Shown: one piece after another, positions 1-64,000 of the stretch | How positions within the stretch are numbered: the first letter of the stretch is position 1 | Layout: every line of letters begins with the position of its first letter | Virus record (IMG/VR): IMGVR_UViG_3300021963_009993 | Span: 117,261 to 181,260 of that record | DNA from: a virus | Length of the DNA stretch: 64,000 nucleotides | Strand: one strand, 5' to 3' | Notes under the pieces: model-generated | Database searches by the model: none | What the model saw: the letters and a program-made list of their open reading frames with translations, nothing else | What the model was told of the DNA's origin: nothing | Made by a program: the position numbers and the translations under genes

Positions 1-226
1 CATCATCCCAATCATCTTCCTCATCGTCCCAATCGTCTTCGTCTTCGTCCTCATCGTCATCCCAACTATCCCAATCATCTTCATCGTCATCTTCATCATC
101 TTCATAAGATGTAGATAATTTAGGTTCAATAATTGTACAAAAACCAGAATCATTTAACGAAGAGAAAAAGCAATCAATATTTTCTTCATTTAATTTTGGA
201 TTGATGTTTCTTAAAAACCAACGCAT
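1..226 (-). CDS. Acidic Trp/Asp-rich protein, 3' end cut by window edge
   Basis: The frame opens with ATG at 226 and runs off the left edge, so the C-terminus is missing. Its start overlaps the stop of the upstream gene as TAATG, so translation is probably coupled. The N-terminus has a K-L-N-E motif at about residues 11-14, the (L/I)-x-E type of site cut by T4 prohead protease. After residue 42 the chain is almost only Asp and Glu with periodic Trp (DDW units). T4 prohead core protein gp67 is also small and acidic, so a head-core role is possible but is inference. No enzymatic domain is visible. Confidence 0.6.
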   Translation of the reverse strand, partial: MRWFLRNINPKLNEENIDCFFSSLNDSGFCTIIEPKLSTSYEDDEDDDEDDWDSWDDDEDEDEDDWDDEEDDWDD

Positions 227-1869
227 TATTTAAACCCCCTGCAATTTGAAACATATGAAACACGACCGCATGATGTATGATAGCGTATATCACAATTATT
301 TTCAAATTTTGGTTCAGGAATTGGTGTAGTTCCTGCACAGCTTCCATATGTGCAACATCCTGTATTATTTTTAGGCTTCCAACACTTGCCATACTCTGGA
401 TTACCTTTAATCTTACAGTTGTTTGTAAAACAATCACATTGGAATATATTTCTTACAAGATTGTTCTCCTGATCTTTCGACCACACATCACCCTCTTTAT
501 CACCAAATACATTCTTTCCAAAAATGTATTCCATGAAATACTTGGCTGCATTTAAAGAATCATCGACACAACATGCCTCATTAACACCCGGAGCAAATCC
601 CTGCATTTGGTACATTTCATCTACAGGTATACAAACATTCATGTCCATTAAATTTTGAACACCCATAGATTCAACTGCGTCAGGAACGATGTGCTTAAGT
701 TGTACCTTTAAGCTAGCTTTCTTGATTTGCAAATCATTAAAGTGTGTAATCTTTGTGACATTTTTCTCGAAATTGTTCACATTGCTCATGCTCATGGCAC
801 GAACAGCAAAGACATTTCTATTATTGAAAACTTTGGTCAAAACATCAGCATGAGACTCAGGTCTTGCTGCATCCACTTGCTGCCATGTCTTACAGAATGT
901 TTCAAAGAAGTTAGATGCAGCTGGGGCTATTTTGCAAGCTTCAAGGAATGTATCTTTCAAATACTCTCTAGCCTTAACAATAGCTAATTTGTTGTTTCCA
1001 AACTTGTCAACCAAACCACAAAGAACATCATAGAAAATTCCTGTCATAACCCTTGAAAAAGAATGAGGTTCAGATGATAATTGATCATTCGGAGCATTGT
1101 GTGGCAATGTCTCAGGTTTGATGTAATTAAATGTGTTAAAAGCATTTCTCAAACCATGACTAAAACCAAGTTCAGCACCAAACTGTTCTGCCACTTCACT
1201 AATAATATTATTTTGTCTTAGATTACCGTTTGTTCTTTCCATAAGATAATTCAAAACAATATCATAATGTAATGTTGCTAATATAGCTGTTATGTCACCA
1301 AAAGCTTCATGGAAAGCCCAAATTTCCATAGAAGCCATGCTGAAAAACTCTGGTCTAATTGCATCCAACAAAGCATGACCTAATTCATGAGATACAATAT
1401 CAGCAGACAAACAGGTATAAACTGTTTCTTTACCCTTAGTGAAATAAAAGAACTTCAAAAATGACCTGTCATAATAGGCATTTGCCTGTTGACCAGCCAA
1501 AGGATTGACTTGAAGTGTGTCAACCATTGCCCACTTTGTTATATTCAATTTAGGATTCAAGAAGTTAATTGTATTAGCCAATACACCATAAGCATTTGCA
1601 GCTTTGCCACCATTTGTGTTAAAATCCATTTCATTAGGATTTAAATACATAACAGATATTTTTAATCTATCTGGTTTAACATCAGCTACACTTTCTGTTA
1701 GTGCTGGATATGCTGGATCATTTACATAAAATCTCATTTTGCCTCCAAATGGGTCTATTTTTTGAATAACAGGTGGTGTTGGAATCTTGTTGTTAATCTT
1801 AGGAGGTCTTCTCCATACTACATTAAATAAGTCCATTGCCTTATCATATAAATACTTGCAATTGAACAT
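226..1869 (-). CDS. M4/M36-like gluzincin metalloprotease with Cys-rich tail
   Basis: This 547-residue protein has the zinc motif HELGH at 161-165 and a downstream HEAFGD at 187-192. E188 is the expected third ligand, and the pattern is that of thermolysin/fungalysin-type gluzincins, which cut peptide bonds with one catalytic zinc. The N-terminal 150 residues look like a non-catalytic or pro-region. The last 75 residues are rich in Cys (CDC, CC, single Cys), suggesting a disulfide-bonded or metal-binding module. No signal peptide is seen. The start is supported by GGAGGTG upstream of ATG. The gene diverges from the next one across only 22 bp and is coupled to the acidic gene downstream. Virion-associated host-surface degradation is a plausible role, not shown. 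Confidence 0.8.
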   Translation of the reverse strand: MFNCKYLYDKAMDLFNVVWRRPPKINNKIPTPPVIQKIDPFGGKMRFYVNDPAYPALTESVADVKPDRLKISVMYLNPNEMDFNTNGGKAANAYGVLANTINFLNPKLNITKWAMVDTLQVNPLAGQQANAYYDRSFLKFFYFTKGKETVYTCLSADIVSHELGHALLDAIRPEFFSMASMEIWAFHEAFGDITAILATLHYDIVLNYLMERTNGNLRQNNIISEVAEQFGAELGFSHGLRNAFNTFNYIKPETLPHNAPNDQLSSEPHSFSRVMTGIFYDVLCGLVDKFGNNKLAIVKAREYLKDTFLEACKIAPAASNFFETFCKTWQQVDAARPESHADVLTKVFNNRNVFAVRAMSMSNVNNFEKNVTKITHFNDLQIKKASLKVQLKHIVPDAVESMGVQNLMDMNVCIPVDEMYQMQGFAPGVNEACCVDDSLNAAKYFMEYIFGKNVFGDKEGDVWSKDQENNLVRNIFQCDCFTNNCKIKGNPEYGKCWKPKNNTGCCTYGSCAGTTPIPEPKFENNCDIRYHTSCGRVSYVSNCRGFK

Positions 1870-1891
1870 AATTCACCTCCAAAGGATATTT

Positions 1892-2410
1892 ATGAATATC
1901 GAAGAAAGAATTAGGGAACAAAGAACATCAGAAGCTACAAGAAAAAATTTTATGGGCATAGAAGGCAAAATATGCCTAATAGCAAGATTCCTAGGTAGCC
2001 AAATAATAAACCAAGGTTATTCACCAGAATACCTAGATTATGATAGTTTCTATACTACAGATCCAAATGAAATACCTACTTTTGATGATGAATTTTCTTC
2101 AAACGAAGTTGGATATTCATTTGATGGCCTTTCAAGAGGTATTCATATGAATATAACCTACATAGAATCACAAGCCATAATCAAACTATGGTATAAAGGG
2201 TATTTGACATACCATGAAGAGGAAGGAAACCTTCAAACTTACATACCAAATGATATTTGGGAAAACCAAATTGAAAATCTTTACAAGATAGTTGAATTGC
2301 AATTAAAGAAAAAAATAGAACAGTACAAAAAAGAAGAACCGGCAATTACTAAAGCAATTGAGAAAAGTGAATTACAAAAATTAAGAGACAGATGGGGCGA
2401 TATTATCTAA
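1892..2410 (+). CDS. Hypothetical protein, 172 aa
   Basis: The start at 1892 is preferred over an upstream ATG at 1787, because AAAGGA lies just before it and the longer frame would overlap the divergent protease gene. The product is soluble, with a mixed central region and a Lys/Glu-rich helical C-terminus (about residues 130-172) that may form a coiled coil. No known motif was recognised. The gene stands alone on the plus strand between minus-strand genes, and its stop overlaps the stop of the small zinc protein on the other strand. Confidence 0.75.
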   Translation: MNIEERIREQRTSEATRKNFMGIEGKICLIARFLGSQIINQGYSPEYLDYDSFYTTDPNEIPTFDDEFSSNEVGYSFDGLSRGIHMNITYIESQAIIKLWYKGYLTYHEEEGNLQTYIPNDIWENQIENLYKIVELQLKKKIEQYKKEEPAITKAIEKSELQKLRDRWGDII

Positions 2411-2535
2411 CTGTTTGTTTTTGATTCGCAATTTAAACACTTGTAAACCTTAGTGCCATCACAATAATCATGTGAATCAACACAGACTGTTTTAAATCCA
2501 CACTCGTAACAGATTACTATTGATTCGTTTTCCAT
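2407..2535 (-). CDS. Tiny zinc-ribbon-like protein, 42 aa
   Basis: A short frame of 42 codons starts 5 bases after the stop of the upstream structural gene. It contains CYEC near residue 9 and CLNC near residue 33, a spacing typical of a four-Cys zinc ribbon. No Shine-Dalgarno sequence is visible, so expression would depend on coupling to the upstream gene. Function is unknown. The paired CxxC motifs and tight packing argue that it is real. Confidence 0.5.
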   Translation of the reverse strand: MENESIVICYECGFKTVCVDSHDYCDGTKVYKCLNCESKTNS

Positions 2536-2540
2536 GATAA

Positions 2541-3365
2541 TTAGGGAGGGGTTACAAGGTCGGCTGAAGTAAGAACATATGGAGTTTCCATAATTGCTGT
2601 CAAGTTGCCAGCTGTATATGTGTAAAATGTTTTCTTTGCCAAATATCCCTCTGTGGCTCCAGCTGGATATTTAATTTCATAATCTAAAACGGTTCCCGTA
2701 TAGCTTCTCTTGTAAAACCAATAACCATCACTTGATCCAGCAAGTAATTGCCAATCTGGAGTAGGACTTGCTGGATTAAAACCAGCAGCTGTGATTACTG
2801 CTGCATCAACAGCACTTAAAGGATTCAACAAAACAAGTCTGTCAGGGCCAAGATTTGGATAATCAAATCTGTTTTCTAAGGCGTACTTTTCAAAAAGAGT
2901 CGGAAGTTCACCAACAGGTGCCTCATAATTGAATTTTAAAATAGATTCAGCAGCACCATTTGAAACATAAGCTCTAAAATTACCCTTACTTCTCTTAGCC
3001 TTAATCAAGATTTTATTTAGCGTAGTTGAACTTTTTCCACTTGAATACAATTGTGCAACAAATAGATCCGCAAATGTTGCATTTGCATTCAAACTGTTCA
3101 CAACTTCCAAAGCGGTCACAGATGCGATATTGGTAGCTGTTATTGTTATTGGTAAAGATGCATAGCCCAACAATGCTGGATCATATGCATAATTTAAAGT
3201 CAAAACGGTGTTACCAGTTAGATTGTAAGGCTCAACATTTCCACATAGCATGTAATCGCTACGATTGGTGTTTCCCTTTAACTTAAAGCCAGTTTGATAT
3301 TGTCTATCAGATCCTATTAAAGAAGGTCTAAATTCAAAATCAAACACATTTTGGAAAAATGGCAT
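2541..3365 (-). CDS. Probable virion structural protein, 274 aa
   Basis: The sequence is rich in Thr, Ser, Ala, Asn and aromatic residues with alternating beta-strand-like segments, as in phage tail or baseplate proteins. No enzyme motif or membrane segment is seen. The N-terminus (MPFFQNVFDFEFRPS) is aromatic-rich. The start has GGGGTTAAT before ATG. An AT-rich stretch with TATATATTTATAAA-like sequence lies just upstream and could hold a late promoter. The structural assignment rests on composition only. Confidence 0.65.
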   Translation of the reverse strand: MPFFQNVFDFEFRPSLIGSDRQYQTGFKLKGNTNRSDYMLCGNVEPYNLTGNTVLTLNYAYDPALLGYASLPITITATNIASVTALEVVNSLNANATFADLFVAQLYSSGKSSTTLNKILIKAKRSKGNFRAYVSNGAAESILKFNYEAPVGELPTLFEKYALENRFDYPNLGPDRLVLLNPLSAVDAAVITAAGFNPASPTPDWQLLAGSSDGYWFYKRSYTGTVLDYEIKYPAGATEGYLAKKTFYTYTAGNLTAIMETPYVLTSADLVTPP

Positions 3366-3399
3366 ATTAACCCCGTTTATAAATATATAAGCTATTTAT

Positions 3400-3858
3400 T
3401 TACAAGCCACGCAAAATCATTCTTAAATTATCAACATCATTTCTGCTTTTTTCAATTTGGGACTCATAAAAAATTTCCATCCATCTCTTGTCAGGTTCAT
3501 CAAGAAGGTTCAGATCAACGGAAATTCTCATGGCATAATTTTCCACAACCTCAGTTTCCATCTTCAAAGCATATTCCAAAAGTTCCTTAAGATCATATGA
3601 AACCATATAATCATTATGCTCTTTTACTTGTAAAGATGCTGTAACATCTGCTCCCAAACCAAGTATTGCATTTTGAAATTCATACACATGTTTCATTTCT
3701 TCACCAGCCTCATGAAGAAACATTTCTTTGTATTCTTCTCTATGAAGACCAGATACAGTTGAAGCAGCTGTCAAATAAAATAACATGTGCTTGCGCTCAT
3801 TCTTCAAATCATCAAGCATCAAATTGACAAAATGACAGTAATTTTCATTCTTCAGCAT
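3400..3858 (-). CDS. Ferritin-like four-helix diiron protein
   Basis: The protein fits a ferritin-like bundle. Numbered from the longest frame start at 3903, E36, the E69-x-x-H72 pair (in EEMKH), E116/E118/E121 in helix 3 and E147/E151 in helix 4 have the spacing of carboxylate-bridged diiron proteins (bacterioferritin, Dps-like and rubrerythrin families). These bind iron and use it in oxidation or storage. I chose the start at 3858 because GGAG lies 6 bases before it, and because CTAACTATAATAAA, a likely promoter, falls inside the longer frame. The gene diverges from terminase. The last helix lacks a clear ExxH, so activity is uncertain. Confidence 0.65.
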   Translation of the reverse strand: MLKNENYCHFVNLMLDDLKNERKHMLFYLTAASTVSGLHREEYKEMFLHEAGEEMKHVYEFQNAILGLGADVTASLQVKEHNDYMVSYDLKELLEYALKMETEVVENYAMRISVDLNLLDEPDKRWMEIFYESQIEKSRNDVDNLRMILRGL

Positions 3859-3939
3859 TTTAAACTCCATGTAATTACTCATTTTATTATAGTTAGAAAT
3901 CATGTTTTGTTCAAAGGCATATATACACTTGAGGCCTAT

Positions 3940-5739
3940 ATGTCTAAAAGTTTATGGCGAAAAAAATATAAAACACTTAGAGAATACTACAAAAAAGAAT
4001 TCGACCCAGAATTCTATGATTTTGATGATTATGTTTTGGAAATAGATCCAGATGAAACATTTGATGAAATAAACAATTATTCTGTCGAAAGACAGAACGA
4101 AGAAATTGTAAAATGCGTCAATAGTTTTGGTTACTTCTGTCAGAAATACATCAGAATTCTTCATCCAACCAAAGGATTAATACCGTTCATTCTTTTCAAA
4201 TATCAAGTTAAATGTATACAAGAATATGAAAAACACAGATTCAGCATTATTTCTAAATTCCGGCAGGGAGGTCTGACAACAGTAACTTTGATATATGGTT
4301 TGTGGAAATGCATGTTCCAACTAGATCAACAAATCATGGCATTATCAAAGACTGACCGTGAAGCAACAAACATAGGCATGATGGTTGACCGTGCAGTAGA
4401 GAATATGCCATCTTGGCTATCGCCCAAAAAAGATGGCAAATGGAATGATCACTTAAAACAATTCAAAGATACTGGCGGGGCATTGCAGTTTTATAGCCCA
4501 GAAGCTGCTCGTGGTAAGTCAGTAACATTCCTCATTATCGATGAGGCAGCATTTATACCAGACATGGAAAACCATTGGAAAGCCATGTGGCCCGTGCTAT
4601 CAACAGGTGGTTCTTGTGTTTTGATTTCTACTGTTAATGGTCTTGGCAACTGGTATGAGGAGACTTATACCAAGGCTAAAGACGGCAAAAACATGTTTCA
4701 TGTAATTGATTTGGACTATTGGGAACATCCAGATTACAACGAAAAAAACCACCCCGGATGGGTTGAAGAACAAAAAGCCCAACTTGGTGAAAAAGGTTTC
4801 ATGCAAGAAGTCATGAGATCCTTTTTGGGATCGGGAGAAACTTATATACCGGCAGAAAAAATATCAGCATTAGACCAAGAATTAAGGAAGATAAATCCCA
4901 TAAAGAAACTTTTCCCTAGATTCGTAAACAAAGATAACACAGCGGAAGAATTTTATGACGAAATAAGCAAAGGTGCCCTATGGATCTGGCAAGAATCTAA
5001 ACCCGGACATGAATATGCACTTGGAGTTGACTGTGCCGAAGGAGTTGGAAGTGAGGGCGACAACTCTTGCATACAAATAATCGATGTAAACAGACTTGAA
5101 CAAGTAGCTGAATTTTACAGCAATACAATAACGCCACATGATTTGGCAAATGTTGTTTTTGAACTAGGAATTTTATACAACACGGGACTTATAATAGTAG
5201 AAGATATGGCAAGTGGTGGCATCGTCCTAGAAATGTTGCAGCATGATCTCAGTTATGAAAATCTTTTTGTGTCCCAGAAAAACGCAAGAAATATGAGGCC
5301 AGGCTTAAAGATAACAACAGCAAATCGTTCAAATGTTTTACAAGGATTTCAATCAAGAGTATTGAACAATTCACTCAGAATAAACAGCAGAAGGCTTTTG
5401 CGTGAAATGAAAACATTTGAATTTAACAACACTACAAAAAAAGCATCCGCTGCAAAGGGAAAACATGATGATGCGATAATGGCTATGGCTATCGCCTTGT
5501 ATGGAAGAGATCAAACCGTTCGTGATGTTCCTTTGGGAATTGATGGTTCTGATGCAAAGGGAAAATCACAAACCATGCTTGCTGATATCAAAGAAGAATT
5601 ACGAAAAGGATTACAAGAAAGCATTCTTGAAAAAGTCATAAATAGAGAAAAGAAAACAAATCTTGATGAAAGTGACCAAGAATTATTAATATCAATGTAT
5701 AGAAAAAAACACGATATATGCAAGGAGTTTAACTGGTAA
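3940..5739 (+). CDS. Terminase large subunit, T4 gp17-like
   Basis: This is the DNA-packaging motor: an ATPase that pumps DNA into the prohead and a nuclease that cuts the concatemer. The ATPase domain has a Walker-A-like loop SKFRQGGLTT at 105-114. It lacks the classical GKT lysine, a variation I know from other T4-like terminases. Walker B is FLIIDEAAF near 198-205, followed by a motif III-like LISTVNG. The RNase H-like nuclease domain shows ALGVDCAEG, LIIVEDMASGG and KHDDAIMAMAIAL, carrying the acidic metal ligands. The start at 3940 has GAGG upstream. Length of 599 residues matches T4 gp17 (about 610). It heads the head-gene block. Confidence 0.95.
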   Translation: MSKSLWRKKYKTLREYYKKEFDPEFYDFDDYVLEIDPDETFDEINNYSVERQNEEIVKCVNSFGYFCQKYIRILHPTKGLIPFILFKYQVKCIQEYEKHRFSIISKFRQGGLTTVTLIYGLWKCMFQLDQQIMALSKTDREATNIGMMVDRAVENMPSWLSPKKDGKWNDHLKQFKDTGGALQFYSPEAARGKSVTFLIIDEAAFIPDMENHWKAMWPVLSTGGSCVLISTVNGLGNWYEETYTKAKDGKNMFHVIDLDYWEHPDYNEKNHPGWVEEQKAQLGEKGFMQEVMRSFLGSGETYIPAEKISALDQELRKINPIKKLFPRFVNKDNTAEEFYDEISKGALWIWQESKPGHEYALGVDCAEGVGSEGDNSCIQIIDVNRLEQVAEFYSNTITPHDLANVVFELGILYNTGLIIVEDMASGGIVLEMLQHDLSYENLFVSQKNARNMRPGLKITTANRSNVLQGFQSRVLNNSLRINSRRLLREMKTFEFNNTTKKASAAKGKHDDAIMAMAIALYGRDQTVRDVPLGIDGSDAKGKSQTMLADIKEELRKGLQESILEKVINREKKTNLDESDQELLISMYRKKHDICKEFNW

Positions 5740-5740
5740 A

Positions 5741-6520
5741 ATGTACACGCCACAAATAACAATCAACATGGAGGAGTATAAAGAAGCAATCAAATCATCT
5801 TTGTACGATGAAAAATGGATTTATAATTTATACAAAAACAAGAATACAATATGTGAATTTTTAAAACCACACCTAAAAAACCCTAAGAAAGCTTTTGTTG
5901 AATTTTTGAAGACATCGGAACTTCAACCACTTTTAGAAGGTATGAAAACCACATGTTTGGATGAAAAAGCTGCAAGAATAATATTTGAAGCTGGTAAAAG
6001 CGAAACTACAATAATGATTATAGAAAACTTGATTGAAAAGACTGAGAATGATGCTCATATAGTCAAGCTATTACTTAATGAATACATGAACATTAATGGA
6101 AACTTTTTTGACGCAGAAATAAAACCTTTTCCAGAAAACATTGATGAAACAACAAGTTTCATTAGAACATTTAACATAAAAACAAACAATGACACTTTTT
6201 ATGTCAGAATTAAAGACACAGGATTAGACATAGCCAACAATACTGAAATAAATGAATACTTCGATTCAAGAACAAAAAATAAAGCTATTAAGAAAAGATA
6301 TGTTCATGAAAATGATATGACGAACCAAGAATACAGAAATATCGTGAGAAAATTAATCAGCTTAAAAGAAGCTGAAATACCTTGTCAAAAACTACACCTA
6401 AACTCAAATGATTGTCCATACAAGGTTGTATACAGGGGAAACCAAACAGTCATAGACGAAAATAAAGAAATTAAAATATGCAAGGAAAACATCAAAATAA
6501 GGATCATAAGTAAATCATGA
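5741..6520 (+). CDS. Hypothetical protein after terminase, 259 aa
   Basis: The frame starts 1 base after the terminase stop and ends with an ATGA overlap with the next gene, so it is part of the packaging operon. The protein is Lys/Glu/Asn-rich and helical in its first half, with a mixed C-terminal half. No family was recognised. A second ATG nine codons downstream is also possible. In T4 this position holds tail sheath and tube genes, but this protein does not look like either. Position suggests a head or packaging accessory role, as inference. Confidence 0.75.
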   Translation: MYTPQITINMEEYKEAIKSSLYDEKWIYNLYKNKNTICEFLKPHLKNPKKAFVEFLKTSELQPLLEGMKTTCLDEKAARIIFEAGKSETTIMIIENLIEKTENDAHIVKLLLNEYMNINGNFFDAEIKPFPENIDETTSFIRTFNIKTNNDTFYVRIKDTGLDIANNTEINEYFDSRTKNKAIKKRYVHENDMTNQEYRNIVRKLISLKEAEIPCQKLHLNSNDCPYKVVYRGNQTVIDENKEIKICKENIKIRIISKS

Positions 6521-6843
6521 ACACAAATGAAAAAAAACTAAATGAACTTAAGATCCAGTTGGAAAAGATATACAGGCAATTCCCTGAACAATTCGCTGTC
6601 TCTAATGCAAAATCACATCTTAAGAAATGCATATTAGAAATAGAACAAACACAAGCAAAAAGAAATAAAAGAAAATTAAACGATATTCAAAATCAAAAAA
6701 CTATGCAATTTGCGTCATATGAGAACGCAAAAGCTGCATTGGAAATCCTAGACCAAATGCTTGAAGACCAACAGAAACAACTAGACAAACAAAATCAAGT
6801 AAAACAAAATACAAATCCACAAGATGAACTTTTCATGGGTTAA
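6517..6843 (+). CDS. Small coiled-coil protein, 108 aa
   Basis: Gln, Lys and Glu dominate, with heptad-like Leu/Ile spacing over residues 1-40 and 70-95, suggesting a coiled coil. The start overlaps the upstream stop as ATGA, so translation is coupled. No known domain is seen. It precedes a convergent gene and then the portal gene. It could be a scaffold-like or packaging partner, but nothing in the sequence proves this. Confidence 0.7.
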   Translation: MNTNEKKLNELKIQLEKIYRQFPEQFAVSNAKSHLKKCILEIEQTQAKRNKRKLNDIQNQKTMQFASYENAKAALEILDQMLEDQQKQLDKQNQVKQNTNPQDELFMG

Positions 6844-7300
6844 AACTTTTTTTAAGACATAAAAACTCTTGAATTTTTTTAAAAAAATCATCCTTATCAA
6901 AATTCTTCTCTTCAAATACAAGACAATTTTTATATTTTTCTGATATAAACTTCAATCTTTTTAGCCTTTCTGACAAATAGTTTTGAACAAATCTCTTGTC
7001 TATCAAACCAAATTTTCTCAAATCTATTTTTAAAATATCTCCAAATATTACGATAAATTTTATATCAGAATAAATATTCTGGTATCCAACTTGGTGATTG
7101 TAAAATAAAATATCATACCAATAGGCATTTGCGAATTGCCATTTATGTGACAATGGTCTTATGTCATGGAAATTAGCATTTTCGTATATGTTATTGATTT
7201 CTGGAGAATAAACTGTTTGTATCTGTGGGTGAGATTCAAACAAATCGTTCCAGAATTTAACATCTATGCCTAAATGTGTATGAATTAGAAATGGTTTCAT
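6833..7300 (-). CDS. Hypothetical protein, 155 aa
   Basis: An aromatic-rich protein (many Phe, Tyr, Trp, His) with the N-terminal sequence MKPFLIHTHLG. I chose ATG 7300 because the longer frame begins with TTG. No Shine-Dalgarno sequence is clear at either start. Its 3' end overlaps the preceding plus-strand gene by 11 bp. The pattern of HTH near the N-terminus and a Lys-rich helical C-terminus vaguely recalls sulfotransferase-like folds, but I do not recognise a family. Confidence 0.6.
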   Translation of the reverse strand: MKPFLIHTHLGIDVKFWNDLFESHPQIQTVYSPEINNIYENANFHDIRPLSHKWQFANAYWYDILFYNHQVGYQNIYSDIKFIVIFGDILKIDLRKFGLIDKRFVQNYLSERLKRLKFISEKYKNCLVFEEKNFDKDDFFKKIQEFLCLKKSFNP

Positions 7301-7382
7301 TCGTTTGCCAAATAATATAATTAAGTGCAAAATACTAAAATTTAACTATACATATAACAACGAAAGAATTTGAAGAGGTGCT

Positions 7383-9896
7383 ATGCCGACTCCAATATGG
7401 TCCGATTATTTTAAGACTTTTGATTTTGCTTTTACCAAAGATCCACTAAGTAGGACTTTAAACACCAAAAATATAGTTGGTGCCGGTATTGCACAACCAG
7501 ACTCCATACCCAGCCTAAGTCCAGATGGTAGCTTTTGGAGCGGAACTGATTCAAGATTAATTAGACTTCGTGAAACAAACGATTTTATTGACCTGTCAAC
7601 TGTAACAAACAGGCAAAGCAGATACAAGGAATACGAAAGACTTATTACCATTCCAGAAATCGAAATGGCATTGAATGTCTTCGCAGACGAAGCTTGTGTT
7701 GCTGGCAGAACAAAAGTCGCAACTCCATTCGGAATGATACCAATAGAAAAATTGGCAGAAACACATGCGAATGAAAAATTCTTGGTCTACTGCTATGATT
7801 TCAAAAAGAAAGATTACACACTTGGATGGGGGCATAGTCCACGAAAAACAAAAACTGAAAAAACAATAATCATAATTTTCACAGATGGTACTGATTTGGA
7901 ATGCACAGCAGATCATAAGATTCTTCTGAGAGATGGAACTTGGATTGCAGCAGGGGAAATAAGAGAAGAAATGGAAATCATGCCGTTTTATAGGTGTGAA
8001 CCAAGAAAATATATGTCAAAACTGAATGAAAAACAGTTTCCCAGAATATACACCCACACAAAAGGATGGATTCACGAAAGACAATTAGTCGATGAATGGA
8101 GAACAGGAAAAGAAAACGAAAGGCAACAACTCGTAAACAAGTTCTGTCGCCATGTTTGTGAAGGATTAACTGTAGCAAAATTGGAAGAAATATTAAATAC
8201 AAACTACATCACAATAACAAAAAACCTTAAAAAAGAAGGTTTTTGTATTGACGAATTAAGATGGCTTGGCAAAAAGAAAGATAGAAAAACAGTAAGATCA
8301 GTTATAGAAGGCAGAACAACAGATGTTTATGATTTGACTGTTGAAGAACACCACAATTTTTGCACAGATACAGTTGTCGTACATAATTGTCAAAAAGATG
8401 CTAACGGCAATATACTCAAAATTCATTGTGAAAACGATGATGTAAAAGAAGAACTTGAATTTCTGTTCTTCCATAGATCAATGATAAACATCAATAGAAG
8501 AGCATGGGCAGATTTCAAATCTCTTTTGCTTTATGGGGATCTTTTTTATGAAATAATAATCAATCTAGATAATCCTCAAGATGGTGTGTTAAGGCTGTTA
8601 AAACTACCACCAGAATCGATGTACAGAATTGAAACTACAAAAGGAAAAGTAGTTGAATTCCAACAATCTAAAGAAGGCCCAGATTACCAAAGCTTGACAA
8701 GGGCTCCAGTCACTCAAGCAACTGATCAAGAAATCATGATGGCAACAGCAATACGATTTGCTCCCGAACAGGTAATCCATGCCAGAATTGGTGATGATAG
8801 GAAAATGTTCTATCCATATGGCGTTTCGATGGTTGAAGCTGCCAGAGGGCCAGCACACCAATTAAGACTCATGGAAGATGCCATGTTGGTTTATAGACTT
8901 TCAAGAAGCCCTGAAAGAAGAGTTTTCTACATAGATGTCGGACAACTTCCACCATTCAAAGCAGAAGCATTTATAGAAAAAATGAAAGATCAATTCAGGA
9001 AGAAAAAAATATCCACAAATAGAACAGGTATGACTGGGCCTAATTCCGTTGAGGAAAGATACCATGCACCAGCGGTAGATGAGGATTACTGGTTGCCCAT
9101 AAGACCAAATTCCAACACAAAAATTGAAACACTTCCTGGTGCCCAAAATCTCGGTGAAATAGATGATGCAATCTATTTCAGAAACAGATTGTTTACAGCT
9201 TTGCAATTCCCCAAAAATTATTTCAATGTAGAAGATGCATCAGTAACAAAAATAACACTATCAGCCCAAGATGTTCGTGTTGCAAGACTTGTCGAAAGAC
9301 TACAAGCTCCTTTTGAGGATGCTATGTGGGAAGTTGCACACAGACATTTGCAACTTAGAGGTTTCCCACCAGACACATATACCGATCTGCAAGTAAGAAT
9401 GACTGCTCCATCTGAATGGCGTGAACTAAGCAGAGCAGAAGTTGTAAACACAAGAATTCAAAATGCCGGTGCTTTGAAAAGCGGAAACTTATTATCAGAT
9501 TATGACATCCTTACAAAATGGATGATGTATTCTGAAGATGAGGCAAAAACACTCATCGCAAGACTAAAGATGCAGAAAATTGAAGATGCCAAACTTCAAG
9601 TTCTTGCTCAAAATCCGGCACTTCTTGGCGTTGGAATACCAGCAGATGATGAATCACAGGAAGGCGAAGAAATTGGCGCAACACCAGAAGGACCAAGTCC
9701 ACAGCTTGCACCACCCGGAGAAGAGAACATACCACAAGAACCAAGTGGTTTTGAGGGACAACAAGCACCAAACACAAGCGTTGGTGGCGCACCCATTCCA
9801 TTCCCAAGCTCAAAGGATATTCAGAAATATGATATGGAAATCAATAATTATGCCAATGAAGAAGATTATGAAAGCCCGGATTTTGATGTTGAATAG
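7383..9896 (+). CDS. Portal protein (gp20-like) interrupted by an intein
   Basis: The exteins (residues 1-104 and 336-837) form a T4 gp20-type portal, the dodecameric ring at the head vertex through which DNA passes. Recognisable parts are the helical core around RRAWADFKSLLLYGD, the LKLPPESMYRIE segment, the stem-like region before LPGAQNLGEIDD, and FRNRLFTALQFPKNYFN. Order between terminase and prohead protease agrees. The last 110 residues are Pro/Gly/Gln-rich and probably disordered. The spliced protein would be 606 residues (T4 gp20 is 524). The start has GAAGAGGTG upstream. The intein interrupts the sequence after FADEA, so splicing is needed for a working portal. Confidence 0.93.
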   Translation: MPTPIWSDYFKTFDFAFTKDPLSRTLNTKNIVGAGIAQPDSIPSLSPDGSFWSGTDSRLIRLRETNDFIDLSTVTNRQSRYKEYERLITIPEIEMALNVFADEACVAGRTKVATPFGMIPIEKLAETHANEKFLVYCYDFKKKDYTLGWGHSPRKTKTEKTIIIIFTDGTDLECTADHKILLRDGTWIAAGEIREEMEIMPFYRCEPRKYMSKLNEKQFPRIYTHTKGWIHERQLVDEWRTGKENERQQLVNKFCRHVCEGLTVAKLEEILNTNYITITKNLKKEGFCIDELRWLGKKKDRKTVRSVIEGRTTDVYDLTVEEHHNFCTDTVVVHNCQKDANGNILKIHCENDDVKEELEFLFFHRSMININRRAWADFKSLLLYGDLFYEIIINLDNPQDGVLRLLKLPPESMYRIETTKGKVVEFQQSKEGPDYQSLTRAPVTQATDQEIMMATAIRFAPEQVIHARIGDDRKMFYPYGVSMVEAARGPAHQLRLMEDAMLVYRLSRSPERRVFYIDVGQLPPFKAEAFIEKMKDQFRKKKISTNRTGMTGPNSVEERYHAPAVDEDYWLPIRPNSNTKIETLPGAQNLGEIDDAIYFRNRLFTALQFPKNYFNVEDASVTKITLSAQDVRVARLVERLQAPFEDAMWEVAHRHLQLRGFPPDTYTDLQVRMTAPSEWRELSRAEVVNTRIQNAGALKSGNLLSDYDILTKWMMYSEDEAKTLIARLKMQKIEDAKLQVLAQNPALLGVGIPADDESQEGEEIGATPEGPSPQLAPPGEENIPQEPSGFEGQQAPNTSVGGAPIPFPSSKDIQKYDMEINNYANEEDYESPDFDVE
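7695..8387 (+). other. Intein within the portal gene, 231 aa
   Basis: The insertion starts at C105 of the precursor with block A (CVAGRTKVATPFG). Block B lies at intein residues 65-75 with TADH, whose His assists the first cleavage. Block F is DVYDLTVEEHHNF and block G ends VVVHN, followed by C+1. All splice-junction residues (C1, penultimate H230, N231, C+1) are intact, so splicing should work. The region between blocks B and F (about 105-205) has no LAGLIDADG motif. It carries a helix-turn-helix-like stretch (LTVAKLEEILNTNYITITKN) and an HNH-like remnant (HTKGWIHERQLVDEW), suggesting a lost or minimal homing endonuclease. Confidence 0.92.
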
Positions 9897-10195
9897 TTAA
9901 CCAATCCACGCTGACCACCATAACCTTTGACATATCCCAATCCAGATTCGACTGGATTTTCAATGAAGTCATCAGCGTCCGACATCAAATCGTTCATCAC
10001 ATTCTTAACAGCATCTTCCCTGTCGGCAAATGACTGAATGAAATCAAAACATTCAGTAGGATATTTTTGGACAAGTGTTTTAAACAATTCTACGGAACTA
10101 TCCGCAAGCTTTGCCTGCAAATCCACAGGAAGCTTGGAAATAATTATGCCAGAATTCTTGTCATTTTCTTCTAAATAATTTAAAAAAGATTTCAT
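9866..10195 (-). CDS. Putative head-targeted protein, 109 aa
   Basis: The N-terminus MKSFLNYLEEND matches the T4 internal-protein targeting peptide style (MKTYQEFIAEA) and offers an L-E-E site for the prohead protease. The rest is a helical protein with no known domain. GGTGA lies upstream of the start. The 3' end overlaps the end of the portal gene by 31 bp in convergent orientation. A role as a packaged internal protein is inferred from the N-terminus and its place beside the head genes. Confidence 0.65.
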   Translation of the reverse strand: MKSFLNYLEENDKNSGIIISKLPVDLQAKLADSSVELFKTLVQKYPTECFDFIQSFADREDAVKNVMNDLMSDADDFIENPVESGLGYVKGYGGQRGLVNYSTSKSGLS

Positions 10196-10334
10196 GTTTC
10201 ACCAAAAATTATTTACTACTTAATACATATTTTTTAGTTAACAAATGTTTTTTCTTTATTTTTTAATCAAAGAATTAACATAATACCATATATAACCCTA
10301 GCGTTTTGTATTAAAACTTTTGTGGAGAGTTAGC

Positions 10335-12128
10335 ATGAAGAAAAAATTTATTGACTTCAACACTTTCAAGGCTCTTGAAAGCAATTCACTAACAGCTATT
10401 GAAAAAGAACTAAATGAGGCCTCCGAAATCTTGGCCAAAGTTCTAAATGAAAAAGTTCTCAGCGTTCATTGCCTAAACGAGAACGATGTCACATTTATCA
10501 ACGCTGACGGCAACTTGATTCATGCCGATATCAGCATGGACAAGAATAACTTGATCCTAGAGAACATCGAAGAATTGGTTATTGATGAATCCAGCTTCAA
10601 CAATGGCAGAAAAGAAATTGTCAACAAGATGGTAGAAAGCATTCTAGAAGACAATTTGGCAGAAGCTAGCATAAGATTCTCCGACTATTTCAACAACGCT
10701 ACTCTCAAAGCTAACTTGCGTGAAGGAATCATCTCCGAAGCAGAAGAAAAAGAAGAGAAAAAGAGCAAGAAGAAAGGCAAAATGCCTGAAGGTCTTCTCA
10801 AGTATTTTCAAGCCAAAGCAAAGAAAAAAGGCATGTCCAGCGACAAGATGATGAAGAGAAAAGCCAAGAAAGGCAAGTTCCACGGCAAGAGACTATCGAA
10901 GCTTGGCAAGATGGCTGGCGACAAGAAAATGCACGAGTGGAATGTAATTTCTACTAACATTCTTGAATTTGTTGATTTCAAGAACAGCGGAAATGTTTTC
11001 CAAAATGTTCGCAGCAATCGTGATGGAAACGGAAATGTAACCTCTTTGTCACTCCCAAGAACACATGTTAGAAACGAAGGCAAGATCCTAAGTTTCACAT
11101 GGAATGTTTGCAACGCTGCTGCTGAAAATGGCAGAAAAGATGCCAAGAAGATGGGAATGCATGAGTCCAACTGGGTTCGTGCTGTCAACGACATCAAGAG
11201 ACTAAATGCTCTAAATGAAACAGAATCACTAGAAACAGCTTTTGAAAACATCGCAGCTGCTTGGCCAAATGTAATTTATTTGACAGCTAGTGAATTATCT
11301 TCCAAAATCAACGAGACACTAGATGCTTCTGGTGCTGGTAACTATGATGATTCAACCTGTGATTTCCTTGCTGATGGAATTCTAAGAACAGCCCATAAGG
11401 CTTATGGCGATAAGGTAAACAAAGTTTACTCCATAGCTGGCAAGCAATTCAATTCTGATGATTTCGACGGATTCTCCGCTATCGCTGAATCTGTTTACAG
11501 AAATCTAGACGAGAACATCAAGACACAATATCAAGTATTCGCTGACCTATATCGTGGTTTGAGCGAAGCTTATAGAACAGCAGAAAGAATGGGCGACGAA
11601 GCCACAAAGGCCGAAACAGCTTCATTCATTCATGAGTGCGAATTGGTTCTAAACAAAAGAGCCGAACCATCCTTGGATTTGGCTGAAGACGCTGCACTTT
11701 ACCTACAGACCATCAGCGAAGGAAGTGATTTCGATAGCAAAGATTGGAATGTTGATGACATGGCTCATGTCAGCACAACATTAGACAATCCAGCTATCCA
11801 CAAATATGCCTCAATCGATGGCTCACCAGCCAAGAATGCAGGCAAATTTGATGGCAGTCCAATGTCTGATGGCAAGATGGTCAAAGTAGATGTTGAAGAT
11901 TATTACACAGGAATGAAGGGAGCAGACATGTTCCCCAGCGTCAGCAATCCTTATGCTCCAAAACCCGGCGAATTCAAGATTCACGGCGAAAAAGCTATCG
12001 ATGACGATGAAAATGATTTGGGAACTTATCAAGGTGGAGACACTTGGCCAAACCTCAAGAATCCCTACCTTCCAGATCATGGAATGACAATGAAGGATAC
12101 ATCAAAACTCCTTCATGGCAGCGAGTGA
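10335..12128 (+). CDS. Prohead core protein, 597 aa
   Basis: Located between portal and prohead protease, where T4 has core genes 67 and 68. The N-terminus has an F-rich targeting-like segment (FIDFNTFKALES) and repeated L-N-E sites (KELNE, KVLNE, CLNE) within the first 55 residues, the type of sequence cut by gp21. Residues 135-190 are strongly basic (KKSKKKGK and similar), fitting contact with packaged DNA. The remainder is helical with an acidic end. I chose ATG 10335 with GGAG eight bases before it; the frame could start at a TTG 15 bases earlier. Codon use is richer in GC than the neighbours, like the capsid gene, suggesting high expression. Confidence 0.75.
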   Translation: MKKKFIDFNTFKALESNSLTAIEKELNEASEILAKVLNEKVLSVHCLNENDVTFINADGNLIHADISMDKNNLILENIEELVIDESSFNNGRKEIVNKMVESILEDNLAEASIRFSDYFNNATLKANLREGIISEAEEKEEKKSKKKGKMPEGLLKYFQAKAKKKGMSSDKMMKRKAKKGKFHGKRLSKLGKMAGDKKMHEWNVISTNILEFVDFKNSGNVFQNVRSNRDGNGNVTSLSLPRTHVRNEGKILSFTWNVCNAAAENGRKDAKKMGMHESNWVRAVNDIKRLNALNETESLETAFENIAAAWPNVIYLTASELSSKINETLDASGAGNYDDSTCDFLADGILRTAHKAYGDKVNKVYSIAGKQFNSDDFDGFSAIAESVYRNLDENIKTQYQVFADLYRGLSEAYRTAERMGDEATKAETASFIHECELVLNKRAEPSLDLAEDAALYLQTISEGSDFDSKDWNVDDMAHVSTTLDNPAIHKYASIDGSPAKNAGKFDGSPMSDGKMVKVDVEDYYTGMKGADMFPSVSNPYAPKPGEFKIHGEKAIDDDENDLGTYQGGDTWPNLKNPYLPDHGMTMKDTSKLLHGSE

Positions 12129-12160
12129 ATTAGTAAATCTAACAATAAATAGGAGTCGCT

Positions 12161-12832
12161 GTGAACGAAAGACTACTAATAGATTGCTGCATCGGTGGTG
12201 GTTTGACCCTCAATCTGAACGAAAGCTCAGATAGGGGTCTAACCCGTTTCAGAGGAAAATTCCAAGAAGCTGATGCTGTAAACAAAAACAAAAGAATGTA
12301 CACACATGGTGTACTAGATGAGAATGTAAAGAAATTACAAGAATGCATGAAAGCCAGAGGCCTAGTCGGTGAACTAGACCATCCAGAAGACTCCATCATT
12401 CACTTTGAGAAAGCAAGCCATGTCATCACAAAATTGTGGTGGGAAGGCAACACACTCATGGGAGAAGGTGAAATACTAAACACCCCTCATGGCAAAATTC
12501 TCAAAGCACTTATAAATGATGGCGTTAGGGTTGGTGTTAGCTCCCGTGGCGTTGGCAACGGAAAGGTGAATGAAAATGGCATCTTAGTGATTAACGAATC
12601 GTATAAGTTGATCACATTTGATGTTGTGGCTGATCCGTCAACATATGCTGCTTTTCAACAAAAAGTAGGTAGCACAAAAGAAAGTGCAGAATACCTACCT
12701 GAAAAAACTGAAAATTCTTCGATTAAAAACGAAGGCAGCAGCATACATAGAATTAACAAAGAAGCTCTAATAGCTTGCTTGGGCGGTATCGTTAAAGAAC
12801 AAACTAACAACATCCTAATGAGGTTGGGCTAA
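12161..12832 (+). CDS. Prohead protease, T4 gp21-like
   Basis: This serine protease matures the prohead by cutting scaffold, core and capsid proteins at (L/I)-x-E sites. The signature GELDHP places the catalytic His at 74, and VGVSSRGVG places the catalytic Ser at 127 or 128; DVVADPS follows near 154-160. The herpes-protease-like fold is known for this family. The gene starts with GTG preceded by AGGAG at a good distance. Its stop overlaps the start of the scaffold gene as TAATG, which couples the two. An LNLNE motif near residue 21 could be a self-cleavage site. Length of 223 residues matches T4 gp21 (212). Confidence 0.93.
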   Translation: MNERLLIDCCIGGGLTLNLNESSDRGLTRFRGKFQEADAVNKNKRMYTHGVLDENVKKLQECMKARGLVGELDHPEDSIIHFEKASHVITKLWWEGNTLMGEGEILNTPHGKILKALINDGVRVGVSSRGVGNGKVNENGILVINESYKLITFDVVADPSTYAAFQQKVGSTKESAEYLPEKTENSSIKNEGSSIHRINKEALIACLGGIVKEQTNNILMRLG

Positions 12833-13737
12833 TGGAAAACAAAATTATCGAATCTTTGAAGAAATTAATTCCTTCTGACCAAATCAACGAGGTCGCTTCA
12901 GCCATCAACGAAATGCTGAATGATGCCAAAGAGGATATGGAAAAGGAATACAATAAGAACCTTGAGGAAGCTTATAGCCAGCTTTCCGCTGAACTAGGCG
13001 AATCCGAGAAAGTAGCCTACACAGGCTACCAAGAAGCATACGAAATCATCAATGATCTTCGTACTCGCTTGGAAGTCCAAAAGGAAGAATTCGAAAGAAC
13101 TCTCGAAGAAGGCTACGAAGAAGCTTATCAGATGCTTCTAGCCGAAAGAAACAATAAGTCCAAGGTCGAAGTTGACCTTTACGAGGAATACGATGGCAAG
13201 CTAGCTGAAATGAAGGCATACATCGTTGAGAAAGTTGATCAATTCCTACAGTTCAAGGGTGGAGAAATCTACGAACAAGCCCGTCAGGATTTGGTAAACG
13301 ATCCACGCATTCTTGAACACAAGGTTGCCTTGGACAAGATTGTAAATATCGCTTCTGGATATCTCTCCGACGAAGAGCGTAGCTTCGCTACCAGCACCAA
13401 GTTGGAAGAATCACGCAAGCAACTAGAAGAGTTGAAGGGCCAACTTCGTATCATGGAAGCCCGTAACATCAGACTCAGCACAGACAACACCCGTCTAACA
13501 GAGTCTGTTCGCAAGGCTTCAACAATGATCAACGAGAGCAAGGTTAACACCGCTGCTACCGTCAAGAAGGTAAAAACCCTAACCGAGCAGAAAGACAGAG
13601 TACAGAAAGCAAAGAACGCAAGCGGGAGAGGACATACCGACACCGAAAATGTTCAAGTTATTGCGGAATATAACTCAAACAACGGTGAATCAAACGAACT
13701 TTTGATTCTCTCAGGCGTGAAGAAGCCAAAAGCTTAA
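12832..13737 (+). CDS. Prohead scaffold protein, T4 gp22-like
   Basis: A 301-residue, highly charged protein that is almost wholly helical, with long coiled-coil stretches (about 25-130 and 185-260), as expected of the core scaffold that shapes the prohead and is then degraded. Many Glu-rich segments could serve as prohead protease sites. It is coupled to the protease gene by TAATG and precedes the capsid gene, the order of T4 genes 21-22-23. Codon use indicates high expression. The C-terminus (LLILSGVKKPKA) is not acidic, and C-terminal residues in T4 gp22 contact the capsid shell. Confidence 0.88.
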   Translation: MENKIIESLKKLIPSDQINEVASAINEMLNDAKEDMEKEYNKNLEEAYSQLSAELGESEKVAYTGYQEAYEIINDLRTRLEVQKEEFERTLEEGYEEAYQMLLAERNNKSKVEVDLYEEYDGKLAEMKAYIVEKVDQFLQFKGGEIYEQARQDLVNDPRILEHKVALDKIVNIASGYLSDEERSFATSTKLEESRKQLEELKGQLRIMEARNIRLSTDNTRLTESVRKASTMINESKVNTAATVKKVKTLTEQKDRVQKAKNASGRGHTDTENVQVIAEYNSNNGESNELLILSGVKKPKA

Positions 13738-13771
13738 GGAATTAATCTTACTACTTTTTTAAGAGGTAAAA

Positions 13772-15214
13772 ATGAACGCAAATGCTAGATTTCTAAATGA
13801 AGCAAGAGAACTAGAAGGTCGTTGGTCAAAGACAGGCATCCTAAAGGGAATCGAAGATCCCTATGTCCGCTCTGCTACAGCTGTTCTCCTAGAGAACCAG
13901 AGATTGATCAATGAAACTTCTACCGATACAAGCGATGTCGCTCAGTTCAAGAGAATTTCTATTCCTCTTGTTCGCCGCATCTACCCCCAGTTGATCGCTA
14001 ACAAAATCGTCAGCGTTCAACCACTACTAGGCCCAACCGGCTTGGTATACTATCTCCGCTTCCGCTATTCCAGCAACAAGGGCAGCGTCCGTGGTGCTGA
14101 CAACAATGGTGGATTCCCCGGAGATGATGTAAACTCCCTACAACAGCTAGCCTCTGGCGATGCTAACCTAGACATCTTCTATAGCAGCCAGTTCGTTCAG
14201 AACGAAACAACCGCTACTGTACCAGCAGGTGCCAGCGCAGTTGTTAACTACGGTGCCGTAGAACACACACCAGTACTAGCCGGAACCATGACTGGCACCG
14301 CTTACTACAATAGCGCAGCAGTCGCAACTTTCGTTGTAAATTCCGCTGGCGCAGTAACCATCACCCCAATTACTGGTGCTGTTCTCCCAACAGCTGGCTC
14401 AATTGATCTAGCCACAGGCGTTCTAAGCTTGACTTGGAATGCTTCAGCAGCTGGCGCATCTTCCTATTGCGTAGTTTCCTACGAGTACAATATGGAATGC
14501 AACCAAGATCTTCCTGAGATCAATCTAGTAATTGAATCCGAAGAAATTGCTGCCAAGACCCGTAAGCTCAAAGCTGTATGGTCCTACGAAGCACAACAAG
14601 ACCTCCGCTCTCAGCACAACCTAGACGCTGAAGCTGAACTAACCGGAGTTCTTGCTCAGGAAATCAACCTCGAAATCGACCGTGAAGTAATTCAGGACTT
14701 GCGTAACAACGCCGGTACTGTCGCTGCATGGGATCTTGCCACCGCCCTAGGTGACACCATCAAGGAAAAATACGAAGCTCTCTATGTCAAGATCGTAGAA
14801 GTTTCCAATGTTATCCATCGTAAGACACTTCGTGGTGGAGCTAACTTCATCGTTACCTCTCCTGAAGTTGCCTCTATCTTCGAAACAGCAACAGCCGGTT
14901 TTGCTCCCGCTCCTAGCGAGACATTTACCAGCAGCCTAGGCATCCAGTATGTCGGCACCGTTGCTAACAGATGGAGACTATACAAAGATCCTCTATTCCC
15001 AACCAACCAGTTGTTGATGGGTTACAAGGGCGACAGCTACATGGACAGCGGATATTTCTACTGCCCATATGTACCACTAACACAAACTCCAGTTGTGCTA
15101 GATCCAGAGAGCTTCTGCCCCCGTAAGGGAATCCTTACTAGATACGGCAAGAAATTGCTAAGAGAAGGCGCAAAGTTCTATGCAAGGCTATCAATTGCTA
15201 ACTTTGTAGTATAA
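13772..15214 (+). CDS. Major capsid protein, T4 gp23-like
   Basis: The protein has the HK97-fold T4-type capsid pattern, best seen in the segment with LIANKIVSVQPLLGPTG followed by YYLRFRY, which matches the gp23 'GVQPMNSPTG' region, and in AVWSYEAQQDLRSQHNLDAE. An insertion-like Ala/Thr/Val-rich segment (about residues 150-240) resembles an added surface domain. The N-terminus MNANARFLNEAREL has an L-N-E site. Cleavage further in, near residue 60, is also possible as in T4. GAGGTAAAA lies before the ATG. The gene has strong codon bias and a perfect terminator 33 bp downstream, as expected for the most abundant virion protein. Confidence 0.95.
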   Translation: MNANARFLNEARELEGRWSKTGILKGIEDPYVRSATAVLLENQRLINETSTDTSDVAQFKRISIPLVRRIYPQLIANKIVSVQPLLGPTGLVYYLRFRYSSNKGSVRGADNNGGFPGDDVNSLQQLASGDANLDIFYSSQFVQNETTATVPAGASAVVNYGAVEHTPVLAGTMTGTAYYNSAAVATFVVNSAGAVTITPITGAVLPTAGSIDLATGVLSLTWNASAAGASSYCVVSYEYNMECNQDLPEINLVIESEEIAAKTRKLKAVWSYEAQQDLRSQHNLDAEAELTGVLAQEINLEIDREVIQDLRNNAGTVAAWDLATALGDTIKEKYEALYVKIVEVSNVIHRKTLRGGANFIVTSPEVASIFETATAGFAPAPSETFTSSLGIQYVGTVANRWRLYKDPLFPTNQLLMGYKGDSYMDSGYFYCPYVPLTQTPVVLDPESFCPRKGILTRYGKKLLREGAKFYARLSIANFVV

Positions 15215-15247
15215 TAATAGCAACTGATATCAAACTGATATCTTTTT

Positions 15248-15284
15248 AGAGCCCCGGCTGGAAAGTCGGGGCTCTTTGTTTTTT
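15248..15284 (+). terminator. Rho-independent terminator after capsid gene
   Basis: AGAGCCCCG (15248-15256) pairs perfectly with CGGGGCTCT (15267-15275) around a 10-base loop, followed by TTTGTTTTTT. It closes the portal-to-capsid transcription unit. Confidence 0.93.
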
Positions 15285-15337
15285 CATTTAAAAAATCAAT
15301 ATCAAACTAAATTTTGTGTTTTTACAATTTTATGACC

Positions 15338-15366
15338 TTGAAAAGGCTTTCTTACTGTGATAATAT
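15338..15366 (+). promoter_or_regulatory. Sigma70-like promoter for the GNAT/nuclease gene
   Basis: TTGAAA at 15338-15343 and TAATAT at 15361-15366 are separated by 17 bases, close to the host housekeeping consensus. The start codon at 15389 with AAGGAG follows 22 bases later. The box CTTACTGTGATAA is echoed by CTTACTGTAATAA near 17017-17029, upstream of the tRNA. Confidence 0.7.
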
Positions 15367-15388
15367 CTTAACAAGGAGAAAACACAAA

Positions 15389-16975
15389 ATGATTATCATT
15401 GATATTGCCGATGTAAATAATTACGATAAAAAAGATTGGCCAAACGATATTTTAATTTTTTCTGACGAATGGGAAAACAGGAATCATCAATGTCAAAATT
15501 TTATAAACGCACATAATAATATTCATTTAGAAAAAATTCATGGCAGAAAATGTGTTGTCAAAGAAATTAAATCAAGAAAAGGAAAAGATTTTTTATCAAC
15601 ACATCATATTCAAGGATCTAATAATCTTGGCGTAATTTTCTTTGGTTTATTTTATAAAAATGAACTAATTGGCGTTATGTCTCTTGGTAGACACAACAGA
15701 CAAATTGCAGATAATAGAATTGTTTTAGATAGATTTTGTATAGCTAATGGTATTCATGTTCAAGGAGGAGCAAGCAAACTTTTCAAGAGATGTATTGAAT
15801 GGGCTAAATTACATAAATACGATGAAATTGTCAGTTTCAGCGACAATCGTTTGACTAAAGGTCATATCTATGAAGTTTTAGGTTTTGAATTAGAAAAGAA
15901 TCATAAGCCAGATTATTGCTATGTTGATACTAACAATTCTTATAAAAGAATTAGCAAACAAAGTCAAAAAAAATCTTCATCAAAATGCCCAGAAGGAATG
16001 ACAGAATTCGAATGGGCTGATGTGCGTGGCTTGAAAAAATTATGGGATAAAGGTAAGAAAAGATGGGTATTCCCACTTGATCCTTCAAAAAAAACATGGA
16101 AACAAAAGCTATCACAAAAATGTGCTGAACAAAATAGAAGAGGGGATTTTAAACACTCCCATGTTAGAGGCTATTTTGCTTCAAAAAAATGCAAATGTGA
16201 TATTTATTATGGATCATCTTATGAATTGAGATGCCTTTATCTTTTAGAACAAGATAATAATGTATCGTGTTTTAAACGAGCAGATGTATTTATAGATAGC
16301 GAAGGTAGAAGTCGTAATCCAGATTTTCAAATTGATTATATTGATAATTCTAAAGAAATTGTAGAAGTAAAACCTGAATCTAGATTTCACAAAGAATCAG
16401 ATGTAAAAAAACAAATTTCAGAAACAAAAAAATATGCAGAATCTTCTGGATTTAAATTTTCTGTCTGGACAGAACGAAGTTCTGGTCTTGCTAATGATAG
16501 GTCGATAATAGAATGGGCAAAAAAGTATATTGCAGAAACAACAGGCAATACAGATTGGATTGAAAAACAGAAAGAAAACGATAAGAAAAAAGCCAAAAAA
16601 CATTATAATTTAAAAATAGCAAATGATAAAATAAAGTTTTTGTGTTCTTTCTGCAATTTAGAACATGAGGCTTTGCGTTTAACGCATGATCGCAACATAG
16701 CCAAAAACGGTCGTTATATTTGTGAAAAAGAAGGTGGACACATAGCAGGTAGCAGACCAAAAGACCATCTTAAAAAAGATAACCCATATGCATCTGAAAG
16801 AAAAAAACAATGTAATGAATGTAAAGATATCAAACTGTTTGAAGCATTTTCTCCTGACAAAAGCAAACGAGATGGTTATTCTACTCGTTGCAAAATATGC
16901 AGGGCTGCCAAGTATAAAGCAAAATATCAAGAAAAAAAGGGTAGCGATAGTCAATCGAGCATAGAATCTAAATAA
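15389..16975 (+). CDS. GNAT-like / PD-(D/E)XK nuclease / zinc-finger fusion, homing-endonuclease-like
   Basis: Three parts are visible. Residues 60-185 look like a GNAT-type domain of the sort found in phage Mom-like or homing proteins (GVMSLGRH, LDRFCIANGIHVQGGASKL, YEVLGFE). Residues 265-365 form a TnsA-like PD-(D/E)XK nuclease: YYGSSYELR with E279, P311-D312-F, and the E327-V-K329 core. Residues 415-510 carry two Cys-rich zinc motifs (CSFC...; CNECKDIKLFEAFSPDK with CKIC). I chose ATG 15389 because of AAGGAG upstream. It sits directly behind the capsid terminator with its own promoter and has AT-rich codons, all typical of a free-standing homing-type gene. Target site is unknown. Confidence 0.7.
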   Translation: MIIIDIADVNNYDKKDWPNDILIFSDEWENRNHQCQNFINAHNNIHLEKIHGRKCVVKEIKSRKGKDFLSTHHIQGSNNLGVIFFGLFYKNELIGVMSLGRHNRQIADNRIVLDRFCIANGIHVQGGASKLFKRCIEWAKLHKYDEIVSFSDNRLTKGHIYEVLGFELEKNHKPDYCYVDTNNSYKRISKQSQKKSSSKCPEGMTEFEWADVRGLKKLWDKGKKRWVFPLDPSKKTWKQKLSQKCAEQNRRGDFKHSHVRGYFASKKCKCDIYYGSSYELRCLYLLEQDNNVSCFKRADVFIDSEGRSRNPDFQIDYIDNSKEIVEVKPESRFHKESDVKKQISETKKYAESSGFKFSVWTERSSGLANDRSIIEWAKKYIAETTGNTDWIEKQKENDKKKAKKHYNLKIANDKIKFLCSFCNLEHEALRLTHDRNIAKNGRYICEKEGGHIAGSRPKDHLKKDNPYASERKKQCNECKDIKLFEAFSPDKSKRDGYSTRCKICRAAKYKAKYQEKKGSDSQSSIESK

Positions 16976-17002
16976 TAACAATCATATTTGTTATTATTTT
17001 TG
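16971..17002 (+). terminator. AT-rich terminator-like hairpin
   Basis: AATAATAACAA (16971-16981) pairs with TTGTTATTATT (16988-16998) across a 6-base loop and is followed by Ts. The stop codon of the upstream gene lies in the first arm. The stem is all A/T except one pair, so strength is doubtful. Confidence 0.5.
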
Positions 17003-17033
17003 CAAATGCAAGGGTGCTTACTGTAATAAGTTT

Positions 17034-17068
17034 ATGCAGGATATGGATAAGTTATTCATATTCTGCAT
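17034..17068 (+). other. Long hairpin just upstream of tRNA-Gly
   Basis: An almost perfect inverted repeat: ATGCAGGATATGGATAA against TTATTCATATTCTGCAT, with two G-U wobbles when read as RNA and a minimal loop. It ends 4 bases before the 5' end of the tRNA. It has no T-run and so is not a standard terminator. It may be a processing signal in the pre-tRNA leader or an operator. Confidence 0.6.
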
Positions 17069-17072
17069 ATTT

Positions 17073-17144
17073 GCGAGCGTGGCATATCGGCTGTGCGTTA
17101 GCCTTCCAAGCTAATTTAGGTGGGTTCGACTCCCATCGCTCGCT
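17073..17144 (+). tRNA. tRNA-Gly (anticodon UCC)
   Basis: A full cloverleaf can be drawn. The acceptor stem GCGAGCG pairs with CGCTCGC. The D-stem is GCAT/GTGC. The anticodon stem TTAGC/GCTAA carries the loop CTTCCAA with anticodon TCC, and the T-stem GTGGG/CCCAT has loop TTCGACT. The discriminator base is T, as in bacterial tRNA-Gly. CCA is not encoded. It reads GGA and GGG codons. A promoter-like TTGCAA-N18-TAATAA lies at about 17001-17030. The HNH gene on the other strand runs into its 3' half. Confidence 0.95.
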
Positions 17145-17544
17145 TTTCTCTCAACTCATAATGTAATTTTCTGTGGCAATTGCTACAAATTGGTATGCAT
17201 TTTTTAAGTTCTTCTAAACCTTTGTTAATAGCACCTTCATTGAAAAAAGCGGATACATCTTTTTCTTTATTATTTTCTGGATGGTGGAAATCTATGCAAG
17301 CTGGGTGTGATTCACCGCAAGCGCATTTAAATTGTTTTTTATAATCTTGCCACCAATCACGAATTTGTTTTTTCTTTTCGCTAGCAGCTGTGATATATTT
17401 TTCTGAGTTGTTTTTATAATGGTTATTGCTTGCAATTTTTTGACAATCTTTACATTTTGATTGTCTTGTTTGTTTGGAAATATTTTTGAAATTAAAATCA
17501 TCTATATTTTTTTCTGTTTTGCATGAATTGCAAAATTTATACAT
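17116..17544 (-). CDS. HNH endonuclease
   Basis: An N-terminal four-Cys zinc site (C5-x2-C8, C31-x2-C34) is followed by an HNH nuclease core: CAC at 74-76, DFHH at 85-88, CxxC at 120-123 and H124/H128 in CHRKLH. Such proteins make site-specific cuts and spread as homing elements. The last residues (AMGVEPT) are translated from the antisense of the tRNA T-arm, so the frame ends inside the tRNA gene. TATAAT lies exactly 6 bases before the ATG and no Shine-Dalgarno sequence is present, which suggests a leaderless transcript. Confidence 0.85.
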   Translation of the reverse strand: MYKFCNSCKTEKNIDDFNFKNISKQTRQSKCKDCQKIASNNHYKNNSEKYITAASEKKKQIRDWWQDYKKQFKCACGESHPACIDFHHPENNKEKDVSAFFNEGAINKGLEELKKCIPICSNCHRKLHYELREKRAMGVEPT

Positions 17545-17550
17545 AAAAAA

Positions 17551-17556
17551 ATTATA
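17551..17556 (-). promoter_or_regulatory. TATAAT box 6 nt before HNH start (leaderless candidate)
   Basis: A consensus -10 hexamer with six Ts between it and the ATG. Initiation would fall at or near the start codon. No Shine-Dalgarno sequence is present. Confidence 0.5.
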
Positions 17557-17608
17557 TGTTTAAAACATTTTAAAAACAAAATTTTCTATAATAATATTGA
17601 GGTGCAAA

Positions 17609-18070
17609 ATGGCTACATTAAAAGACTTATTGTTTGATTTGAAACAAGCTGATACAAACTGTTTAGTATCAATTTATAATCCAAGTGGCATGAGTGTACC
17701 TTCTCATTTTCATATTACTGAAATAGGTAGGACTATTAAAACATTTGTGGATTGTGGTGGGTACGAAAGGGAGAATAGTAATACTACTTTTCAAGTTTGG
17801 GTGGCAGATGATGTTGATCATCGAATGACAGTTGGTAAATTTTTGGATATTATTGCTGCTGGTAAAAACATTATTAATCAAGATGACGAGGTCATATTTG
17901 AATATGACAACAATCATACGATTGGCTTGTATGGTGTAGCTTTAATTCAAAGGCTTGAGCATTTCTTCAATATATTTTTAATGCAAAAAAGGACGAATTG
18001 TTTGGCACCAGATAAGTGTGGTGTTAAGTCTCAATCGGAATCCTGTTGTGGAAGCAAGGGTTGTTGCTAA
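17609..18070 (+). CDS. DUF6428-like protein with Cys-rich tail
   Basis: The pattern SVPSHFHITEIG, FVDCGG, QVWVADDVDHRM and NCLAPDKCGV matches what I remember of the DUF6428 family of small bacterial proteins of unknown function, some near arsenic genes. A second cysteine cluster, CCGSKGCC, ends the protein and suggests metal or metalloid binding. I start at 17609 with GAGGTG before it; the frame could extend to a TTG at 17597. TATAAT at about 17587 is a possible -10 box. The stop overlaps the next start as TAATG, so both genes are coupled. Confidence 0.7.
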   Translation: MATLKDLLFDLKQADTNCLVSIYNPSGMSVPSHFHITEIGRTIKTFVDCGGYERENSNTTFQVWVADDVDHRMTVGKFLDIIAAGKNIINQDDEVIFEYDNNHTIGLYGVALIQRLEHFFNIFLMQKRTNCLAPDKCGVKSQSESCCGSKGCC

Positions 18071-18804
18071 TGAATAGATATGATTTCATAAATGCATACA
18101 CTAGCTCTGGTGTTGACACATATGCCAACAGGGTTTATTTGTTGGATTGTTTTGATTTGGTCAGGGAGCATGTAACTTGTGCCCATTGTGAATCAGACGC
18201 ATATTACATGTCTGATTACATCTTAAGAAATCAAAACACAGACGGTTCGATTATTGAATTTGGTTGTTACAGCGGTGGCATGAGTTGCAAATTATCAAAA
18301 GTTTGTGAGTTGGTTGGTAAGAAATATATTATATTTGACACTTTTAGTGGCTTGCCTTATACGGAGGTTTATGAGACATATAGAGAAGAGGATGCTAATT
18401 TAGGAAATTTTCAAAAAGGAATGTTTTCTTGTGATTTAGAAAGTGTGAAAAAAAATATTGAGCAGTATGGAAGTATTAATAATTGTGTTTTTTATGAAGG
18501 TTTGATAGAGGATAGACTAAAGGAATTGAAGGAAAATCCATTAACAATATTTATTGATGTGGACTTGGTTGATACAGCGAGATTTGTAATTAAGAACATA
18601 TGGGACAGGGTGATAGGGGACAGGATATTTACGCATGAGGCGTGTGTTAAGGATTACATGGAAAGGATATTAGACAGACAATGGTGGCTTGATGAAATGA
18701 AAAGATTCCCGCCTTTTGTAAACGGGAATCTTTTTGAAAAATATCCTAATTTGCCGAACACCATGTGTTTGGCTTATTTAAACAAGTATCAGTCTTTGGG
18801 ATAG
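18070..18804 (+). CDS. TylF/MycF-type O-methyltransferase
   Basis: A class I SAM-dependent methyltransferase of 244 residues. The SAM loop is IIEFGCYSGGMSC, followed by FDTFSGLP, a hallmark of the TylF (macrocin O-methyltransferase) family, and by IFIDVDL, which carries the metal-binding Asp residues. These enzymes methylate sugar hydroxyls. With glycosyltransferases elsewhere in the window, it may act on glycans of the virion or host surface. It is coupled to the upstream DUF6428-like gene by TAATG, and its 3' end overlaps the convergent gene by 16 bp. Confidence 0.8.
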   Translation: MNRYDFINAYTSSGVDTYANRVYLLDCFDLVREHVTCAHCESDAYYMSDYILRNQNTDGSIIEFGCYSGGMSCKLSKVCELVGKKYIIFDTFSGLPYTEVYETYREEDANLGNFQKGMFSCDLESVKKNIEQYGSINNCVFYEGLIEDRLKELKENPLTIFIDVDLVDTARFVIKNIWDRVIGDRIFTHEACVKDYMERILDRQWWLDEMKRFPPFVNGNLFEKYPNLPNTMCLAYLNKYQSLG

Positions 18805-19037
18805 AAACTTCTCATATCTCTTTTTAGTTTTTTGGCTTGTGCGTGACTAAGGTTTATTTTCTTGATGATAGTTCTACCATTCTTGTCTACATCGACTTGT
18901 TCAAGACGCAATCCAGCGAATGGTTCAGGGTTGTATGAAAGTCTTATCTCTCCAAAGTCGAATTCAATGTAGCCATCTGGTGTATTGTATTTGGATACAT
19001 CTCTTTCGATCTTTGTTTTTTGAATTTTGTTTGACAT
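18789..19037 (-). CDS. Small conserved-looking protein, 82 aa
   Basis: A basic C-terminus (AKKLKRDMRSFYPKD) follows a beta-rich middle. Function is unknown. GGAGG before ATG 19037 favours this start over the ATG at 19049. TACTATAAT about 20 bases before the start may be a promoter for this gene. Confidence 0.7.
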   Translation of the reverse strand: MSNKIQKTKIERDVSKYNTPDGYIEFDFGEIRLSYNPEPFAGLRLEQVDVDKNGRTIIKKINLSHAQAKKLKRDMRSFYPKD

Positions 19038-19079
19038 GGCAGCCTCCATGATAATTATAGTAATTTGGAGACTAAAGTT

Positions 19080-19346
19080 CTATTTTTCAATATTACATTG
19101 TGCTATTTCTTTTGGTGTTTTTGATTCACCAATGATTGTTATTTCGGATTCGGTTTCTATCCAAACTCTTGCACCGCATCCTAGTGGTTTGTTTGGGCTA
19201 TAGATAATTTTTGATGGGCCATTGATGACAACTTCTTTTGCGTAAACATTATTTTTTGATGTTTTGATTGTTAGAACTGGGTCTTCTTGACCATTTTTTA
19301 AATTTCTACGAATAATATGTTGGTTAACATGAATTATTGTTTTCAT
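19080..19346 (-). CDS. Small conserved phage/bacterial protein, 88 aa
   Basis: The sequence begins MKTIIHVNQHIIRRN and contains NGPSKIIYSPNKPLGCGARV, a pattern I recall from small uncharacterised proteins in phages and bacteria. The fold looks all-beta. The start at 19346 overlaps the stop of the small upstream frame, and GGGAGAA is present. Function is unknown. Confidence 0.75.
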   Translation of the reverse strand: MKTIIHVNQHIIRRNLKNGQEDPVLTIKTSKNNVYAKEVVINGPSKIIYSPNKPLGCGARVWIETESEITIIGESKTPKEIAQCNIEK

Positions 19347-19504
19347 AATTGATTCTCCCTTTGATCTATCACAAAAGCATTTGCAAACCAAGTTTGGTTG
19401 AAGGAATCGTAAAATTTATTTATGGTGTTACCCCAACCAAATGAATCGGTTATATTTTTTGACCAGCAGCAGCATTGGGGTATGCTTTTTTTGATAATAG
19501 TCAT
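19343..19504 (-). CDS. Very small coupled protein, 53 aa
   Basis: This 53-codon frame starts in an ATGA overlap with the stop of the upstream gene and ends in an ATGA overlap with the start of the downstream gene. Double coupling on both sides is strong evidence that it is translated. It has a CCCW motif near residues 11-14 and is rich in Asn, Phe and Trp. Function is unknown. Confidence 0.65.
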   Translation of the reverse strand: MTIIKKSIPQCCCWSKNITDSFGWGNTINKFYDSFNQTWFANAFVIDQRENQL

Positions 19505-19896
19505 TTTGAATTCTTCTTCAGTTTTTGAATGGTTTTTAAAGCCTCTAGTGCATTTTTTGGATTACCTAGTTCAGCCATAATCAGATCATCTAATTTCAAC
19601 TTTTTATTTTGGTATGCTGGCAGAATCAATCCGGTACTTACTTCGTTATTCGGTTCAAATCTTTCATCCTGTGTATCTTTATCAAAATCTCCATCTCTTG
19701 CATAAAGAGTTCCATCGCCAGTTGGGTTTAGTTGCACATCTAGTTCGATTAACTTAACTGTGGCATTGTTGACTATGGAGGGCGCAAATGTTCTACGCAT
19801 ATCTGCGTATCTTCTTGCCATCCAATGGAGGTCTTTGCATATTGATTTAAGGGTCGAATTTTCTTGTATAAGCCTGTTTATTTCTTTTTTTGACAT
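19501..19896 (-). CDS. Conserved phage protein with RYADxRxTxAP motif, 131 aa
   Basis: The N-terminal helix with KDLHWMARRYADMRRTFAPSIVN is a motif I recall from many phage proteins without known function. The middle is acidic, and the C-terminus is a Lys-rich helix. I chose ATG 19896 with AAGGTG upstream; a GTG lies 9 bases earlier. It is the first gene of a coupled set 19896 to 19080. Confidence 0.75.
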   Translation of the reverse strand: MSKKEINRLIQENSTLKSICKDLHWMARRYADMRRTFAPSIVNNATVKLIELDVQLNPTGDGTLYARDGDFDKDTQDERFEPNNEVSTGLILPAYQNKKLKLDDLIMAELGNPKNALEALKTIQKLKKNSK

Positions 19897-19950
19897 GGAG
19901 GTCACCTTGTTTTAAACAAGCTATAAATTAAATTATAGGGCTTAAAAATG

Positions 19951-19994
19951 CAAACGAAAAAACCCTCTATTTTAAAAGAGGGTTTTTTCGTTTG
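19951..19994 (-). terminator. Strong bidirectional terminator
   Basis: A perfect 17-bp stem, CAAACGAAAAAACCCTC against GAGGGTTTTTTCGTTTG, with a 10-base loop and a T-run on both strands. It separates the interrupted HEAT-like gene from the next minus-strand unit. Confidence 0.92.
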
Positions 19995-20002
19995 TTAATC
20001 GA

Positions 20003-20701
20003 TTAATCTACACCAAGTATTTCCTTGACTGACTTCTTTTTGTTTGGTTCTGGCTTGTTATCAACTGGTTGGTTGATCTTTGGTTTTTGATTTGCAACCT
20101 TTTTGAAGTAGAGTTGCCACATTTCTGATGCTGTTGACTTGGATTCAGCCTCATCATCAAATGGGCCTAGATCAACTTCATCATTGAATTTGTCTTTGGC
20201 AATTTTGATGCAGCTATTTCTTGCCTCTTTAACGACCAAAGGATTTTCATCATTTAGTAGTTTGAACAAGCATTCGTTTGAATCATTTTTAAGACCAAAA
20301 TAGACAGCAGCAGCTGCTCTATTGGTTGGAGATTTGGCATGAACAGCAGCTTCTACCATGTTATTGTCATCGATTTTAAGCAAAGATTTTGCCATAGCCT
20401 TATATGGTGCATTGTTGTTTACAGTAAGGCTATTGCTTTGCTCTTTTTCTGGTATTGGTGGGAATAGGGTATTTGCGTAAGGGAATGAGTTTTTGCCTCT
20501 ATTTTCTGGCAAGGCATTAAAAGCTGGTGTGTCTGCACCAGTAAGTTTTTTCACAAGTGCTTTGAATTCAGGGCTTTCGGTGTTGTGGAATCCTTGACCA
20601 AGGACTTCTGGTACTGGAGCGTTTCAACCCGCAGCAGCTTTTTGGGTATAAACATTAAGATAAATTAATGATGCAACTACAGCAAATAGAATCTTTCGCA
20701 T
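20003..20701 (-). pseudogene. Secreted HEAT-like protein gene broken by one in-frame TGA
   Basis: From ATG 20701 (with GAGG six bases before it) the frame encodes a signal peptide (MRKILFAVVASLIYLNVYTQKAAAG) and then meets TGA at codon 26 (20624-20626). The same frame continues for 206 more codons to 20003 without another stop. The mature part has HEAT-repeat-like helices (AAVHAKSPTNRAAAAVYFG, NPLVVKEARNSCIKIAK). A GTG at 20554 could restart translation but would give a protein without signal peptide. One base change (TGA from TGG) explains the break. TGA ends other genes here, so general recoding is unlikely. Sequencing error, nonsense mutation or readthrough remain possible. Confidence 0.75.
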
Positions 20702-20786
20702 TTGTGCCTCGTACTTTAATTTTTAATCGAACAGGGATATCCCCAAATACATACTACGCATTCCAATCTATAGTTCAAAAAATTTT

Positions 20787-21287
20787 TTAATTTTTTTTTG
20801 AAAAATCATGATATCTTTTGATATACATTGATGTCATGTCCATATCGATTTCATTACTACTTTTAAGGAGTAGTATTTTTTTATTTTCGTTTTCAAAATC
20901 TGGGCTGCAACTCCAAGTGGTTTTTTTGATTCCTACTGCGTCGATTAATTTTTGGCAGTTTTTACATGGTTTAGCTATGCGGAAATTTCCATGCCAATTG
21001 ATTCTGAGGCTGAGTATTTCTATTTGTCTATCTATATTTTCTGTTCCCAGTTTGATGATGAGATCGCTTTCTGCATGTAGGTATGGGAAATGAATCCACT
21101 TTTCGATTCCATATATTTTGGCGATTGAAAATACTTTGGATGAAGTTGTATCGGGTTTATTTTTTCCAATTTCTATGATTTTATTTTTTTTAATTGCGAA
21201 GGCGTAGTGGTAGTTTGGTCTGCTTTTGTTGTTGTTCCAATTTGTGTAAAGGATTTTTACACATTGTTGTATGACAGATTCTTTCAT
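20787..21287 (-). CDS. Cytidine/deoxycytidylate deaminase-like zinc protein
   Basis: The zinc deaminase signature is present: HAE at 71-73 gives the metal His and the proton-shuttling Glu, and PCKNC at 107-111 gives the two Cys ligands. Enzymes of this fold convert cytosine-type bases to uracil-type bases, and phage versions often serve dTTP supply. The C-terminal 50 residues are Lys-rich without a clear motif. I start at ATG 21287; the longer frame uses TTG. No Shine-Dalgarno sequence is seen, and a TACAAT box lies 8 bases before the ATG. Substrate cannot be decided from sequence. Confidence 0.75.
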   Translation of the reverse strand: MKESVIQQCVKILYTNWNNNKSRPNYHYAFAIKKNKIIEIGKNKPDTTSSKVFSIAKIYGIEKWIHFPYLHAESDLIIKLGTENIDRQIEILSLRINWHGNFRIAKPCKNCQKLIDAVGIKKTTWSCSPDFENENKKILLLKSSNEIDMDMTSMYIKRYHDFSKKN

Positions 21288-21365
21288 AACAAAATATTGT
21301 ATCTTTTTTATAGAAACTGTCAAATAGTTGTAACTAACTACCTTATATAAGTGAGGAGAAAAGCC

Positions 21366-21842
21366 ATGAGTAAAAAATTATGTTTCTTAAAATGGTGGCT
21401 TTTAAATATAGTTGTATTTATTTGCTTTATTATTTGTGCCAAGGTTGGTGTTATTACTGCAATTTATGAAAAGGATGCGAGTTTTCTTTGTTTTGTAATC
21501 ATGTTTATTTACATTTTGTGTAGTGCGTTCAATGGTTTTGTGGCTGACGATTTGGATAAGAATAAAACTTCTTCAACGGAAAAAAACCTTGAGTATGGTT
21601 GGTTTTTTTCTGAGTTTTGTCTTTCCTTGGGGATGATAGGCACAGTTGTCGGATTCATAATGATGCTTGCGGATTTTGCCAATGCTGATGCAAACAATTT
21701 ACAAAAATTGATTGGATCGATGAGTTATGGTATGAGTACTGCTTTGTATACGACATTGTGTGGTTTAATTTTTGGCAATTTGTTGAAGCTTCAATGTTTT
21801 GACATGCAAAAAACATTAGAAAAGAAGAATGATGAAACATAA
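21366..21842 (+). CDS. MotA/TolQ/ExbB-like proton-channel subunit
   Basis: A 158-residue membrane protein with four predicted helices at about 10-33, 41-58, 82-103 and 121-143. The last two carry the family pattern: LGMIGTVVGF, then MSYGMSTALYTTLCGLIFGNLL. In ExbB, TolQ and MotA these helices surround the single helix of ExbD, TolR or MotB and carry proton flow that drives a mechanical task. The short form with few cytoplasmic residues is unusual. GAGGAG precedes the start. The next gene overlaps by 14 bp and encodes the expected partner. Confidence 0.78.
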   Translation: MSKKLCFLKWWLLNIVVFICFIICAKVGVITAIYEKDASFLCFVIMFIYILCSAFNGFVADDLDKNKTSSTEKNLEYGWFFSEFCLSLGMIGTVVGFIMMLADFANADANNLQKLIGSMSYGMSTALYTTLCGLIFGNLLKLQCFDMQKTLEKKNDET

Positions 21843-22440
21843 AAACTATAGTTCCCAGACTAGTTTTCTTGATTTATTATTTAATTCACTTTTGGCATTC
21901 GTTGCATTTTTTGCTTTGGCTATTTTGATGATCAAAAAACAGGATGTTGAAACGCCATCGAGTGTCAACAAAGTTGAGTATATGGTTAGTGCTGTTTGGC
22001 CACCGGATTTAAACAATGACATTGACCTGTATATGGCAGATCCTTTGGGAAATATAGTTTATTTTAATAGGCGTGAAGATGGATTAATGCATTTGGATAG
22101 AGATGATGTGGGTACGAAAAACGATGAGATTAGTTTGCCTGACGGTAGTAAGTTTGTTTACAAAGAAAATCGTGAAATAATAAACATTCGTGGAATAGTT
22201 CCCGGTGAATATATTGTCAACATTCATGTCTTTAGCATAAGGGACAAGGGTAAGCCAACTCCTGTTACTGTTAAATTGGAAAAAATGAATCCTTATAAAA
22301 CGGTCATGGTAAAAGAAATTGTTTTGAATGAGACTGGAGAAGAAAAGACTGTGTTTCGTTTTATTGTTGACAAGAATGGTAATATCACATCAATCAAGGA
22401 AGAACCGCAGAAGAATATGGTGGGAAAAATCAAAAGGTGA
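21829..22440 (+). CDS. ExbD/MotB-like stator partner with large extracytoplasmic domain
   Basis: The N-terminus has a short cytoplasmic segment and one membrane helix beginning TSFLDLLFN. This aligns with the TPFID start of the ExbD helix, so D15 matches the proton-carrying Asp25 of ExbD. Residues 45-180 form an all-beta domain with NDIDLYMADPLGNIVYF, LDRDDVG and PGEYIVNIHVFS, resembling DUF2135/YfaP-like domains. This replaces the peptidoglycan-binding or TonB-type ends of known partners. It overlaps the channel gene and is followed 3 bases later by a third membrane gene, forming a tight operon. Confidence 0.72.
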   Translation: MMKHKNYSSQTSFLDLLFNSLLAFVAFFALAILMIKKQDVETPSSVNKVEYMVSAVWPPDLNNDIDLYMADPLGNIVYFNRREDGLMHLDRDDVGTKNDEISLPDGSKFVYKENREIINIRGIVPGEYIVNIHVFSIRDKGKPTPVTVKLEKMNPYKTVMVKEIVLNETGEEKTVFRFIVDKNGNITSIKEEPQKNMVGKIKR

Positions 22441-22443
22441 TTA

Positions 22444-22977
22444 ATGTTTAGTACACTTTTGTTTCCGATGTTATTTCTAATAATTTCTGTGCTTTTGTTA
22501 TGGGTAATTTTGGGATGCAAAGGGCATTGGTCTTTGAAATATTGGATAATAAATTTCACGATATTATTTGTTTTATTTTTTTGGGAAAGTGTCAATTCAT
22601 ATACAGGTTGGGCTACTGAAAACAGGATGCCTAAACAAGCAAGATTTTTAAGTTTTTATCCAGATGAACCAAAATGGCTTTTTGTAATTTTGCAGAAGGA
22701 TTGGTCTAAAGAAAAAAGAACAAACATTTTTGATTTAGTTGGTGCTAGGTCTGGTGATGAACCAAGGCTGTACAAATTACCATATGACAGGGAAACGCAT
22801 GAAAAAATGGAAAAGGCTATGGATAAAGTTCGTAGCGGTCAATATGTGTTGATTTCTTCTGGACTTGATGAAAACGGCAAGGAGATCAAAAAGAAATCAA
22901 ATAATTCTATGACTAGAGATGATGTTCCAAATTTTTATGTTTTGCCACCAGAGAAGTTTATAAAGAAACCAGATTAG
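22444..22977 (+). CDS. Membrane protein, third gene of the proton-channel operon
   Basis: Two hydrophobic helices at about 4-25 and 31-48 precede a soluble 130-residue domain. That domain has no recognised family; it contains KWLFVILQKDW and RSGQYVLISSGLDENG. It begins 3 bases after the ExbD-like gene and so is probably co-translated with the pair. It may anchor or regulate the stator, which is inference from position. Confidence 0.75.
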   Translation: MFSTLLFPMLFLIISVLLLWVILGCKGHWSLKYWIINFTILFVLFFWESVNSYTGWATENRMPKQARFLSFYPDEPKWLFVILQKDWSKEKRTNIFDLVGARSGDEPRLYKLPYDRETHEKMEKAMDKVRSGQYVLISSGLDENGKEIKKKSNNSMTRDDVPNFYVLPPEKFIKKPD

Positions 22978-23141
22978 TTTTTCTTTTTTTCTTTTTCGCC
23001 AGTAATTAGTGGAATCTTGGGGTCTTTGTTTTTGCAACCTTTTGGTTTTGCTCCCCAAACTTGGAAATCTGGACCACCGCAAGATGGGCCAACTACGAAA
23101 GCTTCATTTTTTGATTCCAGCCATTCTGTAAATGTCTTCAT
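22974..23141 (-). CDS. Tiny head-targeted protein candidate, 55 aa
   Basis: The product begins MKTFTEWLESKNE, very close to the T4 internal-protein targeting peptide MKTYQEFIAEA. The rest is Gly/Pro/Lys-rich with two Cys (PSCGGPDF, KGCKNKD). The C-terminus is basic (GEKEKKKN). No Shine-Dalgarno sequence is seen, and a TATAAT box is 3 bases before the ATG. It diverges from another targeting-peptide gene 17 bp away. Confidence 0.65.
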   Translation of the reverse strand: MKTFTEWLESKNEAFVVGPSCGGPDFQVWGAKPKGCKNKDPKIPLITGEKEKKKN

Positions 23142-23158
23142 GGAATTATATATAAATC

Positions 23159-23410
23159 ATGCTTAAATTAAGTTTCAAAGAATTCTTCTTGATGGAAGAT
23201 GGTGGTGTTGGGGGAAACCCTGGATCACCATTCACACTTCGACCAAGTTGGCTGAATGGTAAGAGTAAATTAGACAATAGTGGTTGTGGTGGAGGACCGG
23301 GTAAATGTCCCGAGATAAAATCAAAAGGATGTAGTGGTGGTCCCGGCCCTTGTCCAGCAGATGCTTCTTTGGGTGGTGGATCAGCAGCAGCCACTCCAGC
23401 TGCTAAATAG
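23159..23410 (+). CDS. Gly/Pro/Cys-rich protein with targeting-like N-terminus, 83 aa
   Basis: The N-terminus LSFKEFFLMEDGG fits the targeting style with an L-M-E cleavage site. The mature part is rich in Gly, Pro, Ser and Cys and contains paired motifs CGGGPGKCPE and CSGGPGPCPA, an internal duplication that suggests metal binding. No Shine-Dalgarno sequence is clear. The neighbouring divergent gene encodes a related Gly/Pro/Cys-type peptide (PSCGGPDF). Function is unknown. Confidence 0.65.
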   Translation: MLKLSFKEFFLMEDGGVGGNPGSPFTLRPSWLNGKSKLDNSGCGGGPGKCPEIKSKGCSGGPGPCPADASLGGGSAAATPAAK

Positions 23411-23996
23411 TTGTAGAAAAACTCATGATAAATAACATTTCATTGCAACTTATAACTGAGTTTTCATCTTTATCAAATTGATAATTTGTAAAATAAGCAT
23501 TATCTATCTGTAATATCTCATGTATTCCATTTGCTGTTAGTGCAAGACTTGTTGACTGGTTGTTTTTCTGCATATCCAGACAATTGTCGTATATTTTTTT
23601 GAATTTATTTATATTTTCTTCATTTTTTTGGCAAATCGCAAACAACAAACCATTTTTTTTGTTTGTTTCATTATACACAGAAATGTTATTTACATAATAT
23701 GAGTGTTTTTGACTATTTAATCTGATATAAAGTTCCATATCTTTCATATCATCTAAATAGGCATTTTTATACCAAAATTCTACTATATTAAAGGGGGTGG
23801 CGACATAAATATTATGTGGTAATCCTTGCAGGGTGAACGACTCAGCATTTGCTGATGATTTTATTTTTCTATCTGGCTTGAATGATTGAGAGGTATAATT
23901 TGGCCAAGAATAGGGGAAGAAATCGTTTAAGTCAGATGTGATGTTATCATCCCAAGAATAAGTTAGATTGGGATAAATTCTTTCGGTTTTGAGCAT
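23403..23996 (-). CDS. Hypothetical protein, 197 aa
   Basis: Asn, Tyr and Ser rich with beta-type segments. No enzyme motif or membrane helix is seen. The N-terminus MLKTERIYPNLTYSWDD and the LPHNIYVATPFNIVEFWYKNA stretch suggest a soluble protein, perhaps a virion component. AGGTGA lies before the start. The 3' end overlaps the convergent gene by 8 bp. Confidence 0.65.
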   Translation of the reverse strand: MLKTERIYPNLTYSWDDNITSDLNDFFPYSWPNYTSQSFKPDRKIKSSANAESFTLQGLPHNIYVATPFNIVEFWYKNAYLDDMKDMELYIRLNSQKHSYYVNNISVYNETNKKNGLLFAICQKNEENINKFKKIYDNCLDMQKNNQSTSLALTANGIHEILQIDNAYFTNYQFDKDENSVISCNEMLFIMSFSTTI

Positions 23997-24020
23997 GAAT
24001 CACCTATTTAAGGGGGTAAA

Positions 24021-24581
24021 TTGGCAGATATTAAAAAAATCAAGCCAAATGCTATCAAAGTAATTTTACCCGAAGTTCAACAAAAAACCCACTTTTCTTG
24101 TGGTGCAGCTGTAGTACATTCCGTTTGTGCTTATTGGGGATTAGGACTCGATTCCCATTATGATTATTTTCCTTATCTGGAAACAGATGAAGCTTATGGC
24201 ACATTGCCTGACAAGATTGTTAGTTATTTAAAAGAAGTTGGTTTGAATTGCAACATTCAATACAACATGACAATTAAGAATTTATGTTTAGAGCTAGACA
24301 AGGGTCGTCCGGTGATTGTTGCTGTTCAGGCTTGGGGTAGCAGCAAAATGTATAGCAAATTTGGAAATGGTCATTATTTGGTTGCCATAGGTTATGACAA
24401 ACAAAATATATTTTTTGAAGATCCTTGGTTGAATTGTTCCAGAGGTTACATTTCAAAAAAAGATTTTCTGAAAAGGTGGCATGATATGGATTTCAAGTCA
24501 AAAATACATGAGAAAATGGGAATAGTAGTTTGGCATAGGAAGAATCCACTTTATAATTTTGCAGCAAAAAAGATTAAGTAG
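24021..24581 (+). CDS. C39-like papain-fold cysteine protease
   Basis: A peptidase C39-like domain of 186 residues: C27 in THFSCGAA is the nucleophile, H118 in GNGHYLVAIGY the base, and D134 in FEDPW the third member. Family members cut leader peptides at double-Gly sites or act as free papain-like proteases. No transporter domain is attached. Translation must start at TTG 24021, because no ATG occurs in the first 80 codons and AAGGGGGT is placed correctly before the TTG. It diverges from the 23996 gene. Confidence 0.75.
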   Translation: MADIKKIKPNAIKVILPEVQQKTHFSCGAAVVHSVCAYWGLGLDSHYDYFPYLETDEAYGTLPDKIVSYLKEVGLNCNIQYNMTIKNLCLELDKGRPVIVAVQAWGSSKMYSKFGNGHYLVAIGYDKQNIFFEDPWLNCSRGYISKKDFLKRWHDMDFKSKIHEKMGIVVWHRKNPLYNFAAKKIK

Positions 24582-25173
24582 TTTTTCTCATGTATGCTGG
24601 CATACATGGTGATATTAATCTGATGAATTTATCTCTGCTTTTTTCTTCAAAATTTATTATTTTACTACCACCAAATTTTTTTATCACACAAGGCATATCA
24701 ATAATATTAAAATATTCTTTTATATTATCTATGGATTCTTGATTCAGCCTACTTATTCTTATTGAACAATATTTGTTGTTCAAAAAACCTTTGTCCATAA
24801 ACCAACATGTAATCCCATAATCTTGCAATTTATCCAACAGTTCTGGCTTTATTGTTTTATTATTATTTTCGTAGCACAAATTATAAAATTCTATGAAGCA
24901 TTCTGCCGAAATAGAATTCCATCTGTAGCTATTTGAATCTTTTATAAATGATTTTTTTCTGCTTAATCTTTTTAGTTCTTCTGCTTTGCATCTAATCCAA
25001 TTTCCACCTTTAGAAATGGATTCACGCATTTGAAAATGTGGGTTAAGTGATTTTGCTGGTTTTATGATACTTGAGTTTCCAAGTATAGAACCCAAGACAA
25101 CCTGTTTTTCTCTGTTGGTTAAAACAAGCTGTTTGGGTTCCTGATTATTGTTTTGCCAATCATCTATTTGCAT
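24574..25173 (-). CDS. LAGLIDADG homing endonuclease, possibly impaired
   Basis: Two LAGLIDADG-type helices can be seen, GSILGNSS at 28-35 and CWFMDKGFL at 123-131, with the flanking HFQMRESISKGG and YRWNS segments of the LLGDG-type family. Both catalytic positions look altered: the expected Asp of LLGDG is Asn, and the expected second Asp of MDDG is Lys. It may be weak, inactive or a maturase-like relic. It is coupled by TAATG to the papain-like gene upstream and overlaps the convergent C39 gene by 8 bp. It is free-standing; no intron is evident. Confidence 0.75.
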   Translation of the reverse strand: MQIDDWQNNNQEPKQLVLTNREKQVVLGSILGNSSIIKPAKSLNPHFQMRESISKGGNWIRCKAEELKRLSRKKSFIKDSNSYRWNSISAECFIEFYNLCYENNNKTIKPELLDKLQDYGITCWFMDKGFLNNKYCSIRISRLNQESIDNIKEYFNIIDMPCVIKKFGGSKIINFEEKSRDKFIRLISPCMPAYMRKTT

Positions 25174-26099
25174 TAAATTATCCAGCGCAACTTCCTCATT
25201 GGAAATCCTACTACTGTAGAAAATGCGAAGCTGTCTTTTTGTGAAAGCATTCTGTTAATGACTGATGCGTCTGCATAAAATCCTTCTGGTCCCGGTTCTC
25301 CCGGTCCTACTGGGCCGGAATGTGCATTTGCACCCCAAGAGTTGTCTATTCTACCATATTCTTTTCCATCTATTGTTGTAAAACCAGCTAGACACATGCA
25401 ATGCGCCCAAGAGCCGCTAGCTCTTGCTATGCCATTTTCTCCTCTTCGCATAGAAAATCCTTGGTCGCTGGAGATTGCTATTCCATAGCCTTGTGAGAGT
25501 GCTTTTTTAGCTTGTTCCCAGTTTATTACTGGAACTATATCTTGGACTGGATGTAATTTAATTTCTGGTTCTAAATCATTTGGAACACCGTTCCAACCCC
25601 AATCACGACACCTTGACTCTGAATATACTGACAAGTCATATTTTCCATGTATACCTCTATTAATTATTCCATATTTTTTAACCCAGTCGGCAGCCCAAGC
25701 ACCGATTGAACCATCGGATCTACCTAAACGCCTGCCACCAATTTCAACTCTGCTGCCTCCGTAAACCGATTCTTCGACAGTTTTTTTAAACTCTTCTACT
25801 GCACCTTCAACTATTTGAACACATAGAGTATACTCTATTGCTCTACTTGTGCCAAAAGAAACACAACTGCCAATTTGTCCTTGATTTTGTGGTGGCAAAA
25901 GATTGCCTGTCGCTTTCTTAGCATAATCCCACAAATAAAAATGATCTGGGACATCACCTTCAGCTAAGTTAAATGCAGGTGTTTCACCAAAACTTCTATA
26001 AGGTAGTGTTGATACTACTGCCTCAACTGCCTCTGGATCATTAACCCATCCAAAAGCAACATCAGGTGGCAAGCTTTCGTTTTCTTCGTAATTATCCAT
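25173..26099 (-). CDS. Papain-like (C1 family) cysteine protease
   Basis: The triad and oxyanion residues are in order: Q73 and C79 in QGQIGSCVSF, H233 in GSWAHCMCL, N253 in IDNSWGA. The Q-x5-C spacing matches papain. Residues 1-65 may be a propeptide or a binding part. There is no signal peptide. GGGAGG precedes the ATG, and the start overlaps the stop of the upstream secreted protein gene by 8 bp, so they form an operon. Possible roles are virion protein processing or host protein attack during entry. Confidence 0.83.
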   Translation of the reverse strand: MDNYEENESLPPDVAFGWVNDPEAVEAVVSTLPYRSFGETPAFNLAEGDVPDHFYLWDYAKKATGNLLPPQNQGQIGSCVSFGTSRAIEYTLCVQIVEGAVEEFKKTVEESVYGGSRVEIGGRRLGRSDGSIGAWAADWVKKYGIINRGIHGKYDLSVYSESRCRDWGWNGVPNDLEPEIKLHPVQDIVPVINWEQAKKALSQGYGIAISSDQGFSMRRGENGIARASGSWAHCMCLAGFTTIDGKEYGRIDNSWGANAHSGPVGPGEPGPEGFYADASVINRMLSQKDSFAFSTVVGFPMRKLRWII

Positions 26100-26802
26100 T
26101 TAAACCTCCCAATACTTTAGTTACTCTTGCAAATGTATCTTTGCATTTTTTTCTTAATTCTGGCGTTAGTTGTGCGTTTGGATCAGTACCTAATACTTTG
26201 TCTAGTTCATCAGCCAAAACTTCACGCACGGGAAGAATTTTATCACCTTTCAATGATTGCACAGAAGCAGACCTGACTGCTTGATAAAGATCGCCAAGTG
26301 TTTTGTAACTAGTATTGTCTGACTCAATTACACCTAATTCATAAGCCTGTTTTAATCTTCTAACACTTTCAGCTTTGTCTGACTCTTGTAGACCACCATA
26401 AATACCTTTTACAGCATCAAACAATGGATCTACGACAGGTGGATTTGGGTCTGGATTTGGTGGTACTGGAACTGGAGGGTTTGGATTAGGGGCAGGATTC
26501 CCTACTATAATAGTTGTAAAAGCTGGTTGTGATGGGACATTATTCAAACAAGTATAAGCAAGGAGTCTGTATCTGCCTTCTTTGCTTGCTACAACAACAG
26601 TAGTTTTTTTGTCAACAAGTAAATTGCTTGGAAAAACATTTAAGCCGGGATCTAGTGAGACAAAAACTACTGTCTCACCTTTGGTTGTTGCTGTTACAGG
26701 AACAAATGCTGACACTTGAGCCTGAACTGTTTGTGGCAAAACAAGGTCTACTTGTTGATTTGTTACACAAATAATCAATCCAATAAAAAAACTTTTAAAC
26801 AT
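26092..26802 (-). CDS. Secreted two-domain protein with Pro-rich linker
   Basis: A hydrophobic start (MFKSFFIGLIICVT) looks like a short signal or anchor. Residues 25-105 are beta-rich and Ig-like (TKGETVVFVSLDPG, GRYRLLAYTCL). A Pro/Asn linker (PNPNPPVPVPPNPDPNPP) leads to a helical domain with KAESVRRLKQAYELG. The repeated X-Pro linker could be a substrate for the hydroxylase encoded at 49956, which is inference. AAAGGTGA precedes the start. It is the first gene of the papain-like operon. Confidence 0.72.
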   Translation of the reverse strand: MFKSFFIGLIICVTNQQVDLVLPQTVQAQVSAFVPVTATTKGETVVFVSLDPGLNVFPSNLLVDKKTTVVVASKEGRYRLLAYTCLNNVPSQPAFTTIIVGNPAPNPNPPVPVPPNPDPNPPVVDPLFDAVKGIYGGLQESDKAESVRRLKQAYELGVIESDNTSYKTLGDLYQAVRSASVQSLKGDKILPVREVLADELDKVLGTDPNAQLTPELRKKCKDTFARVTKVLGGLNG

Positions 26803-26945
26803 GTTTTCACCTTTTAAGAGTATTCAAAATAATAGAATAATACTAACAAAATTATTTTTGGTATAAAATATTCCAAATGTATTAAAGTAATTAATTTGTG
26901 ACTATATCTAATAATAGTTCTTTTAATTTAACAAAGGAGATTTAC

Positions 26946-27287
26946 ATGGGAGCTACATCAGTAACAGGAAAAGGTCCAGGTTCCGCAGAAGGTCTAAATC
27001 GTGGCGCAGCTCGCCAGACATTGGGTGCTGGTCATCTAATTGGCGCACACATTGTTGCAGCTGGCTCAGTAGCTTTGGTTGCTGGTTCAGCCGTAGTTGC
27101 ACTTGGCGAACTAGTTGAAGGCGTTACCAATTATTCTTGCCATGTCACAAATAATAGTGACGCTGACGCTGTCTTTTGCTCTTTGGCAGCAGCAGTTTCT
27201 CCTAACACCGGAGTAGTTCTTACCATTACTGGTACTGCTACCGATACTGTTTCTTACATGGTTGTAAGAAACGGCGTAACCCTCTAA
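26946..27287 (+). CDS. Abundant virion protein candidate (head decoration-like), 113 aa
   Basis: A small Gly/Ala/Val-rich, beta-type protein beginning MGATSVTGKGPGSAEG. Its codon choice matches the capsid gene rather than its AT-rich neighbours. It has AAGGAG at ideal spacing and its own strong terminator, all signs of very high expression. These features fit a head decoration or other repeated virion protein. I prefer ATG 26946 over the longer frame at 26898 for its ribosome site. TATAAAATATT near 26860 may be its promoter. Confidence 0.7.
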   Translation: MGATSVTGKGPGSAEGLNRGAARQTLGAGHLIGAHIVAAGSVALVAGSAVVALGELVEGVTNYSCHVTNNSDADAVFCSLAAAVSPNTGVVLTITGTATDTVSYMVVRNGVTL

Positions 27288-27307
27288 TATCGTTACTAAA
27301 ATAAAGG

Positions 27308-27343
27308 AAGCGCACTTGTAGTAATTTGCAAGTGCGCTTTTTT
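27308..27343 (+). terminator. Rho-independent terminator
   Basis: AAGCGCACTTG (27308-27318) pairs perfectly with CAAGTGCGCTT (27329-27339), followed by a run of Ts. It closes the decoration-like gene. The next gene starts 6 bases later, so that gene must use this read-through or another start signal. Confidence 0.92.
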
Positions 27344-27348
27344 AATAT

Positions 27349-28440
27349 ATGCAGTATTTGATAATAGGTTCAGGCTTATATGGAAGTACGGTAGCTAGAA
27401 TTCTTGCTGATTTTGGCGAAAAAGTATTATTAATAGATAAAAGAAACCACATTGGTGGTAATTGTTATACGGAAAAAATAGATGGAATAGATGTCCATAA
27501 GTATGGACCGCATTGCTTTCATACAAATTCAGAAAAAGTTTGGCAGTTTTTAAATCGTTTCACAAAATTTAATGACTTTAAATTGCAAGTAAAAGTAAAT
27601 TACAATAATAAAATATATTCATTTCCCATAAACTTGTTCACTTTGAATCAGCTGTATAAGATACAAAATCCCAAGGAAGCAAAAGCCTTCTTTAAGAAGA
27701 AAAAAAAATTAAACATTCAAAACAATTTTGAAGAATATATTATCAGTAATTTAGGCGAGGAAATTTATCATTTATTTTACAAAGGTTATACCAAGAAACA
27801 ATGGGGTAAAGATCCAGCTGATCTGGATGTTTCATTGGCAAAAAGAATACCAATACGACTAGATTACAACGATTTTTATTTCACAGACAAATATCAAGGA
27901 GTGCCTGTAGATGGCTATACGAAAATGTTTGAAAACATGTTGGATCATCCAAACATAAAAGTTCAATTAGATTGCGATTATTTTGAAAATAAAAAAGATT
28001 TTATAAATCATAAAAAAGTTTATAGTGGTAAAATAGATGAATTTTTTGATTACAAACATGGATTTTTAGAATACAGATCATTAAAGTTTGATATTAAAAA
28101 GTTCAAGAAAACATATCAAGGAAATTCAATAATTAATTATTGCAATGAAAGTGTGCCATACACAAGGATTACAGAACACAAATACTTCTCGCAGTCAAAC
28201 AAGGAAAATACGGTTGTTTCATTTGAATATTCGGTGAATCATACAGATAAAAATATACCTTTTTATCCCATGATGGATCAAAAAAATAAGGAAAGTTTTC
28301 AGAAGTACTGGGATGATGCACGAAAAGAAAATGTTTTGTTTGGAGGAAGGTTGGGTAGATATACTTATTTAAATATGGATCAAGTTGTTGCTATGGCTAT
28401 GAAAGATTGTGAGGAAAAATTATGTCAGAGGAAAATTTAG
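27349..28440 (+). CDS. glf: UDP-galactopyranose mutase
   Basis: This flavoenzyme converts UDP-galactopyranose to UDP-galactofuranose, the donor for Galf-containing glycans. The FAD loop GSGLYGS at 7-13, the segment DKRNHIGGNCY, the GPHCFHTN motif, and GYTKKQWG are strong family signatures. The C-terminal GRLGRYTYLNMDQVVAMA matches the FAD-binding end. Length of 363 residues is typical. No ribosome site is seen, and the ATG is only 6 bases behind the previous terminator. It overlaps the next gene by 19 bp. A phage copy implies synthesis of a Galf donor for glycan changes on virion or host. Confidence 0.93.
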   Translation: MQYLIIGSGLYGSTVARILADFGEKVLLIDKRNHIGGNCYTEKIDGIDVHKYGPHCFHTNSEKVWQFLNRFTKFNDFKLQVKVNYNNKIYSFPINLFTLNQLYKIQNPKEAKAFFKKKKKLNIQNNFEEYIISNLGEEIYHLFYKGYTKKQWGKDPADLDVSLAKRIPIRLDYNDFYFTDKYQGVPVDGYTKMFENMLDHPNIKVQLDCDYFENKKDFINHKKVYSGKIDEFFDYKHGFLEYRSLKFDIKKFKKTYQGNSIINYCNESVPYTRITEHKYFSQSNKENTVVSFEYSVNHTDKNIPFYPMMDQKNKESFQKYWDDARKENVLFGGRLGRYTYLNMDQVVAMAMKDCEEKLCQRKI

Positions 28441-28697
28441 GAAAAAAGAGATTTGAAACCAAGGTGGTTATGGGAAAAAATGGAATGCTTGAAAGACAGA
28501 TATTTATTGGTGGAGAACTACTTGACTGGGGTGTGGACTTATCCTCATTCATGGAAGCCAAGAAAATGGGACCGCAGTATATGAAAGCTATTCAGATGGA
28601 CATAGCCAAACATTTTGCTGCTAGTGTTTCTGAAGTGCTTGGCAGACATGTCAGTATGGAAGAGATTTCAGAAGCGACAAAAACTGGCTGGATTTAA
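28422..28697 (+). CDS. Hypothetical protein, 91 aa
   Basis: A mixed alpha/beta protein with ERQIFIGGELLDWGVDL and a helical C-terminal part (MKAIQMDIAKHFAASVSEVLG). GAGG lies before the start. It overlaps the end of the mutase gene by 19 bp. I recall similar small proteins in T4-like phages but no function. Confidence 0.7.
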   Translation: MSEENLGKKRFETKVVMGKNGMLERQIFIGGELLDWGVDLSSFMEAKKMGPQYMKAIQMDIAKHFAASVSEVLGRHVSMEEISEATKTGWI

Positions 28698-29470
28698 TTT
28701 CCAAGCAAGTCAGACATTTCCAAATAATCTATTATGATTGATGGCTTTGTTTTCTTATCATCAAAAATAAAATCTAATTTTTCTTTATTTTGATTCAACA
28801 ATTTTTTGAATAATTTTATAGATTTAAATAAACTAATTGAATTTGCAGCATAAGATTTTCCCTCGATATCAAATTTTTTGATACCTTGAACTATGCCGAT
28901 TACTTTATTTTTATGAAACAAAGGGCCACCGGAATCTCCGGGCACAATAAATATTGATGTCCTATAGTTTTCAAGTTTCTGAATACTTTCGGAAATGCCA
29001 GTTATTTTTCCTTCTGCATATCTAGCTGGTTCACTTAACCCAAATCCAATTGAAAATACATTTTCATGTAAATCTGGGGTATGATCCCAATCCAACAAAA
29101 CTTCATTCATTTTTTTGTTTGAAAGATAAGCTAATATTGATATGTCATCATCTTTATCTTTTGCAAGTTCTATTGCTTTATTTTTTGTTTGATTTTTAGT
29201 ATACCACTTATCTTGATATTCAATTGAATTAATTTCAATACTATCAGCAGTTAATATGTGTTCACATGAAAATACTATATTAAGATATAAATTATCATTA
29301 TATTTTAATGATTTCACAATGAAACCTGTTCCAGATGATTTTTGATCAGAAACAACTAGGACTGTTGGATAATGGCATTTAGAAAGATATTCATCATCAG
29401 ATTGACAAAATGCGAAAGTTGAAATCAAGGTTGTGATTAAGATAATTATTTTTATTGTGTTTTTTATCAT
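28694..29470 (-). CDS. Exported trypsin-like (S1) serine protease
   Basis: A signal peptide (MIKNTIKIIILITTLISTFAFC) is followed by a trypsin/HtrA-like domain. The catalytic residues are H71 in SCEHIL, D109 in DDDISIL, and S180 in PGDSGGPLF. GTGF near 47-50 and GIVQGI near 192-197 are typical beta-barrel segments. FC after the hydrophobic part might be a lipoprotein-like Cys. The export signal suggests action in the host envelope rather than in the head. It diverges from the 29510 gene and overlaps the previous gene by 4 bp at its end. Confidence 0.83.
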   Translation of the reverse strand: MIKNTIKIIILITTLISTFAFCQSDDEYLSKCHYPTVLVVSDQKSSGTGFIVKSLKYNDNLYLNIVFSCEHILTADSIEINSIEYQDKWYTKNQTKNKAIELAKDKDDDISILAYLSNKKMNEVLLDWDHTPDLHENVFSIGFGLSEPARYAEGKITGISESIQKLENYRTSIFIVPGDSGGPLFHKNKVIGIVQGIKKFDIEGKSYAANSISLFKSIKLFKKLLNQNKEKLDFIFDDKKTKPSIIIDYLEMSDLLGN

Positions 29471-29509
29471 TTTAATTCTTGTGTGTGAGTATTAACTATA
29501 TTAGATTGT

Positions 29510-29722
29510 ATGACAAAGAAAAATTGTTATTTTATAGTAGAAAAATCTGAAATTAATGGAAAAGAAAAGATGACACCGCTGTGTTTAAAATGCAGAGATG
29601 AGAAATTTCCAGATCGTGGGTGGTATTGGGAAGGCAAAAAAAATGGCTATGGTCCTTTTCTTATTAAATGCAAATATTGCCAAGAGATTATACATGATCC
29701 AAAATCAAAAGGTGAGTTATGA
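29510..29722 (+). CDS. Small zinc-ribbon protein, 70 aa
   Basis: CLKC near residue 25 and CKYC near residue 54 form a four-Cys zinc ribbon around a WYWEGKKNGYGPF segment. It may bind nucleic acid or protein. TATATT lies 7 bases before the ATG and there is no Shine-Dalgarno sequence. ATGA overlap couples it to the next gene. Confidence 0.7.
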   Translation: MTKKNCYFIVEKSEINGKEKMTPLCLKCRDEKFPDRGWYWEGKKNGYGPFLIKCKYCQEIIHDPKSKGEL

Positions 29723-30387
29723 TAGATAGATTGCTTGAAAGTCACGATCTGAGAAAAATTAATATTGATGACAAGGGAAAGAAAGCTTTGCAAGAAGTTT
29801 TTGCAAATCAGGAAGAATACATTGAAATAATTGATGACAAAGTAAGTGTGCTAGGAATAAAACCTCCTAATTCCACAGAAATAATACATACTAGATGTCC
29901 TCAAAGCACAGCCTATCTTCGATTTCTTAGAGATGAAATTTTTAAATTAGACGAGCTTTTTAATAGCAGATATAGATCAAACAAACAGTTTCTCGGTTGT
30001 GTTAGCGAAACTATATTTGGAGATTACATACTTAGTAAATTAGGTGAAATAAATGTAAAAAGCTCAGTCTTCAAAAATAAGTTGAATTTATTAAGAGAAA
30101 AGTTTAAAAAGATAAGCAAAAGACTTCAGGGTGTGTTTATTTCTAATGAGGATATGAAAGAAATAATAAATGGATTTGATTCAAGAAAAAGTATTTTTGT
30201 CACAAAGCTTAAAAAGCAATTCGATGAACAGAGTCTGCAATGGGTTAAAGATGTAAAAAAAGCCAGCATTGTAGTATTTTGTCATGATTGCAAAACTACA
30301 TTTGATTTTTTGAAATCAAATCATTTTGACAAGATGAAAATTGGTCGTTCCAAAAACAAAAACATATGGATAAGAAATAGTCTTTAA
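29719..30387 (+). CDS. Hypothetical helical protein, 222 aa
   Basis: Mostly helical and Lys-rich, with FCHDCKTTFDF near the C-terminus as half of a possible zinc site. AAGGTGAG lies before the start. It follows the zinc-ribbon gene by a 4-bp overlap and precedes a cluster of four targeting-peptide genes. No family was recognised. Confidence 0.72.
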   Translation: MIDRLLESHDLRKINIDDKGKKALQEVFANQEEYIEIIDDKVSVLGIKPPNSTEIIHTRCPQSTAYLRFLRDEIFKLDELFNSRYRSNKQFLGCVSETIFGDYILSKLGEINVKSSVFKNKLNLLREKFKKISKRLQGVFISNEDMKEIINGFDSRKSIFVTKLKKQFDEQSLQWVKDVKKASIVVFCHDCKTTFDFLKSNHFDKMKIGRSKNKNIWIRNSL

Positions 30388-30389
30388 AT

Positions 30390-30397
30390 TATAAATA
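30390..30397 (+). promoter_or_regulatory. TATAAATA late-type box before 30402 gene
   Basis: The octamer equals the T4 late promoter consensus. Only four bases (GAGT) separate it from the ATG, so transcription would start at or near the start codon. Confidence 0.5.
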
Positions 30398-30401
30398 GAG
30401 T

Positions 30402-30620
30402 ATGGTTAGTTTTTTAAAATGGCTTATGGAAGACAATGGTGCTGTTGCTGGTACTTATCAAAATGATGAGTTGCTTCAAAGCAGGGTAAACAGCAAATAT
30501 CTTGCAGTTGTCAACAAAAAAGACATGGTTGATAAAACAGCTGAATGTCTATTTGCTGGCATGTGTGAGAAGAAGCCAAAGAAAAAATTCACATATATGC
30601 GGGTTGCTGAAGAATTATGA
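30402..30620 (+). CDS. Putative internal head protein 1, 72 aa
   Basis: The N-terminus MVSFLKWLMEDNG fits the T4 internal-protein targeting peptide with an L-M-E cleavage site, leaving a mature part beginning at about residue 11. The mature part is basic (KKPKKKF) and has two Cys. This is the first of four adjacent small genes with similar starts (30402-31585). It has a TATAAATA box directly before the ATG instead of a Shine-Dalgarno sequence. Confidence 0.68.
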   Translation: MVSFLKWLMEDNGAVAGTYQNDELLQSRVNSKYLAVVNKKDMVDKTAECLFAGMCEKKPKKKFTYMRVAEEL

Positions 30621-30931
30621 TTACATTTTCAAGTCTAAATGAGAATATGGATTATAATAAAAAGCTTGCCAGACAGCAAGATGATGGAAAATGTATTGAA
30701 TCTATAGCTCATGGTTTGAAAATAGATGAGGATTTTTGGAAAAAGTTTTTGATGTTAACAAGAAATCCAGAGTCAACAGCAAAGCTTTTAAATGTTTCAC
30801 CTGAAAAAGTTAAGTCTTGGCATTCAAGAATCAAAGAATATACTAGAAAATTTTATGAAAATGAAACAGAGATAGAAATAAACAAAAAAAGAAAATTGGT
30901 AAACACAGACGATTTTGAAAAGTTTTTTTAA
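30617..30931 (+). CDS. Putative internal head protein 2 with HTH-like segment, 104 aa
   Basis: The start MITFSSLNENMD has an L-N-E site at residue 9. The mature part contains a helix-turn-helix-like segment (STAKLLNVSPEKVKSWHSRI) and a Lys-rich C-terminus, which suggests DNA binding. It overlaps the previous gene by 4 bp (ATGA). Confidence 0.66.
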   Translation: MITFSSLNENMDYNKKLARQQDDGKCIESIAHGLKIDEDFWKKFLMLTRNPESTAKLLNVSPEKVKSWHSRIKEYTRKFYENETEIEINKKRKLVNTDDFEKFF

Positions 30932-30939
30932 GAGGAACA

Positions 30940-31272
30940 ATGATAAATTTTACTCAATGGCAAAAACAAAAGTTAAATGAAGATGTTGATTTAGCTGGTC
31001 CCTTGACTGCTACATCCAGTATGGTTTCTATCAAAAAATTACCATCGTCATTGCGAAAAGTTCTTGTAAAACTAAAAGATTCTGTTGACCGAGAAGGTGG
31101 TGTTGATAACAAGAGAGCATTTTTAGTTCAAGCTATTGAGGATGCAGGCTATCAAGATGAAGGTGTTAAGTCTGCTCTACAACAGTTAAAAGATGACTTC
31201 AGATGGATTTTATCACACTTAAAACAAGATAATTTTACCGATGAAGAACTAAATACTGAAGAACCAAAGTGA
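30940..31272 (+). CDS. Putative internal head protein 3, 110 aa
   Basis: Begins MINFTQWQKQKLNEDVD with an L-N-E site at 12-14. The mature part is a helical bundle-like protein with no recognised family. AGAGGAACA precedes the ATG. It stands 8 bp after the previous gene of the same type. Confidence 0.68.
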   Translation: MINFTQWQKQKLNEDVDLAGPLTATSSMVSIKKLPSSLRKVLVKLKDSVDREGGVDNKRAFLVQAIEDAGYQDEGVKSALQQLKDDFRWILSHLKQDNFTDEELNTEEPK

Positions 31273-31279
31273 GGATAAA

Positions 31280-31585
31280 ATGACACTAAGCAAATTCAAT
31301 TTATGGCGTGAGAGTAATGAAGTTGCCCCAGCTATGAATATGCAGCAACCACAAGTACCTGCACAAGGTGTAACTCCTGTTCAACCAGCTGACGATATGC
31401 CAAAATTTATAGAAAACTTAGCTGGAATCATTGAGAAGAAGCTTTCTTCAAAGAACTCCCTAAATCATCAAACAATAACAGACTTTTTAAATAAGATAAG
31501 CCAGACATTGATGAGCAAAGTTTCTGGTGGCAAATTAACTAGTAGTGATATAAGACAGGTTACAAATACATTAAAGGGAATGTAA
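31280..31585 (+). CDS. Putative internal head protein 4, 101 aa
   Basis: Begins MTLSKFNLWRESNEVAP, a looser match to the targeting pattern, with cleavage possible after the Glu residues at 11 or 14. A Gln/Pro-rich stretch (QQPQVPAQG) leads to a helical C-terminal domain. GAGG is present upstream. It is the last of the four-gene set. Confidence 0.62.
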   Translation: MTLSKFNLWRESNEVAPAMNMQQPQVPAQGVTPVQPADDMPKFIENLAGIIEKKLSSKNSLNHQTITDFLNKISQTLMSKVSGGKLTSSDIRQVTNTLKGM

Positions 31586-31588
31586 TTA

Positions 31589-32653
31589 ATGTCTTCACAA
31601 AGGATTGACAATACAAGACAAGAATTATCAGACATTAAAAAATGTTTGTTTGAATCTGCCAAAACCACAGTTGACAAAGTGAATGCTGCTATTGGCAACA
31701 ATAACAAAAATAAAATAGTTTTTAAATCAAGAAATCTTCCAACTGTAGAACACATGAGGAAGGCTCTTGAGTTAAACAAGCATAAAAAAACCATAAATGA
31801 AATTATTCAAAAAGTAATTGATACTGATCAAAATATTTATTTAAACTTTGGTGGTGTTGGAGATCTAATTCTCCTATTAGCAGAATGTTACAAAGACAAA
31901 AATTCTATAGTTGTATTTTTTTGCAACGGGCATTCAAAGACATTTGCAGAAGAAATACTTGAATTTTTTAACATTGATTATCATATTCATGACAATATCA
32001 TGGGTACAAGAATGGCAAATGTAGTTTATGATACATTCTATTCTACAGGTAGATTGAAACAATCAGCACATTTGTCGGAAGGATTGAATTTTAATGACTG
32101 GAAGGGTAGAGAAAACTTCTACCAACAGAATATGGTTTTAGAAACAGATTGGATTAATCATTTTGGAAGTATCTCTGAATTGAAAAACAAAAAGAATCTT
32201 GTAATTTGCCCCTGTGGCTCATTTAAATCAAGCCATACTCAAAGGTATATTAGTGCAGAAGAATATACCAGAATAGTAAACTGTTATCTTGAAAAAGGTT
32301 ATAACATCTTTGCTACAGGTGGTGAGAAGGAAAAACAGTCTTTTCCTCAATTGCCCAACAAATCTTGCTATTGGATGACTACTGAAAAAATATACGATTC
32401 TAATGGCAAAATCACTCCTATAACCATCTCTACATTTTTTAAATATATTAATTCCGCATCTGAAGTAATTTCTATGGACACATGGTTAAAAAGCTACAGC
32501 GCACTAGCTGGCATCCCTACAAAGGTAATATTAAGTAGGAGAAATGGCAGATATATGAATTATGGTGAGGCTGTCGATAATTACATGTTTTTAAACAAAA
32601 ATTTGTGGAAACATATGGATTTGGTAAAAGTAGAAGATTTATTGGTGGTTTAG
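31589..32653 (+). CDS. GT9-like glycosyltransferase (GT-B fold)
   Basis: The C-terminal 250 residues resemble the heptosyltransferase-type GT9 fold: NFGGVGDLILLLA near the N-terminal domain, VICPCGSFKS, and the sugar-nucleotide end ISMDTWLKSYSALAGIPTKVI, which parallels VSVDTFPAHIAATCGIPT in the 40027 gene. The first 85 residues are helical and of unknown role. Such enzymes add sugars from nucleotide donors. It starts 3 bases after the targeting-peptide gene set. Its 3' end overlaps a convergent structural gene by 4 bp. Confidence 0.72.
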   Translation: MSSQRIDNTRQELSDIKKCLFESAKTTVDKVNAAIGNNNKNKIVFKSRNLPTVEHMRKALELNKHKKTINEIIQKVIDTDQNIYLNFGGVGDLILLLAECYKDKNSIVVFFCNGHSKTFAEEILEFFNIDYHIHDNIMGTRMANVVYDTFYSTGRLKQSAHLSEGLNFNDWKGRENFYQQNMVLETDWINHFGSISELKNKKNLVICPCGSFKSSHTQRYISAEEYTRIVNCYLEKGYNIFATGGEKEKQSFPQLPNKSCYWMTTEKIYDSNGKITPITISTFFKYINSASEVISMDTWLKSYSALAGIPTKVILSRRNGRYMNYGEAVDNYMFLNKNLWKHMDLVKVEDLLVV

Positions 32654-33051
32654 GGAGGCCAAGGATCACCCCATCTGTTGCAAGGTTTATTGGCTCTGAT
32701 TTTCCAATAAATTTGTCTTTCGTAATATTCTTTAGCGGTATTTAATGCTTCTATTTCTGTTAGAAGGTCATATTCGTTATACAAACCATTAAGTGTATCT
32801 TCATACAAAAATGTTACTTGATTTATTGTGTTGAGATTATTTACGACACGAACTCTTTTTATAACTACTTTTTCAAGCTTGCCTTTTTTGGCAGTCTGTT
32901 TTACAAAACAAACATCGCCTATTCTCCACCTATGATAGTATCTTGGTATCAACAAATACCAAGCACAACCACGAATAGTAATTGTTCCGCTTCCCGTGTA
33001 ACAGAAATTTGCAAGACAAGGTGCTGGAGTTGTTGTGGTTGTGGTTGACAT
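32650..33051 (-). CDS. Virion-type protein with Thr-rich start, 133 aa
   Basis: Begins MSTTTTTTPAP, a short mucin-like stretch, then NFCYTGSGTITIRG, a motif also found in the adjacent upstream gene (FNYTGSGNILLWG). The rest is mixed beta with a basic middle and a Pro/Trp end. The two neighbours are probably distant paralogues. GGGGTGA and TAATG coupling support the start. A tail or baseplate role is inferred from composition. Confidence 0.68.
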   Translation of the reverse strand: MSTTTTTTPAPCLANFCYTGSGTITIRGCAWYLLIPRYYHRWRIGDVCFVKQTAKKGKLEKVVIKRVRVVNNLNTINQVTFLYEDTLNGLYNEYDLLTEIEALNTAKEYYERQIYWKIRANKPCNRWGDPWPP

Positions 33052-33440
33052 TAGTTCACCCCAAATTTATTTGACAATAGATTGTTTATTTGATCTATCA
33101 TTGCCATGTCTTGCTGTATTGATTGTTGATTCTGTTCAAAAAATAGAATCTGTGCTTCTCCTATGGTTAACAATTCTGGTTCACTATAGATTTGTATAGT
33201 ATCAGTTGATGTTCTTACTGTATAGTAAACTCCTGTAGTATCGTTGGTAACTGTTTGTATTTGAACTGTCTCTCTGGTTGCTGCCACAACAACAAACTGA
33301 TTTATATAAAATTTTACATCTTGTACGCCGGAAAAATTGGTAGTTACTCCAGCCTGACCCCAAAGTAATATATTTCCCGAACCAGTATAGTTAAAACTGC
33401 GTCTTCTTCTTCTGGTCAGATAATATTGTGTAATTAACAT
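33051..33440 (-). CDS. Virion-type protein, paralogue of 32650 gene, 129 aa
   Basis: A basic run (TRRRRRSFNY) leads into YTGSGNILLWG, the same motif as its downstream neighbour. The middle is beta-rich, and the C-terminus is Gln-rich and helical (FFEQNQQSIQQDMAMIDQ). CTAAATAAATAATGATAT precedes the ATG with no Shine-Dalgarno sequence. Function is unknown. Confidence 0.66.
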   Translation of the reverse strand: MLITQYYLTRRRRRSFNYTGSGNILLWGQAGVTTNFSGVQDVKFYINQFVVVAATRETVQIQTVTNDTTGVYYTVRTSTDTIQIYSEPELLTIGEAQILFFEQNQQSIQQDMAMIDQINNLLSNKFGVN

Positions 33441-33480
33441 ATATCATTATTTATTTAGGATATTGCAAAAACACAAATAA

Positions 33481-34146
33481 TTAAGCATCTCCTTCAAATC
33501 CAAATATTGTAGCATGCATATTTACTGCTGTGGTTCCGCTTTGGGTTTGATGTATTCCTCTTACACCTATAGTTTCGCCTACTACAGCTGACAATATAGG
33601 ATTATTAAAATTTATGTGTACATTTGGATTATTTGGACTTCCGTTCAAATACATGATTGGCAAATTTTGTGTTCCATCATTTATGTATAATTCATATACA
33701 GTAGATCCACTATCAGCTTGGAAATAATTATTATTATAAGCATTACTGCTAGCTGAAAACCCAGTAATAAAATATTGTGTATTTGGTGAAACAACATGAC
33801 TTACTATGTCTGTTTGCGTGTTATAAGCGACACCACTCACCGTGCTACTTACATTGAAGTAACCTTCTGGCAAGACAGGCAGATTTCTTGTTATTAACCC
33901 GTATTCAGCACCATTAAGAAGCGTTGTGTTTTTAACACGCACAATTTCATCATAGTTTTGATCACCAGCTAATAAAATTCTTGTTCTGCGTACCAAATTA
34001 AAAGGAGGTGCAGGGGTTGTACCACCAGAAACTGGTGGTAATTCCATTAATGTTTCATCAAGCCTTGAGCCAAGCTCCTGACCTGCTGGTGGAACATAAT
34101 CAAGCTGGGTTGCTACATTTATTCTATTGTTTATTGGATCTGGCAT
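33481..34146 (-). CDS. Virion structural protein, jelly-roll-like, 221 aa
   Basis: A beta-rich protein full of Asn, Thr, Ser and Val (ADSGSTVYELYINDGTQNLP, NPNVHINFNNPIL) with a TTPAPPF linker near residue 45. The later 170 residues look like one beta-sandwich, as in adhesin or collar proteins. AAGAGGTAATT precedes the ATG, and TATAAATA lies 23 bases upstream as a late-type promoter. The GETIGVRGIHQTQSGTTAVN end resembles fibre or receptor-binding domains. Confidence 0.68.
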   Translation of the reverse strand: MPDPINNRINVATQLDYVPPAGQELGSRLDETLMELPPVSGGTTPAPPFNLVRRTRILLAGDQNYDEIVRVKNTTLLNGAEYGLITRNLPVLPEGYFNVSSTVSGVAYNTQTDIVSHVVSPNTQYFITGFSASSNAYNNNYFQADSGSTVYELYINDGTQNLPIMYLNGSPNNPNVHINFNNPILSAVVGETIGVRGIHQTQSGTTAVNMHATIFGFEGDA

Positions 34147-34178
34147 AATTACCTCTTATTATAATATATATTTATAAC
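34147..34178. promoter_or_regulatory. 32-bp divergent control region with opposed TATA boxes
   Basis: On the minus strand TATAAATA (34169-34176) serves the structural gene, which also has AGAGG before its ATG. On the plus strand TATATT (34167-34172) lies 6 bases before the subtilisin ATG. The two boxes overlap, so the two promoters are likely to compete. Confidence 0.55.
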
Positions 34179-35258
34179 ATGAGTGAAAATAACGATTTAT
34201 TCCATCTTCTTCCTTATACACAAGAAGATCTTTTAGTTGGTCAAAATGCCATGCAAACTATGGGATGGCATATAACAGCCTTTAATTTGCCAGAAGTATG
34301 GAAAATAACTCAAGGTGAGAATGTCACAGTTGCAATTATTGATACTGGATGTGATTTAACTCATCCAGACTTGGTAAGCAATTTAGTGGAAGGCAAGAAC
34401 TTTGTTGAACCAAATATGCCACCTGAAGATTCTTCAAATCATGGCACACATATAGCTGGTATTTTAGCAGCAAACAACGATGATTTTGGTGTTGTTGGAG
34501 TCTCTCCTAAAACCAAAATTATGCCATTAAAAGTTTTGAATTCGTATGGAATAGGTACACCCGATGCTATAGCCGAAGCGATACATTACGCTGTTGATAA
34601 TGGTGCAGATTTGATTTCAATGTCTTTGGGTGCAAGAAACCCAATTCAAAAAGTATATGATGCGATTGTTTATGCTAATTCAAAAAAAGTTACCTGCTTT
34701 GTTGCTGCTGGAAATGCTGGTTCAAGCAAACAACTTTTGTATCCAGCTGCATATTCGGAATGTATATCAATTGGTGCTGTGGATGAGAATTCCATGAGAG
34801 CGGATTTCAGTTGTACTGGCCCTAATTTGGATTTTGTTGCACCGGGAGTAAAAATATTCAGTTGTATTCCAAAATCAAGTTATGGATTTTTAAGTGGAAC
34901 AAGTATGTCTTGTCCTTTTGCTTTGGGAGTTGCAGCTTTAGTTTTAAGCCAGAAAAGACAAGAAGATCCCAACATTAGATTAGGAATAGATGATTTTAGA
35001 TCAATACTAAAACAAAATACATTATCCATAAAAAATCTAGATAGTAATTTAGACAAACAAGGTTCTAGATTCTGGCAAGGCATGGGAATAATCAATCCAA
35101 ATGAATTTCAAGAATGGGTGGAATATAGAACAGTAGATACTATAAAAAAAGACTTACTTTCCATAAGTGATAGAATAACATTGGTCAAAAATAAATATCT
35201 TTTAAAAGATCTAAACAAGTTTGTTCAACTAATAGCCTCAAAAATAGTCGTTAATTAA
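34179..35258 (+). CDS. Subtilisin-like (S8) serine protease
   Basis: All catalytic parts are present: D55 in AIIDTGCD, H88 in SNHGTHIAG, N179 in AAGNA (oxyanion), and S242 in GTSMSCP. The catalytic domain ends near 310, and the last 45 residues are helical. There is no signal peptide, so it acts inside the cell or in the virion. The first 30 residues may be a short propeptide. There is no Shine-Dalgarno sequence, and a TATATT box lies 6 bases before ATG. It overlaps the next gene's end by 21 bp. S8 proteases in phages may process virion proteins or help in host takeover. Confidence 0.92.
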   Translation: MSENNDLFHLLPYTQEDLLVGQNAMQTMGWHITAFNLPEVWKITQGENVTVAIIDTGCDLTHPDLVSNLVEGKNFVEPNMPPEDSSNHGTHIAGILAANNDDFGVVGVSPKTKIMPLKVLNSYGIGTPDAIAEAIHYAVDNGADLISMSLGARNPIQKVYDAIVYANSKKVTCFVAAGNAGSSKQLLYPAAYSECISIGAVDENSMRADFSCTGPNLDFVAPGVKIFSCIPKSSYGFLSGTSMSCPFALGVAALVLSQKRQEDPNIRLGIDDFRSILKQNTLSIKNLDSNLDKQGSRFWQGMGIINPNEFQEWVEYRTVDTIKKDLLSISDRITLVKNKYLLKDLNKFVQLIASKIVVN

Positions 35259-35657
35259 AAATTTGATTTTTTTCAAATCACTCTTTTCATCTGTATCTTT
35301 TTCAATTTCCTTATCAATTACATGATTAAGAAATTTTTGTAACAATGGAGATTCTACTGTAGGTCTTTTTCCTGTATGTTTTTCGGAATCTGCTTGAACT
35401 TTTTTAATTATCTTTTTAATTTTTTCACCGAAGAATAGGTAACAGAAATCGCATCCCATTCTTTCAGTTTTTGTCAAATCAGCTACTGATGAGTTACAGC
35501 AAGGGCAAAATTCTTGATCATTGTTAATCATGATATGTTTTTTGACTACAGGGCATTTTTTGCATAGCCATTTGATTGATGAATCCTCTGAATTCATTAG
35601 ATAAACTGGAATTGTTTTCTTTTCTTGGCAATTATCACCATAAGGACATCCATTCAT
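35238..35657 (-). CDS. McsA-like multi-CxxC zinc protein
   Basis: Several Cys pairs are present (C4/C10, C32/C35, C51/C53/C54, C69/C72). The central segment ERMGCDFCYLFFGEKI and then EKHTGKRP match the second half of McsA, the activator of the bacterial protein-arginine kinase McsB. In that system arginine phosphorylation marks proteins for ClpCP. No McsB-like kinase is seen here. A phage protein with this module might bind the host kinase or mimic its activator. The last 35 residues are acidic and helical. It is coupled to the upstream membrane protein gene by ATGA. Confidence 0.62.
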   Translation of the reverse strand: MNGCPYGDNCQEKKTIPVYLMNSEDSSIKWLCKKCPVVKKHIMINNDQEFCPCCNSSVADLTKTERMGCDFCYLFFGEKIKKIIKKVQADSEKHTGKRPTVESPLLQKFLNHVIDKEIEKDTDEKSDLKKIKFLINDYF

Positions 35658-36118
35658 TTTATTTTCTCCAAAAAATTTTTATCTAATGGGTGAATTTCTT
35701 TTTCCCTATTATAAATATTATTTTTTATTTCATCAATATTAGTTTGTGTTTTTTTCTTCAATTCCTCTAATGTTTTTTTTTCATCTGCGTTCAAATCAAC
35801 ATTTAATTTGAATATAGAATCACAGGATTGCCTCAAGTTCAACAAAAATATTAATCTAATTACTGACTGTTTGTTTTTCGATAATTTTTCAAAAAAATCT
35901 TTTGTTTTATTTTTGTAATCAATATTTTTATAAAAATCTTCAACAAAATACTTTTGTTTTTCATAGTTGAATTGATCGAATCTATTTTGTGTAATTACTG
36001 TTTCTTTGTTTATTTCTTCTTCAATGATAGGTTTGCTTTTATTGATCCAGAAAAAAAGAATTAGTCCCATGAAGGTTAATGGAAATAATAATCCAAATAT
36101 TTTTTTCAAATTACACAA
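35654..36118 (-). CDS. Single-pass membrane protein, 154 aa
   Basis: One hydrophobic helix at about 7-24 with a positive N-terminal flank, then a Lys/Glu-rich helical extracytoplasmic part with coiled-coil character. The frame begins at TTG 36118 near AAGGA, but the spacing is very short, so the start is uncertain; ATG 36070 would cut the helix. It overlaps the upstream structural gene by 8 bp. Function unknown. Confidence 0.6.
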   Translation of the reverse strand: MCNLKKIFGLLFPLTFMGLILFFWINKSKPIIEEEINKETVITQNRFDQFNYEKQKYFVEDFYKNIDYKNKTKDFFEKLSKNKQSVIRLIFLLNLRQSCDSIFKLNVDLNADEKKTLEELKKKTQTNIDEIKNNIYNREKEIHPLDKNFLEKIK

Positions 36119-36947
36119 GTCCTTTTATTTTCAAAGTTGCACCAGAAAGAGAAGAAGGATCAGATTTTGCTGGAATAACTCTTCTAATCCAAAATGGAAA
36201 TCCAAAGTCTTCCCTCAAGTATCCTATCTTTAAGGTATCATCTTGTGATGTCACAAAAAAACTAACACCACTAGGAATTTGATTGGCAGCTGTAATTTTA
36301 GGGGCTGTAGTATTTATTGGACCTCCATCCACATCAGAAACTATGTTTATAGTTGGAGTTCCACCGGCTTGCAAAACAAGGTTATTTTGTGCTACACCCA
36401 ATAGTTCTTGGGCTCTGTTGCTAACCTGACTGATTGTGTTTACATTACCAAATATTACTTTATATGATAATAAAGATGGGCTATAACTGTATGAAACTTC
36501 TATTCCTTGATATCCAACCAAACTATTCAATGCTTCTTTAATGTTATTGCCAAATGTTACTGGATTTATATCAAAAAGTATTACAGGTGTATTTAAACCA
36601 CCAATTGTCAAAATAAAGTTACCGCCAACTACAGTTTGAGTGATGTTTATTGTTTGAACAGCTGCCTGTCTGAATACACCAAGAGACAATTCTGCTGGGT
36701 TGTCTAGTTGTTTCTCCAGATAAATTTCAACATTATATATGTTTTCTGAATCATTGAACAGGTACAAGCATCTGTAATCTGTATATCCAGTCAAAGCTCT
36801 TTCGGGAGTTGTGTTATCAAAAACATTAGATAATCCTTCTGGGACTTCTGTTCCTGAAGGTTGCCCACCAAGACTTGCGTTTGGATCTGTATTTGTTGTA
36901 CCACCGGAATAAACCAGAGATAAATCATTAGCTGTTATTTGTGGCAT
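36111..36947 (-). CDS. Probable virion structural protein, 278 aa
   Basis: Beta-rich with Thr, Asn and Gly, starting MPQITANDLSLVYSGG. SLGGQPSGTEVPEGLSNVFD and YRCLYLFNDSENIYNVEIYLE suggest a tail or baseplate part. I start at ATG 36947 because the longer frame uses TTG. TATAAT is exactly 6 bases before this ATG and no Shine-Dalgarno sequence is present. It resembles the 2541 gene in style only. Confidence 0.66.
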   Translation of the reverse strand: MPQITANDLSLVYSGGTTNTDPNASLGGQPSGTEVPEGLSNVFDNTTPERALTGYTDYRCLYLFNDSENIYNVEIYLEKQLDNPAELSLGVFRQAAVQTINITQTVVGGNFILTIGGLNTPVILFDINPVTFGNNIKEALNSLVGYQGIEVSYSYSPSLLSYKVIFGNVNTISQVSNRAQELLGVAQNNLVLQAGGTPTINIVSDVDGGPINTTAPKITAANQIPSGVSFFVTSQDDTLKIGYLREDFGFPFWIRRVIPAKSDPSSLSGATLKIKGLV

Positions 36948-36953
36948 AGTTAT

Positions 36954-36959
36954 ATTATA
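36954..36959 (-). promoter_or_regulatory. TATAAT box 6 nt before 36947 start
   Basis: A consensus -10 hexamer followed by ATAACT and the ATG. No ribosome site is present. It is one of several cases with the same spacing. Confidence 0.5.
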
Positions 36960-37049
36960 TTTATTAATTACCAATAATTTCAAAAATTTGTTTTTAAAAT
37001 AAATTAGATATAAAATATTTAATACGCTTTATTTTAACTAGGAGTTTTT

Positions 37050-37979
37050 ATGAAAATAGGTGCAGACCCAGAGTTTTTCATAGTTGACTCTTATAAAAAG
37101 ATAATAAATGCCGCTAAGGTTGTAAAGAATACTAATTCAAAACCTTTGTCAAAAGCAGATTTAAAAATTTATCATGACAATGTTTTAGTTGAATTTAGTT
37201 TTGATCCAGTTTTCAGCGAAATTGATTTTGTTAATAAAATCGGATTTGGTATTAATTCTATTTCAGATTTTATTAATCCCTACAAAATTTCCACACAAGC
37301 TTTTGCTGAACTTGATGAAGATGAATTAACACAAGAAAACGCAAGGGTGGTAGGATGCAATCCAGATTTGTGCGCTTATACATTAGCGCAAAATGAATTG
37401 CCAAAAAATTTCTTCACTAAGACAAATTTTAGAACTTCTGGCGGTCATATTCATATTGGTGGTGTTGGAAATGATCTAGTCCTTCATCCTTTCATGAAAC
37501 CTATTTTTGTATACATGCTTGACTTGTTCTTGGGCATACCAAGTGTTCTGATGGATAATGGTACTGATACCATGAAGCGTCGAACTATGTTTGGGAAAGC
37601 TGGTTGTCATAGAGACAAACCTTATGGCATAGAATACAGGGTTTTGTCGCCTTTTTGGCTTAGAAATCCAGCAACTGTTTCTTTAGTTTACAGGTTGACT
37701 CATTTTGTTTTCCAAAGTGTTAATGATGGTCTTCACAAAAAGTTCTGGCATTTTGAGCAAGAAAAACTTAAGACAAACAATCCACAAAATGCTTATGAAT
37801 GTTATGGATATGATGCAAATGAAGTCAGAAACGCAATAGATGAATGTGATGCAAATAAGGCTATGAAGATATTCAATTTCATATGTAATTTTATGCCAAA
37901 TCAACTAATAAAAATGATAGAAAATGAAATGAAGATATCTGATTACAAGATTGAAAAAAAATGGCTTAGGATTGCCTAA
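37050..37979 (+). CDS. COOH-NH2 ligase-type amidoligase (phage type)
   Basis: The sequence matches the phage COOH-NH2 ligase family, related to glutamine synthetase and Glu-Cys ligase: IGADPEFF at the start, TSGGHIHIGG in the middle, and RRTMFGKAGCHRDKPYG followed by IEYRVLSPFW. These residues bind ATP, metal and the carboxylate. The substrate is not known; family members have been suggested to modify cell wall or proteins. AGGAG lies before the start, and TATAAAATATT at about 37011 may be its -10 box. The 3' end overlaps the convergent PrimPol gene by 14 bp. Confidence 0.85.
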   Translation: MKIGADPEFFIVDSYKKIINAAKVVKNTNSKPLSKADLKIYHDNVLVEFSFDPVFSEIDFVNKIGFGINSISDFINPYKISTQAFAELDEDELTQENARVVGCNPDLCAYTLAQNELPKNFFTKTNFRTSGGHIHIGGVGNDLVLHPFMKPIFVYMLDLFLGIPSVLMDNGTDTMKRRTMFGKAGCHRDKPYGIEYRVLSPFWLRNPATVSLVYRLTHFVFQSVNDGLHKKFWHFEQEKLKTNNPQNAYECYGYDANEVRNAIDECDANKAMKIFNFICNFMPNQLIKMIENEMKISDYKIEKKWLRIA

Positions 37980-38658
37980 TTTTTCTGACTTCTTGTCTAA
38001 TATCAAAAGTTCGGCATTTATTGCATGACCAAGGCAGATTGATTTTTGCCATAACAGCCAGTTCTAGGTCTAATCTTTTTTTGTGTAAAAATATTTCTTT
38101 ATTGCAGCAACAACATCTTGTAACTGTGTGTCCCTTTTTAATTAATGGTTTGTTTTTCTTGATTTTTGACAAAAAACTTAAAATTTTTGTTTGGAATTCT
38201 TTTGGAAGAACAGGTATGTCTCTTACATGGAATATTTCAGTAAGCCAATAATATTCAGTTCCATCACTATGTTTGCTGGGTGGCAAAACTGACTGGTGTT
38301 TTTTTGCACGATATTCTATCCCATCTCTTACAATTCTTGTGAAATCTAGACCCGGATTTAAAAAGAGATGATGTTGTGACTTAGATGATTGAAAGACAGG
38401 ATGATATATGTCTTTTAAATTTTCGTTTAGGAAGTTGTTGGATTCTACACAATCACCCTCAATGTCAATAATATCTCCAAGTAATAGGCCAAAATTCAAA
38501 GGTTGGTTGTTATGTCTTATAAATGTGCTGACTTGTTCTAAGTCATAATTGTACCAGTTTGAAAAGATTGGTTGCTTCCCTTTGTGAAGCAAAGGAATTA
38601 TTTTGTAGCCAAGATTGGCATAGAACTCAAAAAAATACATGTTTGTTTTAAATTTCAT
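37966..38658 (-). CDS. Stand-alone PrimPol domain with zinc site
   Basis: The archaeo-eukaryotic primase-like PrimPol fold is indicated by GYKIIPLLHKGKQP, IDIEGDCVE (D65 and E67/D69 as metal ligands), SKSQHHLFL (basic/His motif near 96) and QSVLPPSKHSDGTEYYWL. These enzymes make primers or extend DNA. No helicase domain is attached. The C-terminus adds CCCC near 181-184 and CNKC near 212, a probable zinc knuckle for DNA contact. GAGG lies before the ATG. The catalytic core is short (about 160 residues). Confidence 0.78.
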   Translation of the reverse strand: MKFKTNMYFFEFYANLGYKIIPLLHKGKQPIFSNWYNYDLEQVSTFIRHNNQPLNFGLLLGDIIDIEGDCVESNNFLNENLKDIYHPVFQSSKSQHHLFLNPGLDFTRIVRDGIEYRAKKHQSVLPPSKHSDGTEYYWLTEIFHVRDIPVLPKEFQTKILSFLSKIKKNKPLIKKGHTVTRCCCCNKEIFLHKKRLDLELAVMAKINLPWSCNKCRTFDIRQEVRKIRQS

Positions 38659-38669
38659 TGCCTCAATTT

Positions 38670-38707
38670 AAAAGAAAAAGGGCAGAAAAGCAAATGCTTT
38701 TCTGCCC
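38670..38707 (-). terminator. Terminator after acidic repeat gene
   Basis: GGGCAGAAAAGC (38680-38691) pairs with GCTTTTCTGCCC (38696-38707) with a 4-base loop; on the minus strand the stem is followed by TTTTTCTTTT. Confidence 0.92.
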
Positions 38708-38731
38708 TTAAGATTTGAAGTTATTTTAAAC

Positions 38732-39658
38732 TTATTTCTTGCCTTGTGTGTAATCACTAACAACTTGCTTGAACAAATCTTTTAGATTTTGCTTGGTCAT
38801 AGTTGTGTTGTATTTTAAGATATGATCAATTAATTCGTTTAGCAAAGCTTTTACTTTGGTTTTGCTGATGTTTTTAACATCATTTTCCTTGAGAACATTT
38901 TCAAAACGACTAACAGCTTGTCCTGCCTTTCCTGATACCATAGGCTTTTTTTCATCTTTCATTTCAGGCATGACTTTTTTGTCTTCGCTTATAATTTTGC
39001 CGTTGGGAGCCATGTGGCCAATCATGGAATTAACGCTTTCCCACCATGCCTTCTCAGATAACATAGCCCCTTTTGTTTTCTTTGATTCTTCAACATCCAT
39101 ATCAAATTCCATATCCATTACTTCATCATCGCCCATCTCATCATCGTCTTCGCCATCGCTCATGCCATATTCGGCATCTTCGATTTCTTCATCATCCATA
39201 TCATCTTTTTCATCATCCATATCATCATCTTCTTCGTCATCTTCTTCATCATCCATATCTTCTTCGTCATCCATCATTTCATCATCCATATCCTCTTCGT
39301 CATCCATCATTTCATCGTCCATATCCTCTTCATCGTCCATCATTTCATCATCCATATCCTCTTCATCATCCATCATTTCATCGTCCATATCTTCTTCGTC
39401 GTCCATCATTTCATCATCTACATGGTGATGGTGATGGTGATGGTGTTTGTGGTGATGATGATCATCATCTTCTGATTCATATTCCATGTCTTCGTCTTCG
39501 TCTTCGTCTGATTCGTCTTCCATGTCTTCGTCTTCTGCTAACACTTCTGGCTGAGAAAATTGGGCACCTGTAATACCAAGTGATTTGGGAGATGAAATTC
39601 CCAAAGTTGTAGGACCAAGTGTCTCATTTAGCTTTTTCCACTTCTCGTAATTCAACAT
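38732..39658 (-). CDS. Acidic tandem-repeat, His-tract core-like protein
   Basis: The N-terminus MLNYEKWKKLNETLG carries the targeting pattern and an L-N-E site. Next come Glu/Asp-rich residues, a nearly pure His tract (about 70-80), and five copies of an 11-residue DDEMMDDEEDM repeat, then more acidic sequence. The C-terminal 100 residues are a normal helical domain (FENVLKENDVKNISK). T4 gp67 is an acidic core protein, so a prohead core or packaged role is reasonable. The His tract could bind metal. AAGGAG precedes the ATG, and CATAAATA lies about 60 bases upstream. Confidence 0.72.
   Translation of the reverse strand: MLNYEKWKKLNETLGPTTLGISSPKSLGITGAQFSQPEVLAEDEDMEDESDEDEDEDMEYESEDDDHHHHKHHHHHHHHVDDEMMDDEEDMDDEMMDDEEDMDDEMMDDEEDMDDEMMDDEEDMDDEMMDDEEDMDDEEDDEEDDDMDDEKDDMDDEEIEDAEYGMSDGEDDDEMGDDEVMDMEFDMDVEESKKTKGAMLSEKAWWESVNSMIGHMAPNGKIISEDKKVMPEMKDEKKPMVSGKAGQAVSRFENVLKENDVKNISKTKVKALLNELIDHILKYNTTMTKQNLKDLFKQVVSDYTQGKK
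39255..39420 (-). repeat. Five tandem 33-bp repeats coding for acidic units
   Basis: The unit encodes DDEMMDDEEDM. Copies differ at a few third positions (GTC or ATC for Asp codons, TCC or TCT). Length may vary between isolates by slippage. Confidence 0.85.
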
Positions 39659-39733
39659 TTTTATCTCCTTGATATTTTGCCCAAATATGGATATATCTAA
39701 AGTATCTACTATTTATGCACAAACAGATGATTT

Positions 39734-39994
39734 TTATACTTTACCAAGTGCATTTTTAACTGCTTCTCGTCTTAATCGTTCAATTCTAAGTCTTTCAGGA
39801 TTCATCACCTTGTTCTCTATAGCTTGTGGTGAAAGATTTAATGCTTGTATTCTATTATTATTGGATGTAATAGTAGATTCGACTCTAGCTGTTGAAGCAG
39901 GTGTTTGTACTGGTACAACAGGTCGTTGAGCAAATGGAATTTGAGGAGGATTCCTACTTAAATCCGGTGTTCTATTTCTGCATCCGCATCCCAT
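39734..39994 (-). CDS. Small protein with MGCGC start, 86 aa
   Basis: A small protein of the MGCGCxNR type seen in many phages. The N-terminal Cys pair may bind metal. The remainder is Pro/Gln/Asn-rich, then a basic helix (PERLRIERLRREAVKNAL). AAGGAGG lies before the start. Function is unknown. It diverges from the TPR-glycosyltransferase gene. Confidence 0.7.
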   Translation of the reverse strand: MGCGCRNRTPDLSRNPPQIPFAQRPVVPVQTPASTARVESTITSNNNRIQALNLSPQAIENKVMNPERLRIERLRREAVKNALGKV

Positions 39995-40014
39995 AAAAAC
40001 CTCCTTATAAAGGT

Positions 40015-40020
40015 TATAAT
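40015..40020 (+). promoter_or_regulatory. TATAAT box 6 nt before 40027 start
   Basis: A consensus hexamer followed by ATATTT and the ATG. No ribosome site lies in between. Confidence 0.5.
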
Positions 40021-40026
40021 ATATTT

Positions 40027-41493
40027 ATGAATATAGACAGCAATTTGATAAAAGATTTAATTTCGCAAACAATAAAGAAGACATATCAATACTTTTCAAT
40101 AGGGAATTACATAGATGCAGAGATTCTATTGGAACAGGCTCTGAAAATTGATTATTCATTGGAAATCAGACAGCTTTTGACTGTATGTAAAATGAATTTG
40201 AAAAAGTATGATGAAGCCAAAGTTATATGCTTGGAAACTGTTAAAGAGTCTAATTCAGCAGAAGATTACAACAATCTTGGTTTAATAGAAAAGCTACAAG
40301 GAAATTGCAGAAAAGCTCTTGTTTTTTACAAGAAGGCTATGAGTATAAATTCAAATAAACCATCAATATTAGCTAATTATGCATCTTTTTTATATGAAAA
40401 AAAGAAAACAAAAAAGGCACATGAACTTATTGATAAGGCAATAGAATTAAGTCCAAAACACGAGGTTTTTAAACTGAACAAAACAAGCATGTACATGGCT
40501 TTATGCAAGTATAAAATGGCATCTGTTTACTTACAGAGCATTATGGGAGAAATAGATAAAAACAGTTATTTAAATGTGGAATATTTTTATTGTATGGCTG
40601 CACAAGGAAAATATTCACAAGCGTGGAATCATTTTGAAGCAAGATATTCATCCGTACAACCTATCAAGAAAACACTAGAAAGATATAAAAAACCATTATT
40701 GAAAGAAAAGAAAAATTTTTACGAAGAAAAAATATGCATAGTACAGGAACAAGGTGCTGGCGATAATATGATGTTTTTAAGATTTATACCAGAATTTTTG
40801 AAAATAGCTCCAAATTCTTATTTTGAAAGCGGAAGACTTTTTGGAAGTTATTGTGACAAAATAGGAATTAATCACCAAGAAACAATTAGTGAAGATGCGA
40901 CACATATAATAGGATTGATGAGTTTGCCTTATTTGCTTGATGTCAAAAAAGCATCAATCCCTCTTAATCCATTTGCTTATGAAAAAAAATCAAATGATAA
41001 AATAAAAATAGGTCTATGTTGGGCTGGATCACCTTTGCATCCTATGGACTACCAAAGAAGCACTTTTTTAAGATCTTATGACGAACTGCTTAAAAATGAC
41101 AAGTTTGAAATTTACAGTTTTCAAAAAGACAGAAGGCCAAGAAAATACATAAACAACGATAAAATATATGATTTTTCTGACGGTTTTGATGAATACAGAT
41201 TGACTGATCTTTCAGAAAAGCTTGTTGATGTTTATTCAACTGCGAGACTGATGTTAGACATGGATTATATGGTTAGTGTTGACACATTTCCAGCACACAT
41301 TGCTGCAACATGTGGAATTCCAACCATGTTGATTTTAAGTGATAAGCCAGATTGGAGATGGGGATTTAGAAAAAAAAAGACAGAGTGGTATCCAAGCATT
41401 GAAATTTTTAGATGTCACAAGAATACAAAGCTTGAAAATATAGTTTCGCAAATCGCTGATAAAATAGAAAAAGGGTGCCAGAATAATTTCTGA
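40027..41493 (+). CDS. TPR-GT9-like glycosyltransferase
   Basis: Residues 15-190 hold TPR repeats (AEDYNNLGLIEKLQGNCRKA, PSILANYASFLYEKKKTKKA), a protein-protein scaffold. Residues 235-480 are a GT-B sugar transferase of the heptosyltransferase kind: QGAGDNMMFLRF, IKIGLCWAGSP, and DYMVSVDTFPAHIAATCGIP near the nucleotide-sugar site. TPR plus GT is also the plan of O-GlcNAc-type protein transferases, so the target may be a protein. There is no Shine-Dalgarno sequence and TATAAT is 6 bases before the ATG. The terminator hairpin overlaps the end of the gene. Confidence 0.8.
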   Translation: MNIDSNLIKDLISQTIKKTYQYFSIGNYIDAEILLEQALKIDYSLEIRQLLTVCKMNLKKYDEAKVICLETVKESNSAEDYNNLGLIEKLQGNCRKALVFYKKAMSINSNKPSILANYASFLYEKKKTKKAHELIDKAIELSPKHEVFKLNKTSMYMALCKYKMASVYLQSIMGEIDKNSYLNVEYFYCMAAQGKYSQAWNHFEARYSSVQPIKKTLERYKKPLLKEKKNFYEEKICIVQEQGAGDNMMFLRFIPEFLKIAPNSYFESGRLFGSYCDKIGINHQETISEDATHIIGLMSLPYLLDVKKASIPLNPFAYEKKSNDKIKIGLCWAGSPLHPMDYQRSTFLRSYDELLKNDKFEIYSFQKDRRPRKYINNDKIYDFSDGFDEYRLTDLSEKLVDVYSTARLMLDMDYMVSVDTFPAHIAATCGIPTMLILSDKPDWRWGFRKKKTEWYPSIEIFRCHKNTKLENIVSQIADKIEKGCQNNF

Positions 41494-41505
41494 CACCCTT
41501 TCAAT
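41470..41505. terminator. Bidirectional terminator between convergent genes
   Basis: AAAGGGTG (41470-41477) pairs with CACCCTTT further on, extended by CAG/CTG after one mismatch, with T-runs on both strands. It overlaps the last codons of the TPR-GT gene and serves the small gene on the other strand as well. Confidence 0.78.
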
Positions 41506-41518
41506 TAATTTCAATAGA

Positions 41519-41803
41519 TCAATTCGCAGCAACGCTCTTGGTTGCACGGGTAGTCTTTGCAGTTGGTACTGGAGCAACTTCAGCTGTGTAACCCAGAGCC
41601 AATGCCCTGCGCTTGCAAGCCTTGAGTGCAGCAGAGCGGGTGGGGAAATAAATGCCACCTTCTGCATGAAGAACAGCAGTAGTCCTGAAACCGGGAATGG
41701 TTGCATTTGCTTGGTAAACCGTGTTTCCATCAACGGTTCTTTCGTTGATAGTAAAACGGATAGCTCTTTCAGTAATCGTCGTTCTAGCGGTAGAATTGCT
41801 CAT
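41519..41803 (-). CDS. Small Ala/Thr-rich protein, 94 aa, likely abundant
   Basis: Codon use is GC-richer than the surroundings, like the capsid gene. The protein is basic and contains GGIYFPTRSAALKACKRRALA in the middle and an Ala/Thr/Lys tail (KTTRATKSVAAN) that looks DNA-binding or disordered. GGAG lies before ATG 41803; the longer frame is unlikely. No family is recognised. A basic tail and high expression would fit a DNA-binding or head protein. Confidence 0.66.
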   Translation of the reverse strand: MSNSTARTTITERAIRFTINERTVDGNTVYQANATIPGFRTTAVLHAEGGIYFPTRSAALKACKRRALALGYTAEVAPVPTAKTTRATKSVAAN

Positions 41804-41843
41804 GTTTAAACTCCAATACACAGCGTGACTTTGCACACATTTA

Positions 41844-41871
41844 CAAAAAAAAGGCGAAATACGAATCGCCT
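41844..41871 (-). terminator. Terminator after 41884 gene
   Basis: On the minus strand AGGCGA...TCGCCT forms a 6-bp stem with an 8-base loop, followed by eight Ts. Confidence 0.75.
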
Positions 41872-41883
41872 ACATTTAAAATT

Positions 41884-42492
41884 CTATTCATTTACACGAA
41901 AGAAATTCAAGCTATCTGTAAAAATTTTTTCGATGTTCTTTCTATTCAGCGATAAAAAGTTTATTTTTTGAATGTTCATTGGAGAACTCAAAACTATTGT
42001 GGGTGGCTTAAAGTTTCTTTCTTGATAGAAATTTTGAACTTTTTGAGTCAAATAAAGCTTGGAATGTTCTATTACAAGTGAATTAAATGTTAAATTTTCC
42101 AAGGTTCTTTCGACTATCTTATTTAAAGTGTCACAAGTATCTTCTATTTTTTTATTTTCAAATTCTACATCCACATACCAATTCATATTAAAAAAATCAT
42201 AACTAAATGATGGGTTGAGATTTGATTGTTGAAATGAGTTTTCTTCTATTTTGCAAAATTGATGTTTAGACAAATGAGAATCTTTTCTCATGGCTATTTC
42301 ACAATAAAAATTCTTAAATGTGAATAAAAAAGCATCTTCGGGTCTGATGTAATTAAAATATTTTTTGCAAAAAATACAACAGTCTGACAAGTACATATCT
42401 TTAGACAAAACATGGCAGAATTTGCAACGATTTATGAATCTTAAATCGTCTAATTTTGTTTCTGTTTTTTCAAGCAGTATTTCGTTATACAT
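41884..42492 (-). CDS. Hypothetical protein with CxxC zinc site, 202 aa
   Basis: The N-terminus has CKFC (near 23), then CCIFCKKYF (near 39), a likely zinc ribbon. The rest is a Phe/Asn-rich soluble domain with EHSKLYLTQKVQNFYQE. ATG 42492 is preferred; the longer frame uses TTG. No Shine-Dalgarno sequence is visible. Function is unknown. Confidence 0.66.
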   Translation of the reverse strand: MYNEILLEKTETKLDDLRFINRCKFCHVLSKDMYLSDCCIFCKKYFNYIRPEDAFLFTFKNFYCEIAMRKDSHLSKHQFCKIEENSFQQSNLNPSFSYDFFNMNWYVDVEFENKKIEDTCDTLNKIVERTLENLTFNSLVIEHSKLYLTQKVQNFYQERNFKPPTIVLSSPMNIQKINFLSLNRKNIEKIFTDSLNFFRVNE

Positions 42493-42568
42493 TATCAAAA
42501 ATAATTTAAAGATGAACTATATATAATTGTAGCATTTTTGTATGCATATTCCAATTGTGAGGATTTAA

Positions 42569-42814
42569 ATGAAATCATTTAAACAATGGGCTGAAAACAA
42601 GAACCTTGAACTTCCCGCTCTAAATGAAAAAACAGCCAGAGCAGGTATCGCACATTGGGCTTATCCAGATGGTTATATTCGTAGCCATTATCCCGGCAGC
42701 TATTTTATGCCTATAGCAGCCGATGCCCTTCAGAAGATGGGTGATAACGCCGATGACGAGAGCAAGGTTGATCATGGTCAAATGAAATACAAGCACCACG
42801 ACAAACTTGATTAA
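42569..42814 (+). CDS. Putative head-targeted protein, 81 aa
   Basis: The start MKSFKQWAENKNLELPALNEK matches the targeting pattern and has an L-N-E site at 18-20. The mature portion is Tyr/His-rich and acidic (HWAYPDGYIRSHYPGSYFM). GAGGATTTAA precedes the ATG, and a terminator follows directly. It is a single-gene unit. Confidence 0.7.
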   Translation: MKSFKQWAENKNLELPALNEKTARAGIAHWAYPDGYIRSHYPGSYFMPIAADALQKMGDNADDESKVDHGQMKYKHHDKLD

Positions 42815-42841
42815 TCTTAAATAAAAACGGTCACAACCATC

Positions 42842-42875
42842 AAGGCTAGTCTGCATATGCAGGCTAGCCTTTTTT
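42842..42875 (+). terminator. Rho-independent terminator
   Basis: AAGGCTAG and CTAGCCTT flank CTGCATATGCAG, giving a long near-perfect stem followed by TTTTTT. Confidence 0.88.
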
Positions 42876-43203
42876 AATCGTCATCAGAAGAATCTTTCAA
42901 TCTATTTTCATAATCTTCTTGCTTAATGCTTTTTTTATCTTTGTTAAGCATTTCTGGCACATTGACCCAATATCCCCATTGGTCTTCATTCTTTGGATTT
43001 TGAAAAATCATTCCTTTTTTAAAATATTTGAATATTATTTCTTCGACTCTTTCTTTGCTTAACCCTGTTTCTTTTGCGATTGCACTAACGCTTCTCCAAT
43101 TCCATTGGCTATTTCTCGCTAATGCTTTGAAAACTTTTTGTTCTTCATCACCATCTTTTGTTCCTTGGGGATAGATATCATACCAATTAGGAGGATTTTT
43201 CAT
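42874..43203 (-). CDS. Winged-helix DNA-binding protein, 109 aa
   Basis: The segment WNWRSVSAIAKETGLSKERV followed by IFKYFKKGMIFQNP and WGYWVNV has the helix-turn-helix plus wing of a winged-helix domain, a type I recall in phage proteins with similar PQGTKDGDEE starts. It is probably a regulator or DNA-end protein. GGTG precedes the start. The C-terminus is acidic (DSSDDD). Confidence 0.72.
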   Translation of the reverse strand: MKNPPNWYDIYPQGTKDGDEEQKVFKALARNSQWNWRSVSAIAKETGLSKERVEEIIFKYFKKGMIFQNPKNEDQWGYWVNVPEMLNKDKKSIKQEDYENRLKDSSDDD

Positions 43204-43349
43204 TTTACACCAATGGAAATATATTTAAAATTTTAATCATACAAATCAAATAGATTCAAGTTATATTTTAAATTTTGAAAAAAACAGTTAAATAAAATTT
43301 AATATACTATCTTATTATTGGCATATAACAATTCAAAGAAGGACAACTC

Positions 43350-43832
43350 ATGAAACAGAGTCGTGCGGAACAACTACAAGAAAGACTAGGAAAGCTTTCG
43401 GCCCATAATAGAATTATGAATGGCGACACATTATATATCTTTGAAAACCATAAGAGGCATGATTTAGTGCTTCCGCAAAAATCGAATTGTGGAAAGAAAA
43501 TCATTCCTCCCGGTCATAAATTTGAAGGAGATGCATATTTTTTGAATTTGATGAAGGCTGGTGAAGTTCGCCTTGTTAGTTCAAGAAAGATTGAATCACC
43601 CCAAGAGACACCACCTGAAACACAAATAAATGAAGGGACAAGCAACATGGAAAAGCTTATTTTAGATCAACCAGACAAGGTTACACAGCATGGCAAAACA
43701 GAACATGTCGTTGTTGATAACACTAAAGCTCATCAAACTCAAAACAATGTGAAGAAGGAATCAAATGTTTTTGAAAACGATATTCTTTTAAATGAAAATC
43801 CCATGTCTGGGATTGATATTATCAACGGTTAA
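43350..43832 (+). CDS. Hypothetical protein, 160 aa
   Basis: A structured N-terminal half (GDTLYIFENHKRHDLVLPQ, PPGHKFEGDAYFLNLMKAGE), then a Thr/Glu/Asn-rich, likely disordered second half (about 80-160). AAGGAC is before the start. The N-terminal part might be a small beta domain of a virion protein. No family is recognised. Confidence 0.68.
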   Translation: MKQSRAEQLQERLGKLSAHNRIMNGDTLYIFENHKRHDLVLPQKSNCGKKIIPPGHKFEGDAYFLNLMKAGEVRLVSSRKIESPQETPPETQINEGTSNMEKLILDQPDKVTQHGKTEHVVVDNTKAHQTQNNVKKESNVFENDILLNENPMSGIDIING

Positions 43833-44214
43833 AGAACCAATCAGTTTTTTCTTTTAGTATATTTTCTTTCAGATATTCAATAGCCCCCGCAACTTTTCTA
43901 TGAATTTTGCGGGGCAACTTATTTATATTAAACCATTTATATCCATCATGTTCTTTGCTTAATTTGCATTTAAACTTATCTTTGACCTTGGCAAAAAAAA
44001 TTTTATATTCTTTATCGTGATCCTTCCTAAAATAAAATCCTATTTTTTCAAATTTGGGCAGATGACCTATTTCTTCTTTTGTTTCTCTTTTGGCAGTCTG
44101 CAAATATTTTTCGCCTTCGTCTTTTGTACCGCCGGGAATTTCCCATTGATCATCTTTTTTAAGCAAAAGTATTTTATCATCATTTATGAATATAAAACCA
44201 GCACCAAGCTTCAT
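43822..44214 (-). CDS. Nudix hydrolase
   Basis: The Nudix box spans residues 29-50 with pattern G-x5-E-x7-R-E-x2-E-E-x-G, including R43, E44, E47 and E48. Nudix enzymes hydrolyse nucleoside diphosphates linked to other groups. T4 NudE acts on ADP-sugars and related compounds; the substrate here is open. The gene is coupled to the upstream one by ATGA and overlaps the previous plus-strand gene by 11 bp. Confidence 0.88.
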   Translation of the reverse strand: MKLGAGFIFINDDKILLLKKDDQWEIPGGTKDEGEKYLQTAKRETKEEIGHLPKFEKIGFYFRKDHDKEYKIFFAKVKDKFKCKLSKEHDGYKWFNINKLPRKIHRKVAGAIEYLKENILKEKTDWFFNR

Positions 44215-44747
44215 GATTTTGGCCCACGCTTGTGACTTACATGTATTGTATCTTTCTTTTTGTCTGGCAGACTTTTTAGTTCTTGCATTTTTTTATAAAG
44301 CTTGTTGGACATTTCTTCTGCTGATATCTTGCCTTCTACTTTTTCTTTTTCTGTAACGATAACAGACTTTTTCATCTTGTTGTAATGTCCTTTAGACAAG
44401 ACAAAGCAATCAAGTTCATTGTTGTAGGAAATCATTCCAACCCATTCTCCATCATCCCAATTTCTTGATGATACTATTACTCTAAGTGGCTTTTCTGAGA
44501 AAACAAGTTTGACATGATAATTCATTTTCTTGAGTGCTGCACTTACATAACCCAAAGCAATCTTGGCAAAACCATGATTCATTTCATCTACTGTTGTTCT
44601 GTAATTAACTTCAACAGCATAACGACTGCTCTCAACCTTTTCATTTAGAAGACTGTATCTCTTCTCATAATATTCAGCGAATATTTGAGCTAATTCTTCT
44701 GGTTGAGCAAGGATTATTTCCTTAACATTTTCGAGTGGATTTATCAT
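44211..44747 (-). CDS. Hypothetical protein, 178 aa
   Basis: A helical N-terminal half (VKEIILAQPEELAQIFAEYYE) and a beta-type middle (KLVFSEKPLRVIVSSRNWDDG). The C-terminus is basic (PDKKKDTIHVSHKRGPKS). TATATA lies 5 bases before the ATG and there is no Shine-Dalgarno sequence. No family is recognised. Coupled to the Nudix gene downstream. Confidence 0.7.
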   Translation of the reverse strand: MINPLENVKEIILAQPEELAQIFAEYYEKRYSLLNEKVESSRYAVEVNYRTTVDEMNHGFAKIALGYVSAALKKMNYHVKLVFSEKPLRVIVSSRNWDDGEWVGMISYNNELDCFVLSKGHYNKMKKSVIVTEKEKVEGKISAEEMSNKLYKKMQELKSLPDKKKDTIHVSHKRGPKS

Positions 44748-44826
44748 ATTACTATATATGCTTGCTAAAAAGGAACCTTAAACTATTTTACACTAACTAT
44801 AATAAATTTACTAAACAAGGATTTTT

Positions 44827-45537
44827 ATGAAACCACTAGAAATAAAACCACATTTTATTAAAAGTTTTTATGCAAATGAATCACTAATAAGAATGTTTTT
44901 GAGTTACGACATGCTTTTGCCAAAGTTATCCGATATTTATACTGTAGATGGCAAAACATTAAATATTGGTATGATTTCATCCATGCATTGGTCTAGAACT
45001 TATGAATATTCTTGGTCTTACGATGTTGCAAAACTAGAAAAAAATCATTTGGTTTTAGACGCTGGTTGTGGCTATAGTGTTATAAAATACCCGATAGCTA
45101 AAAATTGTAGAAAAGTTGTCGGAATAGATTTAGATGAAAAATCGCTAACTCAAACTAAAGAGCATTGCAATATGCTTGGAATAGACAATATTGAACTATA
45201 CAAGTCTAATATTTCAGAATTTAAATATAATGAATTATTTGACAGAATTTTTTGTATAAGTGTTTTAGAACATGATGAAAGTAGAGAAAATAGAATTAAT
45301 TGCATAAAGAATATGATTGAACAATTAAAACCAGGAGGTTTATTTATATTTACTTATGATTTTTTTATTAGTGGCATTAGAAGAGATTTTCATATAGATG
45401 AAAAAGAATCAAATTTAATACTTGATTATTTTGGATTTGAAAATTTATATTTTAAAGATGAAACAGATGTTTTAGTAGCAGATGTGGATGGATCTGTTTT
45501 ATCTTGTGTTTGTTTAGTATATCAAAAATCTTACTAA
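44827..45537 (+). CDS. Class I SAM-dependent methyltransferase
   Basis: Motif I is VLDAGCGYSVIKYP, motif II is VVGIDLDEKS, and motif IV/V lies in FDRIFCISVLEHDE with LKPGGLFIFTYD. The product is 236 residues, with an N-terminal 60-residue extension before the SAM domain. Substrate unknown; the glycan cluster nearby makes a sugar or polyketide-like acceptor plausible. AAGGATTTTT precedes the start and TATAAT lies at 44798. It converges on the triple-domain methyltransferase gene with a 4-bp overlap. Confidence 0.85.
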   Translation: MKPLEIKPHFIKSFYANESLIRMFLSYDMLLPKLSDIYTVDGKTLNIGMISSMHWSRTYEYSWSYDVAKLEKNHLVLDAGCGYSVIKYPIAKNCRKVVGIDLDEKSLTQTKEHCNMLGIDNIELYKSNISEFKYNELFDRIFCISVLEHDESRENRINCIKNMIEQLKPGGLFIFTYDFFISGIRRDFHIDEKESNLILDYFGFENLYFKDETDVLVADVDGSVLSCVCLVYQKSY

Positions 45538-47180
45538 TCTTTGAACATTTCAACAATAAGACTTAGCTCTGGAAGATTATCCATAGTTTCAGCAATTATT
45601 TGTGGGTGTCCTTGATTGAATTCTCTTTTTTCAACTCTAAAACCCACTTGTTCTCCTATACTTTTTAATCCATTAAAATCGTATGCAATACTATGTCCAT
45701 TAAATAGTAATGTCCACAACTTGCCACTCTGAAAAGAAAAAGACTCGCATTCATTATTAATTTCATCAAAGATTTGAAGTTTATTGTTTTGATATAGATT
45801 TATTATTTTTTCTAGGTCTGGGACAAGGATTCTAAAAGCTCCACCCTTTTTTAGAAGCCTGTAACATTCTTGCAAAAACAAAATACCTTCATCTCTTGTA
45901 AGATGTTCAAGCATATGACTGCTGTACATCAAATCTATTTTCTCATTTTCTATATTAATTTTTTTCCTAGCATCAAATTGTAAAAATTTATATTGATTAA
46001 CTTGTGCAAATTGATTTAAATCATGAATATCAAGATTTATCCATCCATTATGAAACATGTTTATAAAACTACCAAAATTCAGTTTTAATTTTCCATCTCC
46101 TGATGGTATGCTTAGGGACAAACTTCCTTTCTCAAGTGTTTCCTTATCTACTGGAACTTGTGTTTTTGGCATTCTTTCAAGCCACCAATTTTCATCATGA
46201 AGAGAGCAATGTGTTTTATCAAACCCATCATCATTTTCTCCATAATCAATTCCATGTATTCCTCTATTGCTAACACGATCTATTTCGTCCATAATTTTTG
46301 GCAATAACTTCTCTGGTATGTGTTCCATTACAGCTACAGAAAAACAAACATCAAATTCTTTATCTTTGAAAGGCCAAGGAGTTTCACATACATCAAATTC
46401 AACAACTGAATTAGTGACTCTTGTCAAATAGCAATGTTTAGAAATTTCCAAGCCTTTTGCTTTAATTCCATTGCTTTCAAATCTTTTTACCAAATAACCT
46501 CTAGCACAACCAATTTCTAAAACAGATTTAGGATTAAGTTCCATAATTTTATCAAAAGTTACCCAATGAACAGGATAATCCCAATAACCTTCTCGTGCAT
46601 AACCTCCAACTTTATGACCACCATTGAAATAATTTTTATCAAACAAAGATTTTCTCTCTGTTGAATTTAAGTCTTCAATATTTTGTTCCGGTTTCGTGGC
46701 TTCTATAATCATGTCTGTCCCCAATTCACCATGTGGTAAAATTATGATGTTTTCAAATCCTGTTTCAGATAAAAGCTTTATGGCATATTTTGGATTCAAG
46801 CTGTTTTTGTGTGTGTTATCAGAGTAATCTTGATCTCCAAATATTATGCAAGAACAATTATCATTCCATTCATCATGGTCTAATACCCATTTCATTTGTA
46901 TTTCTGTATTAGCTGTTACAAAAACAGCTTTAGAACTTGGTTTAAGTATTCTGTAGACTTCATTTAGAAAACCTTTTACTTTTCTCCATGAAATATGTTC
47001 TATGCAATAATGACTAAAAACACCATTATATTGGTTATCATTTATGGGCAATGGTTCATTAAAATCTGCAACTATATCAACATTTTCTTCTTTTCTTATA
47101 TCTAAATTAGGCCTAAAAAAGGGTCTGTTACCGCCACCTAATTCTATTACATTTTCTTTGAAAGGGAATGTATAACTCAT
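45534..47180 (-). CDS. Protein with three tandem methyltransferase-like domains
   Basis: The 548 residues contain three class I-type domains. Domain 1 (1-170): VIELGGGNRPFFRPNLDI and FSHYCIEHISWRK. Domain 2 (175-330): SVLEIGCARGYLVKRF and FSVAVMEHIPEK. Domain 3 (350-548): KLNFGSFINMFHNGWINLDI and SSHMLEHLTRDEGIL. Domain 2 has the cleanest SAM loop. Domains 1 and 3 resemble the ones found in glycan clusters of bacteria. There is no Shine-Dalgarno sequence, and TATGAT is 6 bases before the ATG. The gene follows the glycosyltransferase set. Confidence 0.8.
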   Translation of the reverse strand: MSYTFPFKENVIELGGGNRPFFRPNLDIRKEENVDIVADFNEPLPINDNQYNGVFSHYCIEHISWRKVKGFLNEVYRILKPSSKAVFVTANTEIQMKWVLDHDEWNDNCSCIIFGDQDYSDNTHKNSLNPKYAIKLLSETGFENIIILPHGELGTDMIIEATKPEQNIEDLNSTERKSLFDKNYFNGGHKVGGYAREGYWDYPVHWVTFDKIMELNPKSVLEIGCARGYLVKRFESNGIKAKGLEISKHCYLTRVTNSVVEFDVCETPWPFKDKEFDVCFSVAVMEHIPEKLLPKIMDEIDRVSNRGIHGIDYGENDDGFDKTHCSLHDENWWLERMPKTQVPVDKETLEKGSLSLSIPSGDGKLKLNFGSFINMFHNGWINLDIHDLNQFAQVNQYKFLQFDARKKINIENEKIDLMYSSHMLEHLTRDEGILFLQECYRLLKKGGAFRILVPDLEKIINLYQNNKLQIFDEINNECESFSFQSGKLWTLLFNGHSIAYDFNGLKSIGEQVGFRVEKREFNQGHPQIIAETMDNLPELSLIVEMFKD

Positions 47181-47186
47181 AATTTT

Positions 47187-47192
47187 ATCATA
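47187..47192 (-). promoter_or_regulatory. TATGAT box 6 nt before 47180 start
   Basis: A -10-like hexamer followed by AAAATT and the ATG, with no ribosome site. Confidence 0.42.
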
Positions 47193-47206
47193 GTATTAAA
47201 TTACAA

Positions 47207-48211
47207 TTATGAATTTAATATTAATGATATTTCCTTTCTATAAGATTCTTTAATTTTATCCCATGTGTATTTTTCCGCTTGTTTTTGACACTCTTCTATT
47301 GTTGTAAAATTATTATTTTTATTATAATCTATAACTTCCATAAGTTTTTTTATTGATTTTTTTTCAACAACAAATCCGCAATCACCAACACAATCAGCTG
47401 CACCTGCTCCATCAGAAACAATAACTGGTCTTCCGCATGCCAGAGATTCCAAGACTTCTATGCCAAAACCTTCTGTAACACTTGGTTGAACATAAATGTT
47501 TATTTGATTATAAAAGTCTTCAATATTTTTAACGAAACCTAAGATATTAAAGTTGCCTTTGCCTAATTGTCTTATAATATGGATTAAACTTGTTGTTTGG
47601 GAACCAGCTAATGTTAGAACTGCATCTTTGTAATTAAGATTGGCCCACGCTTTTAATAAATATATTAAGCCTTTATCTGGCCCAATTTGACCTAGATATC
47701 CAACTGTGAATCTAGAAGGCTTGGCTTTTGCTTTCATGATATGTGTTCCGTGTGGCACAACAACTACATTTTTGCAGCCAAATTTTTCCATTATTTTTTT
47801 TGAGTGTTGTGAAGGACAAATTACTAAGTCTGCCAATAAATAACCATCAACATATTCCTTGAATAAACTAGCATCAGTAAGATGAGGAGCATTAAAATTC
47901 AAACCAAGACTCTCAAACTCTTTTTTACTTAAATCTACATCATGAGCAGCTGCTGTATAAATTATTTTTGACCCTTGTTTCTTTAGCTTTCTTATCGTTT
48001 TTGAAAATGTGCCAGAATAAAAATATGCCAGTTTTATATTTGAAAAATCTTCATTTATTATTTGATTTTCTGCCTCAAATGGTGATGCAGTTGGATTTGG
48101 ATTAAATACTTTTACTTCTCCTAAAGTAGTAAGAGCATCTAATTCATTTTTTGTGACTATGCCACCACCAGTCTGTGACCCTATCGCATCACATGTAAAA
48201 TAACCTAACAT
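47207..48211 (-). CDS. GT4-like glycosyltransferase
   Basis: A GT-B protein with FTVGYLGQIGPDKGL in the linker and the family hallmark EGFGIEVLESLACGRPVIVSDG (E-x7-E). These enzymes use nucleotide sugars with retention of configuration. A GTG lies 6 bases before ATG 48211. TAATG coupling with the previous gene and AGGTGGG support 48211. It is the third gene of the minus-strand set 49883 to 47207. Confidence 0.87.
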   Translation of the reverse strand: MLGYFTCDAIGSQTGGGIVTKNELDALTTLGEVKVFNPNPTASPFEAENQIINEDFSNIKLAYFYSGTFSKTIRKLKKQGSKIIYTAAAHDVDLSKKEFESLGLNFNAPHLTDASLFKEYVDGYLLADLVICPSQHSKKIMEKFGCKNVVVVPHGTHIMKAKAKPSRFTVGYLGQIGPDKGLIYLLKAWANLNYKDAVLTLAGSQTTSLIHIIRQLGKGNFNILGFVKNIEDFYNQINIYVQPSVTEGFGIEVLESLACGRPVIVSDGAGAADCVGDCGFVVEKKSIKKLMEVIDYNKNNNFTTIEECQKQAEKYTWDKIKESYRKEISLILNS

Positions 48212-49230
48212 TACCACCCACCTGTTTCAACTGCTTCCAAACAAACTTTTTCATAATTTTCTACCATATTCTCATATGAAAATTGGGAAGCCCATTCTCT
48301 GCAATTTTCTGGCTTGATACTGGCAACAGCGTTTGATTTGACCAATTCATCTATTTCTTCTTTAGAAGTAACCAAGAATCCAGTTTCACCATGTTTAATG
48401 GTTTCTCGCATAGCTCCATTATCCCATGCTATAACTGGCATTCCACATAGTTGTGACTCAACTGGAGCTAGACCAAAAGGCTCTCTAAATTGTTGATTAG
48501 GATGTAATAAAGCTTTATTGCGATTAAACCATTCTACACATTCTGCTCTACTTTGTGGGCCAACATACCTCAAATTTGGATTCACATTACAAGCATTTTT
48601 TACTTCTGTAACTAATTGTGGTTCTCCAGTAAGAGTATCATCACCAACTAAATCCAAATTAACTCCGGTTGTAATTGCAACATTACAAGCTATGTGTGGG
48701 CCTTTTATTGTGCTAATTCTTGCAAGAAACAAATACCTATCATTTCTTTTCTTTTTTAAATTTTTATAAAAATCAACATCAACCCCGTTATAAACTGTTC
48801 TTGTTTCTAATTTCAAATGTTCTTTGCAAGCATCTCCTTGATCATTACTTATTGTAACAAAACAGGGCTTTTCAACAGGAGGAACTTCATTGTACATAGT
48901 GTGAATTGGAGCATGTAAAACACCTAGTACTGGGCATTTAATTACTCCTTGCATCTTTGCTACATATGACCACTTTTCCCAACTATGATCGATGATAACA
49001 TCAAATTCTTTTAGTTTTTCAACATAACCAAGATAAGCATATCTTTCTTTTTCTCCCAAAGTAGTTCCGTGCAACTCTGTTTCAGTTGTTGATTCTTTGG
49101 GAGCAATTAAGGTTACTTCATGTCCTTTTTTGTGAAGTCCATTAGCACATTGCCAGCTAATCATCTCTAAACCGGCATAACCATCTGGTGGACATTTAAT
49201 TACAGTTGTAGATATTACACAGATTTTCAT
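48211..49230 (-). CDS. GT4-like glycosyltransferase
   Basis: The N-terminus has ICVISTTVIKCPPDGYAGLEM, and the C-terminal domain REPFGLAPVESQLCGMPVIAW with E-x7-E. The segment RYLFLARISTIKGPHIA is typical of the GT4 donor domain. It resembles bacterial GT4 enzymes acting on lipopolysaccharide-like chains. Coupled on both sides by TAATG-type overlaps. Its donor may include the Galf made by the mutase at 27349, as inference. Confidence 0.87.
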   Translation of the reverse strand: MKICVISTTVIKCPPDGYAGLEMISWQCANGLHKKGHEVTLIAPKESTTETELHGTTLGEKERYAYLGYVEKLKEFDVIIDHSWEKWSYVAKMQGVIKCPVLGVLHAPIHTMYNEVPPVEKPCFVTISNDQGDACKEHLKLETRTVYNGVDVDFYKNLKKKRNDRYLFLARISTIKGPHIACNVAITTGVNLDLVGDDTLTGEPQLVTEVKNACNVNPNLRYVGPQSRAECVEWFNRNKALLHPNQQFREPFGLAPVESQLCGMPVIAWDNGAMRETIKHGETGFLVTSKEEIDELVKSNAVASIKPENCREWASQFSYENMVENYEKVCLEAVETGGW

Positions 49231-49883
49231 TAGATCACCGCCGGTTGATAAATATTTTCGCCACTTTCAGATAGACCCACATGTAGACACTTCACAGATG
49301 TGTCTACATAAATTTTAACACCTAAAGTTTTCTTGATATGCTTGCAAAATGCAAAATCTTCGCTGACTCTTTCTTTTGGGTCTAAGTCTGGTCTGTCACA
49401 TCTCCATTCAAACCATCTGCACTTTTCGCTTATTGGCGGGGTTGCAAGCAACAAATCTCTGTGAATCAACATGCAACCCGAACCAACCATATCCACTTCC
49501 ACTAATTCATTCTGTCTATATTCTGTTATCCATTTTGGCACACCATCTTCTTGCTCTTTGAGCATTACAGGATATAAAGGCAAGTTTCTCCTGTAGTAAA
49601 GACCACTCACTATAGGTAATTTATGATTCATCAATTTGAAAATTGCGTCATGTGGCAAAATCATGTCGTCATCTAAAAAGAATAACCATTCCCAATCAAG
49701 ATCTAAGAGTCTGTTGCATGCTGTGTTTCTTGCATGATCGAATGGCATTCCACTAAAAAAAGCAAATGTTCCGGGTATTTGCAAATTTCTAAAATTTGAT
49801 GCCCATTTGGTCGTAACCATTTCTCTGGTTAATATACAAGTAAGAACTCTGTTTTGTTTTATTATTTCCCATGATCCAGCCAT
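49230..49883 (-). CDS. GT-A fold glycosyltransferase (GT2-like)
   Basis: Contains WLFFLDDDMILP, a DxD-type metal site of GT-A enzymes, upstream ARNTACNRLL, and a later SEDFAFCKHI as the probable catalytic acidic segment. A product of 217 residues is short for the family but spans the core. The start is ATG 49883 with GGTGA upstream. It is the first gene of the glycosyltransferase set. Confidence 0.8.
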   Translation of the reverse strand: MAGSWEIIKQNRVLTCILTREMVTTKWASNFRNLQIPGTFAFFSGMPFDHARNTACNRLLDLDWEWLFFLDDDMILPHDAIFKLMNHKLPIVSGLYYRRNLPLYPVMLKEQEDGVPKWITEYRQNELVEVDMVGSGCMLIHRDLLLATPPISEKCRWFEWRCDRPDLDPKERVSEDFAFCKHIKKTLGVKIYVDTSVKCLHVGLSESGENIYQPAVI

Positions 49884-49943
49884 TTATTCACCATTTGTTG
49901 CTTGTTTTCAAAAATAAAATAGTAGATTTATTAAATTTTTAAC

Positions 49944-49949
49944 TATAAT
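49944..49949 (+). promoter_or_regulatory. TATAAT box 6 nt before 49956 start
   Basis: TTTTTAACTATAAT and then TATTTT before the ATG. No ribosome site is seen. Confidence 0.5.
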
Positions 49950-49955
49950 TATTTT

Positions 49956-51329
49956 ATGCTAAAGAAAATTTTAAACGATGATTGGAAATGGTGGACTTGG
50001 GTTTTTTGGAAAAACAGCGGTGGCAACAAAGATGCTGTTTTTCAAGTTCTTCTAAATCATGGATTTGATTTTGATTCAATAAGCAAAGAATTGAATTACA
50101 CACCTACAAATGATTTTATTCTTAACAGAAAATCAACACAGTTAAACTTAAACAAAGAACCGAATGTAATAATTGGAGATCTTTGTAAAAATTTTGCAGA
50201 CAATCCAAACTTTATCAGAATAGACTCAAATGATTTGGAAATTTATTATTCTCCAGCTGTTTTAACACAGGAAGAATGTGACAAAATAATATCAGAAGTA
50301 CAATTAAACGAAGAAGGAATAAAGTATCCAAATTTTGAAAATTTTGAAGCCATGAAGGTTGCTAATTCTAAAATAAACCAAGCTTGCAAAATTACAGACA
50401 AGGATCATATTGATTTTGAATTTATAAAAATACCCAAGGACACACCCAATAATTGCAAAAACGATTGGGAAATAAATGCAAAAAGAACATGGACAATTTT
50501 AATTTTTCTACATGACACAGAAAATCCATGTTATGGATTTCCTTTTTTGCCTAAGTATTTCAAAGGTGTTAAAGGTGGAATACTAATTTGGAACAATTAT
50601 TTAGCTGATGATACAGCGAATGGTTTTTCAGAAAACTGCGTTTATAAATCAGAAATTGAAAATTGGTTTTCAATCAAAAAACACTTTTCTTTTTACAAAC
50701 CAGAACCAGAAGTTATTCCTGAATTTAATCAAAAATTAATTAACAATCCGATGTGTAAAAAAATTGATACATCGAAGTTGGAAATTTATGAAGTCGAAGA
50801 TTTTATGTCTGAATCCGAGTGCAATGAATTTTTGGAAAATATGGCTGATAAATTGTTGCCATCAACTGTAACAAATCCAGAAGCTGAAAAATCTGTTAGA
50901 ACAAGTTCTACAGCATATCTTAAAAGAAATGAGTTTTTAGAAAAATTAGACAAAAAATTTCATGATTTCATCGATGTCCCACAAGGATTTTCAGAGGAAT
51001 TTCAGGGACAAAGATATTTGGTTGGACAAGAATTCAAACAGCATAATGATTGGTTTGATGAAAATTCAACATACAATAAAGTTCATTTAAATATGGGACA
51101 AAGAACTTGGACTTTTATGGTTTATCTTAATGATGTTGAAGAAGGTGGAGAAACTGAATTTACAAAACTAAAATTATCAATCAAACCAAAGAAGGGTAAA
51201 GCTGTCATATGGCAAAACCTTTACGCTGACGGTCGTGGCAATCCATTTTCTGAACATGCTGGCAAACCTGTAATTAAGGGTGAAAAAAACATTGTTACTA
51301 AATGGTTTAGACAACGAAGTAGCACATAA
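49956..51329 (+). CDS. Prolyl-4-hydroxylase-like 2OG-Fe(II) oxygenase with duplicated domain
   Basis: The C-terminal half (about 265-457) is a P4H-type dioxygenase. RYLVGQEFKQHNDWFDEN carries the HxD iron site, and FSEHAGKPVIKGEKNIVTKW gives the distal His and the 2-oxoglutarate Lys. The N-terminal half (about 85-255) repeats the same plan: DLEIYYSPAVLTQEEC matches KLEIYEVEDFMSESEC, and RTWTILIFL matches RTWTFMVYL. Its SENC replaces SEHA, so the distal His is lost and this copy is probably not catalytic. Such enzymes hydroxylate prolines in collagen-like or extensin-like repeats. The gene converges on a gene encoding SPPP repeats. Confidence 0.85.
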   Translation: MLKKILNDDWKWWTWVFWKNSGGNKDAVFQVLLNHGFDFDSISKELNYTPTNDFILNRKSTQLNLNKEPNVIIGDLCKNFADNPNFIRIDSNDLEIYYSPAVLTQEECDKIISEVQLNEEGIKYPNFENFEAMKVANSKINQACKITDKDHIDFEFIKIPKDTPNNCKNDWEINAKRTWTILIFLHDTENPCYGFPFLPKYFKGVKGGILIWNNYLADDTANGFSENCVYKSEIENWFSIKKHFSFYKPEPEVIPEFNQKLINNPMCKKIDTSKLEIYEVEDFMSESECNEFLENMADKLLPSTVTNPEAEKSVRTSSTAYLKRNEFLEKLDKKFHDFIDVPQGFSEEFQGQRYLVGQEFKQHNDWFDENSTYNKVHLNMGQRTWTFMVYLNDVEEGGETEFTKLKLSIKPKKGKAVIWQNLYADGRGNPFSEHAGKPVIKGEKNIVTKWFRQRSST

Positions 51330-51331
51330 AA

Positions 51332-52294
51332 TCAAACAAGATTGTTTTCCTTTATGTATTTGGCAATTTCATCGTTTGCAAAACTATCTGTAACTTGTGA
51401 ATTCTTTACAGGAATATCCATAAAGAATTTCAAAACTTTCTTTATGGATTTTTTGTTCTTTATAAACTTGGCAAAATTTTCACCATTTTTAACATAAAGT
51501 TTCTGTAACCAAATCGGCCCTGTGCTAAACATCCATTCACGGAATTTAATCCAATCTCTGTTATCCACTCCGTATACTTCTCTAGCAACCCAACATGGTG
51601 TTGGTGGTGGACTTGGTGAAGGAGATGGTGAAGGTGGTGGACTTGGTGAAGGAGATGGTGAAGGTGGTGGACTTGGCGGTGGTGAAGGTGGAGGTGAAGG
51701 TGGTGTTGGTGGTGGACTCGGCGGTGGTGAAGGTGGTGCTGCCGTTGTGCTACTAGTTGTAGAAGTGGTTGTAGTAGTTGTTGTTGTTGTTGTAGTTGTT
51801 GTTGTCATTGTAGAAGCATTTTCAATATTTGATCCTGAATATGTATAGGTGCCACCATCTGCATAAACATAGGATGAATCTACAGCCGATGGTATTATGT
51901 TATCTGTAATTGTTAGTTCTACTGTATCTGTGCTATAGACTGTTCCTGTTATAGAATAATCTGCTGTCATATCTGTAGAACTGTATGAACTTAAAGATAT
52001 TGTTCTGGAAACAGTATTTACTTTAAATGTAAGCCCTGCTGCTGCCTGAGCCATAACATAATCATCAAAAGAAAAACCTGCTGGTATATTTACTGGCTGT
52101 GTAAAACCTACTTGCAATACAGTTCCAGCTGAAGTAATCTTGGGTTTTGGTCTAGGAGGTGGAGCATAAGGATTAGTTACAGGTTTAGTTGCTGTACCGG
52201 GATAAATTACGACTGGCAAGCCATTACCACCGCCAGCACAAGTGCCAACACCACCATTTGGTCTTCGTTTGCATCTTCTTGTAATTCCAGCCAT
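51332..52294 (-). CDS. Virion protein with poly-Thr and SPPP tracts
   Basis: Start ATG 52294 overlaps the fibre stop (TAATG). Residues 55-155 form a beta domain. Residues 163-185 are nearly all Thr, then SPPP-type repeats run to 235, as in plant or algal hydroxyproline-rich proteins. The C-terminal 85 residues are basic and helical (FIKNKKSIKKVLKFFMD). The neighbour on the other strand is a prolyl hydroxylase. The Thr and hydroxyproline residues are classic O-glycosylation points, and several glycosyltransferases lie near. Position after the fibre gene suggests a fibre-associated or collar protein. Confidence 0.75.
   Translation of the reverse strand: MAGITRRCKRRPNGGVGTCAGGGNGLPVVIYPGTATKPVTNPYAPPPRPKPKITSAGTVLQVGFTQPVNIPAGFSFDDYVMAQAAAGLTFKVNTVSRTISLSSYSSTDMTADYSITGTVYSTDTVELTITDNIIPSAVDSSYVYADGGTYTYSGSNIENASTMTTTTTTTTTTTTTTSTTSSTTAAPPSPPPSPPPTPPSPPPSPPPSPPPSPSPSPSPPPSPSPSPSPPPTPCWVAREVYGVDNRDWIKFREWMFSTGPIWLQKLYVKNGENFAKFIKNKKSIKKVLKFFMDIPVKNSQVTDSFANDEIAKYIKENNLV
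51590..51736 (-). repeat. SPPP/SP tandem repeat DNA
   Basis: Short GGTGG(A/T)-type units on the plus strand (AGGCGG/TGGAGG-like) encode SPPP and SPSP. The poly-Thr tract follows at 51740-51808 as a (GTT/TGT)n-like stretch. Confidence 0.8.
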
Positions 52295-55200
52295 TATGCC
52301 ACTCTCCATCCAGCAGAAGCAGAACCATTATTTGTTGAATCGTAAATTAATTCAGCATAATCATTCGGACCTAAAATTATATCTGTTCCTTGTATATTGA
52401 AAAATTTATTGCCTGCACTAGATGAAGCAGAATTATGGGTGAGTGTAATATTTGCTGTTCCAACATTATACAATTTTATAATTTCCCCATCAGAACCAGC
52501 TGTTATACCTGTAATTGATGAAGCGGTAGTGCAATTTACACGCAAGAAAGATCCTCCTCCGGGTGCCCAGTTATTCTGGCTAGCCGTGAGATTTACAGTA
52601 GTTGATGTAAATCTAACTCTTGAGCTAAATTGACCAGTAGTTCCAAAGACAGTACCACCAGACATATTTGTTGCCGTTGTTGCTGTAGTAGCATTACCAG
52701 CTAAAGCACCTGTAAGATTCGTTGCTGTTATTGCGGTTAGTCCAGATATAATAGAAGCTGTTGCACCAAGACTTACTGATGTAGAACCGATTGTTACTGA
52801 ACTGTTTGTAAGGCTTGCGTTTGCGATACTACCAGCAAGGATATGAGGGCTACCAATGACATTGGCACCGATTTGTCCAGAAAGAATACTGGCAGCAGCA
52901 TGATGATTAGTACCAACAGAGCCAGAAGCAATAAGACCACTAACAACACCAGCATTAGGTATGCTAAAAGTAACATTACCAGTACCGGCACTAACACTAA
53001 TGCCAGTACCAGCAGTAGCTTGTGTAACACCAGCGTTAGTAAGAGTAACACTTGAACCAAGAGATACTGCACCACCACCAGCAAGACCAGTACCAGCTGT
53101 TACTGTTACAGAAGAGTTTGCAAGTTTAGTGTTTGAAATAGTTGAGTTAGTAATATTAGCATCGTTAACAGCACTAGCACCAAGCATACCACTAGTAATG
53201 TTGCCACTAGTGATACTCCAAGTTTGAGCAGCAGAGCCATTGAAAGATGAACCAGTTAAACCAGCACCAGCACTATGACTATTAGTTGTATTTGCTGTTA
53301 TTGTAATATCAGCAGATCCATTGAAACTTGTGCCATTAATGTTTTTTGCGGTTTGAAGTGTAGTTGCAGTACTAGCATTGCCAGTTAAAGCACCAGTAAA
53401 TGTAGTAGCAGCAACACTAGTTAAGCCAGCCAAGGTTGTAGCAGTTGAACCTAAACTTACTGATGTAGAACCAATAGTTACTGAAGAGTTGGCAAGATTA
53501 GCGTTTGCGATAGTACTTGCAGCTATTTTGGCACCAGTAATCTGACCAGAAGCTATGTTTCCAGTAACGATAGCATTGTCACCAAGATCACCAGAGACAA
53601 CAGCACCTGAAGCTAATTGAGTTCCAGTAATACTACCACTAGCAATACTAAAAGTAACATTGCCAGTACCAGCACTAACACTAATGCCAGTACCAGCGGT
53701 AGCTTGAGTGACACCAGTATTTGTAAAAGTAACACTACCAGTACCAGCACTAACACTAATGCCAGTACCAGCGGTAGCTTGAGTAACACCTGCATTAGTA
53801 AGAGTAACGCTTGAACCAAGAGATACTGCACCACCACCAGTAAGACCAGTACCAGCTGTTACTGTTACAGAAGAGTTTGCAAGATTTGTATTCGCAATAG
53901 TACTTGCAGCTATATGGCTTCCTCCTATTTGACCAGAAGCAATATTGCCACTTGTTACTGCGTTGTTTCCAATGTTTCCACTAACAATTGTTCCGCTAGA
54001 TAAAGTTGGAGAAGATATGTTTGTTGAAGAAGCATTACCACCAGCTGTTATGTCTAAGTAAAATCCTCTTGCCAAACCACCTTGTTCAAAAAATCTTAAT
54101 TTGTTTTGATAAACATCGATTACTACACCAGTTCCAGATATTGTAGTGTTTGTAACAGGTTTTGCAAGTTGTATTTCACCACCTTCATCACCAACAGAAT
54201 TTGTAGACTTAATATATGTTGCAGATAAATTAGTTCCATCCCATGTTAAATTTGATGTTGAACCAAATGAATTTCCATTATTAAATTGAATTTGACCAGA
54301 AGAACCGTTTGGAATCGCACTTGCAAGTACACCACTTGCCAAATGATTTAAACCTATTTGACCAGAAGCAATACTTCCACTTATTACAGCACTAGCACCA
54401 AGCATGCCACTAGTAATGTTACCACTAGTGATACTCCAAGTTTGAGCAGAAGATCCGTTGAATGAAGATCCGGTAATACCAGCACCAGCACTATGAATAT
54501 TAGTTGTGTTTGCTGTTATTGTAATATCAGCAGATCCATTGAAACTTGTACCGTTGATACTTCTTGCTGTTTGAAGTGTAGTTGCAGTACTAGCATTGCC
54601 AGTTAAAGCACCAGTAAATGTAGTAGCAGCAACACTAGTTAAGCCAGCCAAGGTTGTAGCAGTTGAACCTAGGCTTACTGATGTAGAACCGATTGTTACT
54701 GAACTGTTTGTAAGGCTTGCGTTTGCGATACTACCAGCAAGTATATGAGGACTACCAATGACATTAGCACCGATTTGTCCAGAAAGAATACTGGAAGCAG
54801 CATGATGATTAGTACCAACAGAGCCAGAAGCAATAAGACCACTAACAACACCAGCATTAGGTATGCTAAAAGTAACATTTCCAGTACCGGCACTAACACT
54901 AATGCCAGTACCAGCAGTAGCTTGTGTAACACCAGCGTTAGTAAGAGTAACGCTTGAACCGAGAGATACTGCACCACCACCAGTAAGACCAGTACCAGCT
55001 GTTACTGTTACAGAAGAGTTTGCAAGTTTAGCGTTTGAAATAGTTGAGTTAGTAATATTAGCATCATTGACAGCACTAGCACCAAGCATCCCACTAGTAA
55101 TGTTGCCACTAGTGATACTCCAAGTTTGAGCAGCAGAGCCATTGAAAGATGAACCAGTTAAACCAGCACCAGCACTATGGCTATTAGTTGTGTTTGCTGT

Positions 55201-58200
55201 TATTGTAATATCAGCAGATCCATTAAAACTTGTACCGTTGATACTTCTTGCGGTTTGAAGTGTAGTTGCAGTACTAGCATTACCAGTTAAAGCACCAGTA
55301 AATGTAGTAGCAGCAACACTAGTTAAGCCAGCCAAGGTTGTAGCAGTTGAACCTAGGCTTACTGATGTAGAACCGATTGTTACTGAACTATTGGCAAGGT
55401 TAGCGTTTGCAATAGTACTTGCAGCTATTTTGGCACCAGTAACTTGACCGGAAGCGATGGCATTTGTTGAAACGCTATTATCACCTAACAGTCCACTAAC
55501 GATGGCACCAGAACCAACAGCAATAGTGACAGCACCAGAGCCATTATAAGACCCACCAGTAAGACCAGTACCAATTGTTAATGCTGCATTATTGTAAGAA
55601 GCACCTAGTGCAGTACTGGCACCATTAATTGTTACTGTAGAGTTTGCAAGGCTTGCGTTTGCGATACTACCAGCAAGTATATGAGGACTACCGATGACAT
55701 TGGCACCGATTTGTCCAGAAAGAATACTGGCAGCAGCATGATGATTAGTACCAACAGAGCCAGAAGCAATTTTACCACTAGTTACAGCATTGTCAGCAAC
55801 ATCAGCATTTATAACGGCCCCGGAAGCTATGTGTTCAGCCGTAATACTTCCACTAGCAATCTTGACACCAGTAACCTGACCAGAGGCGATGGCGTTCGTT
55901 GAAACGCTATTGTCACCTAAAAGTCCACTAACGATAGCACCAGAACCAACAGCAATAGTGATAGCACCAGAACCATTGTAAGAACCACCAGTAAGGCCAG
56001 TACCAATAGTTAATGCTGCGTTGTTATAAGATGCACCTAGTGCAGTACTTGCACCATTGATTGTTACTGAAGAGTTTACAAGATTTGCATTAGCAATAGT
56101 ACTTGCAGCTATTTTGGCACCAGTAACTTGACCGGAAGCGATGCTGCCTGTAACTACAGCATTGTCACCAAGATCACCAGAGACAACAGCACCTGAAGCT
56201 AATTGGGTTCCAGTAATACTTCCACTAGCTATACTAAAAGTAACATTTCCAGTACCGGCACTAACATTAATGCCAGTACCAGCAGTAGCTTGAGTAACAC
56301 CAGTATTTGTTAGTGTTACTCCACCAGTAGTTGCAGTTGCACTAATTCCAGTACTACCACTTATACTTGTAACACCAGCGTTAGTAAGAGTAACGCTTGA
56401 ACCGAGAGATACTGCACCACCACCAGTAAGACCAGTACCAGCTGTTACTGTTACAGAAGAGTTTGCAAGTTTAGCGTTTGAAATAGTTGAGTTAGTAATA
56501 TTAGCATCATTGACAGCACTAGCACCAAGCATCCCACTAGTAATGTTGCCACTAGTGATACTCCAAGTTTGAGCAGCAGAGCCATTGAAAGATGAACCAG
56601 TTAAACCAGCACCAGCACTATGGCTATTAGTTGTGTTTGCTGTTATTGTAATATCAGCAGATCCATTAAAACTTGTACCATTGATGCTTCTTGCAGTTTG
56701 AAGTGTAGTTGCAGTACTAGCATTACCAGTTAAAGCACCAGTAAATGTAGTAGCAGCAACACTAGTTAAGCCAGCCAAGGTTGTAGCAGTTGAACCTAGG
56801 CTTACTGATGTGGAGCCAATCGTTACCGAAGAATTGGCAAGGTTAGCGTTTGCAATAGTACTTGCAGCTATTTTGGCACCAGTAACTTGACCGGAAGCGA
56901 TGGCATTTGTTGAAACGCTATTATCACCTAGCAGTCCACTAACGATGGCACCAGAACCGATGGCAATAGTGACAGCACCAGAACCATTGTAAGACCCGCC
57001 AGTTAATCCAGTACCGATTGTTAATGCTGCATTGTTATAAGAAGCACCTAGTGCAGTACTTGCACCATTAATTGTTACTGAACTATTGGCAAGGTTTGCA
57101 TTTGCAACACTACTTGCAGCTATATGGTTTCCTCCTATTTGACCAGAAGCAATGTTGCCACTTGTTACAGAAGAATTTGCCAAAAATGAATTTATTATAG
57201 ATCCACTACCAATATTAATTGTTGTATTATTTGCACCATTAAATGAACCGGCTGCAAATCCAGAGCCAAATGTAAGCGTACCAGAAATTGTTGCACTTAC
57301 TGAACCAGAACCACCTAATGATATTGAATTTCCATTAATCATAATAGAACTATTTTGTAAATTCGCATTTGTAATTGCTGAAGCAGCAATATGACTTGTG
57401 CCAATTTGGCCAGAAGCAATATTCCCACTCATGATAGAACTTGCTGCTATATTTCCGCTAGATACAGAACCAGATCCCAAACTACCAGCAGGTATTGGAG
57501 TTGTTGTTGTTGCTGGAGGAGAGGTTGTGGGTGTTTGATAAATAGTGTATGCTGTTAAACTATAATTTATAAAATTTGAAGTATTATACCAAGACATATG
57601 TTCAAAAATTGATGTGGGACTTGATAATCCAGCATTTGTGACAGCCTCAACAGTAAAAGATTCGGTGTTTATTATCGTTATTGTGTTATCACCTATATTA
57701 TTTGGTGTGAAAATACTCACATCAAAATCAACATTTGCTTTGGTGCTGTTTGTCCATGTTGTTCTAGGATAACCAACAATATCATATTCATTTCCAGATT
57801 CTAATAGTTTAAACCTTAATGTTACTGAAGTTTTTGTTGTTCCACTAAACTGTTTGAGTTTTAACGATAGGGTTTTCAACGAACCCATAGAACTATTGGC
57901 AGTTCTGAAAACAAAACCTTGATAAGTCGCAAGACTTACAGAAGAAATATCTGCAACTTCAAGGCAATTTAATACTAAAGGATTGTTTACAGCTAAAGCT
58001 TGAGTTACTGTTGTTGCGCTAGTAACAGCCATATTACCACTAGATAAAGCTTGCTTGGCATAACTATCAGCATTTGTTACATTTAAATATAAATTTGTTA
58101 AATTAGAAAAAGATAAATTTTGTTGTAATCCACTTGAGTCTGTTACCGGATATGGCGACAATCCAAATTGCGCTCTATCTTTTGATAAAGAATATGTACT

Positions 58201-58500
58201 TGATAAATCAGATATTGACTCATCATTTAAAGGATAAAAATAACCAGAAAATGTATTATAATTTGAATTTTTGAATGTATAGTATCCTGATGATAATTCA
58301 ATTAATTTGTTGCTCATAGCAACATAAAGATCTCGTCCACTTGATATAAGTTGGGTTGCTGAGTTAATTTGCCCAGAAGTCGTTGTTGGGGCGTAATTTA
58401 TGGAATAATTACCACTTCCCGTATGAGACATAGTTAAAAGAGGAGCTATTTGATTTACTTTATACATCAAATAACCAAAATTATCATAATTTAAAGCCAT
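52294..58500 (-). CDS. Giant repeat-rich tail fibre protein, 2068 aa
   Basis: A long fibre built from Ser/Thr/Ala/Gly-rich, beta-helix-like repeats. The first 330 residues are an anchor region; a TTSPPATTTTPIP linker follows. Then come many copies of short modules such as ASTALGASYNNAALTIGTGL, SVTIGSTSVSLGSTATTLAG and LTGNASTATTLQTA. Larger modules of about 180 residues recur four times. The last 120 residues (GTVFGTTGQFSSRVRF to GPNDYAELIYDSTNNG) are unique and form the likely receptor-binding tip. AAAGGTGA precedes the start. It is the third of four fibre genes read leftwards. Confidence 0.88.
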   Translation of the reverse strand: MALNYDNFGYLMYKVNQIAPLLTMSHTGSGNYSINYAPTTTSGQINSATQLISSGRDLYVAMSNKLIELSSGYYTFKNSNYNTFSGYFYPLNDESISDLSSTYSLSKDRAQFGLSPYPVTDSSGLQQNLSFSNLTNLYLNVTNADSYAKQALSSGNMAVTSATTVTQALAVNNPLVLNCLEVADISSVSLATYQGFVFRTANSSMGSLKTLSLKLKQFSGTTKTSVTLRFKLLESGNEYDIVGYPRTTWTNSTKANVDFDVSIFTPNNIGDNTITIINTESFTVEAVTNAGLSSPTSIFEHMSWYNTSNFINYSLTAYTIYQTPTTSPPATTTTPIPAGSLGSGSVSSGNIAASSIMSGNIASGQIGTSHIAASAITNANLQNSSIMINGNSISLGGSGSVSATISGTLTFGSGFAAGSFNGANNTTINIGSGSIINSFLANSSVTSGNIASGQIGGNHIAASSVANANLANSSVTINGASTALGASYNNAALTIGTGLTGGSYNGSGAVTIAIGSGAIVSGLLGDNSVSTNAIASGQVTGAKIAASTIANANLANSSVTIGSTSVSLGSTATTLAGLTSVAATTFTGALTGNASTATTLQTARSINGTSFNGSADITITANTTNSHSAGAGLTGSSFNGSAAQTWSITSGNITSGMLGASAVNDANITNSTISNAKLANSSVTVTAGTGLTGGGAVSLGSSVTLTNAGVTSISGSTGISATATTGGVTLTNTGVTQATAGTGINVSAGTGNVTFSIASGSITGTQLASGAVVSGDLGDNAVVTGSIASGQVTGAKIAASTIANANLVNSSVTINGASTALGASYNNAALTIGTGLTGGSYNGSGAITIAVGSGAIVSGLLGDNSVSTNAIASGQVTGVKIASGSITAEHIASGAVINADVADNAVTSGKIASGSVGTNHHAAASILSGQIGANVIGSPHILAGSIANASLANSTVTINGASTALGASYNNAALTIGTGLTGGSYNGSGAVTIAVGSGAIVSGLLGDNSVSTNAIASGQVTGAKIAASTIANANLANSSVTIGSTSVSLGSTATTLAGLTSVAATTFTGALTGNASTATTLQTARSINGTSFNGSADITITANTTNSHSAGAGLTGSSFNGSAAQTWSITSGNITSGMLGASAVNDANITNSTISNAKLANSSVTVTAGTGLTGGGAVSLGSSVTLTNAGVTQATAGTGISVSAGTGNVTFSIPNAGVVSGLIASGSVGTNHHAASSILSGQIGANVIGSPHILAGSIANASLTNSSVTIGSTSVSLGSTATTLAGLTSVAATTFTGALTGNASTATTLQTARSINGTSFNGSADITITANTTNIHSAGAGITGSSFNGSSAQTWSITSGNITSGMLGASAVISGSIASGQIGLNHLASGVLASAIPNGSSGQIQFNNGNSFGSTSNLTWDGTNLSATYIKSTNSVGDEGGEIQLAKPVTNTTISGTGVVIDVYQNKLRFFEQGGLARGFYLDITAGGNASSTNISSPTLSSGTIVSGNIGNNAVTSGNIASGQIGGSHIAASTIANTNLANSSVTVTAGTGLTGGGAVSLGSSVTLTNAGVTQATAGTGISVSAGTGSVTFTNTGVTQATAGTGISVSAGTGNVTFSIASGSITGTQLASGAVVSGDLGDNAIVTGNIASGQITGAKIAASTIANANLANSSVTIGSTSVSLGSTATTLAGLTSVAATTFTGALTGNASTATTLQTAKNINGTSFNGSADITITANTTNSHSAGAGLTGSSFNGSAAQTWSITSGNITSGMLGASAVNDANITNSTISNTKLANSSVTVTAGTGLAGGGAVSLGSSVTLTNAGVTQATAGTGISVSAGTGNVTFSIPNAGVVSGLIASGSVGTNHHAAASILSGQIGANVIGSPHILAGSIANASLTNSSVTIGSTSVSLGATASIISGLTAITATNLTGALAGNATTATTATNMSGGTVFGTTGQFSSRVRFTSTTVNLTASQNNWAPGGGSFLRVNCTTASSITGITAGSDGEIIKLYNVGTANITLTHNSASSSAGNKFFNIQGTDIILGPNDYAELIYDSTNNGSASAGWRVA
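52960..56880 (-). repeat. Large near-identical DNA modules in fibre gene
   Basis: Four copies of one module lie near 52960-53520, 54390-54740 (shorter), 54890-55450 and 56390-56880. Each contains the marker AGCAGATCCATT(G/A)AAACTTGT. A second module (STALGASYNNAALTIG...GLLGDNSVSTNAIASG) recurs at about 55450-55640, 55860-56070 and 56890-57080. Divergence is mostly silent, so recent duplication or gene conversion is likely. Confidence 0.85.
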
Positions 58501-58533
58501 TTTTTCACCTTTGTCTTATTTATCCATTCAATT

Positions 58534-60534
58534 TTAAACATAAATAGTTCCAGCAATATATTTTTGATAAATTGAATAATTTACCGCAGAAGCCGCAGCA
58601 AAAACTCTGTAGTATTGTGAAGTAAGTCCTATAGAAGGCTTATAAGATATTGTTGAAAGATTGCAATAAAAGTTAGTTGTCGTAAACCAGTCTTGTCCAG
58701 CCTGTACTGGCACAGGTTGATAATAACCACTAATATTAGCAAAGCCAGATACTACGATTGGATAGATCGATCCGGCGACACTTCCAGCAGCTTGTGGGCC
58801 AATAGCAGTATAACCACCAAATGTTACTGGTTGTGTATCCAAGCCTTGCACATAGTATATTGAACTTTCGGCATGCCACGGATAAAATGTATTTGCTGTT
58901 TGACCATTTGGAATTGGATTGAATCTGTTGTAATTAAATGGAAGCGTGTTTACATTATACAACAATCTTCTATCTAAAGTGTTGACTAGGTTATTGTTTA
59001 CACCAAGATGGGATGGGTATGTTGTACCCGAAAGAGTGCCACCACTCCAAACCCCATATCCACTAGATGGCAAAATAGCAGCTGTTCCCAAATATCTTCT
59101 TGAAAAATCACCAGATTGAACATAAACACCATTTAATACATTTAATATACCAGTTGTTGGTCTTGTTGCATAGTTTGTCCAAGGTGGACCCCAGTCCATA
59201 GCAACTCTTCCAGATGTAACACCACCAGATATTGCATATGCAAATATGTCCCTGACAGTTCCAGCTAAAAAGCCTCCACCAGATGCAGCACTTGCTGCAA
59301 GCGATGTTGAGCCAGAAATTGTATATATTTGCCATGCACCAGTAACATTGTTGTATAAAGATACTTGGTTTCCTTCATATTGTTCCAAGAAAACATTAGC
59401 ACTTCCACTTATGTCAACATTTTGTACTGGTGAACCGCTTTGCAATGTCAATCTTGTATTATTAGGATATTTGTATCCTACTGTGTCTAATGTTCCAGAG
59501 GCAAACTTATCTACAGTTAAAACACCTTGACCAATAACATTCGGACCAATAGCTCCAGATGCTATATTTCCTGAAACTATACCTGCGTTTCCAGTTACAC
59601 CACTTTGTATAAATCCAGAACTTACGGAAAATCTGTTAACCGCACCGCTTGCTATTTTTCCACTTACTACTGCATTATTAGCAAGCATCAAACTAATTAT
59701 TCCACCGCTAGCAACACTTGCAGTTTTTGCAACAGAACCATCAAAAGAATCAAGAGAATATGATAAACCAGAACCAAAAATGAGAGCTTGAGGAGTATTT
59801 GCAGTTATGGTTATATTTGCACTACCATCAAAAGAACCACTATTAATTAATCTTGGTGTAATCAACCTTGTTGCTGTTGTGGCATCTCCAGACAAAGTTC
59901 CTCTGAAATAAGTTGACTGAACAGACACCATGCCACTTATAAATGTGACACCAGAGCCAAGTCTTACATCTGTGCTTCCCAAGGTGATGTTTGGTGTTTG
60001 TAACATGCCAACTGTAATTCCAGATTGTGCAATGTTTAAAATTCCAGATGTTGTTCCATCATATGAAATTGCTTGAATTCCAGAACCTGCTATCAAAGGG
60101 AAATATAATGCTGATTTAATTGTGATATCTGAGGTTCCATCAAAAGAACCACTATTAATCAATCTTGCTGTTTGCAATCTTGTTGCTGTAGAGGCGTTTC
60201 CTGTGAAAGATCCACTAGAAGTTATTGTCGCAATAACATTGCTGTTGTTGTCCCTAAACTGTATTAAATCTGGATTTATTCCTCCACCAAAAACACTTAG
60301 TGCTGTTCTTCCAGATGCAGCAAATATATTTACTTGGGCACCAGATGTTACATTTCCAGATCCCATGACCAAAAGTCCAGATGATTGAATTTGAAAATTA
60401 AGACCATCTGGTGAAGTGAATTTTAAACTGCCATCTGCTTCTGCACTTAAAGTAACAGGATTAGAAGCTCCAGAACCATTAAATTGAATTGTTGGTGGTA
60501 CTGCTTGTGGGTTTATTTTTATATTTTGTGGCAT
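58534..60534 (-). CDS. Tail fibre protein with unique C-terminal domain, 666 aa
   Basis: The N-terminal half shows the fibre module style (SVFGGGINPDLIQFRDNN, FTGNASTATRLQTARLINS). From about residue 345, a domain starting KYPNNTRLTLQSGSPVQNVD begins, with two beta sub-regions. It is a paralogue of the C-terminal domain of the next gene (RYPNNFRLSIQSGVSVPTQD) but diverges strongly towards the end. Receptor binding is probable. AGAGGGAT lies before the ATG. Codon use is AT-rich as in the neighbours. Confidence 0.83.
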   Translation of the reverse strand: MPQNIKINPQAVPPTIQFNGSGASNPVTLSAEADGSLKFTSPDGLNFQIQSSGLLVMGSGNVTSGAQVNIFAASGRTALSVFGGGINPDLIQFRDNNSNVIATITSSGSFTGNASTATRLQTARLINSGSFDGTSDITIKSALYFPLIAGSGIQAISYDGTTSGILNIAQSGITVGMLQTPNITLGSTDVRLGSGVTFISGMVSVQSTYFRGTLSGDATTATRLITPRLINSGSFDGSANITITANTPQALIFGSGLSYSLDSFDGSVAKTASVASGGIISLMLANNAVVSGKIASGAVNRFSVSSGFIQSGVTGNAGIVSGNIASGAIGPNVIGQGVLTVDKFASGTLDTVGYKYPNNTRLTLQSGSPVQNVDISGSANVFLEQYEGNQVSLYNNVTGAWQIYTISGSTSLAASAASGGGFLAGTVRDIFAYAISGGVTSGRVAMDWGPPWTNYATRPTTGILNVLNGVYVQSGDFSRRYLGTAAILPSSGYGVWSGGTLSGTTYPSHLGVNNNLVNTLDRRLLYNVNTLPFNYNRFNPIPNGQTANTFYPWHAESSIYYVQGLDTQPVTFGGYTAIGPQAAGSVAGSIYPIVVSGFANISGYYQPVPVQAGQDWFTTTNFYCNLSTISYKPSIGLTSQYYRVFAAASAVNYSIYQKYIAGTIYV

Positions 60535-60544
60535 GTATCCCTCT

Positions 60545-62554
60545 TTACATATTAAATGTTCCAGTTACAGTATTTCCCGATCCAACACCAACTGTTTGCG
60601 ACCCAGTAGGAGTTGGATTTCCACAGTTCACATATGGTTGATAAATATTTACTCCAGCTAGAGTTCTTTGCTCCTGTGTATTTAAATTAGCATATCTGCT
60701 AGTGCTTCTAACGATATCCTCTTGTGATGAGTTATTGTAAACTACACCAACCGCAACCGCTGTACCGCTGGTTGTTCTTATGCTGGTATATGGTTGAAGG
60801 CTGTATGCAAAAGGACAATCCCCATATATAAATTTAATATACATAGAATAATTAACAGGAAGATTTGCAAAAGGTGACAAAATTTCTACCGTTGGACTAG
60901 TAGTTGTAGGATTGGGAGATGCGACAACCAATACAGCTTGTGAAAGACCACTTACTGTATTTGACAAAACTCTTGGAACTTGATTGTAAGCACTATATAC
61001 ATGTCTTTTTGCAGCAGAGTCTTCAACTCTCACATAACCCGGAGATATGGTTTCTTGTGTTGCAAAACTCCCAACATATCTGTATTGAGGGAAACCGTTG
61101 TAAACAAGTATTCCATCTCTATCTGCAACATTGCTTGCTGCACCTCTTCCGCTATTGTAAGTCCATTGTGATAAAAAAAGAGATAATCTGCCAGAAGAAG
61201 CACCAGTATAATTATAATAAACATAAATATCATTTATAGAATAAGGTGCCAGTATTCCACTTCCAAAAAGACCTGTTACTTGACCAGAAATGGGAAACAA
61301 TGACCATGTGCTTGTAGTTTGATCAAAAAGTGATATTTGACCTCCCGCTGTGGGAACCAAATAAACGCCACCCCCAGATGTTATGTCTTGTGTTGGTACA
61401 GAAACACCACTTTGAATAGATAATCTAAAATTGTTCGGATATCTAAATCCAGCGTAAGCTGCTACACCGGATGAGATATTTTGAGGTAAAATAGAAGCAC
61501 TACCTATCTCTATTGAACCAACAGCACCGGATGCAAGATTTCCAGAAACAACCGCTGCTGTGCCAAAATGACCGCTAAATGCTAGATTTTGAAGTGTGCT
61601 TTCAAAACCTATGGAACCACTTCCCAAAGAACCACTTGTTACAGAACCGCTTCCCAAAAGAAAGCTCGATATGTTTCCACTTGTAATACTCAAAGTTTTT
61701 GGAGTTGATCCGTTCCATGTATCGGTTTGAAATCCGCTACCAAAAGATAAATTATTATTTGTTGCTGCCGTGATGGTTATATTTTGATCGCCAATAAAAC
61801 TATTTCCATTTATAAGACCACCACCGACTAATAACGCTGCTCTTGAACAATCTCCACTTAAAATACCTGCAAAATATGTAGATTGTATGCCTAATAATCC
61901 AGATATATAGTTAGATCCACTAAACTGACCAAAATTAAGAATAGAATTCGTACTTCCAATTGTTACAGAATTTGCTTGTAATTTCTCATATCTTATGTCT
62001 GTAACATTAAACCTTTGTCCGCTTGTAGAACCATCAAATGTTTGAAAGGCGAGATCTAATCCATCAGCATAAAATGACGCATAAGGCAAAGATTTTACAA
62101 CAATATTTCCTGTTCCATCAAAACTTCCACTATTTATCAATCTTGAATTTTGAAAAGATGTTACAGTTTGTGCATTTCCAGAAAATGTTCCAGAACTATT
62201 GAATCCTGCAACAAAATTGTTTCCGCTATTTATAACTCTTAAAAAATCAGCAACAGCACCGGAAGCCCTGTTGATATTCAGGGCTGTACGGTTGGTTTGA
62301 GTTCTTATTGCAAATGTTGCATTTCCACCACTACCATAAACATAACCAGCATTGATTTCCCCAGAATTAAATATTTGTAGTTCAGTAATGCCACCAGCTG
62401 GTATGCCTGCTCTATCAAAAACTAATCCATTTACATCAACAGAAATATTTGTTTTTCCAACAACTACCCCGTGGTCTAATTCTATGTTTGGAAGACCTGA
62501 AGCATTAGGTGTGTATGTGCCTGAAGCAGCTGGAAATATTGTTATATTTGCCAT
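60545..62554 (-). CDS. Tail fibre protein, paralogue of 58534 gene, 669 aa
   Basis: Same architecture as its downstream neighbour: repeat-type N-terminal half (RASGAVADFLRVINSGNNFV, FQNSRLINSGSFDGTGNI), then a domain with RYPNNFRLSIQSG, ISLFDQTTSTWSLFPISG and RDGILVYNGFPQYRYVGSF. The last 110 residues are unlike those of the neighbour. GAGGAG lies before the ATG within the end of the upstream gene. The pair probably arose by duplication and diverged to bind different receptors. Confidence 0.83.
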   Translation of the reverse strand: MANITIFPAASGTYTPNASGLPNIELDHGVVVGKTNISVDVNGLVFDRAGIPAGGITELQIFNSGEINAGYVYGSGGNATFAIRTQTNRTALNINRASGAVADFLRVINSGNNFVAGFNSSGTFSGNAQTVTSFQNSRLINSGSFDGTGNIVVKSLPYASFYADGLDLAFQTFDGSTSGQRFNVTDIRYEKLQANSVTIGSTNSILNFGQFSGSNYISGLLGIQSTYFAGILSGDCSRAALLVGGGLINGNSFIGDQNITITAATNNNLSFGSGFQTDTWNGSTPKTLSITSGNISSFLLGSGSVTSGSLGSGSIGFESTLQNLAFSGHFGTAAVVSGNLASGAVGSIEIGSASILPQNISSGVAAYAGFRYPNNFRLSIQSGVSVPTQDITSGGGVYLVPTAGGQISLFDQTTSTWSLFPISGQVTGLFGSGILAPYSINDIYVYYNYTGASSGRLSLFLSQWTYNSGRGAASNVADRDGILVYNGFPQYRYVGSFATQETISPGYVRVEDSAAKRHVYSAYNQVPRVLSNTVSGLSQAVLVVASPNPTTTSPTVEILSPFANLPVNYSMYIKFIYGDCPFAYSLQPYTSIRTTSGTAVAVGVVYNNSSQEDIVRSTSRYANLNTQEQRTLAGVNIYQPYVNCGNPTPTGSQTVGVGSGNTVTGTFNM

Positions 62555-62561
62555 TTATGAT

Positions 62562-64000
62562 TTACTCCTCAACCACAACTTTGGGTATGTCTATTCTTTC
62601 TGCAAAAATAACATAGTTGTAAATAGGACTATCATCACCTTCTATGTAAACCATCATTTTATCTATATTTTTAACATAAATATTTTGTTGTTTTTCTACA
62701 GGTGTTAGCAATACTGTCAGACTGTCCATATCGACTAAATTTTCCCAATAACTTGGTAGTTCTATTGTTTTAGATGTTGATTTTCCTCTTATATAAACAT
62801 CAGCAGTAGGAGCTTCAACACAAACATGGCGAAGTTTCATTCCCGGTTTACTTGGGTGATCAATATAAAAACTCTTGCTAACAGCAGAGAAATTGCCATT
62901 TGCATCCATCGTCGCCAATGCTGTGCCTGCACTACTTTGCCATTCCTGCAAACTTCCAGTTTGTGATGCAACTCCTCTGGCAACCAAAGGAATATCAGTA
63001 GTACCAGCTGCTGTCGCTCTAAATATAGTTCCAGTAGGATTATAAGTTATTTGTGTCGCATTTGCTATCGAGGTTGAATTTCCTATCAACAAACCAGATA
63101 TTGTTGTAGAAATAGTGATTGCTGGTGTGGAAGATGCATTTGCAACAGTTCCAGCAAAACCGTTTGTGCTAGTAACACTTACTGTTGTAACGGTTCCGGC
63201 ATTTATCGCAGATACTTGAACATCATCTGTATTTGCTGTAACAGCTATACCAGCACCAGCGGTTATTCTCTTTACAATCTGACTAGCTGCTATGGCTCCA
63301 CTTTGAATTGCTCCCGAACCAAACATTGCTGTAACAAGACCGCCAGAAGCAATACCGATAGTTAAAGCACCGCTAGGATAAAATGTACCAGCCAACAAAC
63401 CTGAAGCTGTAGTTAATGCTTGTGCTGCCCAAGATCCACCTAGAGAAGTACTGCTACCGGCAATAGTTACTGTAGAGTTGGCAAGGCTTGCGTTTGCGAT
63501 ACTACCAGCAAGGATATGAGGACTACCGATGACATTCGCACCGATTTGTCCAGAAAGAATACTGGCAGCAGCAATACTATTAGTTCCAACCTGACCAGAT
63601 GCAATTGCACCACTAGTAACAGCACCAGAACCAAGCATTTGACTAACGATACCACCAGAAGCAATACCAATAGTGACAGCAGCAGAGCCATTGAATGGAC
63701 CACCCAGCAATCCACTAGCTGTAGATAGTGTGTTGTTCGTATTTGCATTTATGGTAGTTGATCCACCAAGAGAAACAAGGGCACCATTGATTGTTATTGA
63801 AGAGTTTGCAAGTTTATCGTTTGCAACAGTACCACTAGTAATATTCAAATTGTTAACTGCAAAGTTACCAATTAGTCCACTAACGATGGCACCAGAACCA
63901 ACAGCAATAGTAACAGCACCAGAACCATTGTAAGAACCGCCAGTAAGGCCAGTACCAATAGTTAGTGTTGCATTGTTATAAGAAGCACCTAGTGCAGTTG
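62562..64000 (-). CDS. Tail fibre protein, 5' end beyond window
   Basis: The frame is open to the right edge; TTG 63848 is not the real start, since the reading frame continues upstream with ALGASYNNATLTIGTGLTGG. Fibre modules shared with the 52294 gene are present (GQIGANVIGSPHILAGSIAN). The C-terminus, from about 62580 to 62890, is KSFYIDHPSKPGMKLRHVC, VYIRGKS, ELPSYWENLVDMDSLTVLLTP, a domain I associate with fibre proteins of T4-like cyanophages. The stop is followed closely by the next fibre gene, so this is one operon. Confidence 0.85.
   Translation of the reverse strand, partial: TALGASYNNATLTIGTGLTGGSYNGSGAVTIAVGSGAIVSGLIGNFAVNNLNITSGTVANDKLANSSITINGALVSLGGSTTINANTNNTLSTASGLLGGPFNGSAAVTIGIASGGIVSQMLGSGAVTSGAIASGQVGTNSIAAASILSGQIGANVIGSPHILAGSIANASLANSTVTIAGSSTSLGGSWAAQALTTASGLLAGTFYPSGALTIGIASGGLVTAMFGSGAIQSGAIAASQIVKRITAGAGIAVTANTDDVQVSAINAGTVTTVSVTSTNGFAGTVANASSTPAITISTTISGLLIGNSTSIANATQITYNPTGTIFRATAAGTTDIPLVARGVASQTGSLQEWQSSAGTALATMDANGNFSAVSKSFYIDHPSKPGMKLRHVCVEAPTADVYIRGKSTSKTIELPSYWENLVDMDSLTVLLTPVEKQQNIYVKNIDKMMVYIEGDDSPIYNYVIFAERIDIPKVVVEE

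Follow-up and report, generated by a model that had tools for sequence, protein, structure and literature searches.

The internal proteins IPI, IPII and IPIII of bacteriophage T4 begin with about 10 residues that include aromatic residues at positions 4 and 7, L or I at position 8 and E near positions 10–11. They have unrelated mature parts, and a gp21-type protease accompanies them. IPII and IPIII are the best-proven proteins with a capsid-targeting peptide (CTS). Mutagenesis of IPIII has shown that targeting depends on residues 4 and 7, and processing on residues 8 and 10 (PMC9026906). Host range can be decided by proteins of this kind, as IPI and IPIII demonstrate (PMC9391042).

Other head-delivered proteins have also been described. 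T4 Alt is a packaged ADP-ribosyltransferase, an enzyme delivered from the head. The large phages phiKZ and SPN3US are reported to have many ejected head proteins that are cut by a prohead protease. Iyer et al. (2021, 2022) predict packaging and injection for many phage proteins with Polyvalent or MuF fusions, ART and NUDIX domains among them; in that work packaging is inferred from fusions and gene neighbourhood (PMC9503650), whereas the huge phage studied here has a separable N-terminal signal.

Here we investigate a window of 64,000 nucleotides from a 181-kb huge-phage record (IMGVR_UViG_3300021963_009993, G000), comparing it with the relatives G001, G003, G004 and W01. The peptide layout, the unrelated mature parts and the gp21-type protease described above for the three T4 internal proteins are all found in this phage. 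Unlike T4, it prefers Trp at residue 7, many of its peptides have an extra residue before the E, there are some 40 carriers rather than three, the cargo includes enzymes and ankyrin proteins, and there are boxes directly at the start codon. The label itself is known from T4, where only a handful of proteins carry it; about 40 carriers in 181 kb far exceed that number. We consider it highly probable that this is a T4-type CTS in a clade-specific dialect with an unusually large cargo set, the proteins being core-bound, cut by the protease and injected with the DNA, although packaging, core binding, cleavage, injection and effector function are each inferred. No virion proteomics for this clade was found in the literature.

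The peptide at gene starts

Gene starts were taken from our own gene caller and scored with a matrix for the N-terminal form M-x(1-5)-F-x-x-W/F-L, with a cut-off of at least 7. G000 itself served to train the first matrix, once six regex hits had been dropped by hand (starts at 14132, 71927, 86969, 64244, 169554 and 114059). With it, 38 of the 213 called starts carry the peptide, compared to 3 of 845 internal Met codons. The matrix itself selects the aromatic positions, and the enrichment therefore serves as the test of the peptide pattern. A matrix from another phage, with no hand-dropping, gave 38/213 against 8/845, which rules out chance as the cause of the set. Among the 38, F or Y is at the anchor in 36, the anchor being residue 4 in 19 and residue 3 in 11, and W, F or Y is three residues further in all. 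Two that were counted, 59264 (hydrophobic) and 127595, are probably not true members. The four relatives have the peptide at 55/986 (in the relative of 595 kb), 24/830, 12/230 and 20/297 starts. No enrichment was found with the matrix in phage G (part), phiKZ, CBB (3/538 starts, 11/2032 internal), immuto, S-ShM2 or T4 (2/256 starts, 5/959 internal).

The original prediction, made from the window, was of nine genes with a shared N-terminus and a weaker case at 1–226. All nine exist as described, accounting for nine of the ten cases; the tenth scores -3.4 and is not a member. The window has 1219 ATG-started open 16-mers when both strands are counted, and 13 of them score at least 7. Eight of these begin predicted genes and one begins the 10335 gene. 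Little of the set falls within the window; the whole-genome search recovered several times more than first reported. The densest stretch is outside it, at genome 42,656–59,206, where 14 called genes score at least 7 with the pattern and two further CTS starts were missed by the gene caller.

The first of the nine encodes a 109-aa protein (9866..10195, minus strand) that begins MKSFLNYLEEN and scores 14.1; G001 has a CTS-bearing 114-aa gene at the matching place (334739–335083). Two divergent genes encode a 55-aa protein (22974..23141, minus; MKTFTEWLESKNEA, score 19.0) and an 83-aa Gly/Cys-rich protein (23159..23410, plus; MLKLSFKEFFLMED, score 16.2). The 17-bp spacer between them (23142..23158; genome 140402–140418) holds a T4-late-like box, TATATATA, which is readable both ways. 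Four genes on the plus strand lie between 30402 and 31585. They encode a 72-aa protein (30402..30620; MVSFLKWLMED, score 11.4) with a TATAAATA box ending 5 nt before its ATG, a 104-aa protein that is HTH-like by eye (30617..30931; MITFSSLNEN, score 7.5), a 110-aa protein (30940..31272; MINFTQWQKQKLNED, score 16.9) and a borderline 101-aa protein (31280..31585; MTLSKFNLWRESNE) with a score of 6.6, just below the cut-off. The 308-aa acidic/His-rich protein (38732..39658, minus; MLNYEKWKKLNET, score 9.7) has relatives in G001 and G004 and look-alikes in W01 and G003, with similar N-termini containing L-x-E in five records. The last is an 81-aa protein (42569..42814, plus; score 20.8) that begins MKSFKQWAENKNLELPALNE followed by K. 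Its orthologues vary in the peptide and retain the pattern and the final E.

Codons at the conserved peptide positions match genome usage, with F encoded by 13 TTC and 20 TTT and L spread over six codons. In orthologues the letters of the peptide change, the pattern is kept and E directly precedes the conserved mature part. The peptide is thus conserved at the amino-acid level.

Head genes, proposed cleavage site and late-type boxes

The presence of a gp21-like protease, claimed at the outset, is confirmed. The gene (12161..12832, plus) matches phrog_207 (E 2.4e-50), with a region of 35% identity to T4 gp21, and it is encoded together with a gp23-like major capsid protein (13772..15214, plus; phrog_138, E 2.2e-83). 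The N-terminal FLNEA of the capsid protein resembles a gp21 site; of the 51 relatives whose capsid locus was examined, out of 80 such loci, 50 have LNEA. Between protease and capsid genes, at the position of the T4 scaffold gene gp22, a 301-aa protein is encoded (12832..13737, plus). It has no PHROG match, and from its position we infer that it is the gp22 counterpart. In the portal/core neighbourhood a conserved 597-aa head-cluster protein (10335..12128, plus), matched in every one of the 10 records of relatives, begins MKKKFIDFNTF and scores 7.5. It is not confidently counted as a CTS protein because its relatives begin MKRKLI.YDVF-like and score below 0.

A further claim was that (L/I)-x-E follows within about 20 residues. 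By eye this is so for seven of the nine genes and fails for 22974 and 31280. Across G000 the motif is found at most 20 aa after the aromatic residue in 23/38 CTS proteins versus a background of 36/167, which is more often than expected. Some 40% of the CTS proteins lack it, and no restriction applies to the residue that follows the E. When conditioned on the same F..WL pattern, starts exceed internal positions in G000 (19/39 versus 23/106), W01 (24/64 versus 50/384) and G001 (22/37 versus 44/278); the test was significant in four of five records, the G003 result (4/16 versus 15/100) not being significant.

A T4-late-type box, TATAAATA, is upstream of a subset of the CTS genes. With at most one mismatch, it ends 3–8 nt before the start of 11/38 CTS genes and 5/175 others in G000, and of 13/55 and 17/931 in W01. 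Within 52 nt upstream the box is found for 20/38 CTS genes against 42/175 others.

How close is the likeness to T4? The conserved aromatic residues 4 and 7 and Leu 8 coincide with positions important in IPIII (PMC9026906). T4 was absent from matrix training; IPI scores 10.2, second among T4 starts, but IPII and IPIII score only -0.8. Because of the IPII and IPIII scores and the lack of enrichment in T4, the originally proposed kinship to IPI–IPIII rests on pattern, not score. Alt does not share the peptide, contrary to the prediction: the 682-aa T4 gene at 123454–125502, which we take to be alt, begins MELITELFDED. The jumbo phage CBB has a gp21 homologue and published virion mass spectrometry, yet it has no such peptide set and so neither supports nor refutes the CTS reading.

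The peptide and its cargo

A capsid-targeting reading is supported by the protease and capsid genes, the protein-level conservation, the unrelated carriers and the IPIII key residues. The CTS proteins would be made late, and the peptide aromatics are inferred to bind the prohead scaffold core, which would carry the proteins into the assembling head. Many of them would then be cut after L/I-x-E by the gp21-like protease, and the freed mature parts would stay in the head and be ejected into the host along with the DNA. One signal dialect, F-x-x-W-L, would thus serve about 40 different proteins in the known 181 kb. Most of the cargo is lineage-specific, with ankyrin-repeat and NUDIX proteins and many whose family is unknown; by inference, its best reading is that of early effectors or anti-defence proteins that are injected. 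For the few that relatives share, a DNA-binding or structural role in the core is more likely.

Could the cargo instead be many small core or DNA-condensing parts of a very large head, the peptide being a scaffold-binding packaging signal? The 42569 family is in all five huge-phage records, as are 38732-like proteins in two sequence families, three proteins of relatives are HTH-like, and the T4 internal proteins are partly morphogenetic (PMC9026906). 'Packaged effectors' is an inference, and the 38732 and 42569 families, conserved in relatives, may be structural core proteins instead. As an account of the whole set this is a minority possibility: the 149 peptide-bearing proteins fall into 124 families, which bears out the claim of unrelated mature parts, and 109 have no relative among the others, a misfit to a structural role. 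Several also carry enzyme or ankyrin domains. That the peptide sends proteins to some place in the cell other than the head (membrane, replication site or host structure) seems improbable; a short amphipathic aromatic N-terminus would fit membrane or partner binding generally, but residues 4, 7 and 8 match the T4 CTS, L/I-x-E is in excess and late-type boxes are present. Moreover, phiKZ and phage G, in which no match to the gp21-like protease was found, show no enrichment. We can scarcely credit an artefact of AT-rich start regions favouring F/K/N/L codons, or of a few recently duplicated genes. In favour of it, box plus peptide is identical at 42 of 49 bases in the 42656 and 45692 pair, yet phages G (part), immuto, phiKZ and T4 have no excess and orthologues hold the pattern after their letters have changed. 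Recent duplication as origin of the set was rejected, as other members' codons differ freely.

To our knowledge the function of most huge-phage genes has not been established. With a readable packaging signal, sequence alone would pick out the unknown proteins that enter the host first, which are thus candidates for host takeover and anti-defence. We give even chances to an extension of this, in which the secretome is open and built from cassettes. The module for ever-changing cargo would be a late box fused directly to the start codon plus a 10–15-residue CTS, with leaderless mRNAs, some boxes serving two divergent cargo genes, and 40–60 effectors per virion in a single shot. The peptide would then act for these phages like the signal peptide of a secretion system, marking their unknown effectors.

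Cargo functions were sought with Pfam for only part of the 38 proteins, and in the four relatives only cargo proteins of at least 100 aa (80) were scanned. Assignments by eye as ADP-ribosyltransferases (genome 1619, 47751, 53473 and 55991; PARP E 0.11), an acetyltransferase (45692) and a kinase (58088) had no significant Pfam support and are not put forward here, and a GNAT match (E 0.14–0.19) was not significant. A G001 cargo protein has an S-adenosylmethionine-lyase match below the curated cut-off. Single-sequence structure prediction of two cargo proteins gave a mean pLDDT of only 39 and 35. A search of IMG/VR for relatives of two cargo proteins found none, and PDB sequence searches had no useful match. 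The only ART-PolyVal protein here (genome 49869–51170) has an N-terminus of its own without the CTS (score -6.4). A NUDIX protein without the peptide is encoded at 43822..44214 (minus), and one with it at genome 51235–51966. A C39-peptidase-like protein (24021..24581, plus) has neither the peptide nor an alternative CTS start, and its G001 and W01 homologues carry the peptide (blastp E 2e-40 and 3e-37). Likewise, a 178-aa protein without it (44211..44747, minus) has peptide-bearing homologues in W01 and G003.

Capsid-targeting-like N-termini in a probable huge-phage fragment

The capsid-targeting-like N-terminus, M-x(1-5)-F-x-x-W/F-L, is real and far over chance level in the virus record that contains the window. 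A custom script called 213 genes in this record, and N-termini were scored with a nine-position matrix centred on [F]-x-x-[W]-[L]. With the cut set at 7, the matrix passes 38 of the 213 called starts, compared with 3 of 845 internal methionines, which bears out the N-terminal pattern of the original prediction. This matrix had been derived from genes of the record itself, and the test was rerun with matrices from other phages. The cross-trained matrices still pass 38/213 starts against 8/845 internal methionines (matrix from the uncultured phage LR756511.1; 99 regex hits in training, zero dropped) and 36 against 6 (matrix from the related huge-phage record G001; cut 6), and the peptide is therefore real.

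Some members were overlooked or mis-started by the gene caller. An all-start scan adds at least those at window 30402 and 9866 and at genome 49714, 55991 and 69302 (record numbering), and the best count is about 40. Nine of the ten genes originally listed are members, that at 31280 being borderline, while the ORF at window 1-226 is ruled out by N-terminus scoring. Window 2-226 encodes the D/E/W-rich, very acidic C-terminal half of a 118-aa protein, which extends past the window start to genome 117130. Called genes are sparse at genome 29,000-42,600, where content or composition may differ.

The record is 181,260 bases long, the window being its bases 117,261-181,260, and we infer that the record probably represents part of a huge phage's genome. 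Window 13772-15214 is the capsid gene, with a match to the T4 gp23 group (phrog_138, E 2e-83); as had been noted, a gp21-like protease is encoded too (window 12161-12832; phrog_207, E 2e-50). The nearest record within the phage collection is LR756511.1, of 595,163 bases (capsid protein 77% identity), and a relative of 532,729 bases is present in IMG/VR.

In PMC9026906 the targeting peptide is described as possibly an evolutionary route for various proteins into the T4 head, and in PMC3012670 as the sole common feature of the T-even internal proteins, a diverse defence set. Judged by titles, abstracts and partial texts, the papers found to use the phrase 'capsid targeting sequence' contain nothing on this huge-phage group or on a comparably large set, and wider literature searches turned up nothing of the kind. 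The novelty lies in the size of the set, its dialect, the placing of boxes at the start codon (described below) and the huge-phage clade.

A signal on unrelated proteins

The peptide is a signal rather than a common domain. The mature parts vary as widely as was claimed: 149 such proteins from five records form 124 sequence families, 109 of them singletons. At conserved positions the codons match genome usage (F, 13 TTC and 20 TTT; L, six codons), and DNA similarity among the genes is lost by about base 45; selection therefore acts on the peptide. Genes 42656 and 45692 (genome) are identical at 42/49 bases of box and peptide, and their cargo is without similarity. The window's C39-peptidase-like protein (24021-24581) has no such peptide, but its homologues in G001 and LR756511.1 do, and the 178-aa protein at window 44211-44747 likewise lacks it and has homologues that bear one. 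Of the two NUDIX genes, that at genome 51235-51966 has it and that at window 43822-44214 (-) does not. In the 81-aa family of window 42569-42814, 10 of 12 IMG/VR relatives have an ATG-started aromatic-x-x-aromatic N-terminus in very different letters, with E shortly ahead of a conserved (R)AGIAHWAYPDGY; one other has the pattern after a possible GTG start, and one is unresolved.

The majority of cargo proteins are without a known family. Two of the record's cargo proteins have ankyrin repeats (E 5e-40, 2e-20), one is a NUDIX protein and one a near-threshold PGDYG match. Among 80 proteins scanned in the relatives there were two C39-type peptidases, three HTH proteins, one tRNA-ligase CPD domain, one NIF-type phosphatase, one AAA_3 and two weak S-AdoMet-lyase-like proteins, the G001 example below cut-off; a TPP enzyme is probably a matrix false positive. 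ART and NUDIX proteins are frequently packaged in myoviruses, according to PMC9503650. An ART-PolyVal protein (genome 49869-51170, -) sits within the densest cluster of peptide-bearing genes. Its own N-terminus lacks the peptide; an internal, similar DFSFKTFLTLQEEN stretch, preceded by a CTA codon, lies directly ahead of the ART domain and may represent a fusion or a site of internal cleavage. In the protein of window 38732-39658, peptide and tail are separated by a low-complexity, strongly acidic region, with repeats of MMDDEEDMDDE and a stretch rich in H.

The predicted cleavage site, [LI]-x-E within 20 residues after the aromatic pair, is enriched but not universal. It occurs in 23/38 members against 36/167 other N-termini, and likewise in LR756511.1 (24/55, 209/902), G001 (17/24, 156/794) and the related records G003 (7/12, 40/201) and G004 (11/20, 44/264). 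Conditioned on F..WL, four of the five records have the site more often after N-terminal copies than after internal ones: 19/39 against 23/106 in the window's record, 24/64 against 50/384 in LR756511.1, 22/37 against 44/278 in G001 and 13/32 against 20/105 in G004. In G003 the difference is not significant (4/16 against 15/100). Of 80 relatives found for the capsid protein, 51 were examined, and 50 of these have LNEA near its N-terminus. In T4 IPIII, targeting is directed by residues 4 and 7 and processing by 8 and 10 (PMC9026906, section 2.6). In the window's record the aromatic pair is likewise most often at 4 and 7, with Leu at 8, but E is mostly one to two residues further on than in IPIII.

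Late-like boxes at the start codon

A T4-late-like box, TATAAATA with up to one mismatch, ends 3-8 nt upstream of the start in 11/38 peptide-bearing genes against 5/175 others (LR756511.1, 13/55 against 17/931; G001, 3/24 against 2/806). Distances in LR756511.1 peak at 4-5 nt. By T4 late-promoter geometry, transcription from boxes so placed would start at or adjoining the A of the ATG, and the mRNA of these genes would be leaderless. Four divergent gene pairs carry the peptide on both sides: genome 140401/140419 (window 23142-23158), 49693/49714, 55952/55991 and 10385/10454, separated by 17, 20, 38 and 68 bp respectively. In the 17- and 20-bp spacers most of the sequence is a single TATATATA box that can be read either way, which suggests bidirectional leaderless late promoters.

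Inferred dialects in other phages

Passing starts were counted against internal methionines in each phage, with G003, G004, phiKZ and phage G covered only in part. The counts were 55/986 against 9/2879 in LR756511.1, 24/830 against 10/3085 in G001 (533 kb), 12/230 against 3/887 in G003, 20/297 against 2/1271 in G004, 11/556 against 3/1818 in XacN1 and 5/361 against 2/1392 in KVP40. Enrichment was absent from T4 (2/256, 5/959), CBB (3/538, 11/2032), S-ShM2 (2/183, 2/798), immuto (1/213, 2/762), phiKZ (1/275, 5/1410) and phage G (0/212, 3/814). We infer that the huge-phage peptide, those of the T4 internal proteins and the immuto peptide described below are clade dialects of one signal type. T4 IPII and IPIII score -0.8; their pattern is that of the huge-phage peptide, but the letters differ. 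The two passing T4 starts are the known packaged protein IPI (10.2) and the unknown gp61.1 (11.8; 54 aa, NC_000866 18966-19130, MKTFKEFIKED), which adjoins 61.2 (adfA) and is possibly an overlooked internal protein. In Flavobacterium phage immuto a different, FDLKKFLVENKLT-like N-terminal peptide (M-x-FDLKKFLVENKLTxNS-like), with no internal occurrence among its 213 proteins, is perhaps a further capsid-targeting dialect; it is common to four of them (NC_055915 1803, 103806, 117631 and 118632).

Follow-up and report, generated by a model that had tools for sequence, protein, structure and literature searches.

A gene for a predicted prolyl-4-hydroxylase (P4H) in a T4-superfamily phage converges on a gene for a protein with a poly-Thr and SPPP linker, and the best reading of this arrangement, which we hold with somewhat better than even confidence, is that the oxygenase hydroxylates the phage's own proline-rich structural linkers. 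Related P4H genes in other phage contigs lie next to proline-repeat proteins and glycosyltransferases. More tentatively, and as a scenario we lean against on balance, some tailed phages might run a complete hydroxyproline (Hyp) O-glycosylation pathway of their own, in which the P4H works with a second oxygenase and with a transferase of the HPAT (hydroxyproline O-arabinosyltransferase) or GT60 family on virion (TP)n, (PSPV)n or SPPP linkers that would be counterparts of extensins, with the transferase replaced by another glycosyltransferase in the phage described here.

The oxygenase gene and its surroundings

The stretch of DNA analysed, referred to as the window, comprises the 64,000 nucleotides from base 117,261 to 181,260 of the 181,260-base IMG/VR record IMGVR_UViG_3300021963_009993. 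Matches to major head protein, terminase and portal (phrog_138, E=2e-83; phrog_2, E=3e-39; Portal_T4, E=2e-73) place the 181-kb record in the T4 superfamily. The oxygenase ORF (49956-51329, plus strand, 457 aa) is convergent with the SPPP ORF (51332-52309, minus strand, 325 aa), their stop codons being separated by 2 bp, and both reading frames are real, as the original prediction had it. The SPPP ORF extends to 52309 and there overlaps the fibre gene whose coordinates start at 52294. This directly upstream gene (52294-58500, minus strand) encodes a long, fibre-like protein that is repetitive in translation and carries a TPTTSPPATTTTPIP linker, and the gene after it (58534-60534) matches tail fibre PHROGs; these fibre genes lie upstream of the SPPP gene on the same strand.

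On the other side, 72 bp from the oxygenase gene and divergent from it, lies a gene for a small glycosyltransferase-like protein with a DDD motif (49230-49883, minus strand). Its one significant match is to a PHROG glycosyltransferase family (phrog_34859, E=1.5e-6); the Pfam matches to Anp1/GT2 stay below the cut-off. Nearby on the minus strand are two GT4 glycosyltransferase genes (48211-49230 and 47207-48217; PF00534, E=2.8e-19 and E=2.3e-28, respectively) and a gene for a protein in which three stretches match the SAM methyltransferase family PF08241 (45534-47180). The two GT4 genes, TylF and the UDP-galactopyranose mutase gene (27349-28440, plus strand; PF03275, E=2e-71, 240 bits), which had all been listed as parts of a glycosylation pathway, are real. 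Two further genes listed as GT9-like both score below the Pfam cut-off, and the proposed involvement of Galf in linker modification is unsupported, as nothing connects the mutase with the linker or the hydroxylase. The record also holds an unrelated sugar cluster with pyruvyl-, amino-, acetyl- and sulfo-transferases.

The oxygenase is predicted to be a prolyl-4-hydroxylase

The oxygenase begins with a module (residues 1-70, DDWKWWTW...LLNHGF; 49956-50165, plus strand) that is helical in the predicted model and in which W10, K11, W13, F29, L32, F37 and P50 are invariant among eight clade members. This module of about 70 residues is common to a whole P4H subgroup, which we named clade i, and is also found in some gammaproteobacterial P4Hs. 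It is followed by a degenerate first oxygenase domain (residues ~77-257; 50184-50726, plus strand), recognised by its similarity to the protein's own C-terminal domain (27% identity, E=2e-13) and devoid of the aligned His of the HxD motif, the distal His and the 2-oxoglutarate (2OG) Lys. When this insert was looked for in the relatives of the window P4H, it was present in none. The catalytic P4H domain (residues 258-457; 50727-51326, plus strand) is identified by PF13640 and by P4Hs in the PDB, both through profile and through fold; the PF13640 (2OG-FeII_Oxy_3) match is confined to the C-terminal part of the protein, residues 350-452 (E=1.7e-16). The protein also matches phrog_61 (E=1.1e-30).

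A profile built from 15 relatives found Bacillus anthracis P4H as its best PDB match (E~1e-47, up to 37% identity), along with human C-P4H-II, Chlamydomonas P4H-1, PBCV-1 vCPH and P4H-TM, and nothing beyond these P4Hs at E≤0.01. Foldseek with the predicted model placed the same P4Hs on top, among them 3GZE, the algal enzyme with (Ser-Pro)5; the best structural match was again the B. anthracis enzyme, including the entry 5v7y, 'interacts with and modifies EF-Tu'. A tandem of the OGFOD1/Tpa1 type, in which an N-terminal catalytic domain precedes a C-terminal degenerate DSBH domain, was considered and rejected, as the domain order is reversed here and OGFOD1 is absent from the profile matches at that threshold.

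The metal ligands H363, D365 and H434 and the 2OG-binding K444 are invariant in the 15 relatives, as are R315, S317, E347, Q350, R383 and W450, the equivalents of the peptide site. In the alignment with Cr-P4H, H143/D145/H227/K237 correspond to H363/D365/H434/K444, and E127/Q130/R161/W243 to E347/Q350/R383/W450. On the basis of this alignment and general knowledge we take Arg93, Ser95 and Gln130 of Cr-P4H to be peptide-site residues as well. Roles for H143, D145, H227, E127 and R161 have been described for Cr-P4H (PMC5684110), and a conserved P4H motif has been defined (PMC9676403). The Tyr equivalent to Tyr140 of Cr-P4H is highly conserved in P4Hs and contacts the peptide (PMC9676403); this catalytic-loop position, not a defining catalytic residue, is occupied by Phe360 in the window enzyme and by Tyr or Phe in phage relatives outside clade i. 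Judged by its sequence, the oxygenase is almost certainly a P4H family member with predicted prolyl-hydroxylating activity, and of the type that has the peptide-binding residues of the algal (Ser-Pro)5-binding enzyme, which bears out the assignment as a prolyl hydroxylase. It is very improbable that the duplication with its dead first copy turned the protein into an inactive or repurposed binding protein. The missing metal and 2OG residues of the first domain, the replacement of Tyr140 by Phe and the low model confidence outside the C-domain would fit such a fate, but the second domain has kept all of its metal ligands, its 2OG Lys and its peptide-site residues, and Phe360 is invariant in clade i.

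The SPPP protein combines a proline-rich linker with a widespread phage domain

The linker of the SPPP protein (residues 169-238; 51596-51805, minus strand) consists of a poly-Thr run followed by SPPP/SP repeats and is a candidate hydroxylation target; its 70 residues comprise 32 Pro, 20 Thr, 16 Ser and 2 Ala. Residues 192-238 represent the kind of proline-rich acceptor with SP/TP/SPPP repeats that is expected of a system resembling that of the hydroxyproline-rich glycoproteins (HRGPs), and with 21 Pro in 30 residues the ORF has the top Pro density of the 218 ORFs in the record (mean 3.5, sd 2.3). The linker codons are mixed, with Ser encoded by both TCN and AGY and Pro and Thr by several codons each, so that what is maintained here is a protein sequence rather than just a DNA microsatellite.

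Downstream of the linker, residues 239-302 form a domain in which 20 positions are invariant when 34 phage proteins are compared (CWVAREVYG domain; 51335-51595, minus strand), and this homology confirms that the SPPP frame is real. A scan of IMG/VR confirmed the domain, represented by its last 64 conserved residues, in at least 548 stretches, and it also occurs in gp25 of HMO-2011; in all 80 of the matches examined it sits at the extreme C-terminus. Its AlphaFold model, a four-helix fold with pLDDT 93, had no match in the PDB, and the sequence had none in Pfam, NCBIfam or PHROG. The idea that it is a known sorting domain, the 'CFI-box', was dropped, as neither NCBIfam and Pfam nor the literature searched held a match. 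We define here a common C-terminal domain of phage proteins that is absent from the public families searched. In HMO-2011 the protein carrying it is encoded beside a block of annotated tail-fibre genes, a neighbourhood that agrees with, rather than proves, a virion role for the SPPP protein. Searches of IMG/VR and of phage records with the full-length SPPP protein returned no homologue, and a conserved SPPP neighbour was rejected as an explanation, since no relative has a homologue of this protein beside its P4H.

Further Thr/Pro linkers had been predicted in four other proteins of the window. Those of the genes at 32650 (T6PAP, N-terminal) and 52294 (the fibre-like protein described above) are present, whereas the product at 26092 is merely Pro-rich and the stretch at 33481 is trivial. 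The record has stronger Thr/Pro linkers beyond the window, at positions 101,961-105,950 and in a gene near 81.2 kb. A collagen-like target was discarded, there being no Gly-X-Y run longer than three anywhere in the record.

Related hydroxylases cluster with glycosyltransferases and proline-repeat proteins

None of the first 25 relatives of the oxygenase has an SPPP neighbour, and in described phages the neighbours of the related oxygenases are UvsX and DNA polymerase, asparagine synthase or genes that lack annotation. The adjacency of P4H and SPPP gene, regarded from these 25 relatives as a one-off, had to be reconsidered once a profile search brought in two nearer relatives, L363 and L381. 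These contigs come from different metagenomes and their P4Hs are 53% identical to each other, and in both the P4H gene is convergent with a group of minus-strand genes, giving the order P4H, second HxD oxygenase (oxygenase 2), glycosyltransferase and structural protein with a TP run, 68 repeats long in L381 and 71 in L363. The same gene group recurs in a third contig, L463, where the repeat is (PSPV)35. The linkers are of similar length (142 aa in L363, 140 aa in L463, 136 aa in L381), and the repeat proteins of L363 and L463 are 97% identical in the C-terminal flank while differing in the repeat unit. In other words, the unit changed while flank and linker length were kept, which argues that the Pro-rich character is maintained at the protein level. 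The upstream part of the SPPP protein is not homologous to the repeat proteins of L363 and L381. The phylogenetic tree groups the window P4H with clade i, a placement that is tentative at fork values of 92/89.

The glycosyltransferases of these clusters differ in family. The L363 enzyme, a putative HPAT, matches the HPAT profile PF23452 with 31.6 bits over profile positions 57-248 of 307 (curated cut-off 23.9), and that of L381 is GT32-like (PF04488, 55 bits). Elsewhere in clade i, genes of the GT15, RXYLT1/GT47-like or DUF3431 families lie close to the P4H. A putative Hyp-specific transferase (HPAT or GT60) in the same genome as the P4H thus occurs in L363/L463 and in the second clade described below. 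A search of the window's record for HPAT, GT60 and oxygenase 2 found none of them, a weak negative since the HPAT of L363, which hmmscan detects, had escaped the same genome search.

The P4Hs of the same clade beside Pro-repeat proteins and glycosyltransferases strengthen the core of the original prediction, that hydroxylated and glycosylated linkers could be produced. These relatives have (TP)68-71 or (PSPV)35 proteins and, in one case, a transferase of the HPAT family; in the record of the window phage HPAT, GT60 and oxygenase 2 were not found, and its exact SPPP neighbour recurs in no relative. For phages of the L363 type we consider Hyp-glycosylation an evenly balanced proposition, and for the window phage a possibility that we would put below even.

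In a second P4H clade (clade ii), 14 loci extend downstream of the P4H. In 13 of them the gene directly after it encodes a triple glycosyltransferase (HPAT-like/O-FucT/GT60), and in the remaining one a weakly GT11-like ORF takes this place. The complete triple enzyme has 917 aa; its HPAT-like part scores below the cut-off, and the O-FucT and GlcNAc/GT60 parts match with E=2.8e-25 and E=2e-37. PF11397 we take to be the GT60 (Gnt1) family. The clade ii P4H carries a fused domain that is a homologue of oxygenase 2, a separate protein in clade i (E 1e-6 to 6e-10; hhalign 91%). No Pro-Ser/Thr repeats were found in the clade ii phages. GT60 holds the Gnt1 enzymes, which transfer GlcNAc onto the hydroxyproline of Skp1 after PhyA, and also includes a polypeptide GlcNAc-transferase of Trypanosoma cruzi (PMC6939170).

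Proline repeats are enriched in one hydroxylase clade

In order to compare the clades we counted (P[ST])4P repeats, using for clade i the lineages whose records are 20 kb or longer. Such repeats occur in six of seven clade i lineages (the window, L003/L005, L006/L007 with one match, L363, L381 and L390, and not in L359), compared with 0 of 10 records from other P4H clades (Fisher p=0.0006) and 5 of 18 gp23-relatives (Fisher p=0.02), the groups having been chosen partly after the data were seen and the counts not being independent. A Pro-repeat gene, defined by at least 15 Pro in 30 residues, is found no further than 3 kb from the P4H in three of eight clade i lineages and in none of 58 other loci (p=0.001), and as L363, L463 and L381 share one syntenic arrangement, this corresponds to few independent events.

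These counts bear on the alternative that the enzyme acts on a host protein, such as EF-Tu or some other translation factor, or on another early target, its position next to the SPPP gene being a coincidence. The closest structural match, with the EF-Tu-modifying 5v7y, would suit such a role, as would the surroundings of other enzymes: several phage P4H clades adjoin UvsX, DNA polymerase or RNR genes, that is, replication or nucleotide gene blocks, and have no Pro-repeats, and the bacterial P4Hs with the same N-terminal module have housekeeping neighbours and no Pro-rich ones. A host target, however, would explain neither why Pro-repeat proteins are enriched in exactly the clade i records nor why in L363, L463 and L381 the P4H clusters with genes for a glycosyltransferase and a structural protein with Pro-repeats, and we consider it unlikely.

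A different objection comes from linkers without a hydroxylase. Only one of 120 SPPP-bearing viral stretches has a P4H on the same stretch, so that SPPP by itself does not predict a P4H. In G016, a close relative by its gp23 (89% identical), (SPPP)n and poly-Thr linkers sit on RCC1- and LamG-like proteins (domain names assigned by eye) on a 48-kb fragment that has no P4H. Linkers can thus occur without a known P4H, which leaves glycosylation in the window phage as a possibility only. Two further gp23-relatives, G013 and G012, have GT60 and HPAT on fragments without a P4H, and these transferases are therefore not bound to P4H everywhere. The linkers might be nothing but spacers, flexible or of polyproline-II form, or be glycosylated on Thr or Ser without hydroxylation, with the P4H and the glycosyltransferases belonging to separate pathways, such as modification of surface glycans or of the host envelope. 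The Thr/Pro linkers of gp23-relatives in which no P4H was found, the T. cruzi polypeptide GlcNAc-transferase within GT60 (PMC6939170) and the separate sugar cluster of the window phage all speak in this direction. Left unexplained would be the neighbourhood of P4H, oxygenase 2, HPAT-family transferase and Pro-repeat protein in L363/L463, and the Pro at every second residue that is kept from TP to PSPV; we regard this explanation, too, as improbable.

A possible mechanism and its relation to known systems

If the oxygenase does hydroxylate the phage's own linkers, residues 258-457 would be the part that binds Fe(II) and 2-oxoglutarate and through whose active site a Pro-rich peptide passes in extended form; the degenerate first copy would most likely serve in substrate holding or folding. 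The target would be the SPPP linker of the protein encoded at 51332-52309, and probably also the PT/ST-rich linkers at record positions 101,961-105,950. In the closest relatives the neighbouring transferase, of the HPAT family in L363/L463 and GT32-like in L381, would probably add sugar to the hydroxylated linker. The outcome, provided that the linkers are indeed part of the virion and, for the window phage, that sugar is added to Hyp, might be a stiff, sugar-coated rod between virion domains.

Such a system would resemble the extensin (HRGP) pathway of plants and algae, in which a P4H and then HPAT/SGT glycosyltransferases act on SPPP motifs: the P4H is of the Cr-P4H-1 (3GZE) family, the SPPP/SP sequence is target-like, and L363/L463 have a transferase of the HPAT family. 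It differs in that a dsDNA phage has no secretory pathway, no HPAT was found in the window phage, the domains flanking the linker are phage structural modules and the linkers of the relatives are (TP)n or (PSPV)n. The cytoplasmic Skp1 pathway of Dictyostelium and Toxoplasma, where the P4H PhyA is followed by Gnt1 (GT60) acting on hydroxyproline, shares with clade ii the pairing of a non-ER P4H with GT60 (PMC6939170); in the phages, however, GT60 is part of a fusion protein with HPAT-like and O-FucT domains, and it was not found in the window's record. Should the proposed phage pathway prove real, glycosylation of hydroxyproline would cease to be a solely eukaryotic trait, and phage virions would carry extensin-like coated rods.

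Among viral P4Hs, vCPH of PBCV-1 belongs to the same structural family (5c5t), but it comes from a virus of a eukaryotic alga and, judged by length and alignment, its solved structure comprises one P4H domain, with neither N-terminal module nor degenerate copy. B. anthracis P4H, the closest solved protein in sequence and fold, differs as a chromosomal bacterial enzyme that is reported to modify EF-Tu and for which no Pro-repeat partner is known here. EGLN3-like structures have been noted (PMC12774648), and viral P4HA is listed as abundant among the auxiliary genes of aquatic viruses, its use being described as cryptic (PMC9301287). The literature searched contained no description of a phage P4H/Hyp-glycosylation system. 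The clusters described here name a substrate class, Pro-repeat linkers, together with partner enzymes (HPAT, GT60, GT32 and oxygenase 2), so that the use of viral P4H becomes testable with few recombinant genes. The window enzyme itself, by its phrog_61 match, is one of the cyanophage/PHROG 61 2OG-Fe(II) oxygenases, which are recognised as common in phages; unlike these, for which those two papers propose no partner or substrate, clade i stands out by its N-terminal module, its Pro-repeat genes and its glycosyltransferase neighbours.

Enzymes accompanying the hydroxylase and further candidate substrates

In relatives of a second clade, among them L010, L387, L409, L411, L424 and L433, the prolyl-4-hydroxylase-type (P4H) gene is immediately followed by a gene for a fused HPAT-like/O-FucT/GT60 protein, and a carbamoyltransferase-like gene comes next. 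In three P4H-carrying relatives of clade i, P4H is accompanied by a second small HxD oxygenase (L381 5822-6370 and L363 5798-6346, both minus strand; L003 5505-6011, plus strand). The PHROG family of this oxygenase, phrog_2954, is labelled ferrochelatase, an annotation that looks wrong.

The window phage also encodes a 1329-residue protein with poly-Thr and long PT/SP repeats (L032 1961-5950, record 101,961-105,950), a candidate for a further P4H substrate. In its close relative G016, long (SPPP)n and numerous poly-Thr/Pro linkers connect RCC1-like and LamG-like domains (L343 1-4324 and 16825-18628; L344 1-2994).

The C-terminal domain of the SPPP protein

The SPPP protein ends in a domain of about 64 residues carrying the motif CWVAREVYG (window 51335-51595, minus strand), likewise found in stretches L033-L112. 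Searches of Pfam, NCBIfam and PHROG matched no family, and a fold search against the PDB, based on a predicted model, returned no match. The domain was confirmed in at least 548 IMG/VR stretches and is also present in HMO-2011 gp25.

Additional features of the record

A sugar-modification cluster of the window's own record (L030 324-6580, record 60,324-66,580) comprises pyruvyl transferase, DegT aminotransferase, PglD-like acetyltransferase and sulfotransferase genes. An intein splits the T4-type portal gene (window 7383-9896; PF14890, E=1.6e-11), and about 11 kb of the window holds four different proteases: C39-like (24021-24581), C1 (25173-26099), trypsin-like (28694-29470) and subtilase (34179-35258). 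The protein encoded at window 38732-39658 (minus strand) combines a His-rich stretch with acidic MDDEEDMDDE repeats. L027 encodes a short, secreted-looking EF-hand protein (19317-19673, minus strand). A shared N-terminal leader, M-x-x-F-x-x-W-L, recurs in many proteins, in L029 2656-16773 and elsewhere in the record; it may be a tag for packaging or processing.
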